From: Eubacteriales bacterium
GTDB lineage: Bacteria; Bacillota; Clostridia; Lachnospirales; Lachnospiraceae
DNA length: 64,000 bases
Reading direction: 5' to 3'
Assembly (NCBI GenBank): GCA_030537195.1
Contig: JAUNOK010000009.1
Location: 1 to 64,000, forward strand
Numbering within the stretch: the stretch's first letter is position 1; each line of letters opens with the position of its first letter. Below are positions 1 to 64,000 of the stretch, in pieces. The notes under the pieces were generated by a model. That model made no database searches. It was given only the letters and a program-made list of their open reading frames with translations, and was not told the DNA's origin. Both the position numbers and the translations under genes were made by a program.

Positions 1-168
1 ATTATGCAATATCAGCGTGTGAATGGTTATGCTCCTACTATCAGGGAGATATGCAAGATGGTAGGGGTGGCATCGACTTCAAGTGTTTATGCACATCTGA
101 AAATATTAGAAGAAAAAGGCTATATAGCAAGGAAGATGGATGCTTCCAGAGCAATAGCAATCTTGTAA
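1..168 (+). CDS. LexA-type winged-helix DNA-binding domain protein (5' end outside window)
   Basis: The reading frame is open at the window edge and ends with TAA at 166-168, leaving 55 visible residues. They match the LexA N-terminal DNA-binding domain: a G-Y-A-P-T-I-R-E-I helix start, then an S-T-S-S-V recognition-helix region followed by H-L-K-I-L-E-E-K-G-Y-I, and R-A-I near the end. There is no catalytic Ser/Lys peptidase domain after it, so this is a stand-alone repressor-like domain, not full SOS LexA. Such short proteins often sit beside Y-family DNA polymerase genes on Firmicutes mobile elements; the upstream neighbour is not visible. It lies 14 bp before the next gene and is probably cotranscribed with it. 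Confidence 0.75.
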   Translation: MMQYQRVNGYAPTIREICKMVGVASTSSVYAHLKILEEKGYIARKMDASRAIAIL

Positions 169-182
169 GGAAGGTGATTACA

Positions 183-428
183 TTGAGCAATAAGGTATAT
201 GTTGATGTACTTGCAGAGTTTTCAAAGGACGGACTGCTCATTCCCAAAGAGATAACATGGGAAGATGGCAGAAAGTATGAGATTACACGAGTAAAAGACA
301 AGCGCAGAGCAGCCAGTACAAGGGCTGGCGGCGTTGGAGAGCGTTATACCTGTGTGGTAGATGGAAAGGAGATATTCCTTTTCTATGAAGATAACAATAT
401 GTGGTTTATGGAAAGAGCTGGAGCCTGA
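183..428 (+). CDS. Small conserved protein of LexA-like/UmuC-type mobile gene sets, 81 aa
   Basis: The start is a TTG at 183 preceded by AGGAAGGTGA; the frame extends upstream only as a shadow of the LexA-like gene. The product is soluble, with no membrane segment. It has a basic centre (R-R-A-A-S, then G-G-V-G-E-R-Y-T-C) and an aromatic end (F-Y-E-D-N-N-M-W-F). From memory, similar small proteins accompany LexA-like and DinB/UmuC-like genes in Lachnospiraceae, but I cannot assign a function. It is probably in one operon with the LexA-like gene before it. Confidence 0.75.
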   Translation: MSNKVYVDVLAEFSKDGLLIPKEITWEDGRKYEITRVKDKRRAASTRAGGVGERYTCVVDGKEIFLFYEDNNMWFMERAGA

Positions 429-604
429 TGTGAATGTGTGCTGACAGCACAATTCATATCAGTTGGCTTTAGATCAGCAAAGCTGGGGAATGTGCAGACA
501 TTCATCGGAACTTCCGGCAAAAGGCTTGCAAAGGTGATTTCCCTTTCCTTTACGAGTACAGAATTGTAGATTGATGATTTTGTATGAATAAGGAGCGAAC
601 TGAA

Positions 605-814
605 TTGAACAAAGAGTTAAAAGTTATAGATTTTTATTGTAAGAAGTGCAAGAAGAGTATGAAAGTTTCATACATGGTTACAGGTAACAGAAATTATCCG
701 GTACTGCCGAGAGTTATGATGAAATGTCACCATTGTGGCAGAGTAATGACCTTGAAGAATTTCAAGGAAGGTGAGCTGTTGGATAGAGTAGAACAGGATA
801 AGTATTATATCTGA
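605..814 (+). CDS. Small zinc-ribbon protein, 69 aa
   Basis: Two CxxC pairs (C-K-K-C near the start and C-H-H-C about 35 residues on) form a likely single zinc ribbon; the rest is basic and soluble. I prefer the TTG at 605 because AGGAG lies at 591-595 with good spacing. An in-frame ATG at 584 would add seven residues but has no ribosome binding site. Such proteins are frequent cargo on Firmicutes integrative elements, perhaps as nucleic-acid-binding accessories. No closer function can be assigned. The 430-604 region before it shows no other gene. Confidence 0.65.
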   Translation: MNKELKVIDFYCKKCKKSMKVSYMVTGNRNYPVLPRVMMKCHHCGRVMTLKNFKEGELLDRVEQDKYYI

Positions 815-904
815 TATATACAGTCAGGCATCAGATGCTGCGGCAGATATTTGGTCGCAACAGGACAAGACAATTAAATTAGTGGTCATCATGATATGGG
901 AGAC

Positions 905-1013
905 ATCTGCAATAAGCGTAAGCTGATGATACGCAAAGGTGCCATCCTAAGGACGCATGAAAAATTAGAAACCAGTTTGAGGACTGGGACTGTTTTTCAT
1001 GTGTCCTTTTTTT
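905..1013 (+). ncRNA. Structured RNA with two hairpins and intrinsic terminator
   Basis: A first hairpin GCGTA(916-920)/TACGC(930-934) is followed by a long stem, 949-964 with 993-1008 (one G-U pair). Inside it is CCAGT/ACTGG, and the stem ends in a run of Ts at 1007-1013. This is a strong intrinsic terminator and probably the 3' end of a small RNA or an attenuator. The inner segment 975-984 is perfectly complementary to 1120-1129 in the leader of the next gene (XRE regulator). Nothing else is recognisable in the 815-1167 gap; a short frame there has no ribosome binding site. The promoter and 5' end are unknown. Confidence 0.5.
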
Positions 1014-1167
1014 ATGCAAATAGCAATATAAATACTATATGCATACAGGTGTTTAAGAAACATTGCAATGGTCTTAATAAGTAGACAGCAGAAAATTACA
1101 TATAAGGGAGTTACTTACTGTCCTCAAACGAGTTAATGGTAACAAATTTGAAAGGACAGATAAAATA

Positions 1168-1503
1168 ATGAATTATAATTTAGAAAAAACAGCCAATGTA
1201 GTAAGAAAACTTAGATGTAATAAGGGGATAACGCAAGAAGTGGCAGCTAAGAATATGGGAATCAATGTAAAGACATATCGCTCTATAGAAAAAGGATATA
1301 GAGGTGCAGGTGTAGACACTTTATGTGATATAGCAACATATTATGCGGTTTCTCTAGATTATTTACTTACTGGTGCAGCTGGCAAGACTGAGCTGGATAA
1401 GCTTACAAATGGATTAACAGAAGAACAGTTAGGTCAGCTAATTGAGATTAATAGTAGCATAATTCAGACACTTGGATGGAAAAAGTGCCACAATGTTGGG
1501 TAG
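1168..1503 (+). CDS. XRE-family transcriptional regulator, 111 aa
   Basis: The N-terminal 65 residues form a Cro/CI-type helix-turn-helix: V-V-R-K-L-R-C-N-K-G-I-T-Q, then A-A-K-N-M-G-I and the S-I-E-K-G turn, ending S-L-D-Y-L-L-T-G. A short acidic tail follows. A GAAAGGA ribosome binding site precedes the ATG. It is likely the regulator of the mobile element. Its C-terminal tail (L-T-x-E-Q) resembles that of the second XRE gene at 2224, suggesting duplication. Its leader contains a 10-nt match to the hairpin RNA just upstream. Confidence 0.85.
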   Translation: MNYNLEKTANVVRKLRCNKGITQEVAAKNMGINVKTYRSIEKGYRGAGVDTLCDIATYYAVSLDYLLTGAAGKTELDKLTNGLTEEQLGQLIEINSSIIQTLGWKKCHNVG

Positions 1504-1647
1504 AGAGTGCCACTACAAGTATCTAAAAATATGAGAATTTGTATTTTATAATAACAATATGGTTAAGGAAACTTAATCGCCGCGGATAAATTAATGATTA
1601 GACAAGCGCTTGATCAAATCAAATATTTTAATAGGAGATTTGTGAAA

Positions 1648-2064
1648 ATGAGCAAAAAAAGAGGACTTATATTTACAGCAGAAAAACCAGATATAGAGCT
1701 TTCGAGAAAAATGTCAGCAATCACTTCTGCATTTGCTAAACAGAATGATTATGAAATAGTTGATATTATTGATGATTATAACGAGTATGGTTGTATATCA
1801 CAGGAATCAAAACAGGAAATTTTTGATGCAATTAATGAAGATGATGTTGATGCAGTATTTATATTGACTGCGGAAATGATATCAAGTCATTATTCTGATA
1901 TTATTCAGTTTATTGCAGAATTAAAGGCATTTGGATGTGATTTATACTCTGTAGCAGATGATATCTATTATAAGGCTATGGGTGAAGGTCCAGAAGTATT
2001 TATAACCGATAAAAAACCACAGTGCATCAGACCATTCTATCTGAGAAGAACGAAGGTTTTGTAA
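1648..2064 (+). CDS. Degenerate serine-recombinase-fold protein, 138 aa
   Basis: The ATG at 1648 follows AGGAG at 1633-1637; an upstream in-frame ATG at 1594 lacks such a site. The order of segments (a first strand with T-A-E-K-P-D, a helix ending in A-F-A-K-Q-N, I-I-D-D-Y-N, then a D-V-D-A-V-F strand) follows the resolvase N-terminal fold. The catalytic Y-x-R-V-S-T segment and the later arginines are absent, and there is no DNA-binding domain. It is therefore probably not an active recombinase. It follows an XRE gene, and the same pairing recurs downstream. Confidence 0.6.
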   Translation: MSKKRGLIFTAEKPDIELSRKMSAITSAFAKQNDYEIVDIIDDYNEYGCISQESKQEIFDAINEDDVDAVFILTAEMISSHYSDIIQFIAELKAFGCDLYSVADDIYYKAMGEGPEVFITDKKPQCIRPFYLRRTKVL

Positions 2065-2072
2065 GAGAAAAT

Positions 2073-2234
2073 ATGTATAAAGTAATATTTGGTTCTGAAA
2101 CAGTGATATTTGATAACTGTGGGAAAAGAATAATGTCTTTTCCTACAGAAGATGAGGCTGATGAAAGCATGGATGAAATGCTTTTTGGTTGTCCAATAGA
2201 ACTAGACTGTGGGAGTGAAGGCTATGGAATATAA
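2073..2234 (+). CDS. Small hypothetical protein, 53 aa
   Basis: A short acidic protein beginning M-Y-K-V-I-F-G, with an F-P-T-E-D-E-A-D segment and C-P-I-E-L-D-C near the end. The ATG at 2073 is preceded by a weak AAGAGAAA. The gene starts 8 bp after the preceding stop and overlaps the next start at 2224, typical of a compact operon. I do not recognise the family. It may be a connector or a small regulator within the XRE/resolvase-fold module. Confidence 0.5.
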   Translation: MYKVIFGSETVIFDNCGKRIMSFPTEDEADESMDEMLFGCPIELDCGSEGYGI

Positions 2235-2553
2235 CAGTTTTGAAGTAGGGCAGGCTATTCGGGAACAGAGAATTAAATGTCATAAGACAATAGAAGAGCT
2301 TGCATTTGAAGTAAATAGGTCTAAGTACCATATGAATTTAATAGAACTCGGAACAAGAAAAATGGGTATGGAGCTGCTTTTTGAGTTGATTACAGTTTTA
2401 CATACTGATGCAAACAGCGTGCTGGGAATTCCTGTGATAAATGGGAATGCGTTGGAAACATCAATAGATGAAAGATTAAAGAAATTGACACCAGAGCAGC
2501 AGGAGTATTATACAAAAATGTTTATGTATATGTTGGATAATAAACCAGCATAA
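2224..2553 (+). CDS. XRE-family transcriptional regulator, second copy, 109 aa
   Basis: The helix-turn-helix spans about residues 8-62 (I-R-E-Q-R-I, T-I-E-E-L-A-F-E-V, N-L-I-E-L-G-T-R). A C-terminal tail with K-L-T-P-E-Q follows, similar to the XRE at 1168. The ATG at 2224 follows GTGAAGG; a GTG at 2209 is possible but less likely. It overlaps the end of the 53-aa gene and precedes another resolvase-fold gene by 15 bp. This makes a second [XRE + resolvase-fold] unit. Confidence 0.8.
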   Translation: MEYNSFEVGQAIREQRIKCHKTIEELAFEVNRSKYHMNLIELGTRKMGMELLFELITVLHTDANSVLGIPVINGNALETSIDERLKKLTPEQQEYYTKMFMYMLDNKPA

Positions 2554-2568
2554 GAGGAGAAATATATT

Positions 2569-2955
2569 ATGAAGAAGAAAAAGGAAAAGCCAATAAATTG
2601 TTTTGTTTATCTGTCTACCAAAGGTGATATAGATGGTGCTGAAATAAGAGAAATGAAACAGTTAAGGTATATAAGAGAATATGCTAAGGCACACAATATT
2701 ATTATTAAGAAAGTTTATCACAGGGATATACTGGGACAATATGATGTGAATATGCATTTTATGAAAATAACAAGGCATATTAAGAATAAAGAAGCGGATG
2801 GCTTATTGCTTGCTAATATTGGAGCAATCAGTACATCAATTAGGGATGCTTATGATAAAGTAGGAATTATCAATTCCGTTGGTGGAGAGATTATAACAGT
2901 TGATGAAGGAAGACTTAGACTTCCTATTAAAATGATAGGAGGATTGAGTGAATGA
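2569..2955 (+). CDS. Resolvase-N-terminal-like protein, degenerate, 128 aa
   Basis: The N-terminus F-V-Y-L-S-T-K-G aligns with the catalytic Y-x-R-V-S-T of serine recombinases and keeps the serine but not the arginine. It is followed by a helix (Y-I-R-E-Y-A-K-A-H-N-I) and a D-G-L-L-L-A-N-I-G strand where active enzymes have D-x-L-S-R-x-x-R. The later arginines and the helix-turn-helix domain are missing. The stop overlaps the start of the MazF-like gene by 4 bp (ATGA), so the two are translationally coupled. It could be a DNA-binding partner of that toxin; this is inference from position only. Confidence 0.6.
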   Translation: MKKKKEKPINCFVYLSTKGDIDGAEIREMKQLRYIREYAKAHNIIIKKVYHRDILGQYDVNMHFMKITRHIKNKEADGLLLANIGAISTSIRDAYDKVGIINSVGGEIITVDEGRLRLPIKMIGGLSE

Positions 2956-3329
2956 GAGAATTGAACAGAGGCGATATCATATATGTAGATTTGGGACAGC
3001 ATATACACAGTTGTGTACAATCAGGAGTTCGTCCGTGTGTTGTTTTGGGAACATATCCCAGTTCTCCAGTGGCTAATGTATGTCCGATGACTTCAAAGCT
3101 GGATAAAAAAGGACAACCTGTACATGTAAGAGTCAACAGAGAAGATGTGAGAGGATATATAAAAAAGTCTTCATTGATTCTCATAGAACAAATCGTATCA
3201 GTAGATAGAAGAAAGATTATAAGCAAGATAGGACATATTTCAGAAGAATCAGAAGTTATGTCTTTAGTTGATAAAGCAATTATCAGACAGTTGCTTAGCA
3301 AGAGGTATAAGGATAATGCAGGAAATTGA
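2952..3329 (+). CDS. MazF/PemK-family toxin-like mRNA interferase, 125 aa
   Basis: The pattern is typical of PemK/MazF: an R-G-D-I-I-Y-V-D-L-G start, G-V-R-P-C-V-V-L, then P-M-T-S-K-L and the S-S-L-I-L-I-E-Q-I core, and K-I-G-H-I-S near the end. The family cleaves single-stranded RNA at short motifs. Length is normal. It is coupled by ATGA to the preceding degenerate resolvase gene, and AGGAGG sits just before the ATG. No MazE-type antitoxin is found beside it, which is unusual. It may be an element-maintenance toxin with an unconventional partner. Confidence 0.85.
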   Translation: MRELNRGDIIYVDLGQHIHSCVQSGVRPCVVLGTYPSSPVANVCPMTSKLDKKGQPVHVRVNREDVRGYIKKSSLILIEQIVSVDRRKIISKIGHISEESEVMSLVDKAIIRQLLSKRYKDNAGN

Positions 3330-3498
3330 AGGGAAAAAACTGCTTAATATTAAAGAAGTGTGTGAATATCTAGGTATTGGAGATACAAAATGCAGAGAAA
3401 TATTAAGAGGAAGAAACGGAATAGGTATACAGATTGGAAATAGATGGTATGCCAATAAAGAAAAATTAGATAAATGGATTGATAATCAGACAAAATAA
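3316..3498 (+). CDS. Excisionase-like helix-turn-helix protein, 60 aa
   Basis: A MerR/Xis-type winged helix: L-L-N-I-K-E-V-C-E-Y-L-G-I-G, then R-E-I-L-R, then I-G-N-R-W-Y-A and a closing L-D-K-W-I helix. This is the usual form of DNA-binding excisionases found beside integrases. The ATG at 3316 has AGAGG at 3301-3305; the gene overlaps the toxin gene by 14 bp. Placement directly before the integrase supports a role in directing excision of the element. Confidence 0.8.
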   Translation: MQEIEGKKLLNIKEVCEYLGIGDTKCREILRGRNGIGIQIGNRWYANKEKLDKWIDNQTK

Positions 3499-3507
3499 AA
3501 AGTTCAC

Positions 3508-3567
3508 AAAAAGCTACCTATTTTTCATAATATATGTTATTATTTATATGAAAACAGGTAGCTTTTT
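3508..3567 (+). terminator. Intrinsic terminator between xis-like and integrase genes
   Basis: A long inverted repeat (arms 3508-3529 and 3547-3567, core AAAAGCTACCT / AGGTAGCTTTT) ends in a T-run. It should end the xis-like transcript. The arms are A/T-flanked on both sides, so it could work in both directions. Confidence 0.75.
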
Positions 3568-3588
3568 CTATTGTATAGGAGGAGCAAC

Positions 3589-4788
3589 ATGGGAAAATCA
3601 TTAAACGGAAAGGAATTAGGTAAAGGAATTACTCAAAGTAAGGATGGTAGATTTCTAGGCAGATTTGTTAATAGATTTGGCAAAACAGAATGTATAAGGT
3701 GCAGGAATCTTGCAGAATTAAGAAGAAGGATGGATGAAGCTAAATATAAAGATTATAGTAAGAAAAATTTGGCGAATCCTGAATTATCTGTTGATGAGTG
3801 GTATAAGATATGGATGGAAATTTATGAGATTTCAATAAGAGATTCAACCAGACATCAGTATGACAAGATGTATAATAAAGTCAAAGAGGATATAGGCTTT
3901 ATTAAAATGAAAGACTTGAATACAACTACTATTCAAAAGGCACTTAATAATTTGCCGTCTGATGCATATAGAAAGAGAGTAAGATCTATATTACATTCAA
4001 TGTTTCAGAAGGCTGTTGACGATAATATTATAGATAGAAATCCGGCAAGAAAAGCAGTATGGAATGTACAACATGATGCTAAAAGGATAAAGCAGCCTAT
4101 GACATTAGAACAGGAAAAGTTGTTTGTGGATTATATTTATAGACCAAGAGTGAAACAGTCACAGCTTGAACATGCTGAACTGATGGAATTTATGCTGGAA
4201 ACAGGTATGAGACTTGGAGAAGCCACAGGACTTGAATGGAAAAGTGTAGATTTTGATAATAGTATGATATATGTAAATACTAATCTGGTAACAACAATGG
4301 CTATAGAGGAAGATGGAACAGTTAAAGGTAGATATCCTAGATTTCATTATCCTAAAACTGAAATGGGTAAAAGAAAAATACCGATGACACAGAGGGCAAG
4401 AGAATTGCTTTTGATTGAAAAAGAAAGGGATAATGCTATAAAAGCATTATATGAACCAAAAGAGGGATTTGAGGATTTAGTATTTGTATCTTGGTTGAAC
4501 ACACCTATATATGACGATACAATAAGAAGGTCATTATCAAAGTTGACTCAAGAATTAAGAAAAATAGATCCGAACTTTCCAAATGTGTCACCACATATTT
4601 TAAGACACACATTTGCTACACGCTGTGTAGAGAATGGAATGAATATTAAAACATTACAAAAATTATTAGGGCATACTAATTTTAAGACTACTATGGATAT
4701 TTATTCTCATACAACAGATGATGTTCTTTATGAAGAAATGAAGAAGTTTGAACATAGAAATGAGAAAAAAGCTATTTCAGAAAACTGA
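3589..4788 (+). CDS. Tyrosine-type site-specific integrase, 399 aa
   Basis: An N-terminal AP2-like arm-binding region (about 8-55) is followed by a SAM-like core-binding domain (about 65-155) and the catalytic domain. Visible catalytic residues are R208 (T-G-M-R-L-G-E), K256, H336 and R339 (H-I-L-R-H), H362 (L-G-H) and nucleophile Y372. All are intact, so it is likely active. It resembles Tn916/phage-type integrases of Firmicutes. The ATG at 3589 follows AGGAGG; a TTG at 3571 is an overextension. Being the outermost gene, it marks the element end, with the attachment site expected between 4789 and 4980. Confidence 0.93.
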
Positions 4789-4927
4789 GCCAAAACTGAA
4801 CCAGCGAATGTTTTGGAAGCTAGGAAGTGCTTAAAATGGATATTATTTTGAGGTTGCCGTTGAAAGCAGAACATTCCACGACAGAATGTAATCACAGACT
4901 TAGATAGTCAGTAATATAGTATTTAAG

Positions 4928-4964
4928 CGGCATCGCAAGCTAATTGGCTTGCGGTGCCGTTTTT
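4928..4964 (+). terminator. Strong intrinsic terminator near the element end
   Basis: A 13-bp stem (4928-4940 with 4947-4959, core GGCATCGCAAGC / GCTTGCGGTGCC) has a 6-nt loop and is followed by TTTTT. It ends the integrase-side transcription, and ttcA starts 18 bp later. In the 4789-4927 stretch before it I see no gene; this is where an attachment site would lie, but the other element end is outside the window, so no direct repeat can be shown. Confidence 0.85.
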
Positions 4965-4981
4965 ACAACAGAGGATATTAT

Positions 4982-5710
4982 ATGCAGCAACAGAAATTAT
5001 TAAGCCTGATAAGACAGGCAATAGAAGATTACAACATGATACAGGAGGAGGATAAGATTGCCGTAGGAGTGTCAGGAGGCAAGGATTCGCTTACATTGCT
5101 GCATGCAATGAAGATACTTAACAGGTTTTATCCGAAGAAGTTTGAACTGTATGCAATAACCTGTAATGTTGGATTTGAGGGAATGGATTTTACAGGAGTA
5201 AAGCAGTACTGTGAGAGTTTAAATGTTCCATATGAACAGGTGGATACAGAGATTGCTAAGATTGTATTTGAGGATAATAAGGATGAAAGACCATGTTCAC
5301 TGTGTGCAAAGCTTAGAAAAGGCGCAATGTATAAGAGACTTGGAGAGCTTGGAATCAATAAAATTGCATATGCACACAATAAGGACGATTTTATAGAGAC
5401 AGCGTTAATGTCTCTTATATATGAAGGAAGGTTTTATGCATTTCCACCTGTGACATATCTGCCGGAGGCAGGGGTTACTGTTATACGGCCAATGATGTAT
5501 GTACCGGAGAAGGGTGTTGCTAATTTTGTGGTTAATCAGGGAATCAAGGTTGTTAAGAATACATGTCCAGTTGATGGCTCGACTAAGAGGGAATATGCCA
5601 AGCAGCTAATGGAACAGATTAATAGAGACAATCCGGGAGCAAAGGACAGGATTATGCATGCAATTGTGAACGGACGGTTTGAGGACTGGCCGAAAGTTCA
5701 GAAAAGTTAA
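4982..5710 (+). CDS. ttcA: TtcA-family tRNA 2-thiocytidine biosynthesis protein, 242 aa
   Basis: A PP-loop ATPase of the TtcA/TilS superfamily: S-G-G-K-D-S at 31-36 binds ATP. The Cys set C105, C108 (C-S-L-C) and C195 (N-T-C-P) matches the three ligands of the TtcA [4Fe-4S] cluster. The family adenylates and thiolates cytidine 32 in tRNA. The ATG at 4982 follows AGAGGA. A TTG at 4949 would lie inside the upstream terminator stem and is rejected. It is monocistronic in appearance. It could instead be another member of the TtcA group, as substrate tRNA cannot be read from sequence. Confidence 0.85.
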   Translation: MQQQKLLSLIRQAIEDYNMIQEEDKIAVGVSGGKDSLTLLHAMKILNRFYPKKFELYAITCNVGFEGMDFTGVKQYCESLNVPYEQVDTEIAKIVFEDNKDERPCSLCAKLRKGAMYKRLGELGINKIAYAHNKDDFIETALMSLIYEGRFYAFPPVTYLPEAGVTVIRPMMYVPEKGVANFVVNQGIKVVKNTCPVDGSTKREYAKQLMEQINRDNPGAKDRIMHAIVNGRFEDWPKVQKS

Positions 5711-5719
5711 AAATAACTG

Positions 5720-5748
5720 TTGATACAACACCAATGAGATAATAGAAT
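5720..5748 (+). promoter_or_regulatory. Sigma-A-type promoter for the IolB-like gene
   Basis: TTGATA (5720-5725), 17-bp spacer, TAGAAT (5743-5748), 32 bp before the next start codon. Spacing is ideal and both boxes are close to consensus. Confidence 0.6.
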
Positions 5749-5780
5749 AATATTAAATCTATTTATAAGGAGACACGAAT

Positions 5781-6596
5781 ATGAGAAGATTTTATGAAGG
5801 CAATGATAACAAAGGTTATCAGGAAGTTGTAGATAAAGAAGCTGGATTGGAGTTAATAGGCTTTGATTTGATAAGACTTGAGCCGGGTGAAAATGCAGCT
5901 TATGAATCAGGCGAATATGAAATCGGTCTGGTTATTTTACAGGGAACATGCAGTGTTAAGGTTGATGATGTAACATTTGACAAGCTTGGCTCTAGAAGAA
6001 GCGTGTTTGACGGCAAGCCAACAACTGTTTATGTTCCAAGAGATTCTAAGTATGAAGTTACAGCAACTGGCAGCATGATGCTTGAAATCGGTGTGTGCAA
6101 AGTTAAAGCAAGAAAGAAGTATGAAGCATTTGTAATAGATGCAAATGATGTTACAACAGAACACAGAGGCAAGCTTAACTGGCAGAGAGATGTTAATGAC
6201 ATTATTACTTCAAAATATGAGGGAAAGGTTGACAGAATCGTGCTTGGCGAGACTTACAGCATGCCGGGACAGTGGTCAAGCTACCCATCACATAAGCATG
6301 ACACAGATAATCTTCCATTTGAAGTAAATATGGAGGAAATCTATCACTTTAAGGTAAATCCGGGTCAGGGATTTGGTATTCAGGTAATGTATAGTGATGA
6401 TATGTCATTAAGAGAGAGTTACATAATAAAAAATGGTGACAGTGTAGCAATTAAGAATGGTTATCACCCAGTAGCTGCAGCACCAGGATATCAGGTATAT
6501 TACCTCTGGGTAATGGCAGGCGCTGATACAAGACAGCTTACACCTTGTGATGACCCTAACCATGCATGGGTTAAGGCTGTAGAGAAGATGGTGTAA
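5781..6596 (+). CDS. iolB: 5-deoxy-glucuronate isomerase (IolB family), 271 aa
   Basis: The protein is a bicupin of the KduI/IolB family at the usual length (about 270). The second cupin carries the metal-binding signature Y-P-S-H-K-H-D, preceded by M-P-G-Q-W-S-S, a further E-E-I-Y-H-F and H-P-V-A-A-A-P-G-Y. IolB converts 5-deoxy-glucuronate to 2-deoxy-5-keto-gluconate in myo-inositol breakdown. No other iol gene is adjacent, so the substrate here may differ. AAGGAGA precedes the ATG and the gene has its own promoter. The next gene, YhcH-like, also belongs to a cupin-like sugar family. Confidence 0.8.
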   Translation: MRRFYEGNDNKGYQEVVDKEAGLELIGFDLIRLEPGENAAYESGEYEIGLVILQGTCSVKVDDVTFDKLGSRRSVFDGKPTTVYVPRDSKYEVTATGSMMLEIGVCKVKARKKYEAFVIDANDVTTEHRGKLNWQRDVNDIITSKYEGKVDRIVLGETYSMPGQWSSYPSHKHDTDNLPFEVNMEEIYHFKVNPGQGFGIQVMYSDDMSLRESYIIKNGDSVAIKNGYHPVAAAPGYQVYYLWVMAGADTRQLTPCDDPNHAWVKAVEKMV

Positions 6597-6661
6597 TGTA
6601 TTTGGTATGAAATATATGCCACATTATATGTGGATTTAAGTATTAAATATTAAGAAAGCTA

Positions 6662-6689
6662 TTGAAACTTTTTTAGATAATGATATATT
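6662..6689 (+). promoter_or_regulatory. Putative promoter for the YhcH-like gene
   Basis: TTGAAA (6662-6667), 16-bp spacer, TATATT (6684-6689), 38 bp before the start codon in an AT-rich region. The AT-richness makes chance matches likely. Confidence 0.4.
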
Positions 6690-6727
6690 TAATATATAAA
6701 ATTTTAAAAGATTCGAGGTAGATAATA

Positions 6728-7192
6728 ATGATTTACGCATCACTTAATGCAAAAAAAGGTAATTACCAGTATCCAGCAGCTATTAATACTGCACTTGAAT
6801 TTCTTGCAAAGCCAGAGACAGCTGAACTTCCAGTTGGAAGATATGAACTTGATGGAGATAACATCTATGTTCTTATTCAGGATCAGACAACAGCTCCAGT
6901 TGAGAATAAGCGTGCAGAAAGTCACAGAAATTATATTGATATCCAGTATCTTTTCACAGGAAAGGAAGTTCAGGGATATGCACCACTTCTTCCAGGAGTT
7001 ACAGGTGAGGAGCCAGCTGGTAAAGACAATATTTTTTATGAGACAGTAGAGAATGAACAGTTTGTTACATTACATCCTGGTGAATTTACAGTATATTTTA
7101 CTAATGATATTCACCGTCCTAATTGTACTATGGATGAACCAGTTAACATTCATAAGGCAGTTGTTAAGATTAAGGAAAGTCTCATCAAATAA
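6728..7192 (+). CDS. YhcH/YjgK/YiaL family protein (EbgC-like), 154 aa
   Basis: The protein matches the DUF386 family: E-S-H-R-N-Y-I-D-I-Q-Y, G-K-E-V-Q-G-Y-A, then F-T-V-Y-F-T-N-D-I-H-R-P and K-A-V-V-K-I at the C-terminus. His and Glu residues in these segments form the metal site of the fold. Members act in sugar or sialic-acid handling (NanQ anomerase, EbgC). The substrate here is unknown. The whole family length is present. GAGGTAGATAATA precedes the ATG. A terminator follows at 7234. Confidence 0.85.
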   Translation: MIYASLNAKKGNYQYPAAINTALEFLAKPETAELPVGRYELDGDNIYVLIQDQTTAPVENKRAESHRNYIDIQYLFTGKEVQGYAPLLPGVTGEEPAGKDNIFYETVENEQFVTLHPGEFTVYFTNDIHRPNCTMDEPVNIHKAVVKIKESLIK

Positions 7193-7233
7193 TGAGAACA
7201 GTATATTTATTGCTTCAATATAATATTTAGACG

Positions 7234-7284
7234 AACAGCACCAGAAGAAACGAAATGTATCGTATTCTTTCGGTGCTGTTTTTG
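7234..7284 (+). terminator. Intrinsic terminator after the YhcH-like gene
   Basis: AACAGCACC at 7234-7242 pairs with GGTGCTGTT at 7272-7280, the stem extends through AGAAGAA/TTCTTTC, and a T-run follows at 7279-7283. Confidence 0.75.
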
Positions 7285-7381
7285 TATATAAAAACAGAAT
7301 AAACGGATAAAAAGAAAATGTAAATTTTACCCACACTTCTCTTTAACATAAACTTAGATTTTACATAGCCTTTTTATAATA

Positions 7382-7422
7382 ATGACGTTTTTTAAAAGTC
7401 AAACTAATAAGGAGAACGTCAT
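7382..7422 (+). promoter_or_regulatory. Inverted repeat that can sequester the SD and start codon of the next gene
   Basis: ATGACGTT (7382-7389) is perfectly repeated in reverse as AACGTCAT (7415-7422). Pairing extends through TTTT (7390-7393) to the Shine-Dalgarno GGAG (7411-7414) with T-A and G-U pairs, giving about 12 bp. An RNA starting upstream would hide both SD and AUG. However, a TATAAT lies at 7375-7380; if that is the -10 box, transcription would begin inside the arm and the hairpin would not form. Confidence 0.4.
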
Positions 7423-10400
7423 GAGAAGGAGAAAAAATAAGATAATAGCAGGTACTGTGGTTGCTGTTATGATGGCAGGCAGTATTATTGCAAACATTTC
7501 ACCACTTATAGCAAGTCAGACGGGTGGCAATAATGTTGCAGCAGGTGAGACCTTTAATAAAGAAGGTTTATGGATTACAGAAATCTATCAGAACGATGTA
7601 GACAGAAGTGAGAAGAACAATACAAGAGAGAAGAGTGGGTACGAAAGTATTAAACTTTATAATAGCACAACTGATCTGATGGAATTTGTTGAGATAACAA
7701 GCACATATGACCAAGCTGTTAATTTCAATGATGCATATGAATTCGTGTATAACGATACAGTCCAGAAGGTTACAACTATGGACGGTAATGATGAAGTTAT
7801 AATACAACCAGAGGAAAAGGTTGTACTGTGGAATTACAGAAGTGATGTCAAGACTGCAATTCCAACAGAGGAGGAATTCAGAAGCGAGATGCGCATTCCT
7901 GATGATGCAGTTGTACTTAAAGTTACGAGTGGAGTAAACTGGGGTGTTACATCAACATTTTCATTAAAGACAAAGTCAGATGACAGAATTATCTCAACAT
8001 TCAAGGCAACTGACAAAGTTGATACAATGGATGGATATTCAGTTGAACTTGCAATTCCTGATATTGGTAATGAGATGCAGGTTTACCGTGAAATGTGTGA
8101 GCCTTCACCTGGATATGTATATTCAGGACAGCTTAATGGACTTGTTAATGCCAAGGTGCCTGATAATCAGATTGCAGATGGCGTATTTATTACAGAAGTA
8201 AGACCTAATGATATTAACAGAAGCAGTGTTTATGGAATTAGTGATGACTTAATGGAATGTGTGGAAGTTGTTAATACAACTGACCATGACGTTGACCTTA
8301 ATAATGAATATCAGTTTGGATATGCTGTTAAAGAGGGAAGCAGAAAGATATTACAGATAAGTCATTATGATGAAAATGCAGAGTTAAATATAGGTTCATC
8401 AGAAGGCTGTGTTGTTCCGGCAGGAAAAACAGCAGTACTGTGGTGCTACAGAATCAATTACCTTAAGAATTACACAAGCTTCCCTACAGAGAAAGAGTTT
8501 AGAGATGCTTATAAGATAAGTGATGATATTCCTGTATATTTATTCACAGGTCAGAACGGAATGAATAATACTAACCGTGTAGTTGAGCTTTATAAGCTGA
8601 ATTCTGATGGAACAAGAAAGATGGTTTCTTACTATTCTTATATAGGAAGTTCAGATTGTAAGGACAATAAGTCAGCAGAGCTTATGGTTAATCCGGAAGG
8701 ACCAGAAATGCTTCTTAAAACAGGTAATGCAACAACTTCTATGGGCGTTGTTTCTACCGACCAGTATACATATTTAAAAGATGATGGTTCAGCTTTAACT
8801 TTAAGACTTAATGATGTTGTTCCAGAATCAATTATGCAGGGCGATGAGTTAAGAGTTAATTTCTACTTTGAAGAGAACGGAAACCTTCCAAGAACAGGAA
8901 TTACAACATATTACAGATTTGATGGAACAGGAAGCTGGTACAGCTCAACAGAGGTAAAAAGACGAGTTCCTAACCTCTATGAAGCACTCATTCCAGCAGA
9001 TGAACTGTTTTCACATGATTATGTTGAGTTCTATGTAAGTGCTGATAACAGATATCGCAGTACATTAAGTGATATATACAGAGTTAATATCAGCAAGCTT
9101 AATGAAGTTGATGGTATAAGAACTAATATCAGTGACAAGCAGGAAGTAAGCGGAACAATATCTGTAACTGCTAATGATGGAGGAGATAATCATTTATCAC
9201 AGATATATGTAGATGGAACAGAGTATAAGACAGTTCCTATGCTTGAGGATGGTGCTTATTATACATTCCATGCTGATGGCAGAGACAGTTATTTCAAGAA
9301 TGCGGTAACAACTACAGATAACGAAACAATTGCGTCAATTGGAAAATGGCAGTATCAGATATTAGACGGACAGGCTATACATATTGATAACAGTTACTTC
9401 ACATATAATGAAGAAAATGCATCATATGATATTACACTCAGATTCTGGGCAGGTACATATGGAGCAACAGTTGATGAATATCTTCTTCCTGATGCCAACA
9501 GAGAAGATTTCACTGTTACCAAGCTTGCATTAAAGCTTATTAATGGTAATGTATATTATCCAACACAGATTGGACCAGATGATCCAGCTACAAGTACTAA
9601 GACTAACCTCAGTACAGCTTATGAGACAGTTCATTATATTGGTGATTCAACAGGAATGTGCCCATATATGGATGCAAGCTATTCAATACCAGCATCAGAG
9701 GTTACAGCAGTTGGTGCACAGATAGATACTACAAAGCTTTCAGACGGAGAGCATACATTAAAGGTAACTAATGGTTCAAGCACTAAAGAAGTTACATTTA
9801 TTGTGGATAATAAAGCTCCAGAAATTGACCTTGGTGTAGAAGATGGAAGCGTATTAAGTGGAAATCTTACATTCAGTCCAAAGGTTACAGAAGACCATAC
9901 TTTAGATACATTTGTTGTAACTTTAGATGGTGAGCAGATTAATGATGTGTATGAGACAACAGCATATTCATTAGGAGATGGACAGCATATTATCTCAGCA
10001 TTTGCAAAGGATGCAGCAGGAAATGAGACAACTAAGACAGCTGTATTTACAGTTGACGGAACACAGATAACAATTACAGCAGGTGGAACAACAGATATAA
10101 CAGATAATAGTGCTTCGCTTTATCTTAATGTTTCTAATGTAAAGTCAGATACAACAGCAACATTTTATAAGGCAGTAAAGATTAACACAGACAGCATTAA
10201 GACTAATACATCAGAAGGAATACTTCCATATATCCAGTACACAGTCAATGTAGCAGATGCTAAGGACGATGAGATGATTGTGGCAGACTGGGACGGAAAG
10301 GCTTCTAACAATGATGGAACACATGCAGAGACAATGTATGTATTAAATACTGCTAACGGTGAATGGGACGAGATTGCGAAGGCAGACAGCAATGGAACAA

Positions 10401-11824
10401 TCAAGGAAGCGGCATTTACAGTAGCTAATCATGTAAAAGACGGTACAGCAACAATTATCGTACAGTGTACAGCAGATTCAGCACTTCCTGAGTTAGACAC
10501 TGTTACAGATGGCAAGCTGAATAATAATGCAACTTGGGATGGTACTACAGTTCCAGAAGATTATGATTTCTGTTTTGCATGGGAGACAGATACACAGTAC
10601 TATGCAGAAGAGTGGCAGAATCATTTCCTTAATATCAATAACTGGATAGTTAACAATGCAGATGAGCGTAAGATAAAATATGTAATCCACACAGGTGATA
10701 TCGTTGATGATGTTGATATGACATATGAGTGGGAGAATGCTGATGAGGCAATGGGAATACTTGATAAAGCAGGTATGTCATATGGAGTTCTTGGTGGAAA
10801 CCATGATGTGGCAGCAGGTCTTGCAGATTATGAGAACTTTTACAAATATTTTGGCGAAAACCGTTTCAAATCACAGAATACATATGGTGAGTCATATAAG
10901 AATAATAAAGGACATTACGATTTAATCAGTGAAGGTGGTCAGGATTTTATTATTGTATATATGAGCTGGAATATATATCAGGAAGAAATCGACTGGATGA
11001 ATCAGGTACTCCAGCAGTACAGTGACAGAAAAGCGATACTCTGCTTCCATACATATACTAATGTAAAGCAGAGCTCAGGAACATACCTTGACTACTATGG
11101 ACAGCTTGTACAGAAGTATGTAGTTGCCAAGAATCCTAATGTATTCGCAGTACTCAATGGACATTATCACGGTTCTTCATATGAGACAGTAATGTTTGAT
11201 GATGATGGAGATGGTAAGAACGACAGAACAGTATACCAGATATGTACTGATTATCAGTCAGGATTTGAAGGCGGTAACGAATATATCAAGTTCCTCTATT
11301 TTGACCTTGATAATAATAAAATCTATATGAATTCATATTCACCATGTATGGATGATTTCAATTACTACGACACAGAAGTTCATACATTAAATGTTGAGGG
11401 TGCATCAGCAACAGGTGTTGATGAGATGGTTCTTGATGTTGAATTCAACACTAATGCGCAGACAATTCTTGAAAAGAGCTTCAATGCTTATGTATACACT
11501 AATGAAGAGATTGGAACTGCAAATGTTGATTCATCAACAGGAAAGGCTGTTCTTCAGGTAAATAATCTTGAAGCAAATACTGGTTATAAATGGTATGCAG
11601 TAGTAACTAATGCAGCTACAGGCGTTAATAAGAGCGGTGTATATGAATTTACAACTGCAAAGAAGAACGCAGATGTTGTAACAGATGATAGTCAGGATAA
11701 TTCTGATAAATCTGGAAATATAATTGCGACAGGTGACAGTGCAAGAATATGGGTATATATACTTGCAGGCATGTCAGCCATTGCAGTAGGTATTGTAACT
11801 GTTAAGAAGAAAAAAGAGGCATAA
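7421..11824 (+). CDS. Large secreted/cell-wall metallophosphoesterase with lamin-tail-like domains, 1467 aa
   Basis: After a Sec signal peptide (about 1-34) come two similar lamin-tail-like domains, one near residue 45 (G-L-W-I-T-E-I-Y) and one near 255 (G-V-F-I-T-E-V-R). Ig/bacterial surface repeats follow to about 1000. A calcineurin-type phosphoesterase covers about 1040-1320: H-T-G-D-I-V-D-D, G-G-N-H-D and N-G-H-Y-H-G metal-binding motifs are all present. A fibronectin-III-like module follows. The C-terminus A-T-G-D-S, hydrophobic helix and K-K-K-K-E is a wall or membrane anchor of the kind common in Lachnospiraceae. ATG 7421 follows AAGGAG; ATG 7382 is rejected. The extracellular substrate (nucleotide, phospho-sugar or phosphodiester) is unknown. 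A YibE/F gene follows 5 bp later. Confidence 0.85.
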   Translation: MRRRKNKIIAGTVVAVMMAGSIIANISPLIASQTGGNNVAAGETFNKEGLWITEIYQNDVDRSEKNNTREKSGYESIKLYNSTTDLMEFVEITSTYDQAVNFNDAYEFVYNDTVQKVTTMDGNDEVIIQPEEKVVLWNYRSDVKTAIPTEEEFRSEMRIPDDAVVLKVTSGVNWGVTSTFSLKTKSDDRIISTFKATDKVDTMDGYSVELAIPDIGNEMQVYREMCEPSPGYVYSGQLNGLVNAKVPDNQIADGVFITEVRPNDINRSSVYGISDDLMECVEVVNTTDHDVDLNNEYQFGYAVKEGSRKILQISHYDENAELNIGSSEGCVVPAGKTAVLWCYRINYLKNYTSFPTEKEFRDAYKISDDIPVYLFTGQNGMNNTNRVVELYKLNSDGTRKMVSYYSYIGSSDCKDNKSAELMVNPEGPEMLLKTGNATTSMGVVSTDQYTYLKDDGSALTLRLNDVVPESIMQGDELRVNFYFEENGNLPRTGITTYYRFDGTGSWYSSTEVKRRVPNLYEALIPADELFSHDYVEFYVSADNRYRSTLSDIYRVNISKLNEVDGIRTNISDKQEVSGTISVTANDGGDNHLSQIYVDGTEYKTVPMLEDGAYYTFHADGRDSYFKNAVTTTDNETIASIGKWQYQILDGQAIHIDNSYFTYNEENASYDITLRFWAGTYGATVDEYLLPDANREDFTVTKLALKLINGNVYYPTQIGPDDPATSTKTNLSTAYETVHYIGDSTGMCPYMDASYSIPASEVTAVGAQIDTTKLSDGEHTLKVTNGSSTKEVTFIVDNKAPEIDLGVEDGSVLSGNLTFSPKVTEDHTLDTFVVTLDGEQINDVYETTAYSLGDGQHIISAFAKDAAGNETTKTAVFTVDGTQITITAGGTTDITDNSASLYLNVSNVKSDTTATFYKAVKINTDSIKTNTSEGILPYIQYTVNVADAKDDEMIVADWDGKASNNDGTHAETMYVLNTANGEWDEIAKADSNGTIKEAAFTVANHVKDGTATIIVQCTADSALPELDTVTDGKLNNNATWDGTTVPEDYDFCFAWETDTQYYAEEWQNHFLNINNWIVNNADERKIKYVIHTGDIVDDVDMTYEWENADEAMGILDKAGMSYGVLGGNHDVAAGLADYENFYKYFGENRFKSQNTYGESYKNNKGHYDLISEGGQDFIIVYMSWNIYQEEIDWMNQVLQQYSDRKAILCFHTYTNVKQSSGTYLDYYGQLVQKYVVAKNPNVFAVLNGHYHGSSYETVMFDDDGDGKNDRTVYQICTDYQSGFEGGNEYIKFLYFDLDNNKIYMNSYSPCMDDFNYYDTEVHTLNVEGASATGVDEMVLDVEFNTNAQTILEKSFNAYVYTNEEIGTANVDSSTGKAVLQVNNLEANTGYKWYAVVTNAATGVNKSGVYEFTTAKKNADVVTDDSQDNSDKSGNIIATGDSARIWVYILAGMSAIAVGIVTVKKKKEA

Positions 11825-11829
11825 TATCA

Positions 11830-12951
11830 ATGGAAAACAGGAGTAGTTTATATAAGAGAACTCTCCGTGTACTACTTCCGGTGGTGATTCTTGCGGGAAT
11901 CATCATCGGAAGTTGTCAAATACAGAGAGCTCATATTAAAGCGAATAATGGTGTAGTATATGTTAAAGCAAAGGTTATTCAGATAATTGAAGATAATTCA
12001 GGGGGCCAGCCATTTAGTGGAGCGCAGAAGGTTAAGGCACGAATTACAAGCGGACAGTATAAGGGACTTGATTGTGAACTGGATAATTCTAATTCATATC
12101 AGAGAGGTGCGTTCTGTACAAAAGGAACTAAAGTAATTGCGGTTGTAAAAGACATAGATGGAACACTTACAGGCTCTGTATACAATTATGACAGAACAAT
12201 GATGGTATATGTATTGCTTGGGCTGTTTTCATTAAGCCTTGTGCTTGTTGGCGGTAAGAAAGGAGCAGCTTCTTTATATGCACTTGTATTTACATTTATA
12301 TGTGTAATCTGTATGTATGTTCCTCTTCTTTATGCTGGTATGAATGGAATATTTGCTGCCCTTATTACTGCAATTGTGATTCTGGCAGCCTCAATATATA
12401 TACTTAATGGTTTTTCTTCAAAAACCATGTGTGCAATAATAGGTACATCAACAGGTATTATAATATCTGGTGGGCTTGCAATGATTGCAGGAAGCATGTC
12501 ACATTTGAACGGATATAATATGACAGATGTCGAATCAATGATATATATTGCCAATAATTCTAAGTTACATGTTTCAGACATATTATTTGCAGGAATATTA
12601 ATATCATCTCTGGGAGCTGTTATGGATGTAAGTGTATCAATTGTAGCAGCAATAACAGAAATTCACGAGAAAGCACCACATCTGAAGGCAAAGGAATTAT
12701 TCATGTCAGGAATGCATGTGGGGCATGATATGATGGGAACAATGTCCAACACACTGATTCTTGCATATACAGGTTCGGCAACAGGAACGCTTCTTACAAT
12801 ATATTCATATGAAATGCCGTATCTGCAGCTTATGGGGTATAACTCCATAATAATAGAAATTGTATGCGGATTATGTGGAACAATAGGTGTAATACTGACC
12901 GTTCCAATACAGGCATTTATAACAACAATGGTTTTAAAAGTAAGAAAGTAA
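11830..12951 (+). CDS. YibE/F family membrane protein, 373 aa
   Basis: One N-terminal membrane segment (about 11-29), an extracytoplasmic beta-rich region (about 40-120) and then seven or so transmembrane helices. It carries the family-defining stretch S-S-L-G-A-V-M-D-V-S-V-S-I, then H-V-G-H-D-M-M-G-T-M-S-N-T-L-I-L-A. YibE/F proteins are conserved Firmicutes membrane proteins of unconfirmed transport function. Its start lies 5 bp after the large surface phosphoesterase, so the two are probably cotranscribed; a functional link, for example uptake of a released product, is only a suggestion. Confidence 0.85.
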   Translation: MENRSSLYKRTLRVLLPVVILAGIIIGSCQIQRAHIKANNGVVYVKAKVIQIIEDNSGGQPFSGAQKVKARITSGQYKGLDCELDNSNSYQRGAFCTKGTKVIAVVKDIDGTLTGSVYNYDRTMMVYVLLGLFSLSLVLVGGKKGAASLYALVFTFICVICMYVPLLYAGMNGIFAALITAIVILAASIYILNGFSSKTMCAIIGTSTGIIISGGLAMIAGSMSHLNGYNMTDVESMIYIANNSKLHVSDILFAGILISSLGAVMDVSVSIVAAITEIHEKAPHLKAKELFMSGMHVGHDMMGTMSNTLILAYTGSATGTLLTIYSYEMPYLQLMGYNSIIIEIVCGLCGTIGVILTVPIQAFITTMVLKVRK

Positions 12952-12975
12952 TACGAAAAATCTTTTGATAAAAAG

Positions 12976-13004
12976 TTGCTATTGTTAATTAATACGCGTA
13001 TAAT
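12976..13004 (+). promoter_or_regulatory. Sigma-A-type promoter for the ArsB/NhaD-type transporter gene
   Basis: TTGCTA (12976-12981), 17-bp spacer, perfect TATAAT (12999-13004). The start codon is 49 bp further. Confidence 0.75.
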
Positions 13005-13052
13005 ATAGCAAGGGTTTGTTATTAATTTAACATGTTATTGGGGGTATTTAAT

Positions 13053-14411
13053 ATGTTGGCAGAGCAGGTATTGGCATTAATTATTTTCATTTCTATGTTT
13101 GTATTAATAGTTCTTGATAAGATTGAGAGGCATTATGTGACACTTGGATGCGGGGCATTAACGCTGATTGGTGTATTCGGAATTATCATGAGGTCGCCGA
13201 AGGCGATTATGAGTACACTTAATATCAGAAGCATATTTACAACAAGCTTCTGGTATCAGTCAGGTGCAGCAGAGGAAGCTGTGACAGGCATTAACTGGTC
13301 AACTATCATATTCATTGCAGGTATGATGATTATGGTTGAGGTTATGGCTGACGCGGGATTTTTCAGATGGCTGTGTATGCTTCTTGCCAAGGCAGTACAT
13401 TATCGTACAAGAGCATTATTCATAACATTCATGATTATGTCTTTTTGTCTGGCTATGTTTATAGACAGCATAACAGTTATATTATTCCTTGCAGCTGTAT
13501 CTATAGAATTGGCAAAGCTGTTAAAGTTTAATCCTGTTCCTATGATTTTATCAGAAATCTTCTGTGCTAATCTGGGAGGTTCAGCAACAATGTGCGGAGA
13601 CCCACCTAATATAATCATTGGTACATCGCTTAATTTTTCATTTTCAACATTTATTACACATACAGGTCTGATTGCAGCAATCAGTATGGTATTTATTGTA
13701 GTGTATTTCCTGATAGCATACAGAAAAGAGCTTGCATCATCACCGGACATTGATAAGCTGGCAGCGTCTATGCCAAGTCCGTCAGAAGCTATTACTAACA
13801 AGAAGGATTTTGCATTAAGCTGTATTATATTCTTCTGTGCTGTTGTAATGCTTGTAACACATGCACTGACTGGACTTACAGTTGCTCTTATCGGACTTGT
13901 TATTGCAATATTCTCACTTATTGTATCAGGTAAGAAAGCTTTACATATGTTGAAGTCAATCGATTATAAGACACTTTTATTCTTTGTAGGACTGTTTATT
14001 GTTGTCGGTGGACTTGAACAGACAGGTATATTGGAGATAATTGCGGCATTTATAGGTCGTGTGAGCAAGGGTAATCTTAAGCTTATGGTTGCAATTATCA
14101 TAGGAATATCTGCATTTGCAAGTGCACTTATTGATAATATTCCATTTGCGGCAACAATGGTTCCGGTTATTAAGAGCCTGGCTGCAACACAGGGGGTTGA
14201 CCTTTCAGTTCTTGCATGGGCGCTGTCTATGGGAACTGACGTTGGAGGAAGTGCAACACCTATAGGAGCATCTGCTAACGTTGTTGGTACATCAGTTGCA
14301 GCAAAGAACGGTTATATGATTGGGTGGGGTAAATACTGCCGAACAGCCATTCCAGCTACTATATTGGTGGTACTTATATCTATGGTGTGCATATTTGTAA
14401 GGTATTGTTAA
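13053..14411 (+). CDS. ArsB/NhaD (ion transporter superfamily) permease, 452 aa
   Basis: About 11 transmembrane helices. The two inverted halves carry the superfamily hallmarks: N-L-G-G-S-A-T-M-C-G-D-P-P-N-I-I-I-G in the first half and D-V-G-G-S-A-T-P-I-G-A-S-A-N in the second. These belong to the IT superfamily (ArsB, NhaD, DASS). The substrate could be Na+/H+, arsenite, citrate or another anion; the sequence does not settle it. ATG 13053 follows GGGGG with good spacing; ATG 13032 has none. The cytidylate-kinase-like gene follows within 41 bp and may be in the same operon. Confidence 0.85.
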   Translation: MLAEQVLALIIFISMFVLIVLDKIERHYVTLGCGALTLIGVFGIIMRSPKAIMSTLNIRSIFTTSFWYQSGAAEEAVTGINWSTIIFIAGMMIMVEVMADAGFFRWLCMLLAKAVHYRTRALFITFMIMSFCLAMFIDSITVILFLAAVSIELAKLLKFNPVPMILSEIFCANLGGSATMCGDPPNIIIGTSLNFSFSTFITHTGLIAAISMVFIVVYFLIAYRKELASSPDIDKLAASMPSPSEAITNKKDFALSCIIFFCAVVMLVTHALTGLTVALIGLVIAIFSLIVSGKKALHMLKSIDYKTLLFFVGLFIVVGGLEQTGILEIIAAFIGRVSKGNLKLMVAIIIGISAFASALIDNIPFAATMVPVIKSLAATQGVDLSVLAWALSMGTDVGGSATPIGASANVVGTSVAAKNGYMIGWGKYCRTAIPATILVVLISMVCIFVRYC

Positions 14412-14451
14412 TTATTTGTGCGCATAAATGTGGACAGAAATGGGGGTCTTT

Positions 14452-15048
14452 ATGGGAGAACAGTTAATTATTTCGATAAGCCGTGAATTTGGAAGCGGAG
14501 GGCATGAGATTGCTACAAAACTTGCTGATAGATTAGGGTTAGCATTCTATGACAGATCAATGTTAGATGAGATAGCAAAAGGAATGAATGCAGATGCGGC
14601 TGAACTTCACAAATATGATGAAAAACCGACTAACCGTCTGTTATCAAGAAGAGTTGGTAATCATACTAATTCTTATGAAGAGATTATTGCGCAGTTCCAG
14701 TTTGATTATATTCGTAAGAAAGCGGAGAACGGAGAGTCTTTCGTAGTAGTAGGCCGTTGTTCGGAGACAGTCCTTAAAGATTATAACTGTCTGATATCTG
14801 TATTTGTTACGGGTGATAAGGAACAGAAGGTCCAAAGAGTTATGGAACGATATGGTATTTCAGAACCTGACGCATACAGTAAGATGAGAAGACATGACAG
14901 ATCAAGAAAGCAGTATCATAACAGATATTCTGATTTCAAATGGGGTGATGCCAGATATTACGATATGTGTATTAACAGTAGTCCTTTGGGAGTTAATAAA
15001 ACTGTGAATGTTCTGGAGAACTATGTTAAAGAAAGAACAAGAGAATAA
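14452..15048 (+). CDS. Cytidylate kinase-like family protein, 198 aa
   Basis: A P-loop kinase fold of the PF13189 type. The P-loop is S-R-E-F-G-S-G-G-H-E-I-A near residue 10, followed by F-Y-D-R, V-V-V-G-R-C at the second strand, and a lid with R-R-H-D-R-S-R and Y-H-N-R-Y. Length is normal. The natural substrate of this family is not established, so phosphorylation of CMP is not implied. ATG 14452 follows GGGGGT; ATG 14428 is upstream without a site. The gene ends facing azlD on the other strand. Confidence 0.85.
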   Translation: MGEQLIISISREFGSGGHEIATKLADRLGLAFYDRSMLDEIAKGMNADAAELHKYDEKPTNRLLSRRVGNHTNSYEEIIAQFQFDYIRKKAENGESFVVVGRCSETVLKDYNCLISVFVTGDKEQKVQRVMERYGISEPDAYSKMRRHDRSRKQYHNRYSDFKWGDARYYDMCINSSPLGVNKTVNVLENYVKERTRE

Positions 15049-15060
15049 TCTGGTTCTTTC
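15031..15060. terminator. Possible hairpin between convergent genes
   Basis: GAAAGAAC (15031-15038) pairs with GTTCTTTC (15053-15060), spanning the end of the kinase-like gene. The T-run is short, so termination is uncertain. Confidence 0.35.
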
Positions 15061-15372
15061 TTAGAATCTTATCAGTTCTACAAGAAATACGGCTACACAT
15101 GAACATATGGCAACTGTGGTGAGACCCTTGCCTTTCAAAGCAAGTATTACAGCAACAATAAGTCCTGCGACTGCGCCTACCCACCAGTTGGTTGCATAGA
15201 ATATTGCAGGAATTGTCATAGCTGTAAGAACTGCATATGGTATGTAATACAGAAAAGAACGGATAAAGCGGTTATTAATCTTTTCCTTAATTGCAATAAA
15301 TGGTATTACTCTGATAAGGTAGGTTGTTCCCGCCAATATCAGCAGATATGTAAAGAAAATACTGGTTTTCAT
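15061..15372 (-). CDS. azlD: AzlD-type branched-chain amino acid exporter subunit, 103 aa
   Basis: A small protein of four transmembrane helices with the AzlD pattern: T-T-Y-L-I-R-V-I-P-F at the first helix, Y-I-P-Y-A-V-L-T-A-M-T-I-P near the second, and a Gly/Ala-rich third helix. AzlCD exports branched-chain amino acids or analogues. The start ATG at 15372 follows GGAGGAC; a TTG four codons earlier would overlap that site. It lies 17 bp after azlC and both are read leftward. Confidence 0.88.
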   Translation of the reverse strand: MKTSIFFTYLLILAGTTYLIRVIPFIAIKEKINNRFIRSFLYYIPYAVLTAMTIPAIFYATNWWVGAVAGLIVAVILALKGKGLTTVAICSCVAVFLVELIRF

Positions 15373-15389
15373 AATGTCCTCCAATAAAA

Positions 15390-16097
15390 TTAATCCTCAG
15401 AATTACTGATCTCATCCTTAACAGGAAAGAATATTGAACCAATAGCAGCTGCAGTAATGGCAACAATTGTTATTGTTATACCACTTGAAATCTTAGACAG
15501 AAGCGGTACATAGTAGAATAAGCAGCTAAGTAATATAGCTATAATTACTACGATGAGGACAGGACGTGCCTTCTTCATCTCAGGAACAACTATAGCAACA
15601 AACATTCCGTAGATTGCTACACTTAAGGCACTCATAAGGCGGTCGGGAAGAATGTTTCCCAGAATTGCTCCGATAAATGTTCCGAATGCCCATCCGAAAT
15701 AAGGGAGGGTAGCAAGTCCGGCAAAAAAGCTTCTCTTGATTTCTTCTTCTTTCGTTGCAACTGCAAATATTTCATCAGTTATAAAGAAACCAAGAAGCCA
15801 GCGGTATATTCCCTTAAAACGGTTGTCAGCCTTCTGACCTATTGATATAGACATGAACGAGTACCTGATATTAATAGTAATCTGTGATATAAGCATCTGA
15901 ATGTATTGTCCCGGGTGAATCATGATTCCAATACCAGCAAACTGACCAGCAGAGGTTACAGTTGTCATAGATATAAGAACGGCCTGCCACCAACTAAGAC
16001 CAAAGGATACAGCCATTATTCCAAAAGTGAAAGAAACAGACAGATAGCCAAGGGCAATAGGTATGCCAGCTATCAGTCCCCTTTTGTAATTATTCAT
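15390..16097 (-). CDS. azlC: AzlC-type branched-chain amino acid exporter, 235 aa
   Basis: About seven membrane helices. The N-terminus I-A-G-I-P-I-A-L-G-Y, then T-S-A-G-Q-F-A-G and I-N-I-R-Y-S-F-M-S are AzlC signatures. It pairs with AzlD encoded just downstream in the same direction. GGAGATAATT precedes the ATG. The divergent neighbour is metF, 183 bp away, so this intergenic region must hold promoters for both. Confidence 0.9.
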   Translation of the reverse strand: MNNYKRGLIAGIPIALGYLSVSFTFGIMAVSFGLSWWQAVLISMTTVTSAGQFAGIGIMIHPGQYIQMLISQITINIRYSFMSISIGQKADNRFKGIYRWLLGFFITDEIFAVATKEEEIKRSFFAGLATLPYFGWAFGTFIGAILGNILPDRLMSALSVAIYGMFVAIVVPEMKKARPVLIVVIIAILLSCLFYYVPLLSKISSGITITIVAITAAAIGSIFFPVKDEISNSED

Positions 16098-16219
16098 AAT
16101 TAATTATCTCCATATAAATGTTGTTATACTTTATTTAATAAAGCTGATTATATATTCTACCACATATTTACAATAAAAGCACTTGAGAATTTTTTATGTG
16201 TAAAATATCAAAAGTTTGT

Positions 16220-16247
16220 ATAACATACATGAAGCATATGTTATAAT
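16220..16247 (+). promoter_or_regulatory. metF promoter -10 overlapping an inverted repeat
   Basis: TATAAT at 16242-16247 lies 33 bp before the metF start. An inverted repeat ATAACATA (16220-16227) / TATGTTAT (16237-16244) overlaps it and could be an operator. No convincing -35 is present, so an activator or an extended element may be needed. Confidence 0.35.
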
Positions 16248-16280
16248 ATGGAAAATACGTAAAAATTATAGGGGCAGGTT

Positions 16281-17150
16281 ATGAAGATAAGAGAATTAAT
16301 AGAACAGGGTAAGACTACATTGTCATTCGAGGTGTTTCCACCTAAGAAAGACACAGATTTTGCTAATGTTGAGGAAGCAGCATTTGGCATAGCGCAGTTA
16401 AAGCCAAGCTACATGAGTGTTACATATGGTGCAGGGGGAAGCACTAAGGGACATACAATAAGACTAGCTGGGGATATCCAGAAAAAGTTTAGTGTTCCTA
16501 CGATAGCACATCTTACATGTGTATGTGCAACTAAAGAGAGCATAGAGCAGGCACTTTCACAGATGAAGGAGGCTGGAATTGAGAATATTCTTGCATTAAG
16601 GGGTGATGTGCCAAAAGATTTTAATGGAGATGCATTTACAGATTTCTCACATGCATCAGAGCTTGTAAGGTTAATTAAAGAGAACGGGGATTTCTGTGTG
16701 GGTGGAGCATGTTATCCTGAGGTTCATCCAGATTCAGCAAGTAAACAGGCAGATATTGAAGGTCTCAAGAAAAAGGTTGAGGCAGGTTGTGAGTATCTTA
16801 CAACACAGATGTTTTTTGACAATAATATATTCTTTAACTTTATGTACAGAGTGCGTGAAGCTGGAATTACAGTTCCGATAATTCCGGGAATTATGCCGAT
16901 TACAAGACAGGTTCAGGTGAAGAATGCAGTTAAGCTTTCAGGTTGTAATGTTCCGGAAAGATTCAAGAATATTGTAGACAGATTTGGAGATACAGAAGCT
17001 GCCATGAAGCAGGCAGGAATTGCATATGCAACAGATCAGATTATAGACCTTATGGCTAATGGAGTTAATCATATACATGTGTATTCGATGAATAAGCCAG
17101 AGGTTGCTAAAGGAATACAGGATAATCTTTCGGAGATTATGAAGGTGTGA
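16281..17150 (+). CDS. metF: Methylenetetrahydrofolate reductase, 289 aa
   Basis: A TIM barrel of the MetF family with typical S-F-E-V-F-P-P-K-K-D at residues 14-23. It continues with S-V-T-Y-G-A-G-G-S-T, T-C-V-C-A-T, L-A-L-R-G-D-V-P, T-Q-M-F-F-D and P-G-I-M-P-I. It reduces 5,10-methylene-THF to 5-methyl-THF with FAD, feeding methionine synthesis or acetogenesis-related C1 metabolism. Glu in F-E-V-F is the conserved acid. It stands alone between its own promoter and a strong terminator. Confidence 0.95.
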   Translation: MKIRELIEQGKTTLSFEVFPPKKDTDFANVEEAAFGIAQLKPSYMSVTYGAGGSTKGHTIRLAGDIQKKFSVPTIAHLTCVCATKESIEQALSQMKEAGIENILALRGDVPKDFNGDAFTDFSHASELVRLIKENGDFCVGGACYPEVHPDSASKQADIEGLKKKVEAGCEYLTTQMFFDNNIFFNFMYRVREAGITVPIIPGIMPITRQVQVKNAVKLSGCNVPERFKNIVDRFGDTEAAMKQAGIAYATDQIIDLMANGVNHIHVYSMNKPEVAKGIQDNLSEIMKV

Positions 17151-17184
17151 TTTCAGTTAAAGATATTATATAAAGTACAGAACA

Positions 17185-17223
17185 GGGAATGTTAGAATAA
17201 TACTAACATTCCCGATTTTTTTG
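17185..17223 (+). terminator. Intrinsic terminator after metF
   Basis: A perfect 11-bp stem GGGAATGTTAG (17185-17195) / CTAACATTCCC (17203-17213) with a 7-nt loop, then eight Ts. Confidence 0.9.
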
Positions 17224-17259
17224 TACTTATTTATATGCAAACATTCATCATATTATCCA

Positions 17260-17288
17260 TTGACACATATGTGTGGTGATATTAGAAT
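17260..17288 (+). promoter_or_regulatory. Promoter of the formate/nitrite transporter gene with palindromic spacer
   Basis: Consensus TTGACA (17260-17265), 17-bp spacer, TAGAAT (17283-17288). The spacer contains the perfect palindrome ACACATATGTGT (17264-17275), a likely repressor or regulator site. Transcription should start near 17295, where a hairpin GTTTGG(17295-17300)/CCAGAC(17310-17315) would form at the 5' end. Confidence 0.65.
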
Positions 17289-17370
17289 TAATCCGTTTGG
17301 GCTTTCTAACCAGACTGGGAGATATGCCTGATATAAGGATTAAAACTACTAAGATAAAAGAGGAAGAAAA

Positions 17371-18132
17371 ATGTTAGACAAAGATTTGGAAGTAATGAAG
17401 ACGGCAGCTTTTAACAAGGCAGATATATGTAATAATCACCTTGGAAAGTATTTTGTAAGAGCAATTATGGCAGGATTTTTCATTGTTGTTGCAACTATAT
17501 TATCAAATGTTACAGCAGCAGTTCTGTATCCAACATATCCACAGTTTGGAAAGCTTCTTGGCGCAATATTTTTCTCAATTGCAATAATACTTGTTGTATT
17601 TATTGGCGGAGAATTATTTACTGGTAATAATATGGTTATGGCAATGGGGGTATATACTAAGACATGCAAGGTTTCTGATTTGGTTAAAACATGGGTTGTA
17701 AGCTATATTGGTAATTTTGTAGGTTCATTTATATTAGGTGCATTACTTGTATTAAGCAATGCATCACACCAGCTGCTTGTTGATTATTATAAAAGTTTTA
17801 TATATACTAAATTATCAGCAACTCCTATGGAACTTTTCATAAGAGGCGTAATGTGTAATTTCCTTGTGTGTCTTGCTGTATATACAGGAATGAAATTAAA
17901 GAGTGAAAGCGGAAAGATGATAATGATGTTCTGCATTATCACAGCATTTGTAATTGCAGGCTTTGAACATTGTGTAGCTAATATGGGTACATTTACAATA
18001 GGCTATATGCTGCTTGGAGATATCGGAACAATGGCAGTAATAAAGAGCCAGATATTCGTTACACTAGGCAATATTGTTGGTGGTGCGGTGTTGTTAACGC
18101 TCCCATTAAAGTTAATGAGTGCAGAACATTAA
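17371..18132 (+). CDS. Formate/nitrite transporter (FNT family), 253 aa
   Basis: Six transmembrane helices. The FNT signature G-G-E-L-F-T-G-N-N is near residue 74, and the second-half motif R-G-V-M-C-N-F-L-V-C is near 155. A further conserved F-E-H-C-V-A-N-M is near 196, containing the central histidine. These pentameric channels carry formate, nitrite or hydrosulfide. In a fermenter beside a C1 gene (metF), formate is the reasonable guess. AGAGGAAG precedes the ATG. Confidence 0.92.
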   Translation: MLDKDLEVMKTAAFNKADICNNHLGKYFVRAIMAGFFIVVATILSNVTAAVLYPTYPQFGKLLGAIFFSIAIILVVFIGGELFTGNNMVMAMGVYTKTCKVSDLVKTWVVSYIGNFVGSFILGALLVLSNASHQLLVDYYKSFIYTKLSATPMELFIRGVMCNFLVCLAVYTGMKLKSESGKMIMMFCIITAFVIAGFEHCVANMGTFTIGYMLLGDIGTMAVIKSQIFVTLGNIVGGAVLLTLPLKLMSAEH

Positions 18133-18167
18133 TTAATAAAGAAGGTTAAGTATTGGAGGAATCGGAC

Positions 18168-19034
18168 ATGTCACATATAAAGCTTGGAAGTCATGTGGGA
18201 ATGGCAGGAAAGGAAATGTTTCTTGCTTCTGCGAAGGAGGCAGTTTCTTATGGTGCTAATGTATTCATGTTATATACAGGTGCGCCACAGAATACAAGAA
18301 GAAAAGAGATAAGCGAGCTTAATATTGAAGCTGGCTGGAAGTATGCCAGAGAGCATGGAATTGAGGAGATTATTGTTCATGCACCTTATATAATCAATCT
18401 TGCAAACACAGTTAAACCGGAGACTTATGAGCTTGCAGTTGAATTCCTTGAAAAAGAGATTATAAGAACTGCGGCCATGGGAAGCCATATAATGGTGCTT
18501 CACCCGGGAAGCCATGTTAATGCAGGTGTTGAAGCCGGAACTGCACAGATTATCAAGGGACTTAACACAGTACTTAACCAGAACGATGATGATGTGTATA
18601 TTGCACTTGAGACAATGGCTGGCAAGGGAAGCGAGATTGGCAGAACATTTGAAGAGATTAAGGCAATATACGATGGCGTTGACAAGAAAGACAGATTGAG
18701 AGTGTGCTTTGATACATGCCATGTCAATGATGCTGGATATGATTTAGTTAATCATTATGATGACGTATTTGCAGAATTTGACAGAGTAATCGGTCTTGAC
18801 CAGATAGCAGTATTTCATATCAATGACAGCATGAATCCGCTCGGTGCGCATAAGGACAGACATGCCAACATTGACAAGGGAAATATCGGGTATGAGACAC
18901 TTCACAGACTTGTCCATGATGAGAGATTCATAGATGTTCCTAAGATTCTTGAGACTCCATGGGTGGCAGTTGAAGGAACTGATAAGAAAGAGCCACCTTA
19001 TAAGGAAGAGATTGCGTGGCTGCTAGAAAAATAA
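18168..19034 (+). CDS. nfo: Deoxyribonuclease IV (endonuclease IV), 288 aa
   Basis: An AP-endonuclease 2 TIM barrel: G-S-H-V-G-M near the start, H-A-P-Y-I-I-N-L-A at about residue 65, H-P-G-S-H near 105, A-L-E-T-M-A-G, F-D-T-C-H, H-I-N-D-S, D-R-H-A-N-I and I-L-E-T-P at the end. These give the three-zinc site. It cuts abasic sites in base-excision repair. ATG 18168 follows GGAGGAA; a TTG at 18153 overlaps that site. It starts 36 bp after the FNT gene and may share its transcript. Confidence 0.95.
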
Positions 19035-19148
19035 TGTGAAAATGCTGTTTTTTCGTTGTATTAAGATTTTTGGACTGATTTTTTGTATTTATATTAGTAC
19101 AATCCAGATATAATGGGTTCATAATCATAATAAACGGAGGAATTGAAT

Positions 19149-21986
19149 ATGCTAAGACACAACAAATGTGCTTCAGCAATTATTGCATTTATAATGGCTG
19201 TTGCACTCATCTTCACTAGTTCTGGTATTGGCTCTCTTACATTTACGAAAGCCGATGATACCCAGACGATTTACTATAATGGTGAATCGGTTACTCTTTC
19301 AGAGCATGCATTATATGTAAATCAGAATTTAGCTTCTTCAAGTGGATATTCATATAAGACACTTCAGGAAGCGGTAGCTAATGCAATTTCTGGTACGAAG
19401 GATAATCCGACAGTTATTTATCTTGAGCCAGATGTTTATTGGACAGACGATTATACTAAGACAGAAGATCGTGATAAGGATGATCTTATTGGACTTATAA
19501 TTCCACAGTCTTATATAACACTCGTTGGAATGACTGGTAATCGTGATGATGTAGTAATTGCATCGGACAGAGGACAGAATGCAGGAGCTAATGGTAACTT
19601 TAACACAATTGGTGTAGGCGACGGATTTCATGCAAAAGACCTTACAATCGGAAATTATTGTAATGTAGATCTTGTGTATGAAAGAGATACTACTAAGAAC
19701 CATACTAAGAGACAGGAAGCTGTTACACAGGCACAGGCTGTTACTAAAGCCCCTGGTATTACAGATATGGATGAATGGTTCTTTGAAAATTGTAACATTA
19801 TATCAAGACTTAATCTTTTTTCAAGAGATGACAGACCTAAGCGTTCTCTTATAAAAGATTGTCATCTTGAATGTACAGATGATTCACTTGGAACAGGTTA
19901 TATAACAATATTTGAAAATTGTACATTTAGTCTGTTTTCTAATACACCTTGTGGTGGTGCATCATTCTATATGCAGGCATTCTTAGGATGCGAATTTACA
20001 ACACAGTTATCAGATAATAAAACAATTACATTATGTAAGAATACAAAGCCATTTGCTTTTATTGACTGTGATTTTAAGGGTGACATGACTGGTATGGAAT
20101 GGAAACAGAGCAATTTCTCTAATGATATAAGACAGATTGTTTCTAATAATACTCTTAATGGACAGCCATTAACAATCAGCCCTGATTATCCTGATTTATC
20201 TGTAACTCCTGATGAAGAGCAGATGAAAGCATTTAAATATAATGGGGAATATAATATATATAATCTCTTAAATGGTGCAGGTTATGATGAGTGGGATCCA
20301 TTAAACCAGAAGGATTATATTCCAACTGGCACATGGAATATACAGTTTGACTATCCGGGAATCACTAAAGATGTTGTTCCTGAACTTCAGGGAAATGTAT
20401 CTGATTCACTTCAGGTTACTCCTGTTGTTCTTGGTGGCAATGATAAGACTGTAACATGGAGCACAGAAGATGATACACTTGTTATTGAACCACAGGCTGA
20501 TGGAACTGTAATAGTAAAGGGTGATAATTCATCATTAGAAAATAAGACAGGATGTCTTGTAGCAACAGCAGCCAATGGTATGAAGAAGGTGTTACATTTT
20601 ACAGTTACTCCTAAGATATTCGAAGCACCTGTATTCTCAGAAAAACCTGTTTTATCAGCACCTGAGAATGGAACAATTAATGTAACATATGCATTTGCAG
20701 ATAACAGTGAAGCAGCTGATGAAAGTATAGTTAACTGGTATCGTGCTACTGACAAGGAAGGAACTGATAAAGTCCTTGTTGCACAGACAACATACGTTGA
20801 TAGTGATGCTAAGCCATATTCTTCATATGTACTCAGATTAGATGATGTTAATCATTATATTATCTGTGAAGTTATACCAAAGCGTTCTAATTCAGTAGAA
20901 GGCAGTTCGGTATTTACTGCAGCTTCTGAACTTATCAAGTCAGCAGACGTAGCAGATGAACAGAAACAGTCATATAATGTTGATCTTGAACATCTTGCAT
21001 ATATTGAAGCTGAGAATGACACAGCAGAGAACAACTATGAATGGAAAAACACACTTGAAGCCGGCAACTGGTATGGAGGATTCTATCTTCCAGCTGAATA
21101 CAGAGAAGGTGGAGAGTGGAGCGACAAAGCATATAATCCTGTTTCAGGTGAACTTCCATATACATATGCACAGGGTGCATCAGGAGCGGCAGGAACTACA
21201 GGACTTCAGACAACTACACAGGGCGCAAGACTTGTATATGTTGATGATACCGCAAGAAAAGATATGTCTATGACACTGACTCTCTCTCCTCATAAAACAG
21301 GAGCACAGGGATTTGGTAGTGCCAAACAGTTCATGGATATTTATTTCAAATATGATGCAAAAACAATGACTGGTTATGGCTTAAGAATTGCCAGAGTGCC
21401 ATCTATAAGTGACCCGGCGCTTAGTAGTTTTGCAGCTAAGTCATGTACATTTACATTAATGGAATATAAGAATGGAGTTGCAATTCCACTTGAGGATTCA
21501 GTGGTATCAACAGCATTTCTTCCTGGATGTACTATTAAGCTTGATGTGACTGGCAATACTTTCACAGCAGATGTTACAACAACATCAGCTCAGGATTCAG
21601 CAAGCAGCATCATGCCACATGAAGTACATTTAAGCCATGTATTTGAAGGAGAAGTAAACAGCTACAGTGGAATAGGATTCCAGCATACAGGTTCTGCTGG
21701 TGCAGGAAAGTCAGGAAACAGAGTAACTATTCATTCTGTAAGTGTAGATTACAAGGGCGTAACAGGAGAAGTTGTTGATGTACCAGGTAATGATATCAAT
21801 AACGGCAATGATGATGTTAATAAAGGTACAGATGACAGTGCAGATGTTCCAGATAGTTCAGTTGATGTAGTGCCAACAGGAGATTCATCTGATATGAGAA
21901 TTCTCATTATGTTAATGGCAGTGTCAGGATTAGCAATTGGAATAACTGCAGCAAAATCAAAAAATTCTCTAAAAGCATTTAAATAG
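19149..21986 (+). CDS. Secreted pectinesterase-like beta-helix surface protein, 945 aa
   Basis: A signal peptide (about 1-35) is followed by a right-handed beta-helix of the pectin lyase/pectinesterase fold (about 55-340), with T-L-Q-E-A-V near the start as in CE8 enzymes and repeated F-x-N-C/F-x-D-C turns. The classical CE8 catalytic block G-T-V-D-F-I-F-G is not seen; G-T-G-Y-I-T-I-F sits in its place. Ig-like (about 385-480) and further surface modules follow. The C-terminus P-T-G-D-S, hydrophobic helix and a basic tail form the anchor. Members degrade pectin in gut Lachnospira. ATG 19149 follows GGAGG. Confidence 0.75.
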   Translation: MLRHNKCASAIIAFIMAVALIFTSSGIGSLTFTKADDTQTIYYNGESVTLSEHALYVNQNLASSSGYSYKTLQEAVANAISGTKDNPTVIYLEPDVYWTDDYTKTEDRDKDDLIGLIIPQSYITLVGMTGNRDDVVIASDRGQNAGANGNFNTIGVGDGFHAKDLTIGNYCNVDLVYERDTTKNHTKRQEAVTQAQAVTKAPGITDMDEWFFENCNIISRLNLFSRDDRPKRSLIKDCHLECTDDSLGTGYITIFENCTFSLFSNTPCGGASFYMQAFLGCEFTTQLSDNKTITLCKNTKPFAFIDCDFKGDMTGMEWKQSNFSNDIRQIVSNNTLNGQPLTISPDYPDLSVTPDEEQMKAFKYNGEYNIYNLLNGAGYDEWDPLNQKDYIPTGTWNIQFDYPGITKDVVPELQGNVSDSLQVTPVVLGGNDKTVTWSTEDDTLVIEPQADGTVIVKGDNSSLENKTGCLVATAANGMKKVLHFTVTPKIFEAPVFSEKPVLSAPENGTINVTYAFADNSEAADESIVNWYRATDKEGTDKVLVAQTTYVDSDAKPYSSYVLRLDDVNHYIICEVIPKRSNSVEGSSVFTAASELIKSADVADEQKQSYNVDLEHLAYIEAENDTAENNYEWKNTLEAGNWYGGFYLPAEYREGGEWSDKAYNPVSGELPYTYAQGASGAAGTTGLQTTTQGARLVYVDDTARKDMSMTLTLSPHKTGAQGFGSAKQFMDIYFKYDAKTMTGYGLRIARVPSISDPALSSFAAKSCTFTLMEYKNGVAIPLEDSVVSTAFLPGCTIKLDVTGNTFTADVTTTSAQDSASSIMPHEVHLSHVFEGEVNSYSGIGFQHTGSAGAGKSGNRVTIHSVSVDYKGVTGEVVDVPGNDINNGNDDVNKGTDDSADVPDSSVDVVPTGDSSDMRILIMLMAVSGLAIGITAAKSKNSLKAFK

Positions 21987-22022
21987 CATTAAAGCTTTAT
22001 ATTATTAAAATAAAATAATCAG

Positions 22023-22068
22023 CCCCGTCTGTTGTGTATCATATATGGTATATGACAGACGGGGTTTT
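22023..22068 (+). terminator. Intrinsic terminator after the surface protein gene
   Basis: CCCCGTCTGT (22023-22032) pairs perfectly with ACAGACGGGG (22055-22064), followed by TTTT. Confidence 0.85.
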
Positions 22069-22125
22069 AATATGTGGAAAATTCTGCTAAACTGTAGGAA
22101 AGTAAGTTGTGAAAGGCGGGATAAT

Positions 22126-22686
22126 ATGTCAATACCAGCAAGTGAAGCAAAGGTAAGATTAATAGAGGGTAATAAAAGATTTATTAATGCAACAAGTAAT
22201 CCGGGAGATGTTTCATTGGAAAGACGAGTTGAAACACTAAAGAATGGCCAGCACCCATATGCGATTGTTCTGTGCTGTTCGGATTCAAGGCAGGTACCGG
22301 AAGCAATATTCTCAGCAGGAATAGGAGAACTTTTTGTTATCCGTGTAGCTGGAAATGTTATTGATTCGCATCAGCTTGGAAGTATTGAATATGCAGCAGA
22401 CCATCTTGATTGTAAGCTGGTAGTTGTGCTTGGACATAATCATTGTGGAGCGGTAGAAGCAGCAATAAAGCATGACCCTGACGGACATATCAAGTATATA
22501 ACTGACGATATCAGGGAAGCTATTAAAGAAGAGAAGGATGAATATATTGCAACATGTCTTAATGTAAAGCACAGCGTTAAGGTGATAGAGGAAAACACGG
22601 ATATGAAGCTTCTTGAGGAGAAAGGTCTTGAAGTTATCGGTGCTGTGTATCATCTTGAAGATGGACATGTGGAGTTTCTGGAGTAG
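22126..22686 (+). CDS. Beta-class carbonic anhydrase, 186 aa
   Basis: The zinc ligands and dyad are visible: C51-S-D53-S-R55 and H104-N-H-C107-G. Flanking A-G-N-V-I and G-S-I-E-Y-A are family-typical. It interconverts CO2 and bicarbonate. ATG 22126 with AAAGGCGGG is chosen; the longer frame from 22045 would begin inside the upstream terminator. It lies 3 bp before the MBL hydrolase gene, so the two are coexpressed. Confidence 0.93.
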   Translation: MSIPASEAKVRLIEGNKRFINATSNPGDVSLERRVETLKNGQHPYAIVLCCSDSRQVPEAIFSAGIGELFVIRVAGNVIDSHQLGSIEYAADHLDCKLVVVLGHNHCGAVEAAIKHDPDGHIKYITDDIREAIKEEKDEYIATCLNVKHSVKVIEENTDMKLLEEKGLEVIGAVYHLEDGHVEFLE

Positions 22687-22689
22687 AGA

Positions 22690-23313
22690 ATGGACAAATG
22701 TAACATTATCAGACTGAATAATTTAATATCGTATATATCCCCAACGGAGAATCCTTTATCGGCAAATGTGGTGATGATACAGGGAAAGGAAGCCCTATGG
22801 CTGTATGATGTCGGTAATCACCCTGATATTCCACAGATAATAGAACAATTCCGTGATGGAAGAAATGTTAATGTTATATTGTCACATTTTCACGAAGACC
22901 ACACAGGCAGCCTGCCGGATATATCTTGCAATGAAATATATCAGGGAAAGTACACATACAGGCACACAGGAAGAGGTGTGGTTGTACAGGACGATATATA
23001 TATTCAGGACGGGGATGTGTCACTTCATATATTTTCATTGCCGTCAAGCCATGCAAAGGGCTGTGTCGCATTGGAAGTTAACGAAGAGTGGTGCTTTCTT
23101 GGAGATGGCTTATATGCAATGCAGAAGTACGGACATAATCTGTACAATACAGGCATATTAAAAGAAGAAATAAATGTATTACAGAACGTAAAGGCAGAGA
23201 AATTCATGCTGAGCCACAGAACGCCTTTTGAGAAACCGAAGGGAATTATTATGAGGTGGCTTGGTGAGATATATGACAGAAGAGTTAAGGGAGAGGTGTA
23301 TATTGAGGTTTAA
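22690..23313 (+). CDS. Metallo-beta-lactamase-fold hydrolase, 207 aa
   Basis: The MBL motif H-F-H-E-D-H lies at 66-71 and later zinc-site residues appear in S-S-H-A-K-G and L-G-D-G-L. There is no extension that would mark a specific subfamily, so the substrate is open (glyoxalase-II-like, thiol esters or similar). It follows carbonic anhydrase directly and is 21 bp before the phosphoesterase. Confidence 0.85.
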   Translation: MDKCNIIRLNNLISYISPTENPLSANVVMIQGKEALWLYDVGNHPDIPQIIEQFRDGRNVNVILSHFHEDHTGSLPDISCNEIYQGKYTYRHTGRGVVVQDDIYIQDGDVSLHIFSLPSSHAKGCVALEVNEEWCFLGDGLYAMQKYGHNLYNTGILKEEINVLQNVKAEKFMLSHRTPFEKPKGIIMRWLGEIYDRRVKGEVYIEV

Positions 23314-23334
23314 GACATTTGCATGGGAGAATAT

Positions 23335-23946
23335 ATGGCAGTATATGTGATATCAGATATTCATGGAGAATACGGGAAGTTTATGGAACTGCTGGATATA
23401 ATACATTTTTCAGATGAAGATACATTGTATGTGCTGGGAGATGTTGTTGACAGAGGAAAGAACCCGGTTAAGACGCTTCTTTGGATGATGGAAATGCCAA
23501 ATGTTATACCTATAGCAGGCAACCATGAACAGATGATGCTTGATTGTATGTCGGTTCTTGTTAAGGAAGTAAAAGATGAGAATTCCATCAAAGAATTTGC
23601 AGAAAAGTTTAGTGATGATATGTTCCAGAAGCTATATGCATGGCAGAGAAATGTCGGGATTGCCACTACTGATGAACTGAGTAAGCTGGATAATGAGACA
23701 AGAAGAGATGTACTTGATTATGATGTCAGATATTTTGATGATGTAATAACTGTCACAGGGCATACACCAACCCTATATATTGAGAGCAATCCAAGACCAG
23801 GATATGTGTACAGAAAGAATAATCACATTGATATTGACTGTGGCGCATATCTGCCGGGAGGAAGGCTTGCAGCAATATGTCTGGATACAGGTGAAGAATT
23901 TTATTCCCGTGGAAATGATGAAGAGTTAGAGTTTGAGGAGAAATAG
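23335..23946 (+). CDS. Serine/threonine-type metallophosphoesterase, 203 aa
   Basis: PPP/bacteriophage lambda-type phosphatase motifs are present in order: S-D-I-H-G-E near residue 8, L-G-D-V-V-D-R-G near 37, G-N-H-E near 62, and V-T-G-H-T-P near 140. The family hydrolyses phosphoproteins or Np4N-type nucleotides; the substrate is not known here. ATG 23335 has GGGAG before it; ATG 23323 does not. It is the last gene of the carbonic anhydrase operon and a terminator follows. Confidence 0.9.
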   Translation: MAVYVISDIHGEYGKFMELLDIIHFSDEDTLYVLGDVVDRGKNPVKTLLWMMEMPNVIPIAGNHEQMMLDCMSVLVKEVKDENSIKEFAEKFSDDMFQKLYAWQRNVGIATTDELSKLDNETRRDVLDYDVRYFDDVITVTGHTPTLYIESNPRPGYVYRKNNHIDIDCGAYLPGGRLAAICLDTGEEFYSRGNDEELEFEEK

Positions 23947-23948
23947 AG

Positions 23949-23976
23949 TGGAGGATTCAGAAATCCTCCATTTTTT
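23949..23976 (+). terminator. Intrinsic terminator
   Basis: TGGAGGATTtCAGAAATCCTCCA-type hairpin: GGAGGATT (23950-23957) pairs with AATCCTCC (23962-23969), followed by TTTTTT. Confidence 0.9.
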
Positions 23977-24009
23977 ATTTGATACAATTTTATTGTTTGT
24001 GAAAAAAAG

Positions 24010-24037
24010 TTGCATAAAAAATAAGTAATGGTATAAT
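24010..24037 (+). promoter_or_regulatory. Sigma-A-type promoter of the AbiL-like pair
   Basis: TTGCAT (24010-24015), 16-bp spacer, TATAAT (24032-24037), 33 bp before the ATPase start. It gives this unit its own transcription. Confidence 0.7.
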
Positions 24038-24070
24038 AATATAAAGAGTTGTTTTTTGGAGGAATGTATC

Positions 24071-25348
24071 ATGATTATTGAAGTAAGGGCAAAAAACTGT
24101 TATGCATTTGAGAATGCCATAACATTTTCAATGAAAGCGGATATGAGAAATAAAAAATTCAGTTCAAATGTTCATAAAGAAAATAACTTTAATGTACTTA
24201 AGACTGTTGGAATATATGGTCCTAATAATGCTGGTAAAACATGTTTGATTAAATGTATCAAGTCTATTAAAAATGTATTTTTAAATAAAAAAAGTGGATT
24301 AATGTCAAATATTTTTTCAGAGAGTAAAGTATGTGAATTGGGCATAACATTTATGTCAGAAGGAAGAAAGTTTTCATATGATTTTAAATATGATGAAGAG
24401 AAAGAAGAATATATTTATGAGGTATTTTCGGAGATATTTAAGGATCAATATAATAATGAAAAAGAGGTCTGCTGGTTAAAAAAGGATACTATTAATGAAA
24501 TATACGAGTGTGTAGATGAAGGCGTACAGACTATGATTCCTGTCATATCAAAGAATAATTTGTTATGTTATGTTATAGATACAAGTAAGTTTGAATATAT
24601 TCAAGAAATGAAAAATATTCTGGTTAGATTTGCAGAAAAAATTGATATTATTAACATGAATAATATTCCTATGAAGCATACAATTGAGCTCATGAAAAAT
24701 AAAAATCAGATACAGGAGAAAATTGTTGAATTTATAAAAAATGCTGATTTATATATGGATAATTTTGAGTATGTTGATATGGATAAAATTCAAGTCAGAA
24801 CTGGTGATGATAGTGAAAGACCAGATGAAAAAGTATTAGATATTCCAGACCAGATAATGGATCAGATTCGACTGGTATCTACTTATAAGGGTGTTCCTGT
24901 TCCAAGTATGATGTTTGATTCAACAGGAACAAAGAAAATTGCGGCTATTGCAAGTTATGTTATTGAAGCACTTGAAAATGGCAGGATTCTTGTTGTAGAT
25001 GAGCTGGATAGCAGTATTCATTTTAAGCTTACAAGAGCTATTGTTGCAATGTTTAATAATGAATTAAATACTAATGCACAGATGATATTTACTGTTCACG
25101 ACATTAATCTTATGGACTGTAAAAGAATGTTCAGAAAAGAACAGATATGGTTTGTACATAAAGATGAAGATGGTGTATATGTTTATTCTCTTGCTGATTT
25201 TACGGCTCAGCAGGGAGTGAGAGATACAACAGATATAATGGAAAAATACAGAAGGGGAGCGTTAGGAGCATTACCAGATCCGGAATTGATTAATTCATTG
25301 CTCAGTATTAAAGAAAATATGAAGGGAGATGTTGTTAATGATAAATAA
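24071..25348 (+). CDS. AAA-type ATPase of an AbiL-like/RloA-like pair, 425 aa
   Basis: An SMC/OLD-related ABC-type ATPase: an N-terminal strand then Walker A G-P-N-N-A-G-K-T at 50-57, a helical insertion (about 90-260), and Walker B I-L-V-V-D-E-L-D near 305 followed by S-S-I-H and a V-H-D switch near 345. It ends with A-L-G-A-L-P. This is the ATP-binding partner usually found with RloB-like proteins in abortive-infection systems of the AbiL type. Own promoter; the RloB gene overlaps its end by 11 bp. The base composition is more AT-rich than the neighbours. ATG 24071 follows GGAGGAA. Confidence 0.75.
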   Translation: MIIEVRAKNCYAFENAITFSMKADMRNKKFSSNVHKENNFNVLKTVGIYGPNNAGKTCLIKCIKSIKNVFLNKKSGLMSNIFSESKVCELGITFMSEGRKFSYDFKYDEEKEEYIYEVFSEIFKDQYNNEKEVCWLKKDTINEIYECVDEGVQTMIPVISKNNLLCYVIDTSKFEYIQEMKNILVRFAEKIDIINMNNIPMKHTIELMKNKNQIQEKIVEFIKNADLYMDNFEYVDMDKIQVRTGDDSERPDEKVLDIPDQIMDQIRLVSTYKGVPVPSMMFDSTGTKKIAAIASYVIEALENGRILVVDELDSSIHFKLTRAIVAMFNNELNTNAQMIFTVHDINLMDCKRMFRKEQIWFVHKDEDGVYVYSLADFTAQQGVRDTTDIMEKYRRGALGALPDPELINSLLSIKENMKGDVVNDK

Positions 25349-25967
25349 ACTCCCTAAATTAGCGGATAATCACAAAATATGTATTATCTGTGAGGGCAAT
25401 GAGGAATATGAATATCTTAATCGTCTGATAGAATTGAAAGTATGGAATGAACAATACGAAATTAAATTGGTTAATGCCGGAGGTAATGGTAATATTCCGG
25501 CACGATATCAGGATCGATATCAAAATGGAACCGATGAGCTAGTATTAGTATTCTGTGATACGGAAAAGAAACCACATGAACAGTATGAAGATATAAAATG
25601 TAAAATAAATGATTTTCATGGAGTGGATAATGCAGCAAATGAAGTAATTATGTTTGGAAATCCATGTACAATGCAGATAATATCTAAACATTGGACCGAT
25701 GAGATTCTCAAATCTCCGGCTAAACCAGTAAATGCTCCATTGATAAAAACATATACAGGTGTAGAAAATTACAAGGGAAGAGCAGATCAGATTAAGCAAA
25801 TAATGAAAAACATTACTACAGAAAATTACAAAAATATGCGTAAGCGAGTAAATAATATTTCAAAAGATGATTCTGTTACAAGCAGTAGTAATTTTGGACT
25901 TTATTTAAAGCTGTTTGAAAGTGAAGACAGCTCTTGGATAAAAGAAATTAACGAACGCATAGAATAA
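25338..25967 (+). CDS. RloB-like protein, second component of an AbiL-like pair, 209 aa
   Basis: The N-terminal I-C-I-I-C-E-G-N-E-E-Y-E-Y matches the E-G-x-x-E-Y-x-Y start of RloB/AbiLii, which has a TOPRIM-like fold. A V-L-V-F-C-D-T-E strand and F-G-N-P-C-T-M-Q-I segment follow as expected. The family is the predicted effector of ATPase-coupled abortive infection. ATG 25338 has GGGAG upstream and overlaps the ATPase stop by 11 bp, so translation is coupled. Length is typical. Confidence 0.75.
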   Translation: MINKLPKLADNHKICIICEGNEEYEYLNRLIELKVWNEQYEIKLVNAGGNGNIPARYQDRYQNGTDELVLVFCDTEKKPHEQYEDIKCKINDFHGVDNAANEVIMFGNPCTMQIISKHWTDEILKSPAKPVNAPLIKTYTGVENYKGRADQIKQIMKNITTENYKNMRKRVNNISKDDSVTSSSNFGLYLKLFESEDSSWIKEINERIE

Positions 25968-26012
25968 TTTATTATCAGAAGTGACTTTTAAACATAATAA
26001 TGGGAGGCACAT

Positions 26013-27089
26013 ATGGCAAAATATCATTTTATTATAATTGGTTCAGGCTGGAGAGCATTATATTATGTACGCGTAGCAAAGGCTCTGCCGGAAATATTCT
26101 GTCTTGACGCAATGTATTGCAGGACACAGGAGAAGGCGGACATGATTGCCGGTCAGTATCAGATACATACAACTACATCTATAGAAGAATGTGTGGCATA
26201 TAAACCGGATTTTGCCGTTGTTGCTGTCAAAAAGGATGCCATATGTGATGTTTCAATGGAATGGCTTGACCGTGGAATAACTGTTTTATCAGAGACTCCA
26301 GCGGCACTTGATACAGATTCGATTAATAAACTGTATTCTTATTACAAATGTGGTAAAAAACAGGTGGTTGCTGAACAGTATAGGGAGTATCCTAGTATTA
26401 AAGCAGCACTAAAACTTATTAATAAAGGAATTATTGGTGATGTCAGTTGTGCCAATGTATCACTGGCACACGAATATCACGGAATGAGCCTTATCAGGGC
26501 ATTTCTTGGAATTAAGCCGGGAGAGAAGTATACAGTTTCAGCTAAGACATACGAATTTCCGACAACACAGACTCTTACAAGATATGATAGATTTACAGAT
26601 GGAAGGGTTGCAGGTAAGAAAAAATGTGTTGCCACATTTGAATTCGAGAGCGGTAAAGTGGCATGGTATGATTTTGATTCGGAGCAGTACAGGTCACCAA
26701 TCAGGAAGAATACGCTTAAAGTTCAGGGTGTTAGAGGTGAGCTGATTGACGACTGCGTATATTATCTTGATGAGAATAATGAAGGTCAGGCTGGCAGAAT
26801 CATAACGGATTCACATGTGATTAATACAGGAAATTCTAATCCTAATTTTGAGAAAATTCGTGAAATTAAGAAGATTTCATTTAATAATAAGAATATATAT
26901 GAGCCGGAATTTGGCTTGTGTGGTCTGTCAGAAGATGAAACAGCAATCGCAGTGATGATGAAGAAGACGGCAGAGTATAGCAGAGGAAATGCGCCTGTAC
27001 CATACAGCATGGAAGATGCTCTTGCAGATGCATATGCTGCTATTTTGCTGAAGAGGGCTGTTGAAACCGGAGAAGTGGTGTGCAGTTAA
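26013..27089 (+). CDS. Gfo/Idh/MocA-family oxidoreductase, 358 aa
   Basis: A Rossmann domain (about 1-120) begins with F-I-I-I-G-S-G-W-R-A and carries S-E-T-P-A-A at the position of the usual E-K-P motif. A C-terminal alpha/beta domain (about 125-340) follows. Both the G-x-G-x-x-G and lysine motifs are modified, so cofactor use may be altered. A second family member starts 20 bp downstream, implying that both act on one sugar or inositol-like pathway. Substrate unknown. Confidence 0.75.
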   Translation: MAKYHFIIIGSGWRALYYVRVAKALPEIFCLDAMYCRTQEKADMIAGQYQIHTTTSIEECVAYKPDFAVVAVKKDAICDVSMEWLDRGITVLSETPAALDTDSINKLYSYYKCGKKQVVAEQYREYPSIKAALKLINKGIIGDVSCANVSLAHEYHGMSLIRAFLGIKPGEKYTVSAKTYEFPTTQTLTRYDRFTDGRVAGKKKCVATFEFESGKVAWYDFDSEQYRSPIRKNTLKVQGVRGELIDDCVYYLDENNEGQAGRIITDSHVINTGNSNPNFEKIREIKKISFNNKNIYEPEFGLCGLSEDETAIAVMMKKTAEYSRGNAPVPYSMEDALADAYAAILLKRAVETGEVVCS

Positions 27090-27108
27090 TTGAAACGGGG
27101 TATATGAT

Positions 27109-28251
27109 ATGCAGAATGAATTGTTGAATGTCGCACTTATAGGTGTTGGAAATGTTGGAAAGAAATATGCGAGAATGATAACAGCAGGAGAAGTTCCACA
27201 TATGAAATTATCAGCCGTAGTTATCAGAAGAGATGAGCTTATGGAGTGGGGCGAATCACTTGTCAATACTGATGGTGACAATGCAAGGATATTCAGGAGT
27301 GCAGATGATTTATTTGAGGCTGGAGACTCATGTTATGACGCAGTTATTATAGCAACTCCTCATAAGACTCATAAAGAACTGGCTTTGAAAGCATTTGCAA
27401 AAGGGAAAGCAGTGTTATGTGATAAACCGGCAGCAGCTGATATAGGCGAAGCGCTTGCAATGCAGAAAGCTGCAAGTGAAAGCGGCAGAATATATGGAAT
27501 GATATTTCATCAGAGACTTTATCCTAAATACCTCAGGATTAAGCAGATGATTGACAGTGGTGAGTTAGGAGACATAAAGCGGGTATGCCTTATTAATTCA
27601 AGGTATTTAAGAACCTCGTATTATCATAAATCCGGTTCATGGAGAAGTAGCTTCGCAGGTGAAGGAGGAGGCGCGCTTATCAATCAGGGACAGCATATTC
27701 TTGATATGTACCAATATCTGTTCGGTATGCCGCAGAAGCTTTTTGCTGCGATTCCATTTGGCAAATATAATGATTTTATAGTGGATGATGAGGCTACTAT
27801 CGTTATGGAATACGACAATGGAATGACAGGCACATTTATACTATCCACAGGCGAAGCCTGCCATGAAGAGAGACTTGAGATTATAGGAACGAAGGCAAGA
27901 ATTCTGCTTGAGGACGACACGCTCACTATTACAAGGCACAGAGATGTCTGTGAGTACATTAAGACTGAAGAGGTCAATTCAAGACAGAATATGACATTTA
28001 CAGAAGAAACTATCCGGTTCGAGAAGACACCTGAACCATATGCAGAGTTACTTGAAAACTTTGCAAATGCGGTGCTTACAAATGATGAGTCATATCTGAC
28101 AGTTAGGGGCAGTGAGGGAATCAATTCTCTTATGCTATGCGCAGCAGCTTATTATTCAGCATGTAAAGGCATAAAAGTGGAACTTCCGCTTGATGCCACA
28201 GATTATAAAGAATTGATGGATGAACTGATAAAGAAAGAAGAGGGAGAATAG
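27109..28251 (+). CDS. Gfo/Idh/MocA-family oxidoreductase, second member, 380 aa
   Basis: The Rossmann start A-L-I-G-V-G-N-V-G-K is canonical, and C-D-K-P-A-A (D in place of E) is the lysine motif near residue 103. The catalytic-domain segment G-G-G-A-L-I-N-Q-G-Q-H-I-L-D-M matches family members with the conserved histidine. It would oxidise or reduce a sugar or cyclitol with NAD(P). It is cotranscribed with the preceding paralogue. Confidence 0.85.
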   Translation: MQNELLNVALIGVGNVGKKYARMITAGEVPHMKLSAVVIRRDELMEWGESLVNTDGDNARIFRSADDLFEAGDSCYDAVIIATPHKTHKELALKAFAKGKAVLCDKPAAADIGEALAMQKAASESGRIYGMIFHQRLYPKYLRIKQMIDSGELGDIKRVCLINSRYLRTSYYHKSGSWRSSFAGEGGGALINQGQHILDMYQYLFGMPQKLFAAIPFGKYNDFIVDDEATIVMEYDNGMTGTFILSTGEACHEERLEIIGTKARILLEDDTLTITRHRDVCEYIKTEEVNSRQNMTFTEETIRFEKTPEPYAELLENFANAVLTNDESYLTVRGSEGINSLMLCAAAYYSACKGIKVELPLDATDYKELMDELIKKEEGE

Positions 28252-28258
28252 ATTCATG

Positions 28259-28555
28259 CTATTCTTCCTCTTCGTCGTTGTTAAAGCCGTGGAGCAGGAA
28301 ATCGTTCCATCTGGCATTAGTTTCTTCAAGCTCTTTTTTCTGCATGATACGGTTTCTGTCGCTTAGAATGGAAATCATCTCATCAGCTATTTCCTCAACA
28401 GGCGGGTGGTCGTAATGATAGAGATAACCAATCATGCGGCTTGCAGTGAAATCAGTATTGAGATTCTTGGTGACAATATCACAGAAATTTTCCTCATAAC
28501 CTCTTTGCAGCATTAATTCATATAATTGCTTGCTTAAATCCGATTTGGGTTTCAT
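28259..28555 (-). CDS. Small hypothetical protein, 98 aa
   Basis: A helical soluble protein with a Y-E-L-M-L-Q-R-G-Y start, an M-I-G-Y-L-Y-H-Y-D core and a very acidic C-terminus (D-E-E-E-E). AAGGAG precedes the ATG. From memory, similar small proteins are common in Lachnospiraceae with no known function. It is convergent with the oxidoreductase gene. Confidence 0.7.
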   Translation of the reverse strand: MKPKSDLSKQLYELMLQRGYEENFCDIVTKNLNTDFTASRMIGYLYHYDHPPVEEIADEMISILSDRNRIMQKKELEETNARWNDFLLHGFNNDEEEE

Positions 28556-28771
28556 AAAATGTGACTCCTTGTATGTGGTGTATAATATGTTTGTATATTA
28601 TAGTATGGTTTGTAGCTTGTAATTGTCTGCCTATTATACCATAAATGTCTGAAAAATATAATAGCCGTAATCTGACCATATAAATTTAACTCAAAATGAC
28701 AATGTACACATGTCACTTTATCTGCTATTCTTATGTGCAACCGAGATATGTTGATATGGGAGGCAGATAAA

Positions 28772-29335
28772 ATGGAAGCACAACAGACAGTACAGCAAGG
28801 TATTAAGAAGGAAGGATTTCATATCACTGTAACACAGATGTGTATAACAGCGGTATTTATGGCACTCACATGTGTTGCAACAATGGTGGTACAGATCCCT
28901 ATTCCTTTGGGATATGCTCATTTGGGAGACAGCGTAATACTTATATGTGCATTTTTCTTCGGACCAGTTGTTGGTGCACTTGCAGGAGGAATTGGTTCTG
29001 CGATGGCAGATATATTAACAGGATTTGCAGTATGGGCAGTTCCAACACTTATAATAAAGACAATCATGCCAATAATAGCATGTGCGATATTTGGCAATAT
29101 GAAGAGTAAGCTTGACAGATGTAAGGTTATTTCAGTAAAGGGAATTGTCGGTGCAGTAGTTACATTACTTTTCATGACATTAGGATATGTTATATTTGGT
29201 GCAATAATAGCAGGCAGTTTTGCTGCAGGATTAGCTTCAGCACCAGGACTTCTTCTTAAGTCAGTAGTTAATATGGTTGTATATCTTTTTGTGGCAACAG
29301 GAATGTCTAAGATTCTTGGCAGAAATAATAATTGA
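28772..29335 (+). CDS. ECF transporter S component, 187 aa
   Basis: Six transmembrane helices of the ECF-S fold, with an A-V-F-M-A-L-T-C start, a Y-A-H-L-G-D-S turn and G-P-V-V-G-A-L-A-G-G-I-G-S-A between helices, typical of the PF07155/ECF riboflavin-type group. The vitamin or related ligand cannot be assigned; it would use the shared EcfAA'T module encoded elsewhere. ATG 28772 follows GGGAGG; an upstream ATG at 28733 does not. A terminator follows. Confidence 0.85.
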   Translation: MEAQQTVQQGIKKEGFHITVTQMCITAVFMALTCVATMVVQIPIPLGYAHLGDSVILICAFFFGPVVGALAGGIGSAMADILTGFAVWAVPTLIIKTIMPIIACAIFGNMKSKLDRCKVISVKGIVGAVVTLLFMTLGYVIFGAIIAGSFAAGLASAPGLLLKSVVNMVVYLFVATGMSKILGRNNN

Positions 29336-29369
29336 TTACAAGTAGAGGGGAATAGATATATAGTCTATA

Positions 29370-29398
29370 GGGTGATGCTTTCGGGCATCACCCTTTTT
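29370..29398. terminator. Bidirectional terminator
   Basis: GGGTGATGC (29370-29378) pairs with GCATCACCC (29385-29393), followed by TTTTT. It serves the ECF-S gene on the plus strand; the convergent MATE gene ends inside it. Confidence 0.88.
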
Positions 29399-30776
29399 CG
29401 AGTTTTTTCAGTTCTTTCAATTCTCTTATAGTGAAATATCCGCACACAATAGCGGCGGCAGCGTCAGCTATAGGGCCAGCATACATTACACCGTCAATTC
29501 CCATGAAAATAGGAAATATAATGATCAGTGGCAGAAGAAAAAGAATCTGCCTTGTAAGTGACATAAATACACCAAGCTGTGATTTGCCGATTGAATTGAA
29601 GAAATTCGAGGTCACAGGCTGGATTCCGTTAACGATTGTCAGGAACATATATATCCTGAAATATCTTTCAGAAAACTTAAAGTACAGGTCGCTTCCGTTA
29701 CCGAATATGCTGATAATCTGTCTTGGGAATATCTGGAAGCATGCAAATGCAACTAAAGACAGAGCAGAAGCTGCACCAAGCGCAAGAAGATAAGTCTTTC
29801 TTACACGGGTGTACTTTTTTGCACCATAGTTAAAACCTATAACAGGCTGGGTTCCCTGGGATATTCCGATAACAAATGACATGAAAATCATATTAACTTT
29901 AGTTATAATTCCGGCGCAGGCGAGTGGGATATCACCGCCGTATATTGACTGCGCTCCGTAATGTGACAGAGTATTGTTCATAACAATCTGTACAATAGTC
30001 ATTGCAATCTGGTTAAAGCATGCGCTTGCTCCAAGAATAAATATTTTCTTGCAATGGTCAAATGATACGACAAAGCTTTCTCTGCCAAGTTTAATCGTCT
30101 TAAAATGAAACATATAGCGCAGGCTGATTGAAAATGAAATTATCTGGCCTGTAATTGTTGCAAGAGCGGCACCTGTCATTCCCATGTTGAAAACAAAGAT
30201 AAACAACGGGTCAAGAATAGTGTTCACAATAGCGCCGACAAGCATTGAAGTCATTGAATAGCGTGGGCTTCCATCTGCAAGAATAAGCTTGCTCATTCCA
30301 GTGTTAGCAATTAAGAAAGGAAAGCCAAATGCAGTGATTCTTGTATACGCCTTTGCATATGGAAGAACATCTTTAGTTGCACCAAAGAATTTAAGCATAG
30401 GTGTTAAGAATATTGTAGTTACAAGAAACAGAAATATTCCAAATACTGCCATAAGTACAATGCCGTTGCCGGCATATTTTTCAGATTCGTGTTTTTCACC
30501 AGCACCAAGGTGCAGAGAGAAATTAGTTGCACTTCCGATACCAAGAAGAAGCGAGATTGCCGTACATGTTGTTGACAGTGGAAATGCGATGTTAGTAGCA
30601 GCATTTCCAAGCATGCCGATTCCCTGACCGATAAATATCTGGTCGACAATATTATAAAGAGCTGTCACAAGCATTGAGATTATGCATGGAATAGCAAATC
30701 CGACAAGCAGAGTTGATTCTTTCTTATATCCGAGTGGATTATCTTTCGTATTCATAGTCGCTGACTGATTATTCAT
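29388..30776 (-). CDS. MATE-family efflux transporter, 462 aa
   Basis: Twelve transmembrane segments in two homologous halves. The family starts with F-A-I-P-C-I-I-S-M-L and Y-N-I-V-D-Q-I-F-I-G, and the second half has A-C-F-N-Q-I-A-M-T-I. These antiporters export drugs or metabolites with Na+ or H+. The start ATG at 30776 follows AGAGGTTT; an ATG seven codons earlier is weaker. Convergent with the ECF-S gene. Confidence 0.9.
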   Translation of the reverse strand: MNNQSATMNTKDNPLGYKKESTLLVGFAIPCIISMLVTALYNIVDQIFIGQGIGMLGNAATNIAFPLSTTCTAISLLLGIGSATNFSLHLGAGEKHESEKYAGNGIVLMAVFGIFLFLVTTIFLTPMLKFFGATKDVLPYAKAYTRITAFGFPFLIANTGMSKLILADGSPRYSMTSMLVGAIVNTILDPLFIFVFNMGMTGAALATITGQIISFSISLRYMFHFKTIKLGRESFVVSFDHCKKIFILGASACFNQIAMTIVQIVMNNTLSHYGAQSIYGGDIPLACAGIITKVNMIFMSFVIGISQGTQPVIGFNYGAKKYTRVRKTYLLALGAASALSLVAFACFQIFPRQIISIFGNGSDLYFKFSERYFRIYMFLTIVNGIQPVTSNFFNSIGKSQLGVFMSLTRQILFLLPLIIIFPIFMGIDGVMYAGPIADAAAAIVCGYFTIRELKELKKLEKG

Positions 30777-30945
30777 AATAAACCTCTTATATAACAATTA
30801 AGTATAAATTTTTAAAATGATGCATCTGATATCATAACATATTATGTTAATAAATGTGCAGGGTGAATTTTAAATTGTGCTGTTATATGTTTCGCATCTG
30901 TGATATAATTCATGTCGATGTAAACATATAAAGCCGGAGGGAAAT

Positions 30946-32229
30946 ATGGATAATTATACTATTAACACAAAATGTGTTCAGGCAGGCTATACCCCTGGAA
31001 ATGGTGAGCCAAGACAGATTCCTATAATCCAGTCTACTACATTTAAGTATGATACAAGTGAGGATATGGGAAAACTTTTTGATCTTGAAGCAAGTGGATA
31101 TTTTTATTCAAGACTTCAGAATCCAACTAACGATTATGTGGCAGCCAAGATTGCAGCCCTTGAGGGAGGAAGCGCAGCAATGCTTACTTCATCAGGACAG
31201 GCAGCTAATTTCTTCGCATTATTTAACATTTGCGAAGCTGGAAGCCATATTGTAGCGTCATCTTCTATATATGGAGGAACGTTTAACCTTATTGATGTTA
31301 CTCTGAAGAAGATGGGAATTGAAGCAACATTTGTTGACCCTGACTGCACAGAAGAAGAACTTAATGCAGCATTTAAGGACAACACAAGAGCAGTATTTGG
31401 TGAGACAATTGCCAATCCTGCGCTTACAGTATTAGATATTGAGAAATTTGCAAATGCAGCACATGCTCATGGTGTACCTCTTATTGTAGATAATACATTT
31501 CCAACACCTGTTAATTGCAGACCATTTGAATGGGGAGCAGATATCGTAACACATTCAACAACTAAATATATGGATGGACATGGAGCAGCTCTTGGCGGTG
31601 CTATCGTAGACAGTGGAAAGTTTGACTGGATGGCACATGCTGACAAGTTCCCTGGACTCTGCACACCTGATGAATCATATCATGGAATTACATATGCCGA
31701 GAAGTTCGGTAAAGAAGGTGCGTTTATAACAAAATGTGTTTCACAGCTTATGAGAGACTTAGGCTGCATGCAGTCACCACAGAGTGCATTTGTCTTAAAT
31801 CTTGGCCTTGAATCACTTCATGTGCGTATGCCAAGACATGTGGAGAATGGACAGGCTGTTGCTGAATTTCTTGAGAAGCAGGACAAGGTTGAATTCGTTA
31901 ATTATCCGGGACTTCCTTCTAACAAGTATTATGAGACTGCCAAGAAGTACCTGCCTCATGGTGGTTGCGGAGTAGTTTCATTCGAGTTAAAGGGCGGAAG
32001 AGAGGCTGCTGAGAAATTCATGAAGAACTTAAAGCTTGCAGCTATCGAAACTCATGTTGCAGATGCGAGAACATGCTGCCTTAACCCTGCAACATCTACA
32101 CACAGACAGATGAATGATGAGCAGCTTGCTGCAGCAGGAATTCCAGCAGGACTTATCCGTATTTCATGCGGTCTTGAGGATAAGAAGGACCTGATTGCGG
32201 ATATTGCACAGGCTTTGGAAGCTATCTGA
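30946..32229 (+). CDS. metY: O-acetylhomoserine aminocarboxypropyltransferase (sulfhydrylase), 427 aa
   Basis: A Cys/Met-metabolism PLP enzyme. The N-terminus [23 protein letters not shown] and S-S-I-Y-G-G-T are MetY-type. K207 in [11 protein letters not shown] is the PLP lysine. R-I-S-C-G-L-E-D at the end is typical. It makes homocysteine from O-acetylhomoserine and sulfide, a methionine route that fits with MetF elsewhere. Own terminator follows. Confidence 0.95.
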
Positions 32230-32262
32230 TTCTAATACAGAATTAAAATGTTTTATATGAAT

Positions 32263-32320
32263 AAAGTCGTTAAAATGATGAGAAATTTATGAATAAAAGT
32301 CATCATTTTAACGACTTTTT
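32263..32320 (+). terminator. Long perfect terminator after metY
   Basis: A 19-bp perfect inverted repeat (32263-32281 with 32300-32318) and then five Ts. It is unusually long for a terminator. Confidence 0.88.
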
Positions 32321-32321
32321 G

Positions 32322-32350
32322 TTTACAATAAAATGTGTACATGGTACACT
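32322..32350 (+). promoter_or_regulatory. Promoter with operator for the HTH/HipA-like pair
   Basis: TTTACA (32322-32327), 17-bp spacer, TACACT (32345-32350). The inverted repeat GTGTAC(32335-32340)-ATG-GTACAC(32344-32349) overlaps the -10 box and suits self-repression by the HTH protein. Confidence 0.65.
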
Positions 32351-32399
32351 CGGATTATGAAAGGTTATTATTTATCATGGACTGAAAGGAAGTGACACA

Positions 32400-32936
32400 A
32401 TGTTTGCATTAAAAGATTATATTACATCTGAGGATATTAAGAATCTGAGGAAGAATCTAGGACTGACTCAGAAAGAATTTGCCAGTCTTGTCGGAACATC
32501 GAAACCAACAATAGAGCGATGGGAAAAAGAAAATGCTAAGATTACAGGTCCGATTGTTTTACTTTCTAAGATGATTAATGATTATCCTGATTATGTGAAC
32601 AGACTAATAATACCGGAGAAAGAATTTCCTGTCAGAATGTTTTATATGTATAAGGACGACATCTGCACACTGATAGATGTTGATGACGCAAAGCAGCTTG
32701 TGAGAATAAAGAATTATACAGACAAGCTGATGTTCCGTGCATTTGGCGTTAATGAAAATCCTGATTACAATGACTATAAAGAATTTCTTGAATCAAGATG
32801 TTTTCCAAGAACAAGAGATAAGATGAAACTTGTGCTGGAGGATATAGGACTTCCGTTTTATGACACATTTATGATAATAGAAAAGACGCAGGGGCGTATG
32901 GCAGAGGACGACTTCTGGATAAGAATAGAGAAGTAG
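32400..32936 (+). CDS. Helix-turn-helix antitoxin-like protein, 178 aa
   Basis: A helix-turn-helix near residues 9-45 (I-K-N-L-R-K-N-L-G-L-T-Q, then S-L-V-G-T-S-K-P-T-I-E-R-W-E) resembles MqsA/HigA-type antitoxin DNA-binding domains. The C-terminal 110 residues form an unassigned domain. It starts 50 bp after a promoter with a palindrome, and it precedes a HipA-fold kinase gene by 17 bp, giving a toxin-antitoxin-like layout. The C-terminal domain may contact the kinase. Confidence 0.7.
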   Translation: MFALKDYITSEDIKNLRKNLGLTQKEFASLVGTSKPTIERWEKENAKITGPIVLLSKMINDYPDYVNRLIIPEKEFPVRMFYMYKDDICTLIDVDDAKQLVRIKNYTDKLMFRAFGVNENPDYNDYKEFLESRCFPRTRDKMKLVLEDIGLPFYDTFMIIEKTQGRMAEDDFWIRIEK

Positions 32937-32953
32937 ATGATGGAGGAATGTTT

Positions 32954-33763
32954 ATGGTTGAACTTTTTGAACAGAATATAAGAACCAATACCCGACAGTC
33001 ATCTAAGGGAAACCAGTTAAAATGGGAAAATGAAGGCATATGGTATAAAGCTGATTATACCGGATACGAAGGATTAGCAGAATATGTTATATCACATTTA
33101 TTAAAGCTGACTAATCTTAATGAAGACGAGTATGTATTATATGAACAAGAACAGATTAAATATAAAAGGCAGATATATAATGGTGTGAAGAGTAGAACTT
33201 TTATAGATGAGGACTGGCAGATAATTACATTGGAGAGGCTTTTTAAAAATGTATATAATGAAAGTCTTACAAATGTTTTGTGGCATATGAGTGATGTGAA
33301 GGAAAGGCTTGAATTTCTTGTAAATTCTGTAAAGAATATAACAGGTCTTAATAATTTTGGTGAGTATATATGCAGGCTATTTACAATAGACGCATTTTTC
33401 CTAAATGAGGACAGGCATATGCATAATATTGCGGTCTTGATGAATGGAAAAGGAAGGTACAAATATTGTCCGGTATTTGATAATGGTGCAGGGCTTCTGT
33501 CAGATACGACAATGGATTATCCAATGGGACAGGATACATATCAGATGATATCAGAAGTTAAGAGCAAGAGCGTAAGTCAGGATTTTGATGAACAGCTTGA
33601 TGTGGCAGAAAATTTATACGGACAGAATCTGCATTTTCTATTTACTAAAAAGAATGTAAGCGATATAGTTAATAACGCAGATATGTATCCACTGGAAGAA
33701 AGAAAAAGGGTGGAGTTAATCATATACAGTCAGATGAACAAATACCAATATTTATTTAGATAA
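32954..33763 (+). CDS. HipA/CtkA-like protein kinase, 269 aa
   Basis: A small kinase fold with a lysine in W-Y-K-A-D-Y near 32, a catalytic loop N151-E-D153-R-H155-M-H-N158 and a metal motif D176-N-G-A-G. The order resembles the HipA C-terminal domain and CtkA. It lacks the HipA N-terminal subdomain. ATG 32954 follows GGAGG; ATG 32948 is too close. With the HTH gene just before it, I read it as a kinase-toxin pair. The target is unknown. Confidence 0.65.
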   Translation: MVELFEQNIRTNTRQSSKGNQLKWENEGIWYKADYTGYEGLAEYVISHLLKLTNLNEDEYVLYEQEQIKYKRQIYNGVKSRTFIDEDWQIITLERLFKNVYNESLTNVLWHMSDVKERLEFLVNSVKNITGLNNFGEYICRLFTIDAFFLNEDRHMHNIAVLMNGKGRYKYCPVFDNGAGLLSDTTMDYPMGQDTYQMISEVKSKSVSQDFDEQLDVAENLYGQNLHFLFTKKNVSDIVNNADMYPLEERKRVELIIYSQMNKYQYLFR

Positions 33764-33775
33764 GGAGCAATTATT

Positions 33776-34078
33776 ATGGTAAAGCATGTTATTTTATGGA
33801 AATTAAAGGATGAGCTTGCAGGAGAAGAAAAAGAGCAGGTTAAGGCAGGAATTAAAGAAGGACTTGAAGGTCTTGCAGGACAGATTCCGGGACTTATAGA
33901 GGTTAAAGTAAGAACAGAGTGTCTTCCAAGTTCTACAGCAGATGTAATGTTAGACACAACATTTGACAGCGTTGAAAGTTTAAAGGGATATGCAGTACAT
34001 CCTAAGCATGTGGCAGTTGCAGACAGCAAGGTAAGACCTTACACAGCAGTAAGATCATGCATGGATTACGAAATATAA
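33776..34078 (+). CDS. Dabb-domain (stress-responsive alpha/beta barrel) protein, 100 aa
   Basis: A ferredoxin-like fold with V-K-H-V-I-L-W-K-L-K at the start, I-P-G-L-I-E-V-K-V and Y-A-V-H-P-K-H-V near the end: the Dabb signature. Dimers of this family bind small ligands, with no defined enzyme role here. It starts 12 bp after the kinase-like gene, possibly read through. AAGGAG precedes the ATG. Confidence 0.88.
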   Translation: MVKHVILWKLKDELAGEEKEQVKAGIKEGLEGLAGQIPGLIEVKVRTECLPSSTADVMLDTTFDSVESLKGYAVHPKHVAVADSKVRPYTAVRSCMDYEI

Positions 34079-34112
34079 GAATTAATTAACAGCAATATTG
34101 GAGGACATAATT

Positions 34113-34700
34113 ATGGAACATATTTCAAGAAATGACGCATTTGAATTACTTAAGAAGTACAATAAAGACCCTTTTCACATTCAGCATGCATTGACAGTTG
34201 AGGCTGTTATGAAGTGGTATGCCAGTGAACTTGGTTACGGAGAGGATGCAGAGTATTGGGGAATTGTAGGACTTCTTCATGATATTGATTTCGAACTTTA
34301 TCCGGAACAGCATTGTATCAAAGCACCTGAACTTTTAAGAGAGGGTGGCGTGTCAGAAGATATAATTCATGGAGTAGTTTCTCATGGTTATGGAATTACA
34401 GTTGATGTTGCACCTGAGCATGAGATGGAGAAAGTGCTTTTTGCAGCGGACGAGCTTACAGGACTTATATGGGCAGCAGCACTTATGCGTCCATCAAAGA
34501 GTACTAAGGACATGGAGCTTAAGTCATTAAAGAAAAAATATAAGAGCAAGGGCTTTGCGGCTGGATGTTCAAGAGAAGTAATTGAGCGCGGAGCAGAGCA
34601 GCTTGGCTGGGAGCTTGATGAACTTCTGACTAAGACTCTTGCAGCAATGGCTGCCACGGAAGACACTATTAATGAAGAGATGGAGAAGGAAAATGTTTAA
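34113..34700 (+). CDS. HD-domain hydrolase-like protein, 195 aa
   Basis: The HD motif is visible: H25 in I-Q-H-A-L, then H56-D57 in G-L-L-H-D-I-D-F. Later histidines (V-V-S-H-G-Y-G) complete the metal site. The family hydrolyses phosphate esters, often nucleotides. The C-terminal 70 residues are Lys/Glu-rich helices. ATG 34113 follows GGAGGAC. It overlaps the next gene by 8 bp. Confidence 0.85.
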   Translation: MEHISRNDAFELLKKYNKDPFHIQHALTVEAVMKWYASELGYGEDAEYWGIVGLLHDIDFELYPEQHCIKAPELLREGGVSEDIIHGVVSHGYGITVDVAPEHEMEKVLFAADELTGLIWAAALMRPSKSTKDMELKSLKKKYKSKGFAAGCSREVIERGAEQLGWELDELLTKTLAAMAATEDTINEEMEKENV

Positions 34701-35112
34701 TACTCCGGCAGATTGTTACAATTACATAATTGAGAATGACCTTGAAATGCCAGTGCTTGGAGCAATGATGAATCATGTCGGCGGATATTCAATAGCAGAG
34801 ATTGCGGACGGAAGATTCCATAACAGGGACGGAGCAGTTTCATTTTCATCACCGGGCTACAAGATAAACATTCCGGTTACTGATGATGAAATAGTTACGG
34901 CAGTACTTAATGGACTGTATGTAAGCGCATTTATATCAAGAAATCAGGATAAGTACCAGATACATTTTCTTGTGTCAGGATATCCTGTCGATATGAAATG
35001 CCGTTACGAGGAGCATATTGCTAAAGGCGTGGTAAAATACATGATAATGTCTACTATTGTTGCATGCAGATTAGACAGCGAGAAAAAGCTGAAGGAATAT
35101 ATAGCAGATTAA
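34693..35112 (+). CDS. Hypothetical protein, 139 aa
   Basis: ATG 34693 follows GGAGAAGGA and overlaps the HD gene. No membrane helices. Segments such as Y-S-I-A-E-I-A-D-G-R-F and D-D-E-I-V-T-A-V-L-N-G-L appear folded and alpha/beta, with no known motif. It is probably coexpressed with the HD protein. I do not recognise the family. Confidence 0.65.
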   Translation: MFNTPADCYNYIIENDLEMPVLGAMMNHVGGYSIAEIADGRFHNRDGAVSFSSPGYKINIPVTDDEIVTAVLNGLYVSAFISRNQDKYQIHFLVSGYPVDMKCRYEEHIAKGVVKYMIMSTIVACRLDSEKKLKEYIAD

Positions 35113-35150
35113 ATAAGAAGCGTATTAAATAAGAGGGTATTAAATAAGAG
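35107..35150 (+). repeat. Three tandem 15-16-bp repeats
   Basis: The unit G(T)ATTAAATAAGAG occurs three times in a row (starting about 35106, 35122 and 35137), the first covering the stop codon of the hypothetical gene. It looks like a slippage-derived repeat. No gene is seen in 35113-35424, which otherwise holds two hairpins and a promoter. Confidence 0.55.
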
Positions 35151-35205
35151 AGCCAGGATATACGGACTGACAATGGGGGAAAGTTCATATATCCCGGCTC
35201 TCTTT
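35148..35205 (+). terminator. Hairpin after the hypothetical gene
   Basis: GAGAGCCAGGATATA (35148-35162) pairs with TATATCCCGGCTCTC (35188-35202) with one mismatch; only a short T-run follows. Probably a terminator. Confidence 0.6.
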
Positions 35206-35235
35206 ATGAGGGGGAAAAATGTTTTTCAAACATTC

Positions 35236-35275
35236 GATGGCTGATGGTTTGGGAGATTGTACAGCCATCTTTTTT
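35236..35275 (+). terminator. Intrinsic terminator
   Basis: GATGGCTG (35236-35243) pairs with CAGCCATC (35262-35269), followed by TTTTTT. Confidence 0.75.
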
Positions 35276-35347
35276 ATGAAAAAGTTTGTCTGTTGTCTTT
35301 CGACATTGTTTATACTAAAGGGAAAATGTGAAAATGAATTGGAAAGT

Positions 35348-35377
35348 TTGTGAGAATTTTGTGAACAGTGCTATAAT
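35348..35377 (+). promoter_or_regulatory. Putative promoter for the aminotransferase operon
   Basis: TTGTGA (35348-35353), 18-bp spacer, TATAAT (35372-35377), 48 bp before the start. Confidence 0.55.
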
Positions 35378-35424
35378 AAATGACATGATTATGAAAAGAC
35401 TTAAATAATGGAGGATACATTTAC

Positions 35425-36609
35425 ATGAAAGAGTTAAGTAACAGATCAGCGAATTTTACAGACTCTGTCATCAGAAGAATGACAAGAGTTGCTAATAAAT
35501 ATGGTGCAGTTAATTTATCACAGGGATTTCCTGATTTTGAGCCGCCAAAGGCTATAACAGACAGACTTGCAAGAGTTGCAGGTGAAGGACCTCACCAGTA
35601 TGCACTGACATGGGGTGCTAAGAATTTCAGGGATGCAGTTGCTAAGAAATATGAACATTTTTCTGGTGTTAAGATTGACCCTGAGACAGAGATTGTTGTC
35701 ACATGTGGAAGTACAGAGGCAATGATGGCTACAATGCTCAGTATTACTAATCCGGGGGACAAGGTTGTAATATTCTCACCTTTCTATGAGAATTATGGAG
35801 CAGATACAATCCTTTCGGGCGCAGAGCCGATATATGTGCCATTAGTTCCGCCAGAATTTCATTTTGATAAGGAAAAGCTGGAGGACGCATTCAGACAGGG
35901 GGCTAAGGCATTAATTCTTTGTAATCCTTCTAACCCATGCGGTAAGGTGTTTACAATGGAGGAAATGCAGACAATTGCTGAGCTTGCAAAGAAATATGAC
36001 GCATATGTTGTGACAGATGAAGTGTATGAGCATATTGTGTATGCGCCTAATAAGCACATTTACATGCAGTCGCTTGAGGGCATGAGAGAAAGAACAATTG
36101 TGTGCAACTCACTGTCTAAGACATATTCAATAACAGGTTGGAGATTGGGATATGTTATTGCTAATCCACAGATAATCGACAGAGTTAAGAAAGTGCATGA
36201 TTTCCTTACAGTTGGTGCAGCTGCACCATTGATGGAGGCAGCAGTTGTAGGATTAGAGTTTGGTGATGGCTATTATGATGAACTTGCCACACATTATGCA
36301 CATATGAAAGAGGTATTTGTAGGCGGTCTTAAGAAGCTGGGGTTAAAATACACAGACCCACAGGGTGCATATTATGTGCTTGTTGATGTGAGTGAATTCG
36401 GAGTTAAAGATGATGTGAAGTTCTGTGAATGGATGGCACAGTATGTTGGTGTGGCAGCAGTACCGGGTTCAAGCTTTTTCAGGGAAGATGTGCATAATCT
36501 TGTGAGATTTCATTTTGCAAAGAAGGACGACACACTTAATGAAGCAATAAAGAGACTGGCAACACTTAAAGAAAAAGCGATGAATGCCAAAGATGTGGAT
36601 TGGAGATAA
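35425..36609 (+). CDS. Class I/II PLP aminotransferase, 394 aa
   Basis: Fold type I aminotransferase: N-L-S-Q-G-F-P-D-F at the start, L-C-N-P-S-N-P-C-G-K near 170, V-T-D-E-V-Y-E-H, and K232 in N-S-L-S-K-T-Y as the PLP lysine, with G-W-R-L-G after it. A closing V-R-F-H-F-A-K carries the substrate-carboxylate arginine. It resembles KAT/methionine or aromatic aminotransferases; the exact substrate is not fixed. The VanZ-RDD gene follows 3 bp later. Confidence 0.92.
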   Translation: MKELSNRSANFTDSVIRRMTRVANKYGAVNLSQGFPDFEPPKAITDRLARVAGEGPHQYALTWGAKNFRDAVAKKYEHFSGVKIDPETEIVVTCGSTEAMMATMLSITNPGDKVVIFSPFYENYGADTILSGAEPIYVPLVPPEFHFDKEKLEDAFRQGAKALILCNPSNPCGKVFTMEEMQTIAELAKKYDAYVVTDEVYEHIVYAPNKHIYMQSLEGMRERTIVCNSLSKTYSITGWRLGYVIANPQIIDRVKKVHDFLTVGAAAPLMEAAVVGLEFGDGYYDELATHYAHMKEVFVGGLKKLGLKYTDPQGAYYVLVDVSEFGVKDDVKFCEWMAQYVGVAAVPGSSFFREDVHNLVRFHFAKKDDTLNEAIKRLATLKEKAMNAKDVDWR

Positions 36610-36612
36610 TTC

Positions 36613-37827
36613 ATGGAAATATACTTAAAACCGATAATTTCGGCGTGTTATGTGTTCCCGGTTCTTGCCGTGCTGTTCACACTGCCGTACATAATATACG
36701 AATATCATAAATATGGCTCAATACTTGTGATAAGAACAGGTGTTGTGTACACATTTATATTCTACATGCTTACCTCATATTTTATGACGGTTCTTCCGCT
36801 GCCGCCGATTGATTCGGTAACACCGGATTCAGCATGTATGTTGTTAGTGCCATTTGATGCGGCAAGAAGAGTTGTTGCAACTGCGAATGTTACTCTATCG
36901 AATCCGGCAACATATATTAATCTGTTCAAATGTGGTGACTTCTGGCAGATTGCATTTAATATCCTGCTCTTACTGCCATTTGGCGTGTATCTTAGATATT
37001 ATTTTAAGAGAAAATGGTGGCAGGTGCTTATAATGTCATTCTGCTACAGTCTGTTTTTCGAGCTTACGCAGTTGTCAGGATTGTATGGAATATATCCTTA
37101 TCCATACAGATTCTTTGAAGTGGATGACCTTATATGTAACACACTTGGAGGAATGGTGGGATTCTGGATTACACCGGCACTTGTATTTATGCTTCCAAAG
37201 CGAGACAGAATGGACGAGGTTGCTTACAACAGAGGACAGATTGTGTCAGAATTTAGAAGAATTATAGCATGGGCATTGGATATGTTTGTGTTAATCGTTC
37301 CGGTTGCTGTATTTTTTGTAATAGATAAAGCTAAGTTTATGACTGCTGTGTATGATGTAAGATATGTGGTTGTTATAGCAGTATATATAGTTATTGCATT
37401 TACAATAGTTACATCGGTTACCAAAGGAAGAACAATAGGCAAGGCACTTGTCAATATAAGACTTGTAAGGGCTGAAAGCAAGAAAACAGATAATAAGGCT
37501 GCAGATTACGAGGCTGAGAATATCAAAGCTGATACTCACAGAAGAGTGAATGTTTTAAGGCTTGTGGGAAGATATTTTATTCTGTATGTTTTAAGCCTGC
37601 CTTCTCCTGTATATGCGTATAATCTTTATCATGCAGCACCTGTGGCTGATGGGTGGAGATTCGCAGCCAGTATCGCAGTGTGTATATTGTGTTTGATGGT
37701 TACGGCATATTTTGCGATCGATTTCATATTATGTCTGTTCAGCAGCACAAGACAGATGTTTTATGACAGGGTGATGGGAATTACTCATGTCAATATGGTG
37801 AAGCAGAAGGAAAAGATATCAAGATAA
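36613..37827 (+). CDS. VanZ-like and RDD-domain membrane protein, 404 aa
   Basis: The N-terminal VanZ-like half (about 15-190) has four to five helices with N-I-L-L-L-L-P-F-G-V-Y and E-L-T-Q-L-S-G, and D-D-L-I-C-N-T-L-G at its end. The C-terminal RDD half (about 210-390) begins R-R-I-I-A-W-A-L-D-M and ends with the Q-M-F-Y-D-R-V region. The combination occurs in Firmicutes. VanZ proteins are linked to glycopeptide tolerance; that role here is not shown. It begins 3 bp after the aminotransferase. Confidence 0.85.
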   Translation: MEIYLKPIISACYVFPVLAVLFTLPYIIYEYHKYGSILVIRTGVVYTFIFYMLTSYFMTVLPLPPIDSVTPDSACMLLVPFDAARRVVATANVTLSNPATYINLFKCGDFWQIAFNILLLLPFGVYLRYYFKRKWWQVLIMSFCYSLFFELTQLSGLYGIYPYPYRFFEVDDLICNTLGGMVGFWITPALVFMLPKRDRMDEVAYNRGQIVSEFRRIIAWALDMFVLIVPVAVFFVIDKAKFMTAVYDVRYVVVIAVYIVIAFTIVTSVTKGRTIGKALVNIRLVRAESKKTDNKAADYEAENIKADTHRRVNVLRLVGRYFILYVLSLPSPVYAYNLYHAAPVADGWRFAASIAVCILCLMVTAYFAIDFILCLFSSTRQMFYDRVMGITHVNMVKQKEKISR

Positions 37828-37844
37828 GTTGAAAGAGGATTACA

Positions 37845-39206
37845 ATGAATAACATGACAAAAAACTTAGGAGAAGGAAGCATACCAAAGCTTCTGGCAGG
37901 ACTCGCAATTCCTGCAGTAGTGGCGCAGGTTGTTAATCTGCTGTATAACATAGTGGACCGTATATATATCGGACATATACCGGGAATTGGTGCAAATGCG
38001 CTTACAGGTGTTGGACTTTTCACACCAATACTTATGCTTATAAATGCATTTGCAATGCTTGCAGGTTCAGGCGGTGCGCCAAGAGCAGCAATATACATGG
38101 GTAAGAAGGATAATGATACTGCCGAGAAAATAGTCGGTAACTGCTTTACATTTATAATGTTGTGTGCAGTTGTTCTGACAGTTGTATTCTATATTACAGC
38201 ACCACAGCTTTTAAGATGGTTTGGCGCGAGTGATGCAACTCTGCCTTATGCACTTTCATATGCAAGAATATACATTCTTGGAAGTGTGTTTGTGCTGGTT
38301 GTTATGGGAATGAACCTGTTTATTACAACACAGGGATTTGCCAAGATAAGCATGATGACTACAGTAATAGGAGCTGTAATCAATATTGTGCTTGACCCTA
38401 TATTTATATTTGTGCTTAATATGGGTGTAAGAGGAGCTGCACTTGCCACAGTACTTAGTCAGGCAGTGGGCGCTGTCTGGATTATGCATTTTCTGACAGG
38501 TAATAAGACTATGCTTCGCCTTAAGAAAGTTAATCTTAAGCTTAATCCGAAGATAATCGGACCATGCCTGGCACTTGGAATATCAACATTTGTAATGCTT
38601 TCTACGGAAAGTATTCTCTCAATCAGCTTTACTTCAAGCCTTTCAAAATACGGCGGCGACCTTGCAGTAGGTGCGATGACAATTATAACTAGTACAAGCC
38701 AGCTTGTTCTAATGCCTTTGCAGGGAATATGTCAGGGCGGACAGCCAATCATCAGTTTTAATTATGGAGCAAAGAACAAAGACAGGGTTAAGAAAGCATT
38801 TTTTACACAGTTTAAGGTGTGCGTAATATTCACATGTGTAAGCTGGGGGATTATGATGCTTGTGCCACAGGTGTTTGCAGGAATGTTCACAAGTAACAAA
38901 GAACTTGTAAACTATACAGCGTGGGCGCTCAGAATATACATGGCAGGAATATTTGCAATGGGCTTCCAGATTAGCTGCCAGCAGAGTTTCATGGCTCTGG
39001 GACAGGCGAAAGTCAGTCTGATTATGGCGTGTTTAAGAAAGCTGATTCTACTTATACCACTTATATTCATACTGCCTGTGTTCATAGAGAATAAGGTGTT
39101 TGCGGTGTTCCTTGCAGAGCCGATAAGCGATATAATTGCGGCGGCGGTTACAACCATTGTATTTATGGTTAAGTTTGACAAGATTCTTAATGCAGGTGAC
39201 GAGTAA
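37845..39206 (+). CDS. MATE-family efflux transporter, second copy, 453 aa
   Basis: Twelve transmembrane segments. The MATE start L-A-G-L-A-I-P-A-V-V and Y-N-I-V-D-R-I-Y-I-G, and Q-G-G-Q-P-I-I-S-F-N-Y-G in the second half, are characteristic. It follows the VanZ-RDD gene by 17 bp and may be in that operon. A terminator follows. Only weakly like the other MATE gene at 29388. Confidence 0.9.
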   Translation: MNNMTKNLGEGSIPKLLAGLAIPAVVAQVVNLLYNIVDRIYIGHIPGIGANALTGVGLFTPILMLINAFAMLAGSGGAPRAAIYMGKKDNDTAEKIVGNCFTFIMLCAVVLTVVFYITAPQLLRWFGASDATLPYALSYARIYILGSVFVLVVMGMNLFITTQGFAKISMMTTVIGAVINIVLDPIFIFVLNMGVRGAALATVLSQAVGAVWIMHFLTGNKTMLRLKKVNLKLNPKIIGPCLALGISTFVMLSTESILSISFTSSLSKYGGDLAVGAMTIITSTSQLVLMPLQGICQGGQPIISFNYGAKNKDRVKKAFFTQFKVCVIFTCVSWGIMMLVPQVFAGMFTSNKELVNYTAWALRIYMAGIFAMGFQISCQQSFMALGQAKVSLIMACLRKLILLIPLIFILPVFIENKVFAVFLAEPISDIIAAAVTTIVFMVKFDKILNAGDE

Positions 39207-39214
39207 AATGCTGT

Positions 39215-39257
39215 ACAGCATGTTCTGTTAATTTGGGCAGGACATGCTGTTTTTTTA
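39215..39257 (+). terminator. Intrinsic terminator
   Basis: ACAGCATGTTCTG (39215-39227) pairs with CAGGACATGCTGT (39238-39250), then seven Ts. Confidence 0.85.
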
Positions 39258-39304
39258 TGCCATATTTGGTATAATGATTACAGTTTGTCATGGGGGTAAA
39301 TACA

Positions 39305-40876
39305 ATGGACGGAAAGAAAAAGAAGGTGTTGATTATTGCACTGGCAGCAGTTGCAGTAATTATTGCAACAGGATTAATTATAACATTTGCAGGATTAAAA
39401 TCAGGCAGACATAAAGAAAATGTTAATGAAGAAACTACAATTAATAGCGAGAAACAGACTGGTTCTGTGACACAGACAACTAAAGCTAATGAGAAGGAAC
39501 AGGTGAAGACATCGGTAACAATGCAGTTTAAGCAGTCCAATTCATGGGAAGGCAATGGCAGATTCTATGCGCAGTACGACCTTGTTGTTGACAATAAAGA
39601 GACTGTAAAGATATTGGACTGGACATTCAGGCTTAATACCGGAAGTGGTACAACTCTGGAACAGAGCTGGAATTGTACGGTTGATACTTCGGATTCACAG
39701 TGGAGTGTTGTACCTGTTGAATTTAATAAGATAATTGAGAGTCAGGCGCAGATGAATAGTGTAGGATTCATTATAAGTTCTGCGTCTAAGGAGGAACTTA
39801 CGAAGTATACTCTTGATTTCGAGCTTGAATCTGGTATGGAGATAGTTCTTGCCAGTGATGGAAAGGCATATAGAGCTGGAGAAACAATTGCAGATTCAGG
39901 TGAAGAGACAACTGCAGAGGCTGGAAATGATTCAGGAAATAACTCTGATACAGGAAGCAGTGCAGGGATAGTCACAACAGTTCCAACAGGAAGGCTTCAG
40001 GTATCTGGAACGAAATTAACTGACGAATCAGGTAACATTATTCAGTTAAGGGGCGTAAGTACACATGGAATATCGTGGTTTCCAGACTATGTTAATTATG
40101 ATGCATTTGCAACCTTAAGGGATGACTGGAGTGCAAATGTAGTGAGAATTGCAATGTATCCAGAGGAATATAATGGTTATCTTTCAGGTGGAGATAAAGC
40201 TGCATTAAAGCAGATTATTGATAACGGTGTTAATTATGCAACACAGCTTGGAATGTATGTAATCATAGACTGGCATGTGCTTAATTATGCACCATCAAGA
40301 CACACTCAGGAGGCATGCGATTTCTTTGAAGAAATGGCATCTAAGTATTCAGGCCACGACAATGTAATATATGAAATATGTAATGAACCTGTTGGGGCTG
40401 ACTGGAATTCAGACATTAAGCCATATGCAGAAACTGTAATAGGCACAATAAGACAATACGATGACCATGCACTTATACTTGTTGGAACTAACACATGGTC
40501 ACAGGATGTTGACAGTGTTGTCGGCAATACGCTTGATGATGGAAATGTTATGTATGTGGCACATTTTTATGCAGGAACACACAGGGAGAATATAAGAAAT
40601 AAGATAAGCATGGCTCTTAATGCGGGAATTCCTGTATTTATCAGTGAGTGCAGTATATGTGATGCGTCAGGCAACGGTGGAATAGATTATGCATCTGCCG
40701 ATGAGTGGCTTAATTTCATTAACAGCAACCAGTTGAGCTTTATTGCATGGAGTCTCAGTAATAAAGCAGAGACATCAGCACTTATATCATCAGGCTGCAG
40801 TGCGAAGAGTGGCTGGAGTGATGGTGATTTGTCTGAGACGGGAAGATGGTTTAAGAGTGCGATATCGGGAAGGTGA
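39305..40876 (+). CDS. GH5 endoglucanase with CBM2-like module, 523 aa
   Basis: A lipid-less N-terminal membrane anchor (about 8-30) is followed by a CBM2/related beta-sandwich (about 70-180: W-T-F-R-L near 106). A Thr/Asn/Ser-rich linker runs to about 228, then a GH5_2-type TIM barrel. The acid/base is E361 in I-C-N-E-P and the nucleophile E448 in F-I-S-E-C-S. V-R-I-A-M-Y is family-typical. It hydrolyses beta-1,4-glucan at the cell surface. ATG 39305 follows GGGGGT. Its position beside a two-component operon is probably coincidental. Confidence 0.9.
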   Translation: MDGKKKKVLIIALAAVAVIIATGLIITFAGLKSGRHKENVNEETTINSEKQTGSVTQTTKANEKEQVKTSVTMQFKQSNSWEGNGRFYAQYDLVVDNKETVKILDWTFRLNTGSGTTLEQSWNCTVDTSDSQWSVVPVEFNKIIESQAQMNSVGFIISSASKEELTKYTLDFELESGMEIVLASDGKAYRAGETIADSGEETTAEAGNDSGNNSDTGSSAGIVTTVPTGRLQVSGTKLTDESGNIIQLRGVSTHGISWFPDYVNYDAFATLRDDWSANVVRIAMYPEEYNGYLSGGDKAALKQIIDNGVNYATQLGMYVIIDWHVLNYAPSRHTQEACDFFEEMASKYSGHDNVIYEICNEPVGADWNSDIKPYAETVIGTIRQYDDHALILVGTNTWSQDVDSVVGNTLDDGNVMYVAHFYAGTHRENIRNKISMALNAGIPVFISECSICDASGNGGIDYASADEWLNFINSNQLSFIAWSLSNKAETSALISSGCSAKSGWSDGDLSETGRWFKSAISGR

Positions 40877-40881
40877 TAGTT

Positions 40882-41241
40882 ATGAAAAACCGTATTTTAA
40901 CATACAGAAAATACATAGATTCATTGTTACAATCAGGAGAAGACTGTGACTGGAAATACATTAAGCAGGAGCATCTTACACAGGTGTCATTCTTTCAGCA
41001 TGAAAGGCTTGTGCATTTGATTGTAACCATAACATTTGCAATATTGGAACTGCTGACAGTGTGTGCATATGTGATAGTCGGGGCGATTGACTCTGCATTA
41101 AGTATGCCGATTCTTGTACTTGCAATAGCAATTCTGATTCTGCTTGTTCCATATATCAAGCATTATTATCTGCTTGAGAATGAAGTGCAGAAAATGTATA
41201 AGCAGTATGACAGGATATGTGAAAAGGAACGTAAATTATGA
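40882..41241 (+). CDS. Small membrane protein of the two-component operon, 119 aa
   Basis: Two transmembrane helices (about 48-68 and 72-92) between charged ends. ATG 40882 follows GGTGAT. The stop overlaps the response-regulator start by ATGA, so it is translationally coupled to it. It may be an accessory of the sensor/ABC module; function unknown. Confidence 0.7.
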   Translation: MKNRILTYRKYIDSLLQSGEDCDWKYIKQEHLTQVSFFQHERLVHLIVTITFAILELLTVCAYVIVGAIDSALSMPILVLAIAILILLVPYIKHYYLLENEVQKMYKQYDRICEKERKL

Positions 41242-41909
41242 TAGCTGTTGTTGAAGATGAAAAGGAATTATGCGAAAGTCTTAAACTGCTACTGACCGAG
41301 AAAGGCTATGATATAGTTACAGCCGGAAGCTGTGGAGAAGCGGATAAATTTATTGACAATCCTCAGATTGATATGTTTCTGTTAGATGTCAAACTGCCTG
41401 ATGGAAGTGGATTTGATATATGCAGAAATATAAGAAAATCAAGCGAAGTACCGGTTATATTCTTAACTTCATGTGATAATGAGGAAGAAATAGTCACGGG
41501 GCTTGATATAGGTGCGGACGATTATATAACAAAGCCTTTTTATACTAAGGAACTGCTTTCAAGAATAAGTGCCAACCTAAGAAGAAGCAAGTTCAATGCA
41601 GGCAATATCTATAAAAAGGGTGATATTGTCGTTGATTTTGACAGATATAAGATAAGCCGTCAGGGTGAAGAACTGAATATATCGACAAATGAATTTGATA
41701 TAGTAAGAATACTTATAGAGAATAAAGGCAGAGTTGTAAGGCGTGATGTCATATACGAGAAAATATGGGATGTTCACGGCAATTTCGTGGAATATAACAC
41801 ACTTACCGTTGCGATGAGCAGAATAAAAGCAAAGCTTGGAACATATGGTGAGAAGCATCAGCAATACATAGAAACTATCAGAAATGTTGGCTACAGGTGG
41901 ATTGACTAA
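41238..41909 (+). CDS. OmpR-family response regulator, 223 aa
   Basis: The receiver domain (1-115) has the acidic E-D near 6-7, phosphoacceptor D50 in F-L-L-D, T in F-L-T-S and K in T-K-P-F. A winged-helix effector (about 125-223) ends in I-R-N-V-G-Y-R-W. With the kinase and ABC genes it forms a BceRSAB-like module. It is translationally coupled upstream. Three TGTAAG repeats before the ABC gene may be its binding site. Confidence 0.92.
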   Translation: MIAVVEDEKELCESLKLLLTEKGYDIVTAGSCGEADKFIDNPQIDMFLLDVKLPDGSGFDICRNIRKSSEVPVIFLTSCDNEEEIVTGLDIGADDYITKPFYTKELLSRISANLRRSKFNAGNIYKKGDIVVDFDRYKISRQGEELNISTNEFDIVRILIENKGRVVRRDVIYEKIWDVHGNFVEYNTLTVAMSRIKAKLGTYGEKHQQYIETIRNVGYRWID

Positions 41910-41927
41910 TAACTTTCAGGGGGATTT

Positions 41928-43091
41928 ATGGATAACACTGTTAAGAAGAAACTGTCTTTATTCAGAAAAAGACAGACTGTTTTCGTTATTATATATGGAT
42001 TGATTAATGCGGCTGTTATAGCCGGAATTATAGTGTATTACAGGCTTAAAGAGCAGGCGCTGGCAGGAGCATTGTATTTACATGATAAATCATATGGTGA
42101 AGCATTTGTACGAAAAATGTTTTCATCAGGGATAACAGATAACAATATCAGAGCGGGTAGGACAGCCATGGAAAGTGCCGGATACGGCAGCCATGGCTTT
42201 TCGTATATGAGCAGAATTAATGGGGAAATGTACGCTTTAATAGCAATAATAGCTGTCCTTTTAATTGCACTCGGTTCAGGAATATACAATTGTTACAGAC
42301 TTGGACATAAGGGCTTTGTAAGGAAAGTGTGTGACATATATGCAGACAACGAAAAGCTTAGAAAACAGTTAGATAACGAACACATATATAATAAAGAGCA
42401 GCATCAGAAGATGCAGGATTTTATTGAGAATATAGCACATCAGATTAAGACGCCGCTCGCCATTATAACCATGAAGCTTGAGATGCTTGAGGAAAAATGT
42501 GATGACAGTTCGCAGCGTAAAGAAATAGCGGATTGTACAGCTAATGCGTTCAGAATCAAAACATTTATAAAGAAGCTGCTGGACATTAGCCGTTTTGAGG
42601 CAGGAAAAGTTGTCATGACAAGTGATGAGGTCGATGTTGCGGCAATACTTCAGGAAAGCATTAACAGCAGTGTGGTCGACAGAAATAGAATTGTTACAGA
42701 TTATGGTGATGAAAAGCTGTATATGTACGCAGATGAAGGATGGATTGTCGAGTGTTTCATTAATCTTCTCGACAATTGTGCGGAATATTTGATAGATGAC
42801 AATACTAAGGTATATGTTGATGTAACAAGAAAGGATGATGACTGCATAGTTACGATTGCTGATAATGGCAAAGGATTAAGTACGGAGCAGTTTAACAGTA
42901 TATTTAACAGATATGAGACTAATGGAAGCGCAACAGCCTTTAAGGCGGGTATCGGACTTAACCTGTCAAAGCTTATTGTACAGGCTCATCATGGAAGTAT
43001 AAAGGCTGGTAACAGTGAAAAGTATGGTGGAGCTGAATTCACTGTGATGCTTCCAATGTACAGATTAAAGACAAAATATCAGCCCATGTAA
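41928..43091 (+). CDS. Two-component sensor histidine kinase, 387 aa
   Basis: Two transmembrane helices (about 18-38 and 102-121) flank a small external loop of about 60 residues. The dimerisation helix contains H171 in I-A-H-Q-I-K-T-P. The ATPase has N-L-L-D-N-C-A-E-Y (N box), D-N-G-K-G-L and G-I-G-L-N-L boxes. Such short-loop sensors often read the state of a partner ABC transporter. It follows the response regulator. Confidence 0.92.
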   Translation: MDNTVKKKLSLFRKRQTVFVIIYGLINAAVIAGIIVYYRLKEQALAGALYLHDKSYGEAFVRKMFSSGITDNNIRAGRTAMESAGYGSHGFSYMSRINGEMYALIAIIAVLLIALGSGIYNCYRLGHKGFVRKVCDIYADNEKLRKQLDNEHIYNKEQHQKMQDFIENIAHQIKTPLAIITMKLEMLEEKCDDSSQRKEIADCTANAFRIKTFIKKLLDISRFEAGKVVMTSDEVDVAAILQESINSSVVDRNRIVTDYGDEKLYMYADEGWIVECFINLLDNCAEYLIDDNTKVYVDVTRKDDDCIVTIADNGKGLSTEQFNSIFNRYETNGSATAFKAGIGLNLSKLIVQAHHGSIKAGNSEKYGGAEFTVMLPMYRLKTKYQPM

Positions 43092-43119
43092 GCTGGATGT
43101 AAGTTTTGTAAGATATAAT
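43087..43119 (+). promoter_or_regulatory. Likely regulated promoter with TGTAAG direct repeats
   Basis: TGTAAG occurs at 43087, 43098 and 43107 (11- and 9-bp periods, about one helical turn), then TATAAT at 43114-43119. There is no -35 box. Direct repeats at helical spacing are typical of OmpR-family activators, so the adjacent response regulator probably drives the ABC genes here. Confidence 0.55.
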
Positions 43120-43157
43120 TATCCCAGATAGAAATCGGGGATGAGAGGGGGATACAT

Positions 43158-43838
43158 ATGGACATAATATTAAGTGCAAAAGGTATATCTAGAACTTACA
43201 CAGCAGGACAGGTTAAGATTAATGCTTTGAACCGGTGTGATATTGAGGTGAGAAAGGGAGAATTCACCGCAATTGTTGGAAAAAGTGGTTCGGGCAAGTC
43301 AACATTGTTAAGAATCCTTGGAACTATGGATAAGCCGGACGAAGGAAAAGTGTACATAGCAGGAAAAGATATCAGTAATCTTAAGAATTCAGAGCTGGCG
43401 AAATTCAGACGCACTCATATCGGGTTCATATATCAGGATTATAAGCTGATTCCTGAATACACGGCATATGAGAACATAATTCTTCCGCTGATTCTTGATG
43501 GGGAAGATGCAGATGAGGAAGCAGTGACTGAGTTAATGGAATCACTCGGCATAGATTACTGTAAGGATAAATTCCCTGCACAGATGTCAGGCGGTGAGCA
43601 GCAGAGAGTTGCAATTGCAAGGGCACTGATTACACATCCGTCAGTTATATTTGCTGATGAGCCAACCGGAAATCTTGATGCTGCGAGTGCAGAGACAGTT
43701 GCAAGAATGTTAACACTGGCGGCATCTAAGTATCAGCAGACTATCGTTATGGTTACGCATGACAGGCAGATGGCAGAATATGCAGACCGCATACTCACAA
43801 TCACAGATGGAAATGTGACAGGGGGTGTGGGGCTATGA
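43158..43838 (+). CDS. ABC transporter ATP-binding protein (BceA/MacB type), 226 aa
   Basis: Walker A G-K-S-G-S-G-K-S-T at 41-49, Q-loop Q-D-Y near 93, signature S-G-G-E-Q at 144-148 and Walker B with D-E-P-T-G-N-L-D at 167-174. It belongs to the LolD/MacB group that energises FtsX-type permeases. Its stop overlaps the permease start by ATGA. Confidence 0.95.
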   Translation: MDIILSAKGISRTYTAGQVKINALNRCDIEVRKGEFTAIVGKSGSGKSTLLRILGTMDKPDEGKVYIAGKDISNLKNSELAKFRRTHIGFIYQDYKLIPEYTAYENIILPLILDGEDADEEAVTELMESLGIDYCKDKFPAQMSGGEQQRVAIARALITHPSVIFADEPTGNLDAASAETVARMLTLAASKYQQTIVMVTHDRQMAEYADRILTITDGNVTGGVGL

Positions 43839-46786
43839 ACAGTGAATTGATAGCATTGACATTTAAGGGACTTCGCAGACGCTGGAAAGAGGCAGCACGA
43901 GTTATTGCGGTGGTAATGATATCATTTATGTTTGTTACGGGCGTTTTGTTGTATTCAGATAATATGAAGCAGTGGCAGACAGCTATTAATAAACAACATT
44001 TTGGTAACTGGTTTGTTATGTTTTATAATAGCACCAACAAGAGTGAAAATGATGTTATTAAGAATCACCCATATCTTGAACAGGCAGTGACAGCAGTAAC
44101 TGTCAGAAGTATAGAACCGCTTTGTGTAGATTCGGACAACGCAATAGAAGCTATTTCTGCAACTGATAAGATTATGGTTGGTACAATGTCAGATGAATTT
44201 ATAAAAATGGGCAGTATTACAATGGAACAGGGACATATGCCGGAGTCAGATAATGAGGTAGCTGCGGACATGAATACATTGATACAGCTTGGACAGGGGA
44301 TGAATATAGGGGATATTCTGACTATTGATAATACGACATATACACTTTGCGGAATTATTAATAGTTATACTAATGTGTGGCAGAGCGGATTACGTCTGCC
44401 AGGTGTTATAGTTACAGATACGCAGGCTGATGTGATTGCAGATGAGATAACATATATATATGCATACAGGCTGCGTGATTTCATCAGTGAGACTGACTAT
44501 AATACAATGTATCAGTCTATTGCCAGTGAAAGCGGCATAAGGAACAACATAGCTTATAACAGCAGCGTATATGATTATCAGTCATGGGATAATGCATATG
44601 TAAACAGCTATATGTATATGCTGATTATGATTATTGGAATCGTGGCAGTTACATATAAGATTATTATATATAACAGGTCAAGGACTGATGTCCGATTTAT
44701 TCAAAAATCTCTTGGCGCGTCAAATGCACAGACAGTAATTATTACTTTACTTGAAAATGCAGTGATTCTTGGAATATCAGCAATAGTGGGAAGCGGTATT
44801 GCGCTGGGAATAGGGGAAATAGCAGGTCTCGTACTTGAACACACCAAAGGAGTTACATTTTTCAGAATAGATAAAGATATATACATAAAAGTAATAATAA
44901 TGCTGGTTATTGCAGTCTTGGTAAGCATAATAAGCATACTGCTGTCTGGCTGTCATAAGAAAAAACACGGAAGTAACCGTACAATGAAGGTTACCAGTAA
45001 TCTTATGAAAAAGAATTTTATAACCAGCACAGCGACAAGATTAATGAGAACTGATGGAATTATTGTTAATATTCTTGTAAGAGTATTTTCGTTTGTTATG
45101 GCAGTTATAACAGTATTGTGTGGCATAGGAATAGTTACATCATATCGTAATTATAAAGAGCAATGCAGTACATCTGATTGTGTTAATTACATGGTTGATA
45201 ATGTATCAACTGTTCCAAGAATATATTATGATTTTTATAGTGAATTCGTAATTGAAGAGAATGGAATCAGGTATACTGGCAATAAGACATCAATTCCTGG
45301 CTGTAATGAATACAATGCGGCATCAAGTTATATGCCGGCTCCTTATTATTTTTCAGGAGTCAAATCAGGAAAAAGCGGAATATATAATTCTGCTAATGAT
45401 GATATTATTAATAATTTAAAGCAGATTGAAGGAATAGATAATATCTCATATGGATATTATGAAACAACGAGATCATTCACATGGGATAATATGAACATTA
45501 ATATTACCTTGAATGGTGAAGGAAGTGATACTGAAGGCGGCTCTAGTGAAAACAGAAAATATATGTTTGCAGGCGAGTATGTAGACATAGATAAAGAAAT
45601 ATTCGATATTCTTAATGAGTATGCTGATGGTAAACTGGATTACAATGCATTAAAAGAAGGAACACAGAGTGTTGTCTTTCTTGATACAGATAATAATGGT
45701 GAATATGATGATACTATGAAAGATGGTGTTACACTTAACCTTAATAACTATTATATGGGAAATCCATTTGATAATATAAAATCATTCTACATGGATAAAT
45801 ACACTGTAGCATGTAATAAATTTTTCACTGACCTTATATCAGAATATAGATATACAATAGATAGAAAAGATATGTATGAATACATAAGTGATAATATTTC
45901 AAGGGAGCAGATTATAGAAATAATTGATGAATATCTTGAAGAAAAATATGATGATCCAAAAGATTATTACGAAGAGGAACTTTATAAAGATACTCCAGAT
46001 CCGGGGGATTATGAGTACAGAAAAGAGTGGTATGAATACAGGAAAGCCGAATATGATTTATATATAGCATATAAAAGAGGTGAAGTATCAAAAGAACAAT
46101 TATTTGAGGCCTCTTCATGGAAAGCTAAAGCACTGGGGTCATGGTACTCTGAGTACAGATATTATTCATTATTAGAACCGGCAGCCAGTACTAATGTTGC
46201 CAAGGTTATAATATTAACTGATGAGATAAGGGACAAGCTTAAGTATTATGTGCCGGAGTTCGGACAGTATACGATAATAGGATCTACACAGCTTTTACAG
46301 AAAGCATTGGATAATCAGAATAATGTGATGAAAAAATATCTGTTTCTTGATGAACTTCCAGATTATGTTACTTTGAAGTTAAGACCAAACCAGTTTAACA
46401 TAAGATATAATCTGAAGTCTTCATTTGCAGCAACAGATAATGTAGTTCGTTCATATCTGAAAACAGCGGGCTTTGATACCATATCATATTCTGAAGAAAA
46501 GAATCTGTTAAGACAGCGTACAATAGAAAGCCTTATGTCATATGGCTTAACAGCAATTGCGGCAATTATAATATATCTGATAGTCAGCATGATAATTGTA
46601 AAGAACCGCCTTGAAAAATACAGAAGCAGGCTGAAACTGCTTTCTGATACAGGTGCAGAGAAAGAAAAGCTTGTAAAGATATGCATGTACGGATGTATCA
46701 GGGAATCGTTGTGGTTTATAGTGTTGATGCCATTAGAGATTCTGATGTGCTGGGGTACGATAAGAAGATTTATTAACAGGATATGA
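43835..46786 (+). CDS. FtsX/MacB-type ABC permease, possibly shortened, 983 aa
   Basis: Transmembrane helices at about 20-42, 258-278, 302-332, 345-368 and 408-432. A very large extracytoplasmic domain (about 435-890), rich in Asp/Tyr, follows. Final helices are at about 905-928 and 955-975. In standard members the C-terminal FtsX domain has three to four helices; here the frame ends after about two, with no helix-coding sequence beyond. It may be a C-terminally reduced variant or a truncation. The large loop suggests peptide-antibiotic or signal sensing as in BceB-like proteins. Confidence 0.8.
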   Translation: MNSELIALTFKGLRRRWKEAARVIAVVMISFMFVTGVLLYSDNMKQWQTAINKQHFGNWFVMFYNSTNKSENDVIKNHPYLEQAVTAVTVRSIEPLCVDSDNAIEAISATDKIMVGTMSDEFIKMGSITMEQGHMPESDNEVAADMNTLIQLGQGMNIGDILTIDNTTYTLCGIINSYTNVWQSGLRLPGVIVTDTQADVIADEITYIYAYRLRDFISETDYNTMYQSIASESGIRNNIAYNSSVYDYQSWDNAYVNSYMYMLIMIIGIVAVTYKIIIYNRSRTDVRFIQKSLGASNAQTVIITLLENAVILGISAIVGSGIALGIGEIAGLVLEHTKGVTFFRIDKDIYIKVIIMLVIAVLVSIISILLSGCHKKKHGSNRTMKVTSNLMKKNFITSTATRLMRTDGIIVNILVRVFSFVMAVITVLCGIGIVTSYRNYKEQCSTSDCVNYMVDNVSTVPRIYYDFYSEFVIEENGIRYTGNKTSIPGCNEYNAASSYMPAPYYFSGVKSGKSGIYNSANDDIINNLKQIEGIDNISYGYYETTRSFTWDNMNINITLNGEGSDTEGGSSENRKYMFAGEYVDIDKEIFDILNEYADGKLDYNALKEGTQSVVFLDTDNNGEYDDTMKDGVTLNLNNYYMGNPFDNIKSFYMDKYTVACNKFFTDLISEYRYTIDRKDMYEYISDNISREQIIEIIDEYLEEKYDDPKDYYEEELYKDTPDPGDYEYRKEWYEYRKAEYDLYIAYKRGEVSKEQLFEASSWKAKALGSWYSEYRYYSLLEPAASTNVAKVIILTDEIRDKLKYYVPEFGQYTIIGSTQLLQKALDNQNNVMKKYLFLDELPDYVTLKLRPNQFNIRYNLKSSFAATDNVVRSYLKTAGFDTISYSEEKNLLRQRTIESLMSYGLTAIAAIIIYLIVSMIIVKNRLEKYRSRLKLLSDTGAEKEKLVKICMYGCIRESLWFIVLMPLEILMCWGTIRRFINRI

Positions 46787-46804
46787 TTTATTAAGAATTT
46801 AAGA

Positions 46805-46852
46805 ACAACCCACTAAAACAGTAAATCAATGTGTTTTAGTGGGTTGTTTTTT
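46805..46852. terminator. Bidirectional terminator
   Basis: ACAACCCACTAAAACA (46805-46820) pairs perfectly with TGTTTTAGTGGGTTGT (46832-46847); T-run on the right. It separates the permease from the convergent VanY gene. Confidence 0.9.
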
Positions 46853-46856
46853 GTTT

Positions 46857-47795
46857 TTAGTTAGGATATTCGCTGGTAATTCCAAAGTACTCTTCAAGTG
46901 ATAACCAGTCACCATTGTTATATAATTTAGTTGCGAGGTCAACACCTACATAACGAAGATGCCATGATTCATACTGATATCCTGTAGCAGAATCCTTGCC
47001 CTTAGGGAAGCGGATACAGAAGCCGTATTTGTAGCAGTTATCATTAACCCACTTTCCTTCGTTAGTGTACTGGAAGCTGTCTTCAATAGAGTTAAGGTCG
47101 AAGCATAATCCTGTCTGATGTTCAGAATTTCCAGGCCTTGATGAATATGTGTCAGCTAAAGCAACGCCATCGCTTTTAACATATCTGTTATATACGTTGA
47201 CCTGATAATTATATGAGCGATATCCACTGGCAATATATATGTTAAGTCCATTGGCTGTTGCGTCTTTTAACATAGTATTCCAGGCACTCATAAGAGTTTT
47301 GTCCAGACATGTTGAACTCCTGTCAGCATTAACTGGCTGGTCAGGATTAGTTGGGATGAAATCCTGAGGAAGTGCATATGTCTTATTGGCAATAAGGACA
47401 CCATCAATATAAGTTGCTCCGTTGATTTCCTGAATCTTGAATCCCTTAGAAGTAGTACCCTTTGAAACTACATTTCCAGATGGAACTACAGGAGGTGCGA
47501 ATTCAGAACTGTTAGAAGCGGATGTTATGTCTGACATAGTAGCTGATGAATTATCAGCGCTGGTTGAAGCAGCAGCTTCACTTGTGCTTTCATTCTCTGT
47601 ATTCTGCGTTGATTCTTCAACCTTAGCAGTTGTAGATTCTGTATTCTTATCTGTGTTCTTAGACTTGGAACAGCCCTTCATCGAAACAGATATTATAACT
47701 ATAATGATAATAAGCAAAGCAGCGGCGGCACAGGCGAGAATAATACGGTTTCTTCTTACCTGACGCTGTCTGCGTGTTAAACGTCTTTTAGCCAT
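46857..47795 (-). CDS. VanY-family D-Ala-D-Ala carboxypeptidase, 312 aa
   Basis: A membrane segment (about 18-38) and a Ser/Thr-rich linker precede a peptidase M15B domain (about 125-312). Motifs are S-G-Y-R-S-Y-N-Y-Q, G-N-S-E-H-Q-T-G-L-C-F-D and E-S-W-H-L-R-Y; the His/Asp/His zinc ligands are in the last two. It trims D-Ala from peptidoglycan stem peptides outside the membrane. It is not linked to VanRSHAX genes, so resistance is not implied. AAAGGA precedes the ATG. Confidence 0.9.
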   Translation of the reverse strand: MAKRRLTRRQRQVRRNRIILACAAAALLIIIIVIISVSMKGCSKSKNTDKNTESTTAKVEESTQNTENESTSEAAASTSADNSSATMSDITSASNSSEFAPPVVPSGNVVSKGTTSKGFKIQEINGATYIDGVLIANKTYALPQDFIPTNPDQPVNADRSSTCLDKTLMSAWNTMLKDATANGLNIYIASGYRSYNYQVNVYNRYVKSDGVALADTYSSRPGNSEHQTGLCFDLNSIEDSFQYTNEGKWVNDNCYKYGFCIRFPKGKDSATGYQYESWHLRYVGVDLATKLYNNGDWLSLEEYFGITSEYPN

Positions 47796-47913
47796 GATAA
47801 TATTAATCCTTTCATATTAATTTCTTTATAATTATTGCATTGTTGATTGGATATTTCAAGGTAAAATGTGTTAATATGTTTACTATATTGATATGTGAAA
47901 AGAAAGGGTAGAT

Positions 47914-48708
47914 ATGTATACCAGAGAGCAGTTAAAGAAGCAGTTAGCGGATATGGGTTTGACAGGGAATGAAACAATTCTTATCCATTCATCAATGAAA
48001 TCTATTGGAGAAGTTGAAGGCGGGGCAGATACAGTGCTTGATGCATGGATTGAATATTTCGGACATGGACTTTTACTTCTTCCTACACATACATGGAAGA
48101 ATATAAATGTGGATTCTCCTGTATATAATCCGAAGGAAACACCATCATGTGTCGGACTGCTTACTAATATGTTCCTTAAAAGAGATGGGGTAATAAGGTC
48201 GCTTCATCCTACACACAGTATGGCAGGGATTGGAAAGAAAGCAGCAGAATATCTCGCGGGTGAGGAAAACAACAATACACCATGTACACCGGGTGGATGT
48301 TATGACAGATTAAGAAGCTGTGGGGGAAGAGTTTTGCTTGTCGGTGTAGGACATGAGCGCAATACATTTATTCACAGTGTTGAAGAAGTGCTTAATGTAC
48401 CACACAGATTGTCAGACAAGCCTATGAAGTTACAGATTGTAATGCCAGACGGCAGTATTAAAGATTCATATATGAGAAAGCATTACAACGCAGACCAGCC
48501 TCACATATCAGAGGATTTCGTTAAGCTTAACCAGGCATTTCTTGACTGTAAGGCTGTGCGTGAAGTAACATTCGGTGATGCAAAGTGTCTTTTGTGTGAT
48601 GCCAAGGCGGTGTTTGAAGTTGTAAGGCATGTAATTGCACCAGACCCTGAATGTATTGTTACAAGTAGTTCAATTCCAAAGGAGCGCTGGGAGTCACTTA
48701 TTAAGTAG
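47914..48708 (+). CDS. AAC(3)/YokD-family N-acetyltransferase, 264 aa
   Basis: The antibiotic N-acetyltransferase family start I-L-I-H-S-S-M-K-S-I-G, L-L-P-T-H-T-W, R-S-L-H-P-T-H-S-M near 93 and L-V-G-V-G-H near 145 are all present. Length matches. These use acetyl-CoA to modify aminoglycoside-type amines, but many chromosomal members have no resistance role. AAAGGG precedes the ATG. It is divergent from vanY. Confidence 0.88.
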   Translation: MYTREQLKKQLADMGLTGNETILIHSSMKSIGEVEGGADTVLDAWIEYFGHGLLLLPTHTWKNINVDSPVYNPKETPSCVGLLTNMFLKRDGVIRSLHPTHSMAGIGKKAAEYLAGEENNNTPCTPGGCYDRLRSCGGRVLLVGVGHERNTFIHSVEEVLNVPHRLSDKPMKLQIVMPDGSIKDSYMRKHYNADQPHISEDFVKLNQAFLDCKAVREVTFGDAKCLLCDAKAVFEVVRHVIAPDPECIVTSSSIPKERWESLIK

Positions 48709-48793
48709 TGGTATTTTCTGAGCAGTACTGCATTGCATAATCAAATAAACATTGGAAAATTCAAAATAAATCGAAAAAGAGCATAAACATAAG

Positions 48794-48822
48794 TTGAAAG
48801 TCATATTTTGCCGTGATAATAT
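48794..48822 (+). promoter_or_regulatory. Putative promoter of the SipW/TasA-like gene cluster
   Basis: TTGAAA (48794-48799), 17-bp spacer, TAATAT (48817-48822) in the 221-bp gap before the cluster. The remaining 100 bp form an AT-rich leader with GGTGG at 48904-48908, 21 bp before the ATG, too far for an ordinary SD. Confidence 0.4.
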
Positions 48823-48929
48823 ATATTTAGTTTATAGTGTTTAAAAATTAAGCATAATAGAAATGACATTTTTATAAAAATGTTTTATTGAATGTTACAA
48901 AAAGGTGGTGAGCCTCAGGCATATCAGCA

Positions 48930-49832
48930 ATGGAATCATTAACTGAAAAGAACACTAATGAAAATATAGAAACTTCAAAGCATCTGCGTGGCAAATTCAG
49001 CTGGGCAGTGCTGGCACTGATTATAACTTTGATTGCGGTTGTTTCAGCAACTTATGCATGGTATATTTACAATACAAGGCGGCATACTACAAAGGTTCAG
49101 CTTGCTGCGGGTGCGGGTGTTAATTTGCAGATCAGCAATGCGTATGATGGACCTTATGCTTCAGCGTCAGTATTGGACAATTTTGAAGGACAGTTAAATC
49201 CGGTATCGACTAATTACATAGAAGGTGGATTCCAGAAAGTTCTCGGATTTACGAATGGTACAGAAAATCAGCCAATGCTGGTTGCCAATCTTTTTGGCAG
49301 AGTAGAGCACAGTGATTACTATAAGACAAGCCTTTTTTTAAGGAGTAATGGCAGCACGACAGATATTTACCTGTCAGACATTGGCTATGAAGACAGTGAC
49401 GAAACCAATCCAATCTCATCTGCAATCCGCGTTGGTTTTGTGGTACACCAGAACGGTGAGGACCAGCCGTCCCAGGGAGAATATATTTTTGCAATCAGTG
49501 ACAAGAAGAACCCTCAGGCTGAATACAATACAGCGACAGGTCAGGAAGGATATGTGCTGGACAGTACGAAGACTGATGGCACAACAGTGCCATTTGAGCC
49601 ATATACAGCTGCTGCATATTGTGATTATGATCAGAATACAGGAACTGTGACATTAAATAATAGCTCACAGAGATTATGCACATTATATGGTGCAGATGAC
49701 GGACAGCCGGGAACGCCGGTGCAGATAGATGTGTATATCTGGCTGGAAGGCTGCGATGAAGACTGCACCGGCAATCTCAGTAGTCAGACACTAAGAAATC
49801 TTGTAATTTCATTTGCAGGTGTTGTGAAGTAA
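48930..49832 (+). CDS. SipW/TasA-type secreted subunit-like protein 1, 300 aa
   Basis: A long signal sequence: about 24 cytosolic residues, a hydrophobic run, and T-Y-A-W-Y at 41-45, the SipW/TasA-type processing region. A beta-rich domain follows with a conserved S-A-I-R-V-G-F segment and, near the end, W-L-E-G-C-D-E-D-C, closing with S-F-A-G-V. The same order is found in the next three genes and in 59327. Several Cys suggest disulfides or metal binding. First gene of the cluster. It is probably a minor or adaptor subunit of a fibre or coat. The exact role is inferred. Confidence 0.75.
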   Translation: MESLTEKNTNENIETSKHLRGKFSWAVLALIITLIAVVSATYAWYIYNTRRHTTKVQLAAGAGVNLQISNAYDGPYASASVLDNFEGQLNPVSTNYIEGGFQKVLGFTNGTENQPMLVANLFGRVEHSDYYKTSLFLRSNGSTTDIYLSDIGYEDSDETNPISSAIRVGFVVHQNGEDQPSQGEYIFAISDKKNPQAEYNTATGQEGYVLDSTKTDGTTVPFEPYTAAAYCDYDQNTGTVTLNNSSQRLCTLYGADDGQPGTPVQIDVYIWLEGCDEDCTGNLSSQTLRNLVISFAGVVK

Positions 49833-49847
49833 ATTGGAGGCGGATTT

Positions 49848-50696
49848 GTGGATAAAGAAGTTAAACAATTGAAGAAATCTCTTGTGATAGCGATTGCAGG
49901 CATCCTGTTTTTAATCATTGTTGCAACAGGTACAACTTACGCATGGTTTACGTTGTCGGGGATGGCTTCTACTAATGTCACGCCAACAGGCGGTACTATT
50001 AGTCAGGGCGATGCGGTATTATTGATTTCTAACAGTGCATCAGGGCCTTTTGATAAGACGTGTGATCTGGTTTTTACAGGAAATCCTGAAACATTGAAAC
50101 CTTTATCTACAGCAAATCTTGAAAATTTTTATAAATCTACAGCACAGAATGAAGATGGCATTTCCATATTGTATACCGGTGTAGACAATGTTAATCAGAA
50201 TGCGCTCCACGGTACAGTCTATTTGCAGTGCCAGAATGCGCCATGCAGCGTTTATTTTAATCCATCAGCGTTGAATCTTGGCAGTGATGTGCAGACACTG
50301 GCAGCGATGCGCCTGGGATTAAAAATCACATCACATGCAGGTACAGAAACATTGATTTTCAGGCTGGATGATCTTGGGGCAGTTCAAAATGCACAGTCAA
50401 AACGAACAGTGCCAACGGCATCGACGGTTGTGTCATCAATATCTGCCAGTGGGCAGGCTGCTTATGTGAATGACCCGGCACAGAATCTGTCAGGTTATAT
50501 GGCACAGCCGGGCGCAGATGAGAGTATGTTTCGTGCAGGAACGACACCGTTGATTTTATTGAATACGGATGAGGTTGCAACTGTTGAATATTGGTTGTAT
50601 CTGGAAGGCTGTGATGACGAGTGCTACAATGTCGTACAGAGCAGAACTTCCGAAATTACACTGGCATTTGCCGGTGTAACTGCAGATGAAGAATAG
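49848..50696 (+). CDS. SipW/TasA-type secreted subunit-like protein 2, 282 aa
   Basis: GTG start after GGAGGCGG. Signal with T-Y-A-W-F at 30-34, a beta-rich body with A-A-M-R-L-G-L, and Y-L-E-G-C-D-D-E-C then A-F-A-G-V at the end. It shares the plan of its neighbours but little direct identity outside the motifs. Likely cleaved by one of the two SipW-type peptidases encoded downstream. It starts 15 bp after the first gene. Confidence 0.75.
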   Translation: MDKEVKQLKKSLVIAIAGILFLIIVATGTTYAWFTLSGMASTNVTPTGGTISQGDAVLLISNSASGPFDKTCDLVFTGNPETLKPLSTANLENFYKSTAQNEDGISILYTGVDNVNQNALHGTVYLQCQNAPCSVYFNPSALNLGSDVQTLAAMRLGLKITSHAGTETLIFRLDDLGAVQNAQSKRTVPTASTVVSSISASGQAAYVNDPAQNLSGYMAQPGADESMFRAGTTPLILLNTDEVATVEYWLYLEGCDDECYNVVQSRTSEITLAFAGVTADEE

Positions 50697-50713
50697 AAAG
50701 GAGCTGATTTGCG

Positions 50714-51577
50714 GTGAAGCATACGTTTAAAACATGGTTTTTTGGAATAACGATGATATTTGCGGTGTTGGCACTTGCATTTGCAACGTATGCATGGTTT
50801 ACCACAAATCGAGCGGTATCGACAAGCACTGCGACGGCAAGAACAGGGGAAGAAGCACTGGAATTGCAGATCAGTAGTCAGGGTGGCAGCGATTTTACAG
50901 ATATGGATACGGTGCCAATCACGCAGATCAACCAAACCGATGCAGGATATCTGATGCCGGTGTCAACGGATGACCTTGTAAGTTTTGTGTATTCACCATT
51001 AACACAGGATGGTATGGCAACAGTATTTCGGCTGGTTGAGAATGAACAATACTATTATCATGGCAGAGTATATCTACGGGCAGTCGGTGAGGGATGGCCA
51101 TCTGGCAGTAGGATGAATCTCTATCTGGATCAGACAGATGACCTGCTTGGCAAGAATGTTGATGGCATGATGTTAAAAGCAGCGCGGTTAGGCCTGGTTT
51201 TTGGAAACGACAGTAGCACAGCTGTGATTCTGCGTCTGAGTGAAGACCAGGACAATCAGTCACAGCGTGTTTACAATACGGTCATCAATGGACAGACACT
51301 CGGAGATGGACAGGTGCTTGGTTATCACAACGGTAATGTTGTCGCACAGAATGACCCAAGTGAATCTGCAGATAACTATACAGTGACTTTTGGCAATAAT
51401 AATATCACTTTGCCGCAGAAATCGCTGTTAAGTATGACTTTCGGACAGATATATCAGGTGGATATTTATTTCTATCTGGAAGGGTGTGACCCGGATTGCT
51501 CCGAAGCTATTCATCTTGATATTGCCGATTTAAACCTTGCATTTTATGGTGTACTTGACCAACAGGAGGGCAATTGA
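50714..51577 (+). CDS. SipW/TasA-type secreted subunit-like protein 3, 287 aa
   Basis: GTG start at 50714 with GGAG upstream. T-Y-A-W-F at 25-29, a beta-rich body with A-A-R-L-G-L-V, Y-L-E-G-C-D-P-D-C near the end and A-F-Y-G-V closing. It also has acidic D-rich loops. Its TGA overlaps the next ATG by one base. Same family by architecture. Confidence 0.75.
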   Translation: MKHTFKTWFFGITMIFAVLALAFATYAWFTTNRAVSTSTATARTGEEALELQISSQGGSDFTDMDTVPITQINQTDAGYLMPVSTDDLVSFVYSPLTQDGMATVFRLVENEQYYYHGRVYLRAVGEGWPSGSRMNLYLDQTDDLLGKNVDGMMLKAARLGLVFGNDSSTAVILRLSEDQDNQSQRVYNTVINGQTLGDGQVLGYHNGNVVAQNDPSESADNYTVTFGNNNITLPQKSLLSMTFGQIYQVDIYFYLEGCDPDCSEAIHLDIADLNLAFYGVLDQQEGN

Positions 51578-52344
51578 TGAAGAAACAGCAGAAAAAAACC
51601 GTTTACAACCGGTTGTACACATCTATTCTGCTTGTGCTGCTTGCGTTGGTTGCAGTAACGGCGGCGACTGTGGCATGGTTTTCCATTGCGGACAAAACCA
51701 GAGTCCGGACGATGAGCCTGGATATTATAACGGATGTTGAGATGCGCATGGATCTGGATTCACATGCAACGATTGATGATTATGTGAAAACACTTACATT
51801 TGACCAGATTGCAGAGCGTATGCAGATTGAAAAAGGATTTTCAATGTCGGATACACCGCTAAAGCCAGTGACAACTTCCGATTGTGATATATTTACATAT
51901 GAGAATGGCTCTGTGGTAGAAAGTACAAGTGGTTCTTATCTGGAATTTACGCTGCATTTTATGGCAGCCAGGGATATGATTGTACATTTGACAAGCGCGA
52001 ACAGTAGTGAAAAAGCAAGTGACGGAACAGCGGTACTTTCTGAGAATCCAGAATTACCACTGGCAATGAGAATTTCTTTCACAGCAGATGAACAGAACTG
52101 GATTTATGATCCAGGAGAGGGCAATGAAGCAAGTCCATCGGGAAACATTATATATTTCGGACTGCCTGATGCGGCATCCATGGAATTATCCGACAACAAT
52201 GCCATGTTTTCTTTAAAAGAAGGTGAAGATAAAGCGGTTGTTGTACATATTTGGTTAGAGGGTACAGACCCGGCATGTACAGATGCCTTAAGAGCGTCAG
52301 ATTATGCCATTCGCCTGAGATTTACAGGTACAGATATGGAATGA
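51577..52344 (+). CDS. SipW/TasA-type secreted subunit-like protein 4, 255 aa
   Basis: ATG at 51577 follows AGGAGGG and overlaps the previous stop. Signal core T-V-A-W-F at 31-35, L-A-M-R-I-S-F in the body, and a variant end motif W-L-E-G-T-D-P-A-C in which the first Cys is Thr; R-F-T-G-T closes. Loss of one motif Cys suggests a specialised member. A 68-bp gap separates it from the peptidase gene. Confidence 0.72.
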   Translation: MKKQQKKTVYNRLYTSILLVLLALVAVTAATVAWFSIADKTRVRTMSLDIITDVEMRMDLDSHATIDDYVKTLTFDQIAERMQIEKGFSMSDTPLKPVTTSDCDIFTYENGSVVESTSGSYLEFTLHFMAARDMIVHLTSANSSEKASDGTAVLSENPELPLAMRISFTADEQNWIYDPGEGNEASPSGNIIYFGLPDAASMELSDNNAMFSLKEGEDKAVVVHIWLEGTDPACTDALRASDYAIRLRFTGTDME

Positions 52345-52412
52345 AACACATTTTCTGCACAGTAGCAGAAGATTTAAATATAAAGACAAATGAAAATTAA
52401 GGAGAAGAAAAA

Positions 52413-53186
52413 ATGAAAGCAGTAAAACGTGTGGGCACAATTTTGCTCAGTGTTATTCTATGGGCGGTGATTTTAATTGCAGCATTATATGCATTTACAA
52501 CAATGGCGACGAAGGATAATCAGAATGTATCCCGTATACTAGGATATACACCAATGGTCGTAAAGTCTGATTCCATGGCACCAACATTCAGTGCCGGTGA
52601 TTTGATTTTTATTAAGAAATGTGATACATCCAAACTGGAAAAGGGAGATATTATCTGTTTCCATACAATTATTAATAATGAATATGCATTGAATACTCAC
52701 CGTATTCAGGATATTGAAACATCAGGTGGTGCGAGAAGTTATACAACAATCGGTGATAACAATAATGGTATTGCCGACCAGCATATTATTTCTGATGGTG
52801 ATATTGTTGGTAAATATGTGGGTCATCTGGCAAAAGTAGGTAATGTGATGGATTTCCTTTCAAGCAGTATCGGATTTCTTCTTGTAATTGTACTTCCTAT
52901 GTTATTATTCTTTATATATCAGGTATACCATTTGATTATGATCAGTATCCGCCTGAAAAAAGCAGTTGCTGTTGAAGCTGCACAGGAAGCAAAAGCATCT
53001 GGTAATGATGATGCAGCGGCAAAACTCGAAGAAGCCAGAAAGATGCGTGAAGAAGCTGAAGCAATCCGTGCGCAGGCTGAGGCCGAACTTGCGAAGGCAA
53101 GAGCAGCCAAGGAGGAAAAGACAGACTCTGATAACAGCGATACAACACAGGAAAAGGAAGATAATTCTGCCAAAGATGCCCAGTAG
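52413..53186 (+). CDS. sipW: SipW-type signal peptidase I with coiled-coil tail, 257 aa
   Basis: ER/archaeal-type type I signal peptidase: a membrane helix (about 8-30), catalytic S54 in S-D-S-M-A-P-T, H96 in N-T-H-R in place of the bacterial lysine, and acidic G-D-N-N-N-G near 114-119. A second membrane helix (about 150-175) leads to an unusual 75-residue Ala/Glu-rich helical tail, predicted cytosolic and coiled-coil-forming. Such enzymes process TasA-type precursors. AAGGAG precedes the ATG. The tail may dock to the coiled-coil DUF2357 protein. Confidence 0.88.
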   Translation: MKAVKRVGTILLSVILWAVILIAALYAFTTMATKDNQNVSRILGYTPMVVKSDSMAPTFSAGDLIFIKKCDTSKLEKGDIICFHTIINNEYALNTHRIQDIETSGGARSYTTIGDNNNGIADQHIISDGDIVGKYVGHLAKVGNVMDFLSSSIGFLLVIVLPMLLFFIYQVYHLIMISIRLKKAVAVEAAQEAKASGNDDAAAKLEEARKMREEAEAIRAQAEAELAKARAAKEEKTDSDNSDTTQEKEDNSAKDAQ

Positions 53187-53205
53187 GACGGGAGGTTGAT
53201 ACACA

Positions 53206-54840
53206 GTGAGTGAATTTTTGAAATTTGCATATGAAATACTATCTCAGGTAGTTTATAATATTGTGACATTTGTTGCTTCATTTTTAAATTTATTTATTAC
53301 CGGATGGGGCGAATATTTTGAAATTTTTAAAACATATTTTCCAACATTAAATGTTATCGGGAAGATTTTATCCATACTGTTAATGTTATTACTTGCTGCG
53401 ATTCCGATTATATGCATTTTACTCATTGTGAGAAAATTCATTCTGCATCGTAAGCTCAAAAAAGATAAAACAGATAATGCGGTATTATATAAAGAAATCG
53501 CACGTTTGAATAAACAGGTATTGTCTCTGATGAATGAGAAAAACAGCATTCTGGCGCTTAAAGTCAATGCTATGGGTGGTGTTGAACGTATTCCATATAT
53601 GGGCGCATCTGCACTGACAGATGACGTTGTGCCTAATGTAGGCAATGTGACCAATCCTGAAAATGTAGCGGCTGCCAATGCTGGTGTTGTTGGCGATGCA
53701 AATGCTAAGAATGCCCCGGTAGTACGTGCTGTAGTAGAAAATGGCGCAGAAGATACTACAGTGCATCGTTTTCCGAAATTATCCCTTGTGGATAAGAAAT
53801 ATAAGGATTTTCAGTATCCTGTATATAATGAAGAAGTCACACTGGAACAATTTGCTGAGGGCTATCGTCTCTTTGCAGCCAGCCAGATGGGATTGTATTA
53901 TACACCAGAAATCGTCCGGAGATTTATTGCAGGTATGGCAGCCAGTAAATTGTTGATTCTGGAAGGTATTTCTGGTACAGGTAAGACAAGTTTACCTTAT
54001 TCATTCAGTCGTTATATGGAAAATCCAGCAACAATCGTATCTGTACAGCCATCTTTCCGTGACCGTACAGAATTGCTTGGTTACTTTAATGAATTTTCAA
54101 AACGATTCAATGAGACAGAGTTTTTAAGAGCACTCTATGAAGCAAACTTTACACCGACACCGACCCTGATTGTCCTTGATGAGATGAACCTTGCGCGTAT
54201 CGAGTATTATTTTGCAGAAATGCTTTCAGTACTTGAAATGCCAAGTAAAGACGAATGGACATTAGACCTTGTGCCAACACACTGGGAGGGTGACCCTGAA
54301 AAAATTGTTGATGGTAAAATCCATGTATCAGATGCAACATGGTTTGTCGGTACAGCTAATAACGATGATTCTACATTTACAATCACGGATAAAGTATATG
54401 ACCGTGCTATGCCAATCGAATTGAACGAGAGAGCAGATCCATTTGAATGTGAGACTTATCCACATTGCGATATTACAGCAGAGCATCTGTACCAATTGTT
54501 TAAAAAAGCAAAAGAAGATTATCCAATCAGCGATGAACTTCTTGATAAGATGCAGAAACTTGACAGCTACCTGCAGACCCGATTCAAACTTTCATTTGGT
54601 AACCGTATTATGAAGCAGTTGAATGATTTTATTCCGGTTTATGTTGCATGTGGTGGTACGGAACTTGGCGGTATGGATTATATTATCGCGCGTAAAGTAC
54701 TTAAGAAGTTTGAAAGTATGAATGTCACATTTGTAAGAGATGAAATTACAGGATTAATCAGTTATATAGAGAAGACATTTGGTAGTGAAGGCATGCAGGA
54801 CAGTAAAGATTACCTTAGAAGAATCCAGAACCTGTACTAA
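53206..54840 (+). CDS. Membrane-anchored McrB-type AAA+ ATPase, 544 aa
   Basis: Two membrane segments (about 14-34 and 52-78) precede a coiled coil (about 92-120) and an Ala/Asn/Val-rich linker. The AAA+ domain begins near 215: Walker A G-I-S-G-T-G-K-T at 254-261, Walker B L-I-V-L-D-E-M-N-L-A-R-I-E at 321-333 (the McrB-type D-E-M-N-L-A-R signature), sensor G-T-A-N-N-D at 382-387, R400. All ATPase motifs are intact. In McrB these drive a DNA-translocating ring; here the membrane anchor and neighbours point to an envelope role. GTG start with GGGAGG. Confidence 0.88.
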   Translation: MSEFLKFAYEILSQVVYNIVTFVASFLNLFITGWGEYFEIFKTYFPTLNVIGKILSILLMLLLAAIPIICILLIVRKFILHRKLKKDKTDNAVLYKEIARLNKQVLSLMNEKNSILALKVNAMGGVERIPYMGASALTDDVVPNVGNVTNPENVAAANAGVVGDANAKNAPVVRAVVENGAEDTTVHRFPKLSLVDKKYKDFQYPVYNEEVTLEQFAEGYRLFAASQMGLYYTPEIVRRFIAGMAASKLLILEGISGTGKTSLPYSFSRYMENPATIVSVQPSFRDRTELLGYFNEFSKRFNETEFLRALYEANFTPTPTLIVLDEMNLARIEYYFAEMLSVLEMPSKDEWTLDLVPTHWEGDPEKIVDGKIHVSDATWFVGTANNDDSTFTITDKVYDRAMPIELNERADPFECETYPHCDITAEHLYQLFKKAKEDYPISDELLDKMQKLDSYLQTRFKLSFGNRIMKQLNDFIPVYVACGGTELGGMDYIIARKVLKKFESMNVTFVRDEITGLISYIEKTFGSEGMQDSKDYLRRIQNLY

Positions 54841-54870
54841 TGTATGCACAAGTAATGAGGAGAAGATACT

Positions 54871-56730
54871 ATGGCGGATACAATTGATGAGTTATATTCG
54901 AAATATACCAGCCAGGTAGAAGAAGCACTGGAAGATGACAGATATTTTCAATATCTGTTCGAGATGATTCAGGCAGGTGATAATACGCTGCAGCAGAAGA
55001 ACCGTGTGCTTCATAAAGTGGTAGATGAGCGATGGCTGACAGTCGTTGAGGAAGGTATTAAAGCGATATTTAATATCGTGGATAAGCCGCGGCGGTTTAT
55101 TGCGACAACAGAAGAAGTTGTTCCGGTGGCTCTGGCTAAAAAAATCACTGCGGACAGTGTACGCCATCTCAGTCAGAATACACAGTTTATTGCCCAGAAT
55201 GCAGATGGAGAAATTCATCCGACAAAAATATTAAATGTAACAACTGAAGAAAGTTTTGATCTGTACGAGAATAGGTTTGTGTATCATCTGATTCAGCGGT
55301 TATTTGCATTCGTAGATAAGAGAACAGATGTTATCTTCTGGTCTACCGGGGATGAAACCTGTAATGTCATGAGCATGGAAAGCAAAGTCGATGATGCTTA
55401 TGAACAGATTTCTTACAAGGTTGAAATGACAATCAAGAATCGTCAGAGTTATGTGGAAAATGATGACGACCATATGGAAATCTTTAAAAGAATCGACCAT
55501 GTACGCCGAATGTCAAGAGCATTAAGAACAAGCTCGTTCTGTGATATTATGAATGGATGTGCCAAGGTGCGAAGTCCGATTCAGCGAACCAACCTGATGA
55601 TGAAAGATCCTGATTACAGGACATGTTACCAATTATGGCAGTTTATTGAAAGCTATGATGAGGTTGGCTATACCATTGAAGAACGCGATTCGGCGATGGA
55701 ATTTGATGAGGAATACCTGTTACAGATGTACATCAACATGATTACAAACTATACGGTATTTAAGAGCCTTCTGGAAGCAGATCCGCGAAGACTGACAGAA
55801 CTTGCTTCAAAGAAACGTGAGCCGGTCAAACCGAAATTTATTAAAGAAATAAAAGAAGAAATTGTTGAAGATCGTAATATCCCGGATGTGGAAATCCGTC
55901 AGGTATTTGTGGAGGAGGTAACACAGGCACAGCTCGATGCAGAGGCCAGATTAAAAGAGGAAACAGAACGCAGAGAGCAGTTGGAGAAATCTGTGAACAA
56001 TCTTGAGTGGCAGGTAGAATCTCTGAATCAGGAAATGCAGATTGCTGAGCAGACTCATATTCAGCTGGAAGAAGAAAAAGATTACCTGATGACACAGCTT
56101 GAGTCAGAGACGACGACAAGAAAGAAAGCGGAAGAAGCTGTATTGCAGGCACAGACAGAGGCTGAGGCAAAAGTAGAACAGGTGCAGGCAGAAGCCGAGA
56201 CAAAAGTAGAACAGGCGCAGACTGACGCAAAGAAAAATCTTGAGCAGGCACAGGAAGAAGCAAGACAGCATGTGGAACAGCTTCAGAATGAGCATGAGCA
56301 ATATGTGATACAGATAAAAAGTGAAGCTGATAGGCAGATTGTTCAGGTTAAGAATGATGCTTCTGTGCAGATTCAGCAGATTAGGGATGCAGCGGCACAG
56401 GATATTGAAAAAGCAATAGCGGAAGAAAACAATGCAAAGGATATCGCAAAGAAAGCTGTTGAAGAAAATTATGCATTAAATGAAATGATTAAAGCTACAC
56501 AGATGCAGATTACAGCCTTAGAAGAACAGCTTGAAAGAATCAGGCGTGAAAGTGCCGAAGCTATATCCAAAGTTGAAAGAGAAAAAGAAGAAGCTGTTAC
56601 CAAAGCTGAGAAAGAAAGAGAAGAAGCAATCGCGAAAGCCGAAGCTAACAGTCTTTCACATTATATTGTAAATGCTCTTCAGGAGCGTAAAGAACGCAAA
56701 AAATCCAAAGAGGATAACAGTGAAAAATGA
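54871..56730 (+). CDS. DUF2357 protein with long hendecad coiled coil, 619 aa
   Basis: The N-terminal part (about 70-330) is DUF2357-like, as in McrB-partner proteins. T-T-E-E-S-F-D-L-Y-E-N-R-F-V at 124-137 is the hallmark, and N-L-M-M-K-D-P-D-Y-R at 241-250 follows. In known partners a PD-(D/E)xK nuclease follows; none is visible here. Instead residues about 340-610 form a continuous charged coiled coil, with nine uninterrupted 11-residue repeats (418-516). It starts 30 bp after the AAA+ gene and overlaps the second peptidase by ATGA. Probably the ATPase's structural partner. The link to restriction is lost. Confidence 0.78.
   Translation: MADTIDELYSKYTSQVEEALEDDRYFQYLFEMIQAGDNTLQQKNRVLHKVVDERWLTVVEEGIKAIFNIVDKPRRFIATTEEVVPVALAKKITADSVRHLSQNTQFIAQNADGEIHPTKILNVTTEESFDLYENRFVYHLIQRLFAFVDKRTDVIFWSTGDETCNVMSMESKVDDAYEQISYKVEMTIKNRQSYVENDDDHMEIFKRIDHVRRMSRALRTSSFCDIMNGCAKVRSPIQRTNLMMKDPDYRTCYQLWQFIESYDEVGYTIEERDSAMEFDEEYLLQMYINMITNYTVFKSLLEADPRRLTELASKKREPVKPKFIKEIKEEIVEDRNIPDVEIRQVFVEEVTQAQLDAEARLKEETERREQLEKSVNNLEWQVESLNQEMQIAEQTHIQLEEEKDYLMTQLESETTTRKKAEEAVLQAQTEAEAKVEQVQAEAETKVEQAQTDAKKNLEQAQEEARQHVEQLQNEHEQYVIQIKSEADRQIVQVKNDASVQIQQIRDAAAQDIEKAIAEENNAKDIAKKAVEENYALNEMIKATQMQITALEEQLERIRRESAEAISKVEREKEEAVTKAEKEREEAIAKAEANSLSHYIVNALQERKERKKSKEDNSEK
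56122..56418 (+). repeat. Nine in-frame 33-bp (11-residue) coiled-coil repeats
   Basis: Encodes residues 418-516 of the DUF2357 protein: K-K-A-E-E-A-V-L-Q-A-Q then eight further units of the same length with consensus x-x-A-x-x-x-V-x-Q-(V/A/I)-(Q/K) and no gaps. Hendecads favour near-straight or right-handed coiled coils. Confidence 0.8.
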
Positions 56731-57344
56731 TGAGAAAGATTATTTATGGATTTATTAATATTCTTTCTGTGCTGATTATTGTTGCAGCAGTCATAGTACT
56801 ATGTATTGTTCTAATGACCAAACCGGGAGAACCACCCAATATTTTTGGATATACAGCACTTCGCGTTACGACAGGCAGCATGGAACCGACATATGGTGTG
56901 GACACGCTGATTTTAGTGAAAGAAACAGATCCGGCTGCAATCAGTGAGGGAGATGTGATTTCTTTCTATTCATCAGACCCGGCATTAGACGGTGCAGTCA
57001 ATACGCACAGAGTTGTTGAAGTCAGAAAAGATGGAGATAATTATATGTATGTCACTAAAGGAGATGCCAATAATGTTCCGGACATGTATGATGTTAATTC
57101 AAAATATCTGATTGGTAAGGTTGTGGCATCTTCACTGGTTATCGGCAAGATTTCAAGACTCTGCGCTAATCCACTGATATTCGTCCCTGTGATTCTGATA
57201 CCGCTCGCAATTATGCTGATTGCAAATGTTGTGCACACATGCAGGCTTGCAAAAAAGATTGCAAAAGAAGAAACGGAAGCAGCCGTAAGAGAAGCTATAG
57301 ATGAGATAAAGCAGAAGAAAAATGCGAAGGAAAATCAAAAGTAG
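56727..57344 (+). CDS. sipW: SipW-type signal peptidase I, second copy, 205 aa
   Basis: Membrane helix (about 6-30), S51 in G-S-M-E-P-T-Y, H94 in N-T-H-R-V, K-G-D-A-N-N near 111-116 and a second helix (about 149-170), then a short charged tail. Ser-His type as in SipW. It overlaps the DUF2357 gene by 4 bp. Having two such peptidases in one cluster suggests separate substrate groups. Confidence 0.88.
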   Translation: MMRKIIYGFINILSVLIIVAAVIVLCIVLMTKPGEPPNIFGYTALRVTTGSMEPTYGVDTLILVKETDPAAISEGDVISFYSSDPALDGAVNTHRVVEVRKDGDNYMYVTKGDANNVPDMYDVNSKYLIGKVVASSLVIGKISRLCANPLIFVPVILIPLAIMLIANVVHTCRLAKKIAKEETEAAVREAIDEIKQKKNAKENQK

Positions 57345-57443
57345 ACTTACAACAAATGGTATGCTAAAATACATCAGGAAAATTTTAAATAATAAAAATA
57401 ATCATATAATAATTATGATTTGAAGATACTCGGAGGAAATAAT

Positions 57444-58127
57444 ATGGCAGGGACTATACAGATTAAGCCAGGTACAAAGATGCGACTTGCATTGGATGTG
57501 CCAGCTGGACAGACTCCACAGTTCAATATGGTCAGTACATTTAATAAAGCATTGGATGAATCTGCTTTTCTTGTGTCTGTACCGATGCGTGATGGCAAAG
57601 CATATGTTCCAGAGGAAACTCAGAAGATATTGTTCCAGTATGGCGTAGGTGAGGAAACTGCTGTTATAGCGGGGTATGTAGACGATGTTGTAAAGGAAGG
57701 TATTCGTCGCTTCTGGAAAGTACGAAGGGTTGTTGAACAGCGACAGTTCATTAATCGTGTGGATGTCCGTATGAAAGTTGGATTGCCTGTGCAGTATATG
57801 CAGGACACATGGGCATTAAATTCCGCAGGTGAGATTGATAAAGAATCCGGAGAAACGATGGATATTTCAAACGGCGGTCTTGCGGTGTGCGTAAACCGGT
57901 GGTTTGGAGTTGGAGAAACATGTATTTTTACATTGCCAAGAATGGGAACAGAATCTGAAGGCGTTCCTGAATTGGAGGTTGTTGGTGTGATATGTTGGAT
58001 GCGTGAACTTCCAAAGGGCAGTGCGTTCAGATTTGTTGCAGGTATTCAATTACGATTTGCAGATGTGCAGGAACGTATTGAGATGCAGAAATACGTGGCT
58101 TATGTAAAGAAAAGATATAAGCTGTGA
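57444..58127 (+). CDS. PilZ-domain protein (predicted c-di-GMP receptor), 227 aa
   Basis: An N-terminal YcgR-like beta domain (about 1-90) is followed by PilZ (about 95-220): R100 and R105 in Q-R-Q-F-I-N-R-V-D-V, and D140-I-S-N-G-G145. The first motif has four residues between the arginines where the family usually has three; D-x-S-x-x-G is intact. ATG 57444 follows GGAGGAA; a TTG at 57420 is rejected. It would make the cluster responsive to c-di-GMP. It is 9 bp before a membrane protein gene. Confidence 0.82.
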   Translation: MAGTIQIKPGTKMRLALDVPAGQTPQFNMVSTFNKALDESAFLVSVPMRDGKAYVPEETQKILFQYGVGEETAVIAGYVDDVVKEGIRRFWKVRRVVEQRQFINRVDVRMKVGLPVQYMQDTWALNSAGEIDKESGETMDISNGGLAVCVNRWFGVGETCIFTLPRMGTESEGVPELEVVGVICWMRELPKGSAFRFVAGIQLRFADVQERIEMQKYVAYVKKRYKL

Positions 58128-58135
58128 GGATGACT

Positions 58136-59137
58136 ATGAAGAAATCAAAAAAGATAAAAAAAACGCAGGAATCCAAAGAAACCAGAAAATCACATAAATC
58201 TCCCAGATTGAAAAAATCCAGGTCGGATCAGATAGTCCGTATAGAAGAGCTTGAAGATCTGATGGAGAAATACGGGGATGATGTAGACCCGGAGCAGATT
58301 GTCAGTATGTATATACCTCATCGAAAGGGGAAAAAGATTGGTGCGGCGCTGCTTCGTATGGATAAGCTACATCTGGCATTGCTTGGATTGATGCTTTTGA
58401 TTGCTGTTTTATTTATCGTCGCATTTATGCAGGAAAAGATGGGTAACTTTACAATTAACTTAAACCGTCTGGAACTGTATCGAAAAGGTATCAGTATTGC
58501 TGATAATGGCGATTTTACCAATGCGACTGCAAGGCTGATGGCAGATACTGTTGTGGATGCGACCAATATTTCTATAGAAGATATCCCTGCAGATGTGGAT
58601 GATATCGAGGGTACACATAACGGCAAAAACTACATGGCGTATACATATTATGTGCGTAATGCCGGCAAAGAAGATCTGGGTTATATTGCAAGAATCAAAT
58701 TAGATTCCTGCTCTAAAGGTGCAGAAAATGCAGTGCGAGTGGCTGTCTGGAAAAATGGAGAGCGCGTTGTCTATGCAGAACCGGCAGCAGACGGCGGTGA
58801 GGAAGATGGTTGTACGAGCTTTGTATCTAAAGATGTGGTGTGTGAGTATACAGAAAATAATTTCCTTGTAGGCAATGTAGATAAATATACGATTGTCATA
58901 TGGATGGATGGCGATGATCCGGAATGTGTTGATTCAATCATTGGTGGCAGCGTTCAGTTCAGCATGAACATTGATGCAGATTATGATGACGAAACAAGTC
59001 TTTTATGGAAATTCATCACAGATATCAAAGATACACTGACAGGCGATAAACCAATCAATGCTGCAGGCAACAAAGCACCAAATGACAGCTATTACACAGA
59101 CAAAGATATTACCTGGAAAACAAGAAGAAATCAGTAA
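58136..59137 (+). CDS. Membrane-anchored coat-like protein with basic cytosolic tail, 333 aa
   Basis: A strongly basic, Ser/Lys-rich N-terminus (1-75), one membrane helix (about 78-98) and an external beta-rich domain. It carries a variant of the cluster motif, I-V-I-W-M-D-G-D-D-P-E-C near 255-268. It has no T-Y-A-W-F-type processing site, so it probably stays in the membrane as an anchor or base. ATG 58136 follows GAGG. The basic tail may meet PilZ or the acidic coiled coils. Confidence 0.65.
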   Translation: MKKSKKIKKTQESKETRKSHKSPRLKKSRSDQIVRIEELEDLMEKYGDDVDPEQIVSMYIPHRKGKKIGAALLRMDKLHLALLGLMLLIAVLFIVAFMQEKMGNFTINLNRLELYRKGISIADNGDFTNATARLMADTVVDATNISIEDIPADVDDIEGTHNGKNYMAYTYYVRNAGKEDLGYIARIKLDSCSKGAENAVRVAVWKNGERVVYAEPAADGGEEDGCTSFVSKDVVCEYTENNFLVGNVDKYTIVIWMDGDDPECVDSIIGGSVQFSMNIDADYDDETSLLWKFITDIKDTLTGDKPINAAGNKAPNDSYYTDKDITWKTRRNQ

Positions 59138-59326
59138 GCAGAAAGAATGACAAAGAGTCAGAAAAATATGATAAATAATAAAATAAGACTGGAAAACTAA
59201 TATCCAATTTGTTATTATTATAATTAACAAAATACAATTCGGTGTTGCAACCGCTGAGTTATATATGGTAAACAAATAAATATGTTGCAAAATTATTTCA
59301 TAATACGAACTTAAGGAGGAAATAAT

Positions 59327-60190
59327 ATGAAAGAAACAAAGAGTGTTAAAGCACTGAAAAAACAGCTTATGGCTGCAATCGCCATGGTATGCGTTGCCGC
59401 TATCGCGCTGGGAACAAGTACATATGCTTGGTTTGTAAGTAACAATGCTGTAACAGCAACGGGTGTTGACCTTAGTACAACATCATCTGTACCAAACCTT
59501 TATATTACATCATCAGGTAAAACTACAGATGCGGCAATTGCTGCTGGAACAAATCCAACTAAATTATATCCAACATCAACAAAAGATGCCACTAACTTCT
59601 TTGAGACAAAGCACTGGACATCTGGAACAGGCAAAAATGCTGTTGCAGATCAGTATCAAGAAGCGTTGACTCATGAGCAGGGAAAGACTGTATATGCAGA
59701 TTACACATTTGTACTTGGTGTAACTAACGGAACAATGGATGTTTATTTTGATAGCGATGTAGCCACAACAACTTTAAAAGCTAATGGAAAAATGGGTACA
59801 GCTGCACGTTTTGCAATCAAATTTGATGATGGTAATTGGACAATGTTTAAAGTGGCTGGTACAGAGACTGGTGATGGCTATTATACTGACCAGGATGCTT
59901 CAACAGGTGATTATTGGGTTACAGCAGCAGGTACAAACACAATTGCCACAGCAAAATATGCTGAAATGACTGACTATTCAGGTAGTGTTAATACTCAGGG
60001 ACAAGCACAGGCAGGAACAACAAAATTAACTACTATTTCAAGTGATAAAACCCAGACAGTTACAGTTCGTGTTTGGTATGAAGGCTGTGACAAAGATTGC
60101 GTTTCTGAAAATGCAAAAGATGGAATCACAAATGCTGTAACAGGTAATCTTGGATTTGTAGGTGTTCAGGTAACTTCTCCAGAAGCATAA
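59327..60190 (+). CDS. TasA-like major subunit candidate, 287 aa
   Basis: Signal with T-Y-A-W-F at 32-36, then a Thr/Ala/Ser-rich beta protein with A-A-R-F-A-I-K-F and W-Y-E-G-C-D-K-D-C near the end, closing G-F-V-G-V. Only two Cys appear in the mature part, both in this motif. The 189-bp leader, consensus AAGGAGG and strong terminator point to high separate expression, as expected of a main fibre component. Low-complexity Thr-rich composition agrees. The polymer state is inferred. Confidence 0.72.
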   Translation: MKETKSVKALKKQLMAAIAMVCVAAIALGTSTYAWFVSNNAVTATGVDLSTTSSVPNLYITSSGKTTDAAIAAGTNPTKLYPTSTKDATNFFETKHWTSGTGKNAVADQYQEALTHEQGKTVYADYTFVLGVTNGTMDVYFDSDVATTTLKANGKMGTAARFAIKFDDGNWTMFKVAGTETGDGYYTDQDASTGDYWVTAAGTNTIATAKYAEMTDYSGSVNTQGQAQAGTTKLTTISSDKTQTVTVRVWYEGCDKDCVSENAKDGITNAVTGNLGFVGVQVTSPEA

Positions 60191-60220
60191 TCCAAGTAAA
60201 AGCTGTAATATTTTAGAATC

Positions 60221-60248
60221 CCCAGACGGTAGCACCGTCTGGGTTTTT
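60221..60248 (+). terminator. Strong terminator after the TasA-like gene
   Basis: CCCAGACGGT (60221-60230) pairs perfectly with ACCGTCTGGG (60234-60243) around a 3-nt loop, then TTTTT. It lies in the 314-bp gap 60191-60504, which also has the promoter at 60329 and otherwise holds no gene I can see. Confidence 0.92.
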
Positions 60249-60328
60249 CTTTTGCCTTAATTTTTCATATTGTCTGCTACCTGCAAACTCTTCACTCTTT
60301 TTTAAACTCCATTTTCTGCAAGTAACGC

Positions 60329-60357
60329 TTGAGAGTAAGGGTAAAAAAGGGTATACT
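60329..60357 (+). promoter_or_regulatory. Sigma-A-type promoter of the second SipW gene set
   Basis: TTGAGA (60329-60334), 17-bp spacer, TATACT (60352-60357). About 148 bp of leader remain before the next start. Confidence 0.6.
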
Positions 60358-60504
60358 TATACTGATATTAATGTATCACATTTTGAAGATACAGAACTTA
60401 TAAATATAAAACAACAAGAACATTTGACAACAGGGTACACCAGATAATCCATCAGAACCGATGTAAGATATTTTGTTTCAGGTAGATTAAGAAGGAGACG
60501 CAAA

Positions 60505-61665
60505 TTGTTCCAACATAATAAAACAATAGAGAAAAAAGATATAGCACAAGAAAATTATGAGCATTTAAGAAAAGAACAGAAAAAAATAATTGCCAGAATG
60601 ATAGTTATCATTCTGGCTGTGATTGCTGTAGTTGTTGCACTGTGCATAGCCTGGTTTGTGAATAATACAAGAGTTCAGTCAAAAGGTATGACAATCAGTA
60701 CAGATGCGGGAATCGTTGAATTAAGAACATCTGGTGGAGCAGGAATACATGACGATGTATTGAAAAAGATTATGGACTCAGGGCAGACTAATAAAAGTTT
60801 TTGGTATGAGCTGGCAGATAAAGTTAATGGCTTTTTCGAAACATCATCGGATAAATATGCAATAAACTGGCTGCTGAGTGATGATAGCAATATGGGAAAC
60901 TACAGTACAGAACAGCCAGACTGGGAACAATACTGGGAAAACGCACAATCGGGAGCGGAACGTCAGGATGAGGCGATTGAGCCGGGGTCTTCAGGAAGAC
61001 TAACATTCTATGTAGTTCCAAAGTATAATGGAACGGTAGAGTTGAACATGAATCTGAGTCTGATTCCTTATAAATTAGAAAACAATGAATTTAAAGAGAT
61101 TACAGAAGACGATGAAACTGATAAAGTTGCCAAAGACTTTGTTGATGGGCATATTATATTTTGTCTGGAAAAAGAAACAGATACAAGTGCAGATACAAAA
61201 GAGATTCAGTGGATTAAAGATGGCACATTTGATATAAAGATAGAAAATGCAGAAAAAGATAAAGAGTACGAATATACGTTATACTGGTGCTGGCCGCATA
61301 GTTTTGGTGAGGCGGTTCTGAAAGCAGAAGACTCCTATCTTAGTGGAAGAGATATACTTTTTTCTGAGTATAAGAATGGTGAAACTGTGAGAAATACAAT
61401 TTTACAGACAGATGAATTGTCAATGGTGAAGAAACCGGGACAGTATTTTTACAGTAGTCTGACAAAGAAACCATTAGATGCAGAGCAGAAAGAATTGAGG
61501 GAAATTGCAGGTATGTACAATAATTCTCCAGCAGATTTTAGCGATGCAGCCAAAAATGCATATGTCGAATTGAGTTCCTATTACAATCAGGCAGACCAGT
61601 ATATTGGAAGTCATGTGGACTGCATAAGAATACAGCTTGCAGCGCAGCCTGTGGAAGGAAAGTAA
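60505..61665 (+). CDS. SipW-type signal protein without EGCD motif, set 2 protein 1, 386 aa
   Basis: TTG start after AAGGAG. A 30-residue basic cytosolic part, a hydrophobic run and C-I-A-W-F at 47-51. The external part is acidic and has no E-G-C-D motif or A-A-R core, so it belongs to a second type. Tyr/Trp-rich segments (W-E-Q-Y-W) occur near 150. It is six bases from the next gene, in one operon. Role unknown, possibly accessory or assembly. Confidence 0.68.
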   Translation: MFQHNKTIEKKDIAQENYEHLRKEQKKIIARMIVIILAVIAVVVALCIAWFVNNTRVQSKGMTISTDAGIVELRTSGGAGIHDDVLKKIMDSGQTNKSFWYELADKVNGFFETSSDKYAINWLLSDDSNMGNYSTEQPDWEQYWENAQSGAERQDEAIEPGSSGRLTFYVVPKYNGTVELNMNLSLIPYKLENNEFKEITEDDETDKVAKDFVDGHIIFCLEKETDTSADTKEIQWIKDGTFDIKIENAEKDKEYEYTLYWCWPHSFGEAVLKAEDSYLSGRDILFSEYKNGETVRNTILQTDELSMVKKPGQYFYSSLTKKPLDAEQKELREIAGMYNNSPADFSDAAKNAYVELSSYYNQADQYIGSHVDCIRIQLAAQPVEGK

Positions 61666-61671
61666 AGGCTT

Positions 61672-62445
61672 ATGGAGAATCAGATACATAATATGGATAA
61701 TAAAAGTAAAATGAATAACAAAGTAAAAAAAATGTATATCAGTTCCATAATTGCATTGATTCTGGCATTGACTGCACTGATTGGAGTGACACTTGCCTGG
61801 TTTTTTAACAGGAGAGAACTTGATACATTAACATGGATTAAAACACCGACCCGTCTGGATATTGGAAGTGGTAACAATCATGATATTGCATATCTTGATC
61901 TGGGTTCTATCGATGCAGATACGGAAAGTAGAGAAGTTGAGCAGGTATTCTGTGTATATGGAGAATCGGTGGATATATATTCTTTGCAGCTTGCATATAC
62001 AACTAATATTGCTTTTTATTATGATATCTACAGAGCAAGCTATGATCCGGATAATGGAAATGTTGAATTTACTTATACAGATAACAATGGAGATCATACA
62101 GAGAAGTTCAGTTATAACCCGGGTTCTACGCCTGTAATTCAGGCGAAGCCGCTTAATAAAATGGATGCAGCTGAAGTAGCTACACATCAGAGTCATGCAT
62201 TAAGCTATGGTGATGACAAGGGACTTAATCCTGTAGAAACGAGCAAGGTCCAGAGCAATGCAGAGCCTTTGTACTGGCTGGCTAGTGAAAATGGATTGAA
62301 TGTTATGAAACCACAGGAAGTGAAGACAGATATAACAGGTTCTGCTTACTTCTGCGATTATTATGTGATTAAAATTCACTGGGATGAGGAAACAGTTATA
62401 AATGATAAGGAAACGGATATGGTTTATCTTACCGTGAGCCGATAA
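61672..62445 (+). CDS. SipW-type signal protein, set 2 protein 2, 257 aa
   Basis: Signal core T-L-A-W-F at 40-44 after a basic N-terminus. The body is beta-rich, Asp/Tyr-rich, with no E-G-C-D motif. It ends V-Y-L-T-V-S-R. Same operon position as its neighbours, 6 bp after protein 1 and 17 bp before protein 3. Not recognised further. Confidence 0.65.
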   Translation: MENQIHNMDNKSKMNNKVKKMYISSIIALILALTALIGVTLAWFFNRRELDTLTWIKTPTRLDIGSGNNHDIAYLDLGSIDADTESREVEQVFCVYGESVDIYSLQLAYTTNIAFYYDIYRASYDPDNGNVEFTYTDNNGDHTEKFSYNPGSTPVIQAKPLNKMDAAEVATHQSHALSYGDDKGLNPVETSKVQSNAEPLYWLASENGLNVMKPQEVKTDITGSAYFCDYYVIKIHWDEETVINDKETDMVYLTVSR

Positions 62446-62462
62446 CGTGGAGGAATATCAAA

Positions 62463-63368
62463 TTGAAAAAAATAAAAAGACTGACAGTTATTTATTTTGC
62501 ACTTGCTGCTATATTGGCGGTGATAGCTGTTACTTTTGCTGCATATACCAGACTTAGCAGTGCGAAACGTGTCGTCACTGTAAAAGGTACAGAACAACTT
62601 TTTACATCAGATGTATTGATGGAATATCAGCAGGATTCACAGATACAGACCAGAGTACTTTCCTTTGGAGAGGAAGAAAAAGTGTTTTCTATCACTGTCT
62701 CCAATCATCTGCAGGGTGATAAGACAAAGTATGATACCAAAAACATACCATATACATTAAAGGTTGAACTTCTGGATGCGGATGGTAAATCTGTTACAGA
62801 TAGCAATGTTTATTCAATGTTGTCTGTAAATGGAACAAGTATGGCTTCAAATCCTGTTTCAATATCAGACCAGGTATTAAATGGCGTAGAAGCAAAGGAT
62901 ATTATGTATACGTTTCGTTTTGATTCAGAAATCATGAACTATCGTATTAAGATAACAGCAGAGACAACAAGAAGTGAATACAAATCCCTTGGACGCGTAA
63001 TCTCTATTACAACCAATTCTGCCGCAACCGATTGGAGCGGAAGCTTTATAGATGCTGAGAAGACAGCAGTGGATGCCAATAAAGAATTAGGAATTATCAA
63101 TTATAAGATTTCCGGACAGACAGAAGGAGATTATGTACTTAGCTGGGATTCTGCCAGGGTGGAGATTGACAAGTGGTGTCTTGAAAAAATGACATCAACA
63201 AAGCCAGCAAAGAATGATAACAATAATATTGAATCAGTGGAACTGCATCTTGGAGCAGAGAATACACCTAAGCAGTATCTTATTACTTTTTACCGTACCT
63301 ATGCGGAGCAGGATCTTAATGAAGATTGGAATACAATAAGCAAATATATTAATTTCCAAAAGAAATAG
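62463..63368 (+). CDS. SipW-type signal-like protein, set 2 protein 3, 301 aa
   Basis: TTG start with GGAGGAA. A shorter signal with T-F-A-A-Y at 24-28, closer to the TasA processing site than those of its neighbours. A beta-rich external domain with V-F-S-I-T-V-S-N and D-S-A-R-V-E-I strands follows. No E-G-C-D motif. It precedes a large surface protein by 17 bp. Confidence 0.65.
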   Translation: MKKIKRLTVIYFALAAILAVIAVTFAAYTRLSSAKRVVTVKGTEQLFTSDVLMEYQQDSQIQTRVLSFGEEEKVFSITVSNHLQGDKTKYDTKNIPYTLKVELLDADGKSVTDSNVYSMLSVNGTSMASNPVSISDQVLNGVEAKDIMYTFRFDSEIMNYRIKITAETTRSEYKSLGRVISITTNSAATDWSGSFIDAEKTAVDANKELGIINYKISGQTEGDYVLSWDSARVEIDKWCLEKMTSTKPAKNDNNNIESVELHLGAENTPKQYLITFYRTYAEQDLNEDWNTISKYINFQKK

Positions 63369-63385
63369 AGAGGAAGTACAGAGAC

Positions 63386-64000
63386 ATGAGAAAATGTAAA
63401 TACAGAAAAATACTTGCGGTGATACTGGCTGCCTCAATGACTTTTCAATACATGCCTTCTGTTGTAGCTGGTTCAGGAAAAAACAATGATATAATTTCAC
63501 AGAATGATGAAACAACAGCTGTGGAGCAAGAGACAGAAAAACAACAGGAGTCTCAAGCTGGTGAAGAATCGCAGACTAATGTTTCCTCTGAAACAGAAAA
63601 ACAACCACAGACAGAAGAACTAACAGAACAGGAGCCTCAGACAGAAATGAATCAGGCAAATAATGAGGCGGGTACTGATTTGCAGTCTTTGGTAGTTGAT
63701 AATAAAGTGCAAATTAATAGTTCAGAGGATTTTATTAATTTATCTAATGAAGATGCAGTTAACTATGAGAATGCAGAAATCACAATTACACGTGGTGGAG
63801 ATGTCGCATTTGATCTGACAAAAGCAATAAATGGAAAGACATTCAAGGGCTTTGGAGACAAAGATCATCCATTCAAGGGTACGATTAAGGTTACGAATCC
63901 AGAGAGTAATATTGAAATACCGGTAAATAATACATTCTTTAATTATCTGGATCAAAGTGCAATAATTGGTAATGGTTTATATCTGAAAGCAGGAGATAAT
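63386..64000 (+). CDS. Large secreted protein, N-terminal 205 aa (continues past window)
   Basis: ATG 63386 follows AGAGGAAG; the frame runs open to the window end. A classical signal peptide (about 1-29) ends V-V-A-G. Then comes a Gln/Glu/Thr-rich low-complexity region (about 45-110, repeats of E-T-E-K-Q) and the start of a beta-structured domain with K-G-F-G-D-K-D-H-P-F-K-G. It has a Sec-type signal unlike its neighbours. Likely an adhesin or surface partner of the cluster. Confidence 0.7.
   Translation, partial: MRKCKYRKILAVILAASMTFQYMPSVVAGSGKNNDIISQNDETTAVEQETEKQQESQAGEESQTNVSSETEKQPQTEELTEQEPQTEMNQANNEAGTDLQSLVVDNKVQINSSEDFINLSNEDAVNYENAEITITRGGDVAFDLTKAINGKTFKGFGDKDHPFKGTIKVTNPESNIEIPVNNTFFNYLDQSAIIGNGLYLKAGDN

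Follow-up and report, generated by a model that had tools for sequence, protein, structure and literature searches.

An accessory gene cluster of a Lachnospiraceae bacterium that joins SipW-type secreted proteins to an McrBC-type NTPase pair

The window analysed here is a stretch of 64,000 nucleotides, positions 1–64,000 of contig JAUNOK010000009.1 (assembly GCA_030537195.1, Eubacteriales bacterium, Lachnospiraceae), and its right end holds a cluster in which SipW-type secreted proteins and signal peptidases stand together with an McrB-type AAA+ protein and its DUF2357-type partner. Judging from sequence, we consider it probable (roughly 60%) that this accessory island builds a SipW-processed polymer on the cell surface, either a fibre or a sheath, which would be driven or gated by the McrBC-type NTPase and linked to c-di-GMP. 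McrBC proteins are best known for their role in restriction, and the architecture of the cluster suggests that the construction of bacterial surface structures may be powered in a new way. A conserved, membrane-anchored McrBC that lacks the nuclease part and is tied to SipW would be a case of a defence NTPase converted into an envelope machine among Clostridia of gut and rumen, and it would make the assembly and energising of SipW-dependent polymers in these bacteria directly testable.

Results

Layout of the cluster

The cluster is a run of 15 genes on one strand that starts at 48,930 and continues beyond the window to contig base 73,732, so that the plus strand of 48,930–64,000 carries 14 complete genes and the start of the fifteenth. 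They encode eight SipW-type secreted proteins, two SipW-type peptidases of the Ser-His kind, a PilZ protein, a membrane protein whose outer domain resembles the substrates, the McrB-type AAA+ protein, its DUF2357-type partner with a coiled coil and a secreted giant. Twelve of the 14 intergenic gaps measure −4 to 75 bases, and the two larger ones (189 and 314 bases) lie on either side of the gene at 59,327. The features are listed below.

48,708–64,000, no strand: left part of the accessory island, the whole of which spans about contig bases 48,708–77,744
48,930–49,832, plus: SipW-type secreted protein 1 (SATYAWY; WLEGCD near the C-terminus)
49,848–50,696, plus: SipW-type secreted protein 2 (TTYAWF; YLEGCD)
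50,714–51,577, plus: SipW-type secreted protein 3 (ATYAWF; YLEGCD)
51,574–52,344, plus: SipW-type secreted protein 4 (ATVAWF; WLEGTD)
52,413–53,186, plus: SipW-type signal peptidase 1 (TIGR02228, 100.5 bits; SDSMAP and NTHR; two membrane helices and a charged tail)
53,206–54,840, plus: McrB-type AAA+ NTPase (N-terminal membrane helices and presumed coiled coil; Walker A GISGTGKT, Walker B DEMN, NNDD)
54,871–56,730, plus: McrC-type protein (N-terminal half DUF2357-type, C-terminal coiled coil)
56,727–57,344, plus: SipW-type signal peptidase 2 (TIGR02228, 97.0 bits; TGSMEP and NTHR)
57,420–58,127, plus: PilZ-domain protein, possible c-di-GMP receptor (Pfam PilZ, E 1.5e-6)
58,124–59,137, plus: single-pass membrane protein, candidate base or anchor (helix 84–102; WMDGDD; presumed cytoplasmic N-terminus)
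59,327–60,190, plus: SipW-type secreted protein, candidate major subunit (STYAWF; WYEGCD), isolated by the two larger gaps
60,221–60,243, plus: hairpin with a T run resembling an intrinsic terminator, after the candidate major subunit
60,505–61,665, plus: SipW-type secreted protein (CIAWF)
61,672–62,445, plus: SipW-type secreted protein (TLAWF)
62,463–63,368, plus: secreted protein with a weaker SipW-type signal (TFAAYT)
63,386–64,000, plus: start of the giant secreted protein (3,448 residues, 13 GGLVG-like motifs), which ends at contig base 73,732 and has no Pfam match at E 0.01

An earlier note on this DNA had described eight genes with SipW/TasA-type signal cores, two Ser-His signal peptidases, a PilZ protein, an McrB-type ATPase and a DUF2357 protein, all on one strand with short gaps or overlaps. 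This inventory is confirmed throughout by the matches and gap lengths given here, with the eighth signal core weaker than the other seven and DUF2357 recognised through relatives of the window protein. The same note had also listed a membrane coat-like protein, which is best identified with the protein at 58,124; its one helix bears out the membrane part and it shares the C-terminal motif of the substrates, while "coat" finds no support from any family.

Secreted proteins and signal peptidases

A hydrophobic core followed by xAW[FYLMI] was found in 7 of the 54 ORFs of the cluster region, in none of the 133 ORFs to its left and in one of 30,000 shuffled N-termini. The protein at 62,463 (FAAYT) is a weaker match to the signal and stands outside this strict count. 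The substrates and the candidate base protein have a W.EG.D motif in common. Identification of the substrates as TasA by sequence did not succeed: a profile of 31 substrate sequences matched nothing in the PDB, and the camelysin model matched only one of the 31, weakly (E 0.082), which leaves no convincing TasA or camelysin match.

Both peptidases possess the serine of an SMxP motif and the histidine of NTHR, and both score above the TIGR02228 cut-off of 51.85; there are four matches to this model in the whole genome and only these two pass. With the Bacillus SipW model NF046067 they reach 92.5 and 96.5 bits, below its cut-off of 190. Across the related loci described below, the tails of the SipW peptidases have a median length of 58 residues, against 12 in McrB-free loci (p 3e-6).

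The McrB-type and McrC-type proteins

The Pfam AAA_5 match of the McrB-type protein lies under the cut-off, and a profile of 27 McrB sequences found a sole solved protein at E ≤ 0.01, the 5-methylcytosine restriction enzyme B (6hz4, E 0.0056). The Walker A, Walker B, NxDD and YDRA motifs are invariant across the 27 sequences, and a pattern search found GTANNDDS or GTANSDDS in 90 of 101 family proteins. The family forms a clade with a support of 0.944. An N-terminal membrane helix is present in all 98 family proteins of at least 430 residues (duplicates included) and in none of 13 weaker relatives, a contrast that is partly an effect of selection because high-scoring matches resemble the McrB-type protein along its whole length. 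The N-terminal coiled coil was judged by eye in the alignment. Pfam finds no nucleic-acid-reading domain on this protein, and the sequence ahead of the AAA+ domain consists of membrane helices and a linker.

Neither Pfam nor NCBIfam gives a direct DUF2357 match on the McrC-type protein of the window; among the members of its alignment, 32 of 39 match DUF2357 at E ≤ 0.1, the best at 1.2e-13. Its 279 C-terminal residues (341–619) contain no glycine or proline, and at most 239 consecutive residues lack all of G, P, C and W. In all 53 long unfused members the part after DUF2357 is at least 56% A/E/K/Q/R/N, whereas in five CoCoNuT-like relatives the figure is 32–34% and the 287–418 residues after DUF2357 look globular. 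A nuclease domain is absent after DUF2357, where coiled-coil-type sequence stands instead; the silence of Pfam would by itself be weak evidence for this absence, because the CoCoNuT-like relatives also show only DUF2357. In 7 of 76 cases the McrC-type protein carries a SipW domain as a fusion, and the second peptidase of the window occupies the position at which other species carry this fusion.

Conservation across related loci

A first set of loci (L040–L119) comprised the best 80 of 123 found by McrB similarity, many of them on short contigs. Direct profile search found a SipW peptidase in 80/80 and a DUF2357-type partner in 76/80; in the four loci without an McrC-type partner the contig ends 0–169 bases past McrB. 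The gene-picking pass gave one or two separate SipW genes in every locus but one, and in 26 of the 80, many on short contigs, there is a single SipW peptidase ORF. Among the 50 loci with at least 6 kb on both sides (48 distinct), McrC and SipW are each present in 50. The McrB and McrC genes are neighbours on one strand in 94 of 96 cases, and the order of the core is similar in the 16 loci inspected. These counts rest on SipW, McrC, EAL and HD_5 profiles whose member sequences came from these very loci, although the McrC profile nonetheless reaches CoCoNuT-like proteins.

A second set (L134–L153) was made up of 20 of the 24 strong family matches besides the window's own genome, with G029, G034, G233 and G420 left out; two of the 20 come from first-set genomes (L135 is the same genome as L046, and L138 the same as L093). 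McrC was found in 20, SipW in 18 and strict xAW[FYLMI] proteins in 16. SipW is missing from the 12.2-kb contig of the tandem-McrB locus L153, and in L150 none is seen up to the end of the contig. As controls we took 14 weaker McrB-like loci from 13 genomes, one of which (L133) falls below the profile threshold, and these contained McrC, SipW and strict xAW[FYLMI] proteins in no case. By a looser test, xAW[FYLMI] proteins are present in 64/80 and 17/20 loci of the two sets, compared with 0/14 of the weaker McrB-like loci and 0/15 of McrB-free SipW loci; the other 16 of the 80 have no such protein within the fetched stretch.

The SipW and McrB/DUF2357 genes therefore co-occur in loci from many Clostridia, which is the conservation on which the earlier note had staked its proposal. 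Ruminococcus albus 8, Blautia sp. MSJ-19 and Eubacterium ruminantium are among the non-pathogenic carriers. The note had also named the alternative that the AAA+/DUF2357 pair is an unrelated insertion; an ordinary TasA/SipW cluster would then have received a restriction remnant. The island status of the cluster could be cited in favour, except that the whole island, and not the pair, is what relatives lack. With SipW in every first-set locus and in none of the controls, a similar core order and McrC fused to SipW in seven loci, we regard this alternative as scarcely credible, and unrelated insertion of the pair was rejected on the co-occurrence and the fusions.

Base protein and c-di-GMP-type genes

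The candidate base protein also adjoins the core in the Ruminococcus-type loci that were opened. PilZ receptors of c-di-GMP are characterised by the motifs RxxxR and (D/N)xSxxG. The PilZ protein of the window has DxSxxG, and in place of the first motif it has RxxxxR, which is off by one residue. No c-di-GMP riboswitch was detected at Rfam gathering scores in the window or in 11 loci scanned. Elsewhere, in the other lineages opened, the base protein has EAL or HD_5 genes as neighbours, and a PilZ, EAL or HD_5 gene accompanies 38 of the 50 well-flanked loci and none of these accompanies 12, the 38/50 becoming 37/48 once duplicate genomes are removed. The control by c-di-GMP that had been proposed earlier thus gains a stronger genetic link, and the nucleotide itself may be bound.

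An accessory island and the defence alternative

About 29 kb are absent at the same site in all four relatives opened (blastn against L198–L201). In three of these the flanks of the island adjoin at about 48,707/77,745, and in the fourth the matched flanks are separated by about 90 bases. Searches of plasmid and phage collections returned 12 plasmid records and one phage record, none matching over 80% of the query; identities stay under 40% for 10 plasmids among the matches listed and for the phage. The five regions that were opened proved to be CoCoNuT-like McrB/DUF2357 loci, a label inferred from their gene content. Carriage of the cluster by plasmids or phages was rejected on these grounds.

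The accessory status of the island and the CoCoNuT-like content of those five regions would fit McrB/McrC that is still a phage-defence module, using or guarding the cell surface, and the PADLOC candidate PDC-M26A matches part of the AAA+ domain. Three McrC-type proteins that were tried have no PADLOC match at E 0.01, however, and the coiled coil stands where the five CoCoNuT-like relatives have globular sequence. Membrane helices replace the other N-terminal domains of McrB, and the linkage and fusion to SipW persist in distant lineages. We consider the defence reading improbable. The general expectation of the earlier note, that McrB/DUF2357 pairs serve nucleic-acid defence, fits the relatives, but in the form found here DUF2357 is followed by coiled coil and not by a globular domain.

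Discussion

Proposed working of the cluster

In the reading that we prefer, the subunits would leave the cell by the general secretion path and be kept in the membrane by their signal helix until the two SipW peptidases cut before the aromatic pair (TYA/WF). A membrane-anchored ring of the McrB-type protein, presumably on the inner face, would hydrolyse NTP when activated by the DUF2357 part of its McrC-type partner, whose long coiled coil may link the ring to the second SipW peptidase and so energise the release or assembly of subunits. The single-pass protein at 58,124 would form the base that joins the outer polymer to the inner machine, and PilZ, or EAL and HD_5 proteins in other lineages, may tie the machine to c-di-GMP. 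The ATP-driven, c-di-GMP-controlled surface-polymer apparatus imagined earlier thus finds partial backing in the conserved co-occurrence and the McrC-SipW fusions; export or assembly driven by the AAA+ protein, and the polymer as such, are presumed.

A bolder version, which we offer tentatively and think rather unlikely, is a motor-driven surface filament of a kind separate from type IV pili, archaella and sortase pili, with an McrB ring as motor, the McrC coiled coil as a drive shaft fused or coupled to the processing peptidase, SipW-type filament subunits and a c-di-GMP switch. If true, the motor/peptidase/pilin layout would have been invented anew, independently.

McrB/McrC might instead serve the SipW peptidases as a control or quality-control device, acting in gating, activation or the extraction of misfolded subunits, with spontaneous polymerisation outside as for BsaA. 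AAA+ proteins frequently act on membrane proteins, and the fusion of the McrC-type protein to SipW would suit such a device. BsaA of Clostridium perfringens polymerises when made alone in E. coli (PMC7395162), so that a SipW polymer can form without an ATPase and SipW substrates in general do not require a motor. The length of the coiled coil and the presence of a distinct base protein suit a coupled assembly machine at least equally, and none of the evidence decides between the two readings; a control device seems to us the less plausible and, on balance, unlikely.

Comparison with known systems

The joining of these parts had seemed unfamiliar. McrBC linked to signal peptidases has in fact been named "CoCoPALM" in one paragraph that defers its analysis (Bell et al. 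2024, PMC11090510). Among the matches listed in the literature searched, judged by title and start of abstract, none gives a functional description of CoCoPALM, a name that turns up in the Bell paper and its preprint, and none besides the Bell papers treats a SipW-McrB pairing. The reading preferred here would give the class a function. The only paper matching SipW and McrB together is, by the start of its abstract, a display screen.

Our cluster resembles the CoCoPALM passages in an McrB-type NTPase with NxD and not NxxD (NNDD in the window, NxDD in 27/27), in a membrane helix and coiled coil that precede the NTPase (matched as features), in its signal peptidase neighbours (two SipW-type genes in the window, a SipW peptidase in each of the 80 loci) and in a DUF2357 McrC partner with a coiled coil, where DUF2357 is recognised via alignment members and not directly on the window protein. 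The secreted substrates, the SipW identity of the peptidases, the McrC-SipW fusion, the base protein, the c-di-GMP-type genes and the giant protein go beyond those passages.

The NxD motif and the DUF2357 partner are also shared with CoCoNuT type IV restriction systems as described in parts of the same paper (PMC11090510), and our McrB and McrC profiles both match the five CoCoNuT-like loci opened. Those five, in contrast, lack both a membrane helix ahead of Walker A and any SipW or xAW[FYLMI] protein. McrBC type IV restriction systems differ further in carrying a nuclease domain on McrC and a nucleic-acid-reading domain on McrB. An McrB protein moved from restriction to a cell-envelope task is exemplified by PcdA of Staphylococcus aureus, which, in the portions of its description drawn on here (PMC10602043), shows degraded NTPase motifs, carries EVE domains and lacks an McrC partner, whereas the motifs here are intact and the DUF2357 partner is kept.

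With TasA/SipW of Bacillus and BsaA/SipW of C. perfringens the cluster shares a dedicated SipW and an aromatic residue two places past the presumed cut; the passages on BsaA/SipW (PMC7395162) name no McrB or McrC gene. The 15 McrB-free SipW loci of relatives differ in their signals, which are of the GxxAY type in 9 and xAW[FYLMI] in none, and in one of them (L164) the core of one protein ends in GTYAWK.

Organization of the cluster

The window covers bases 1–64,000 of a contig of 87,448 bases, and from 48,930 the + strand holds 15 genes, the last of which ends at contig base 73,732. In order these encode four SipW-type secreted proteins (genes 1–4), SipW peptidase 1, an McrB-type AAA+ protein (53,206–54,840), an McrC-type DUF2357 protein (54,871–56,730), SipW peptidase 2, a PilZ protein, a single-pass membrane protein (58,124), a secreted protein (59,327), three further secreted proteins and a secreted giant of 3,448 residues. 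The best match of the AAA+ protein among those found is from Blautia sp. MSJ-19, at 79% identity, which makes a Lachnospiraceae host probable. Intergenic gaps are short apart from those flanking gene 59,327, which is also followed by a terminator-like hairpin on its 3' side; the larger gaps and the hairpin together suggest that this gene may encode an abundant subunit with transcription of its own.

A strict signal, defined as a hydrophobic core followed by xAW[FYLMI], is found in 7 of 54 ORFs of the cluster region, in none of the 133 ORFs lying left of that region and in 1 of 30,000 shuffled N-termini. If the inferred cut is set after the alanine, the aromatic residue takes the second position past it, in agreement with the rule for TasA in the portion of PMC10269814 consulted. 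Genes 1–4, the membrane protein and protein 59,327 also have a C-terminal W.EG.D-like motif in common. Across the best 80 of the 123 loci found by McrB similarity, this motif is carried by 153 of 186 ORFs of the strict SipW type vs 85 of 727 other ORFs; of the 85, 79 have a phmmer match to a protein of the window.

Conserved linkage of McrB, McrC and SipW

The joining of McrB, DUF2357 and SipW genes, which an earlier note on this DNA had put forward as an unfamiliar combination, recurs well beyond the window. In the same best 80 of 123 loci, a SipW-type peptidase is present in 80/80 and an McrC-type partner in 76/80, and at the four loci lacking the partner the contig stops 0–169 bases past McrB. 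Where at least 6 kb flanks McrB on each side (50 loci, 48 distinct), both are present in 50/50. McrB and McrC are neighbors on the same strand at 94 of the 96 loci holding both, the gene immediately upstream of McrB encodes a SipW peptidase at 80 of 100 loci, and in 7 loci, including that of Ruminococcus albus 8, the McrC-type protein carries a C-terminal SipW domain. The 20 strong loci of the family survey contain McrC in 20, SipW in 18 and strict SipW-type proteins in 16; with the same profiles, none of the three turned up at any of the 14 control loci, which surround McrB-like proteins of weaker similarity. Counting against a general tie to SipW is one strong locus (L153, on contig G117:C9), in which two membrane-anchored McrB genes flank a single DUF2357-type gene and whose 12.2-kb contig shows no SipW.

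The next gene downstream at L153 matches the antigen I/II C2 domain, and two surveyed genomes (G233 and G420) have two McrB matches each, a few kb apart. Among the McrB-similarity loci, a Clostridiales-1 sRNA (RF01699; L048:11675–11848) lies between the McrB and McrC genes of one, and at another a drum RNA (RF02958; L040:18743–18854) follows the second 59,327-like gene at a distance of about 600 bases.

The SipW loci that bear McrB also differ from McrB-free SipW loci of relatives. Proteins with xAW[FYLMI] occur in 64/80 McrB-bearing loci (best 80 of 123) and in 0/15 McrB-free SipW loci, one of which has a GTYAWK protein that falls outside this test, whereas GxxAY-type signals occur in 19/80 and 9/15, respectively. 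The SipW tail past the last membrane helix, probably on the cytoplasmic side, has a median length of 58 residues at McrB loci (126 proteins) vs 12 at McrB-free loci (15 proteins). The SipW of McrB loci is a distinct branch.

The McrB-type NTPase and its McrC-type partner

Four motifs do not vary over 27 aligned McrB relatives: Walker A (GISGTGKTS), Walker B (DEMN), NxDD and YDRA. According to the available part of Bell et al., E or a second D usually comes after the NxD motif. Among solved proteins, the McrB profile has a single match at E 0.01 or better, to 5-methylcytosine restriction enzyme B (6hz4, E 0.0056). A membrane helix N-terminal to the AAA+ core is present in 98/98 family McrB proteins of at least 430 residues vs 0/13 weaker relatives, a contrast that is partly one of selection because a high score demands likeness over the whole protein; the two sets form separate groups in the tree, with support of 0.944 and 1.0. 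The PADLOC candidate PDC-M26A matches the AAA+ protein at residues 227–346 only, and such a match could lead to these surface loci being mislabelled as defence.

DUF2357 is matched by 32 of the 39 members of the McrC-type alignment with E-values of 0.1 or lower, the best being 1.2e-13, and the window protein on its own gave no DUF2357 match. Its final 279 residues lack G and P and contain a run of 239 residues without G, P, C or W. In 53/53 long unfused McrC-type relatives, A, E, K, Q, R and N together make up 56% or more of the part after DUF2357. In five proteins matched by the McrC profile, from plasmid or phage regions that we call CoCoNuT-like by gene content (after the type IV restriction systems), the same part has 32–34% of these residues and 13–22% G, P, C or W, with no run free of the latter longer than 26. 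The C-terminal part of the McrC-type protein is thus a predicted coiled coil where the CoCoNuT-like relatives carry a globular part, and a nuclease does not fit there.

Genes linked to c-di-GMP

PilZ genes are present at 19/80 loci (best 80 of 123), and their products, putative c-di-GMP receptors, keep DxSxxG and have RxxxxR where RxxxR is expected. By Pfam, an EAL gene precedes the candidate base protein in the Ruminococcus-type loci opened, and an HD_5 gene does so in three loci from the window's family. Counted with EAL and HD_5 profiles derived from members of these very loci, a PilZ, EAL or HD_5 gene occurs in 46/80 loci (best 80 of 123), 16/20 strong loci, 38/50 well-flanked loci and 0/14 controls. 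Scanning of the window and 11 loci for a c-di-GMP riboswitch gave none at Rfam's gathering scores.

Proposed function

We consider it somewhat probable (about 0.6) that the cluster builds a surface polymer out of SipW-processed subunits, in a process powered by NTP and linked to c-di-GMP. The McrC–SipW fusion and the invariant motifs argue that the McrB/McrC pair works on the SipW step; the McrC coiled coil would couple the ring to the peptidase, and the membrane protein would serve as the base. The pair could either drive assembly as a motor or gate processing. BsaA made alone in E. coli polymerises, according to the portion of PMC7395162 consulted, so that a motor requirement would be special to the McrB-bearing SipW branch.

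The consulted text of Bell et al. 2024 (PMC11090510) gives the name CoCoPALM to McrB GTPases that combine an FtsB-like domain (membrane and coiled coil) with coiled coils and neighboring signal peptidases, and defers their analysis; the window cluster has every CoCoPALM feature checked against it. PcdA, as presented in the part of PMC10602043 consulted, is a precedent for an McrB protein shifted to the envelope. In the literature searched, as far as its accessible text extends, we found no published description of the substrates, the McrC–SipW fusion or the c-di-GMP-type genes.

Distribution and accessory island

Matches at E 1e-20 or better occur in 36/397 family genomes, 25 of them strong (E below 1e-100, own genome counted), at E 1e-60 or better in 21/391 genomes of the class draw, and at E 1e-50 or better in 1/398 genomes of the phylum draw, namely the window's own. 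No strong match was found in the 21 same-genus genomes. The four same-genus genomes opened retain the two left-flank genes as neighbors. Three of them pass straight from the sequence on the cluster's left to contig base ~77,745, whereas the fourth has about 90 bases between the matched flanks; the ~29 kb is therefore an accessory island. It also carries a LysR-type regulator, a transporter and a fumarate-hydratase-like pair (L009:13743–17750 in our locus numbering), named by eye from translations. Features to the left are as follows.

Window 46857–48708: genes for a VanY-type peptidase and a member of the aminoglycoside acetyltransferase family, which border the island site on its left in the four relatives
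Window 472–547: HTH-XRE RNA
Window 3571–4788: integrase-like ORF, by eye

The last two, near the left end of the window, are a possible mobile-element remnant. An unannotated human-gut phage contig, MT835511.1 (L206), has a CoCoNuT-like McrB/DUF2357 pair aboard.
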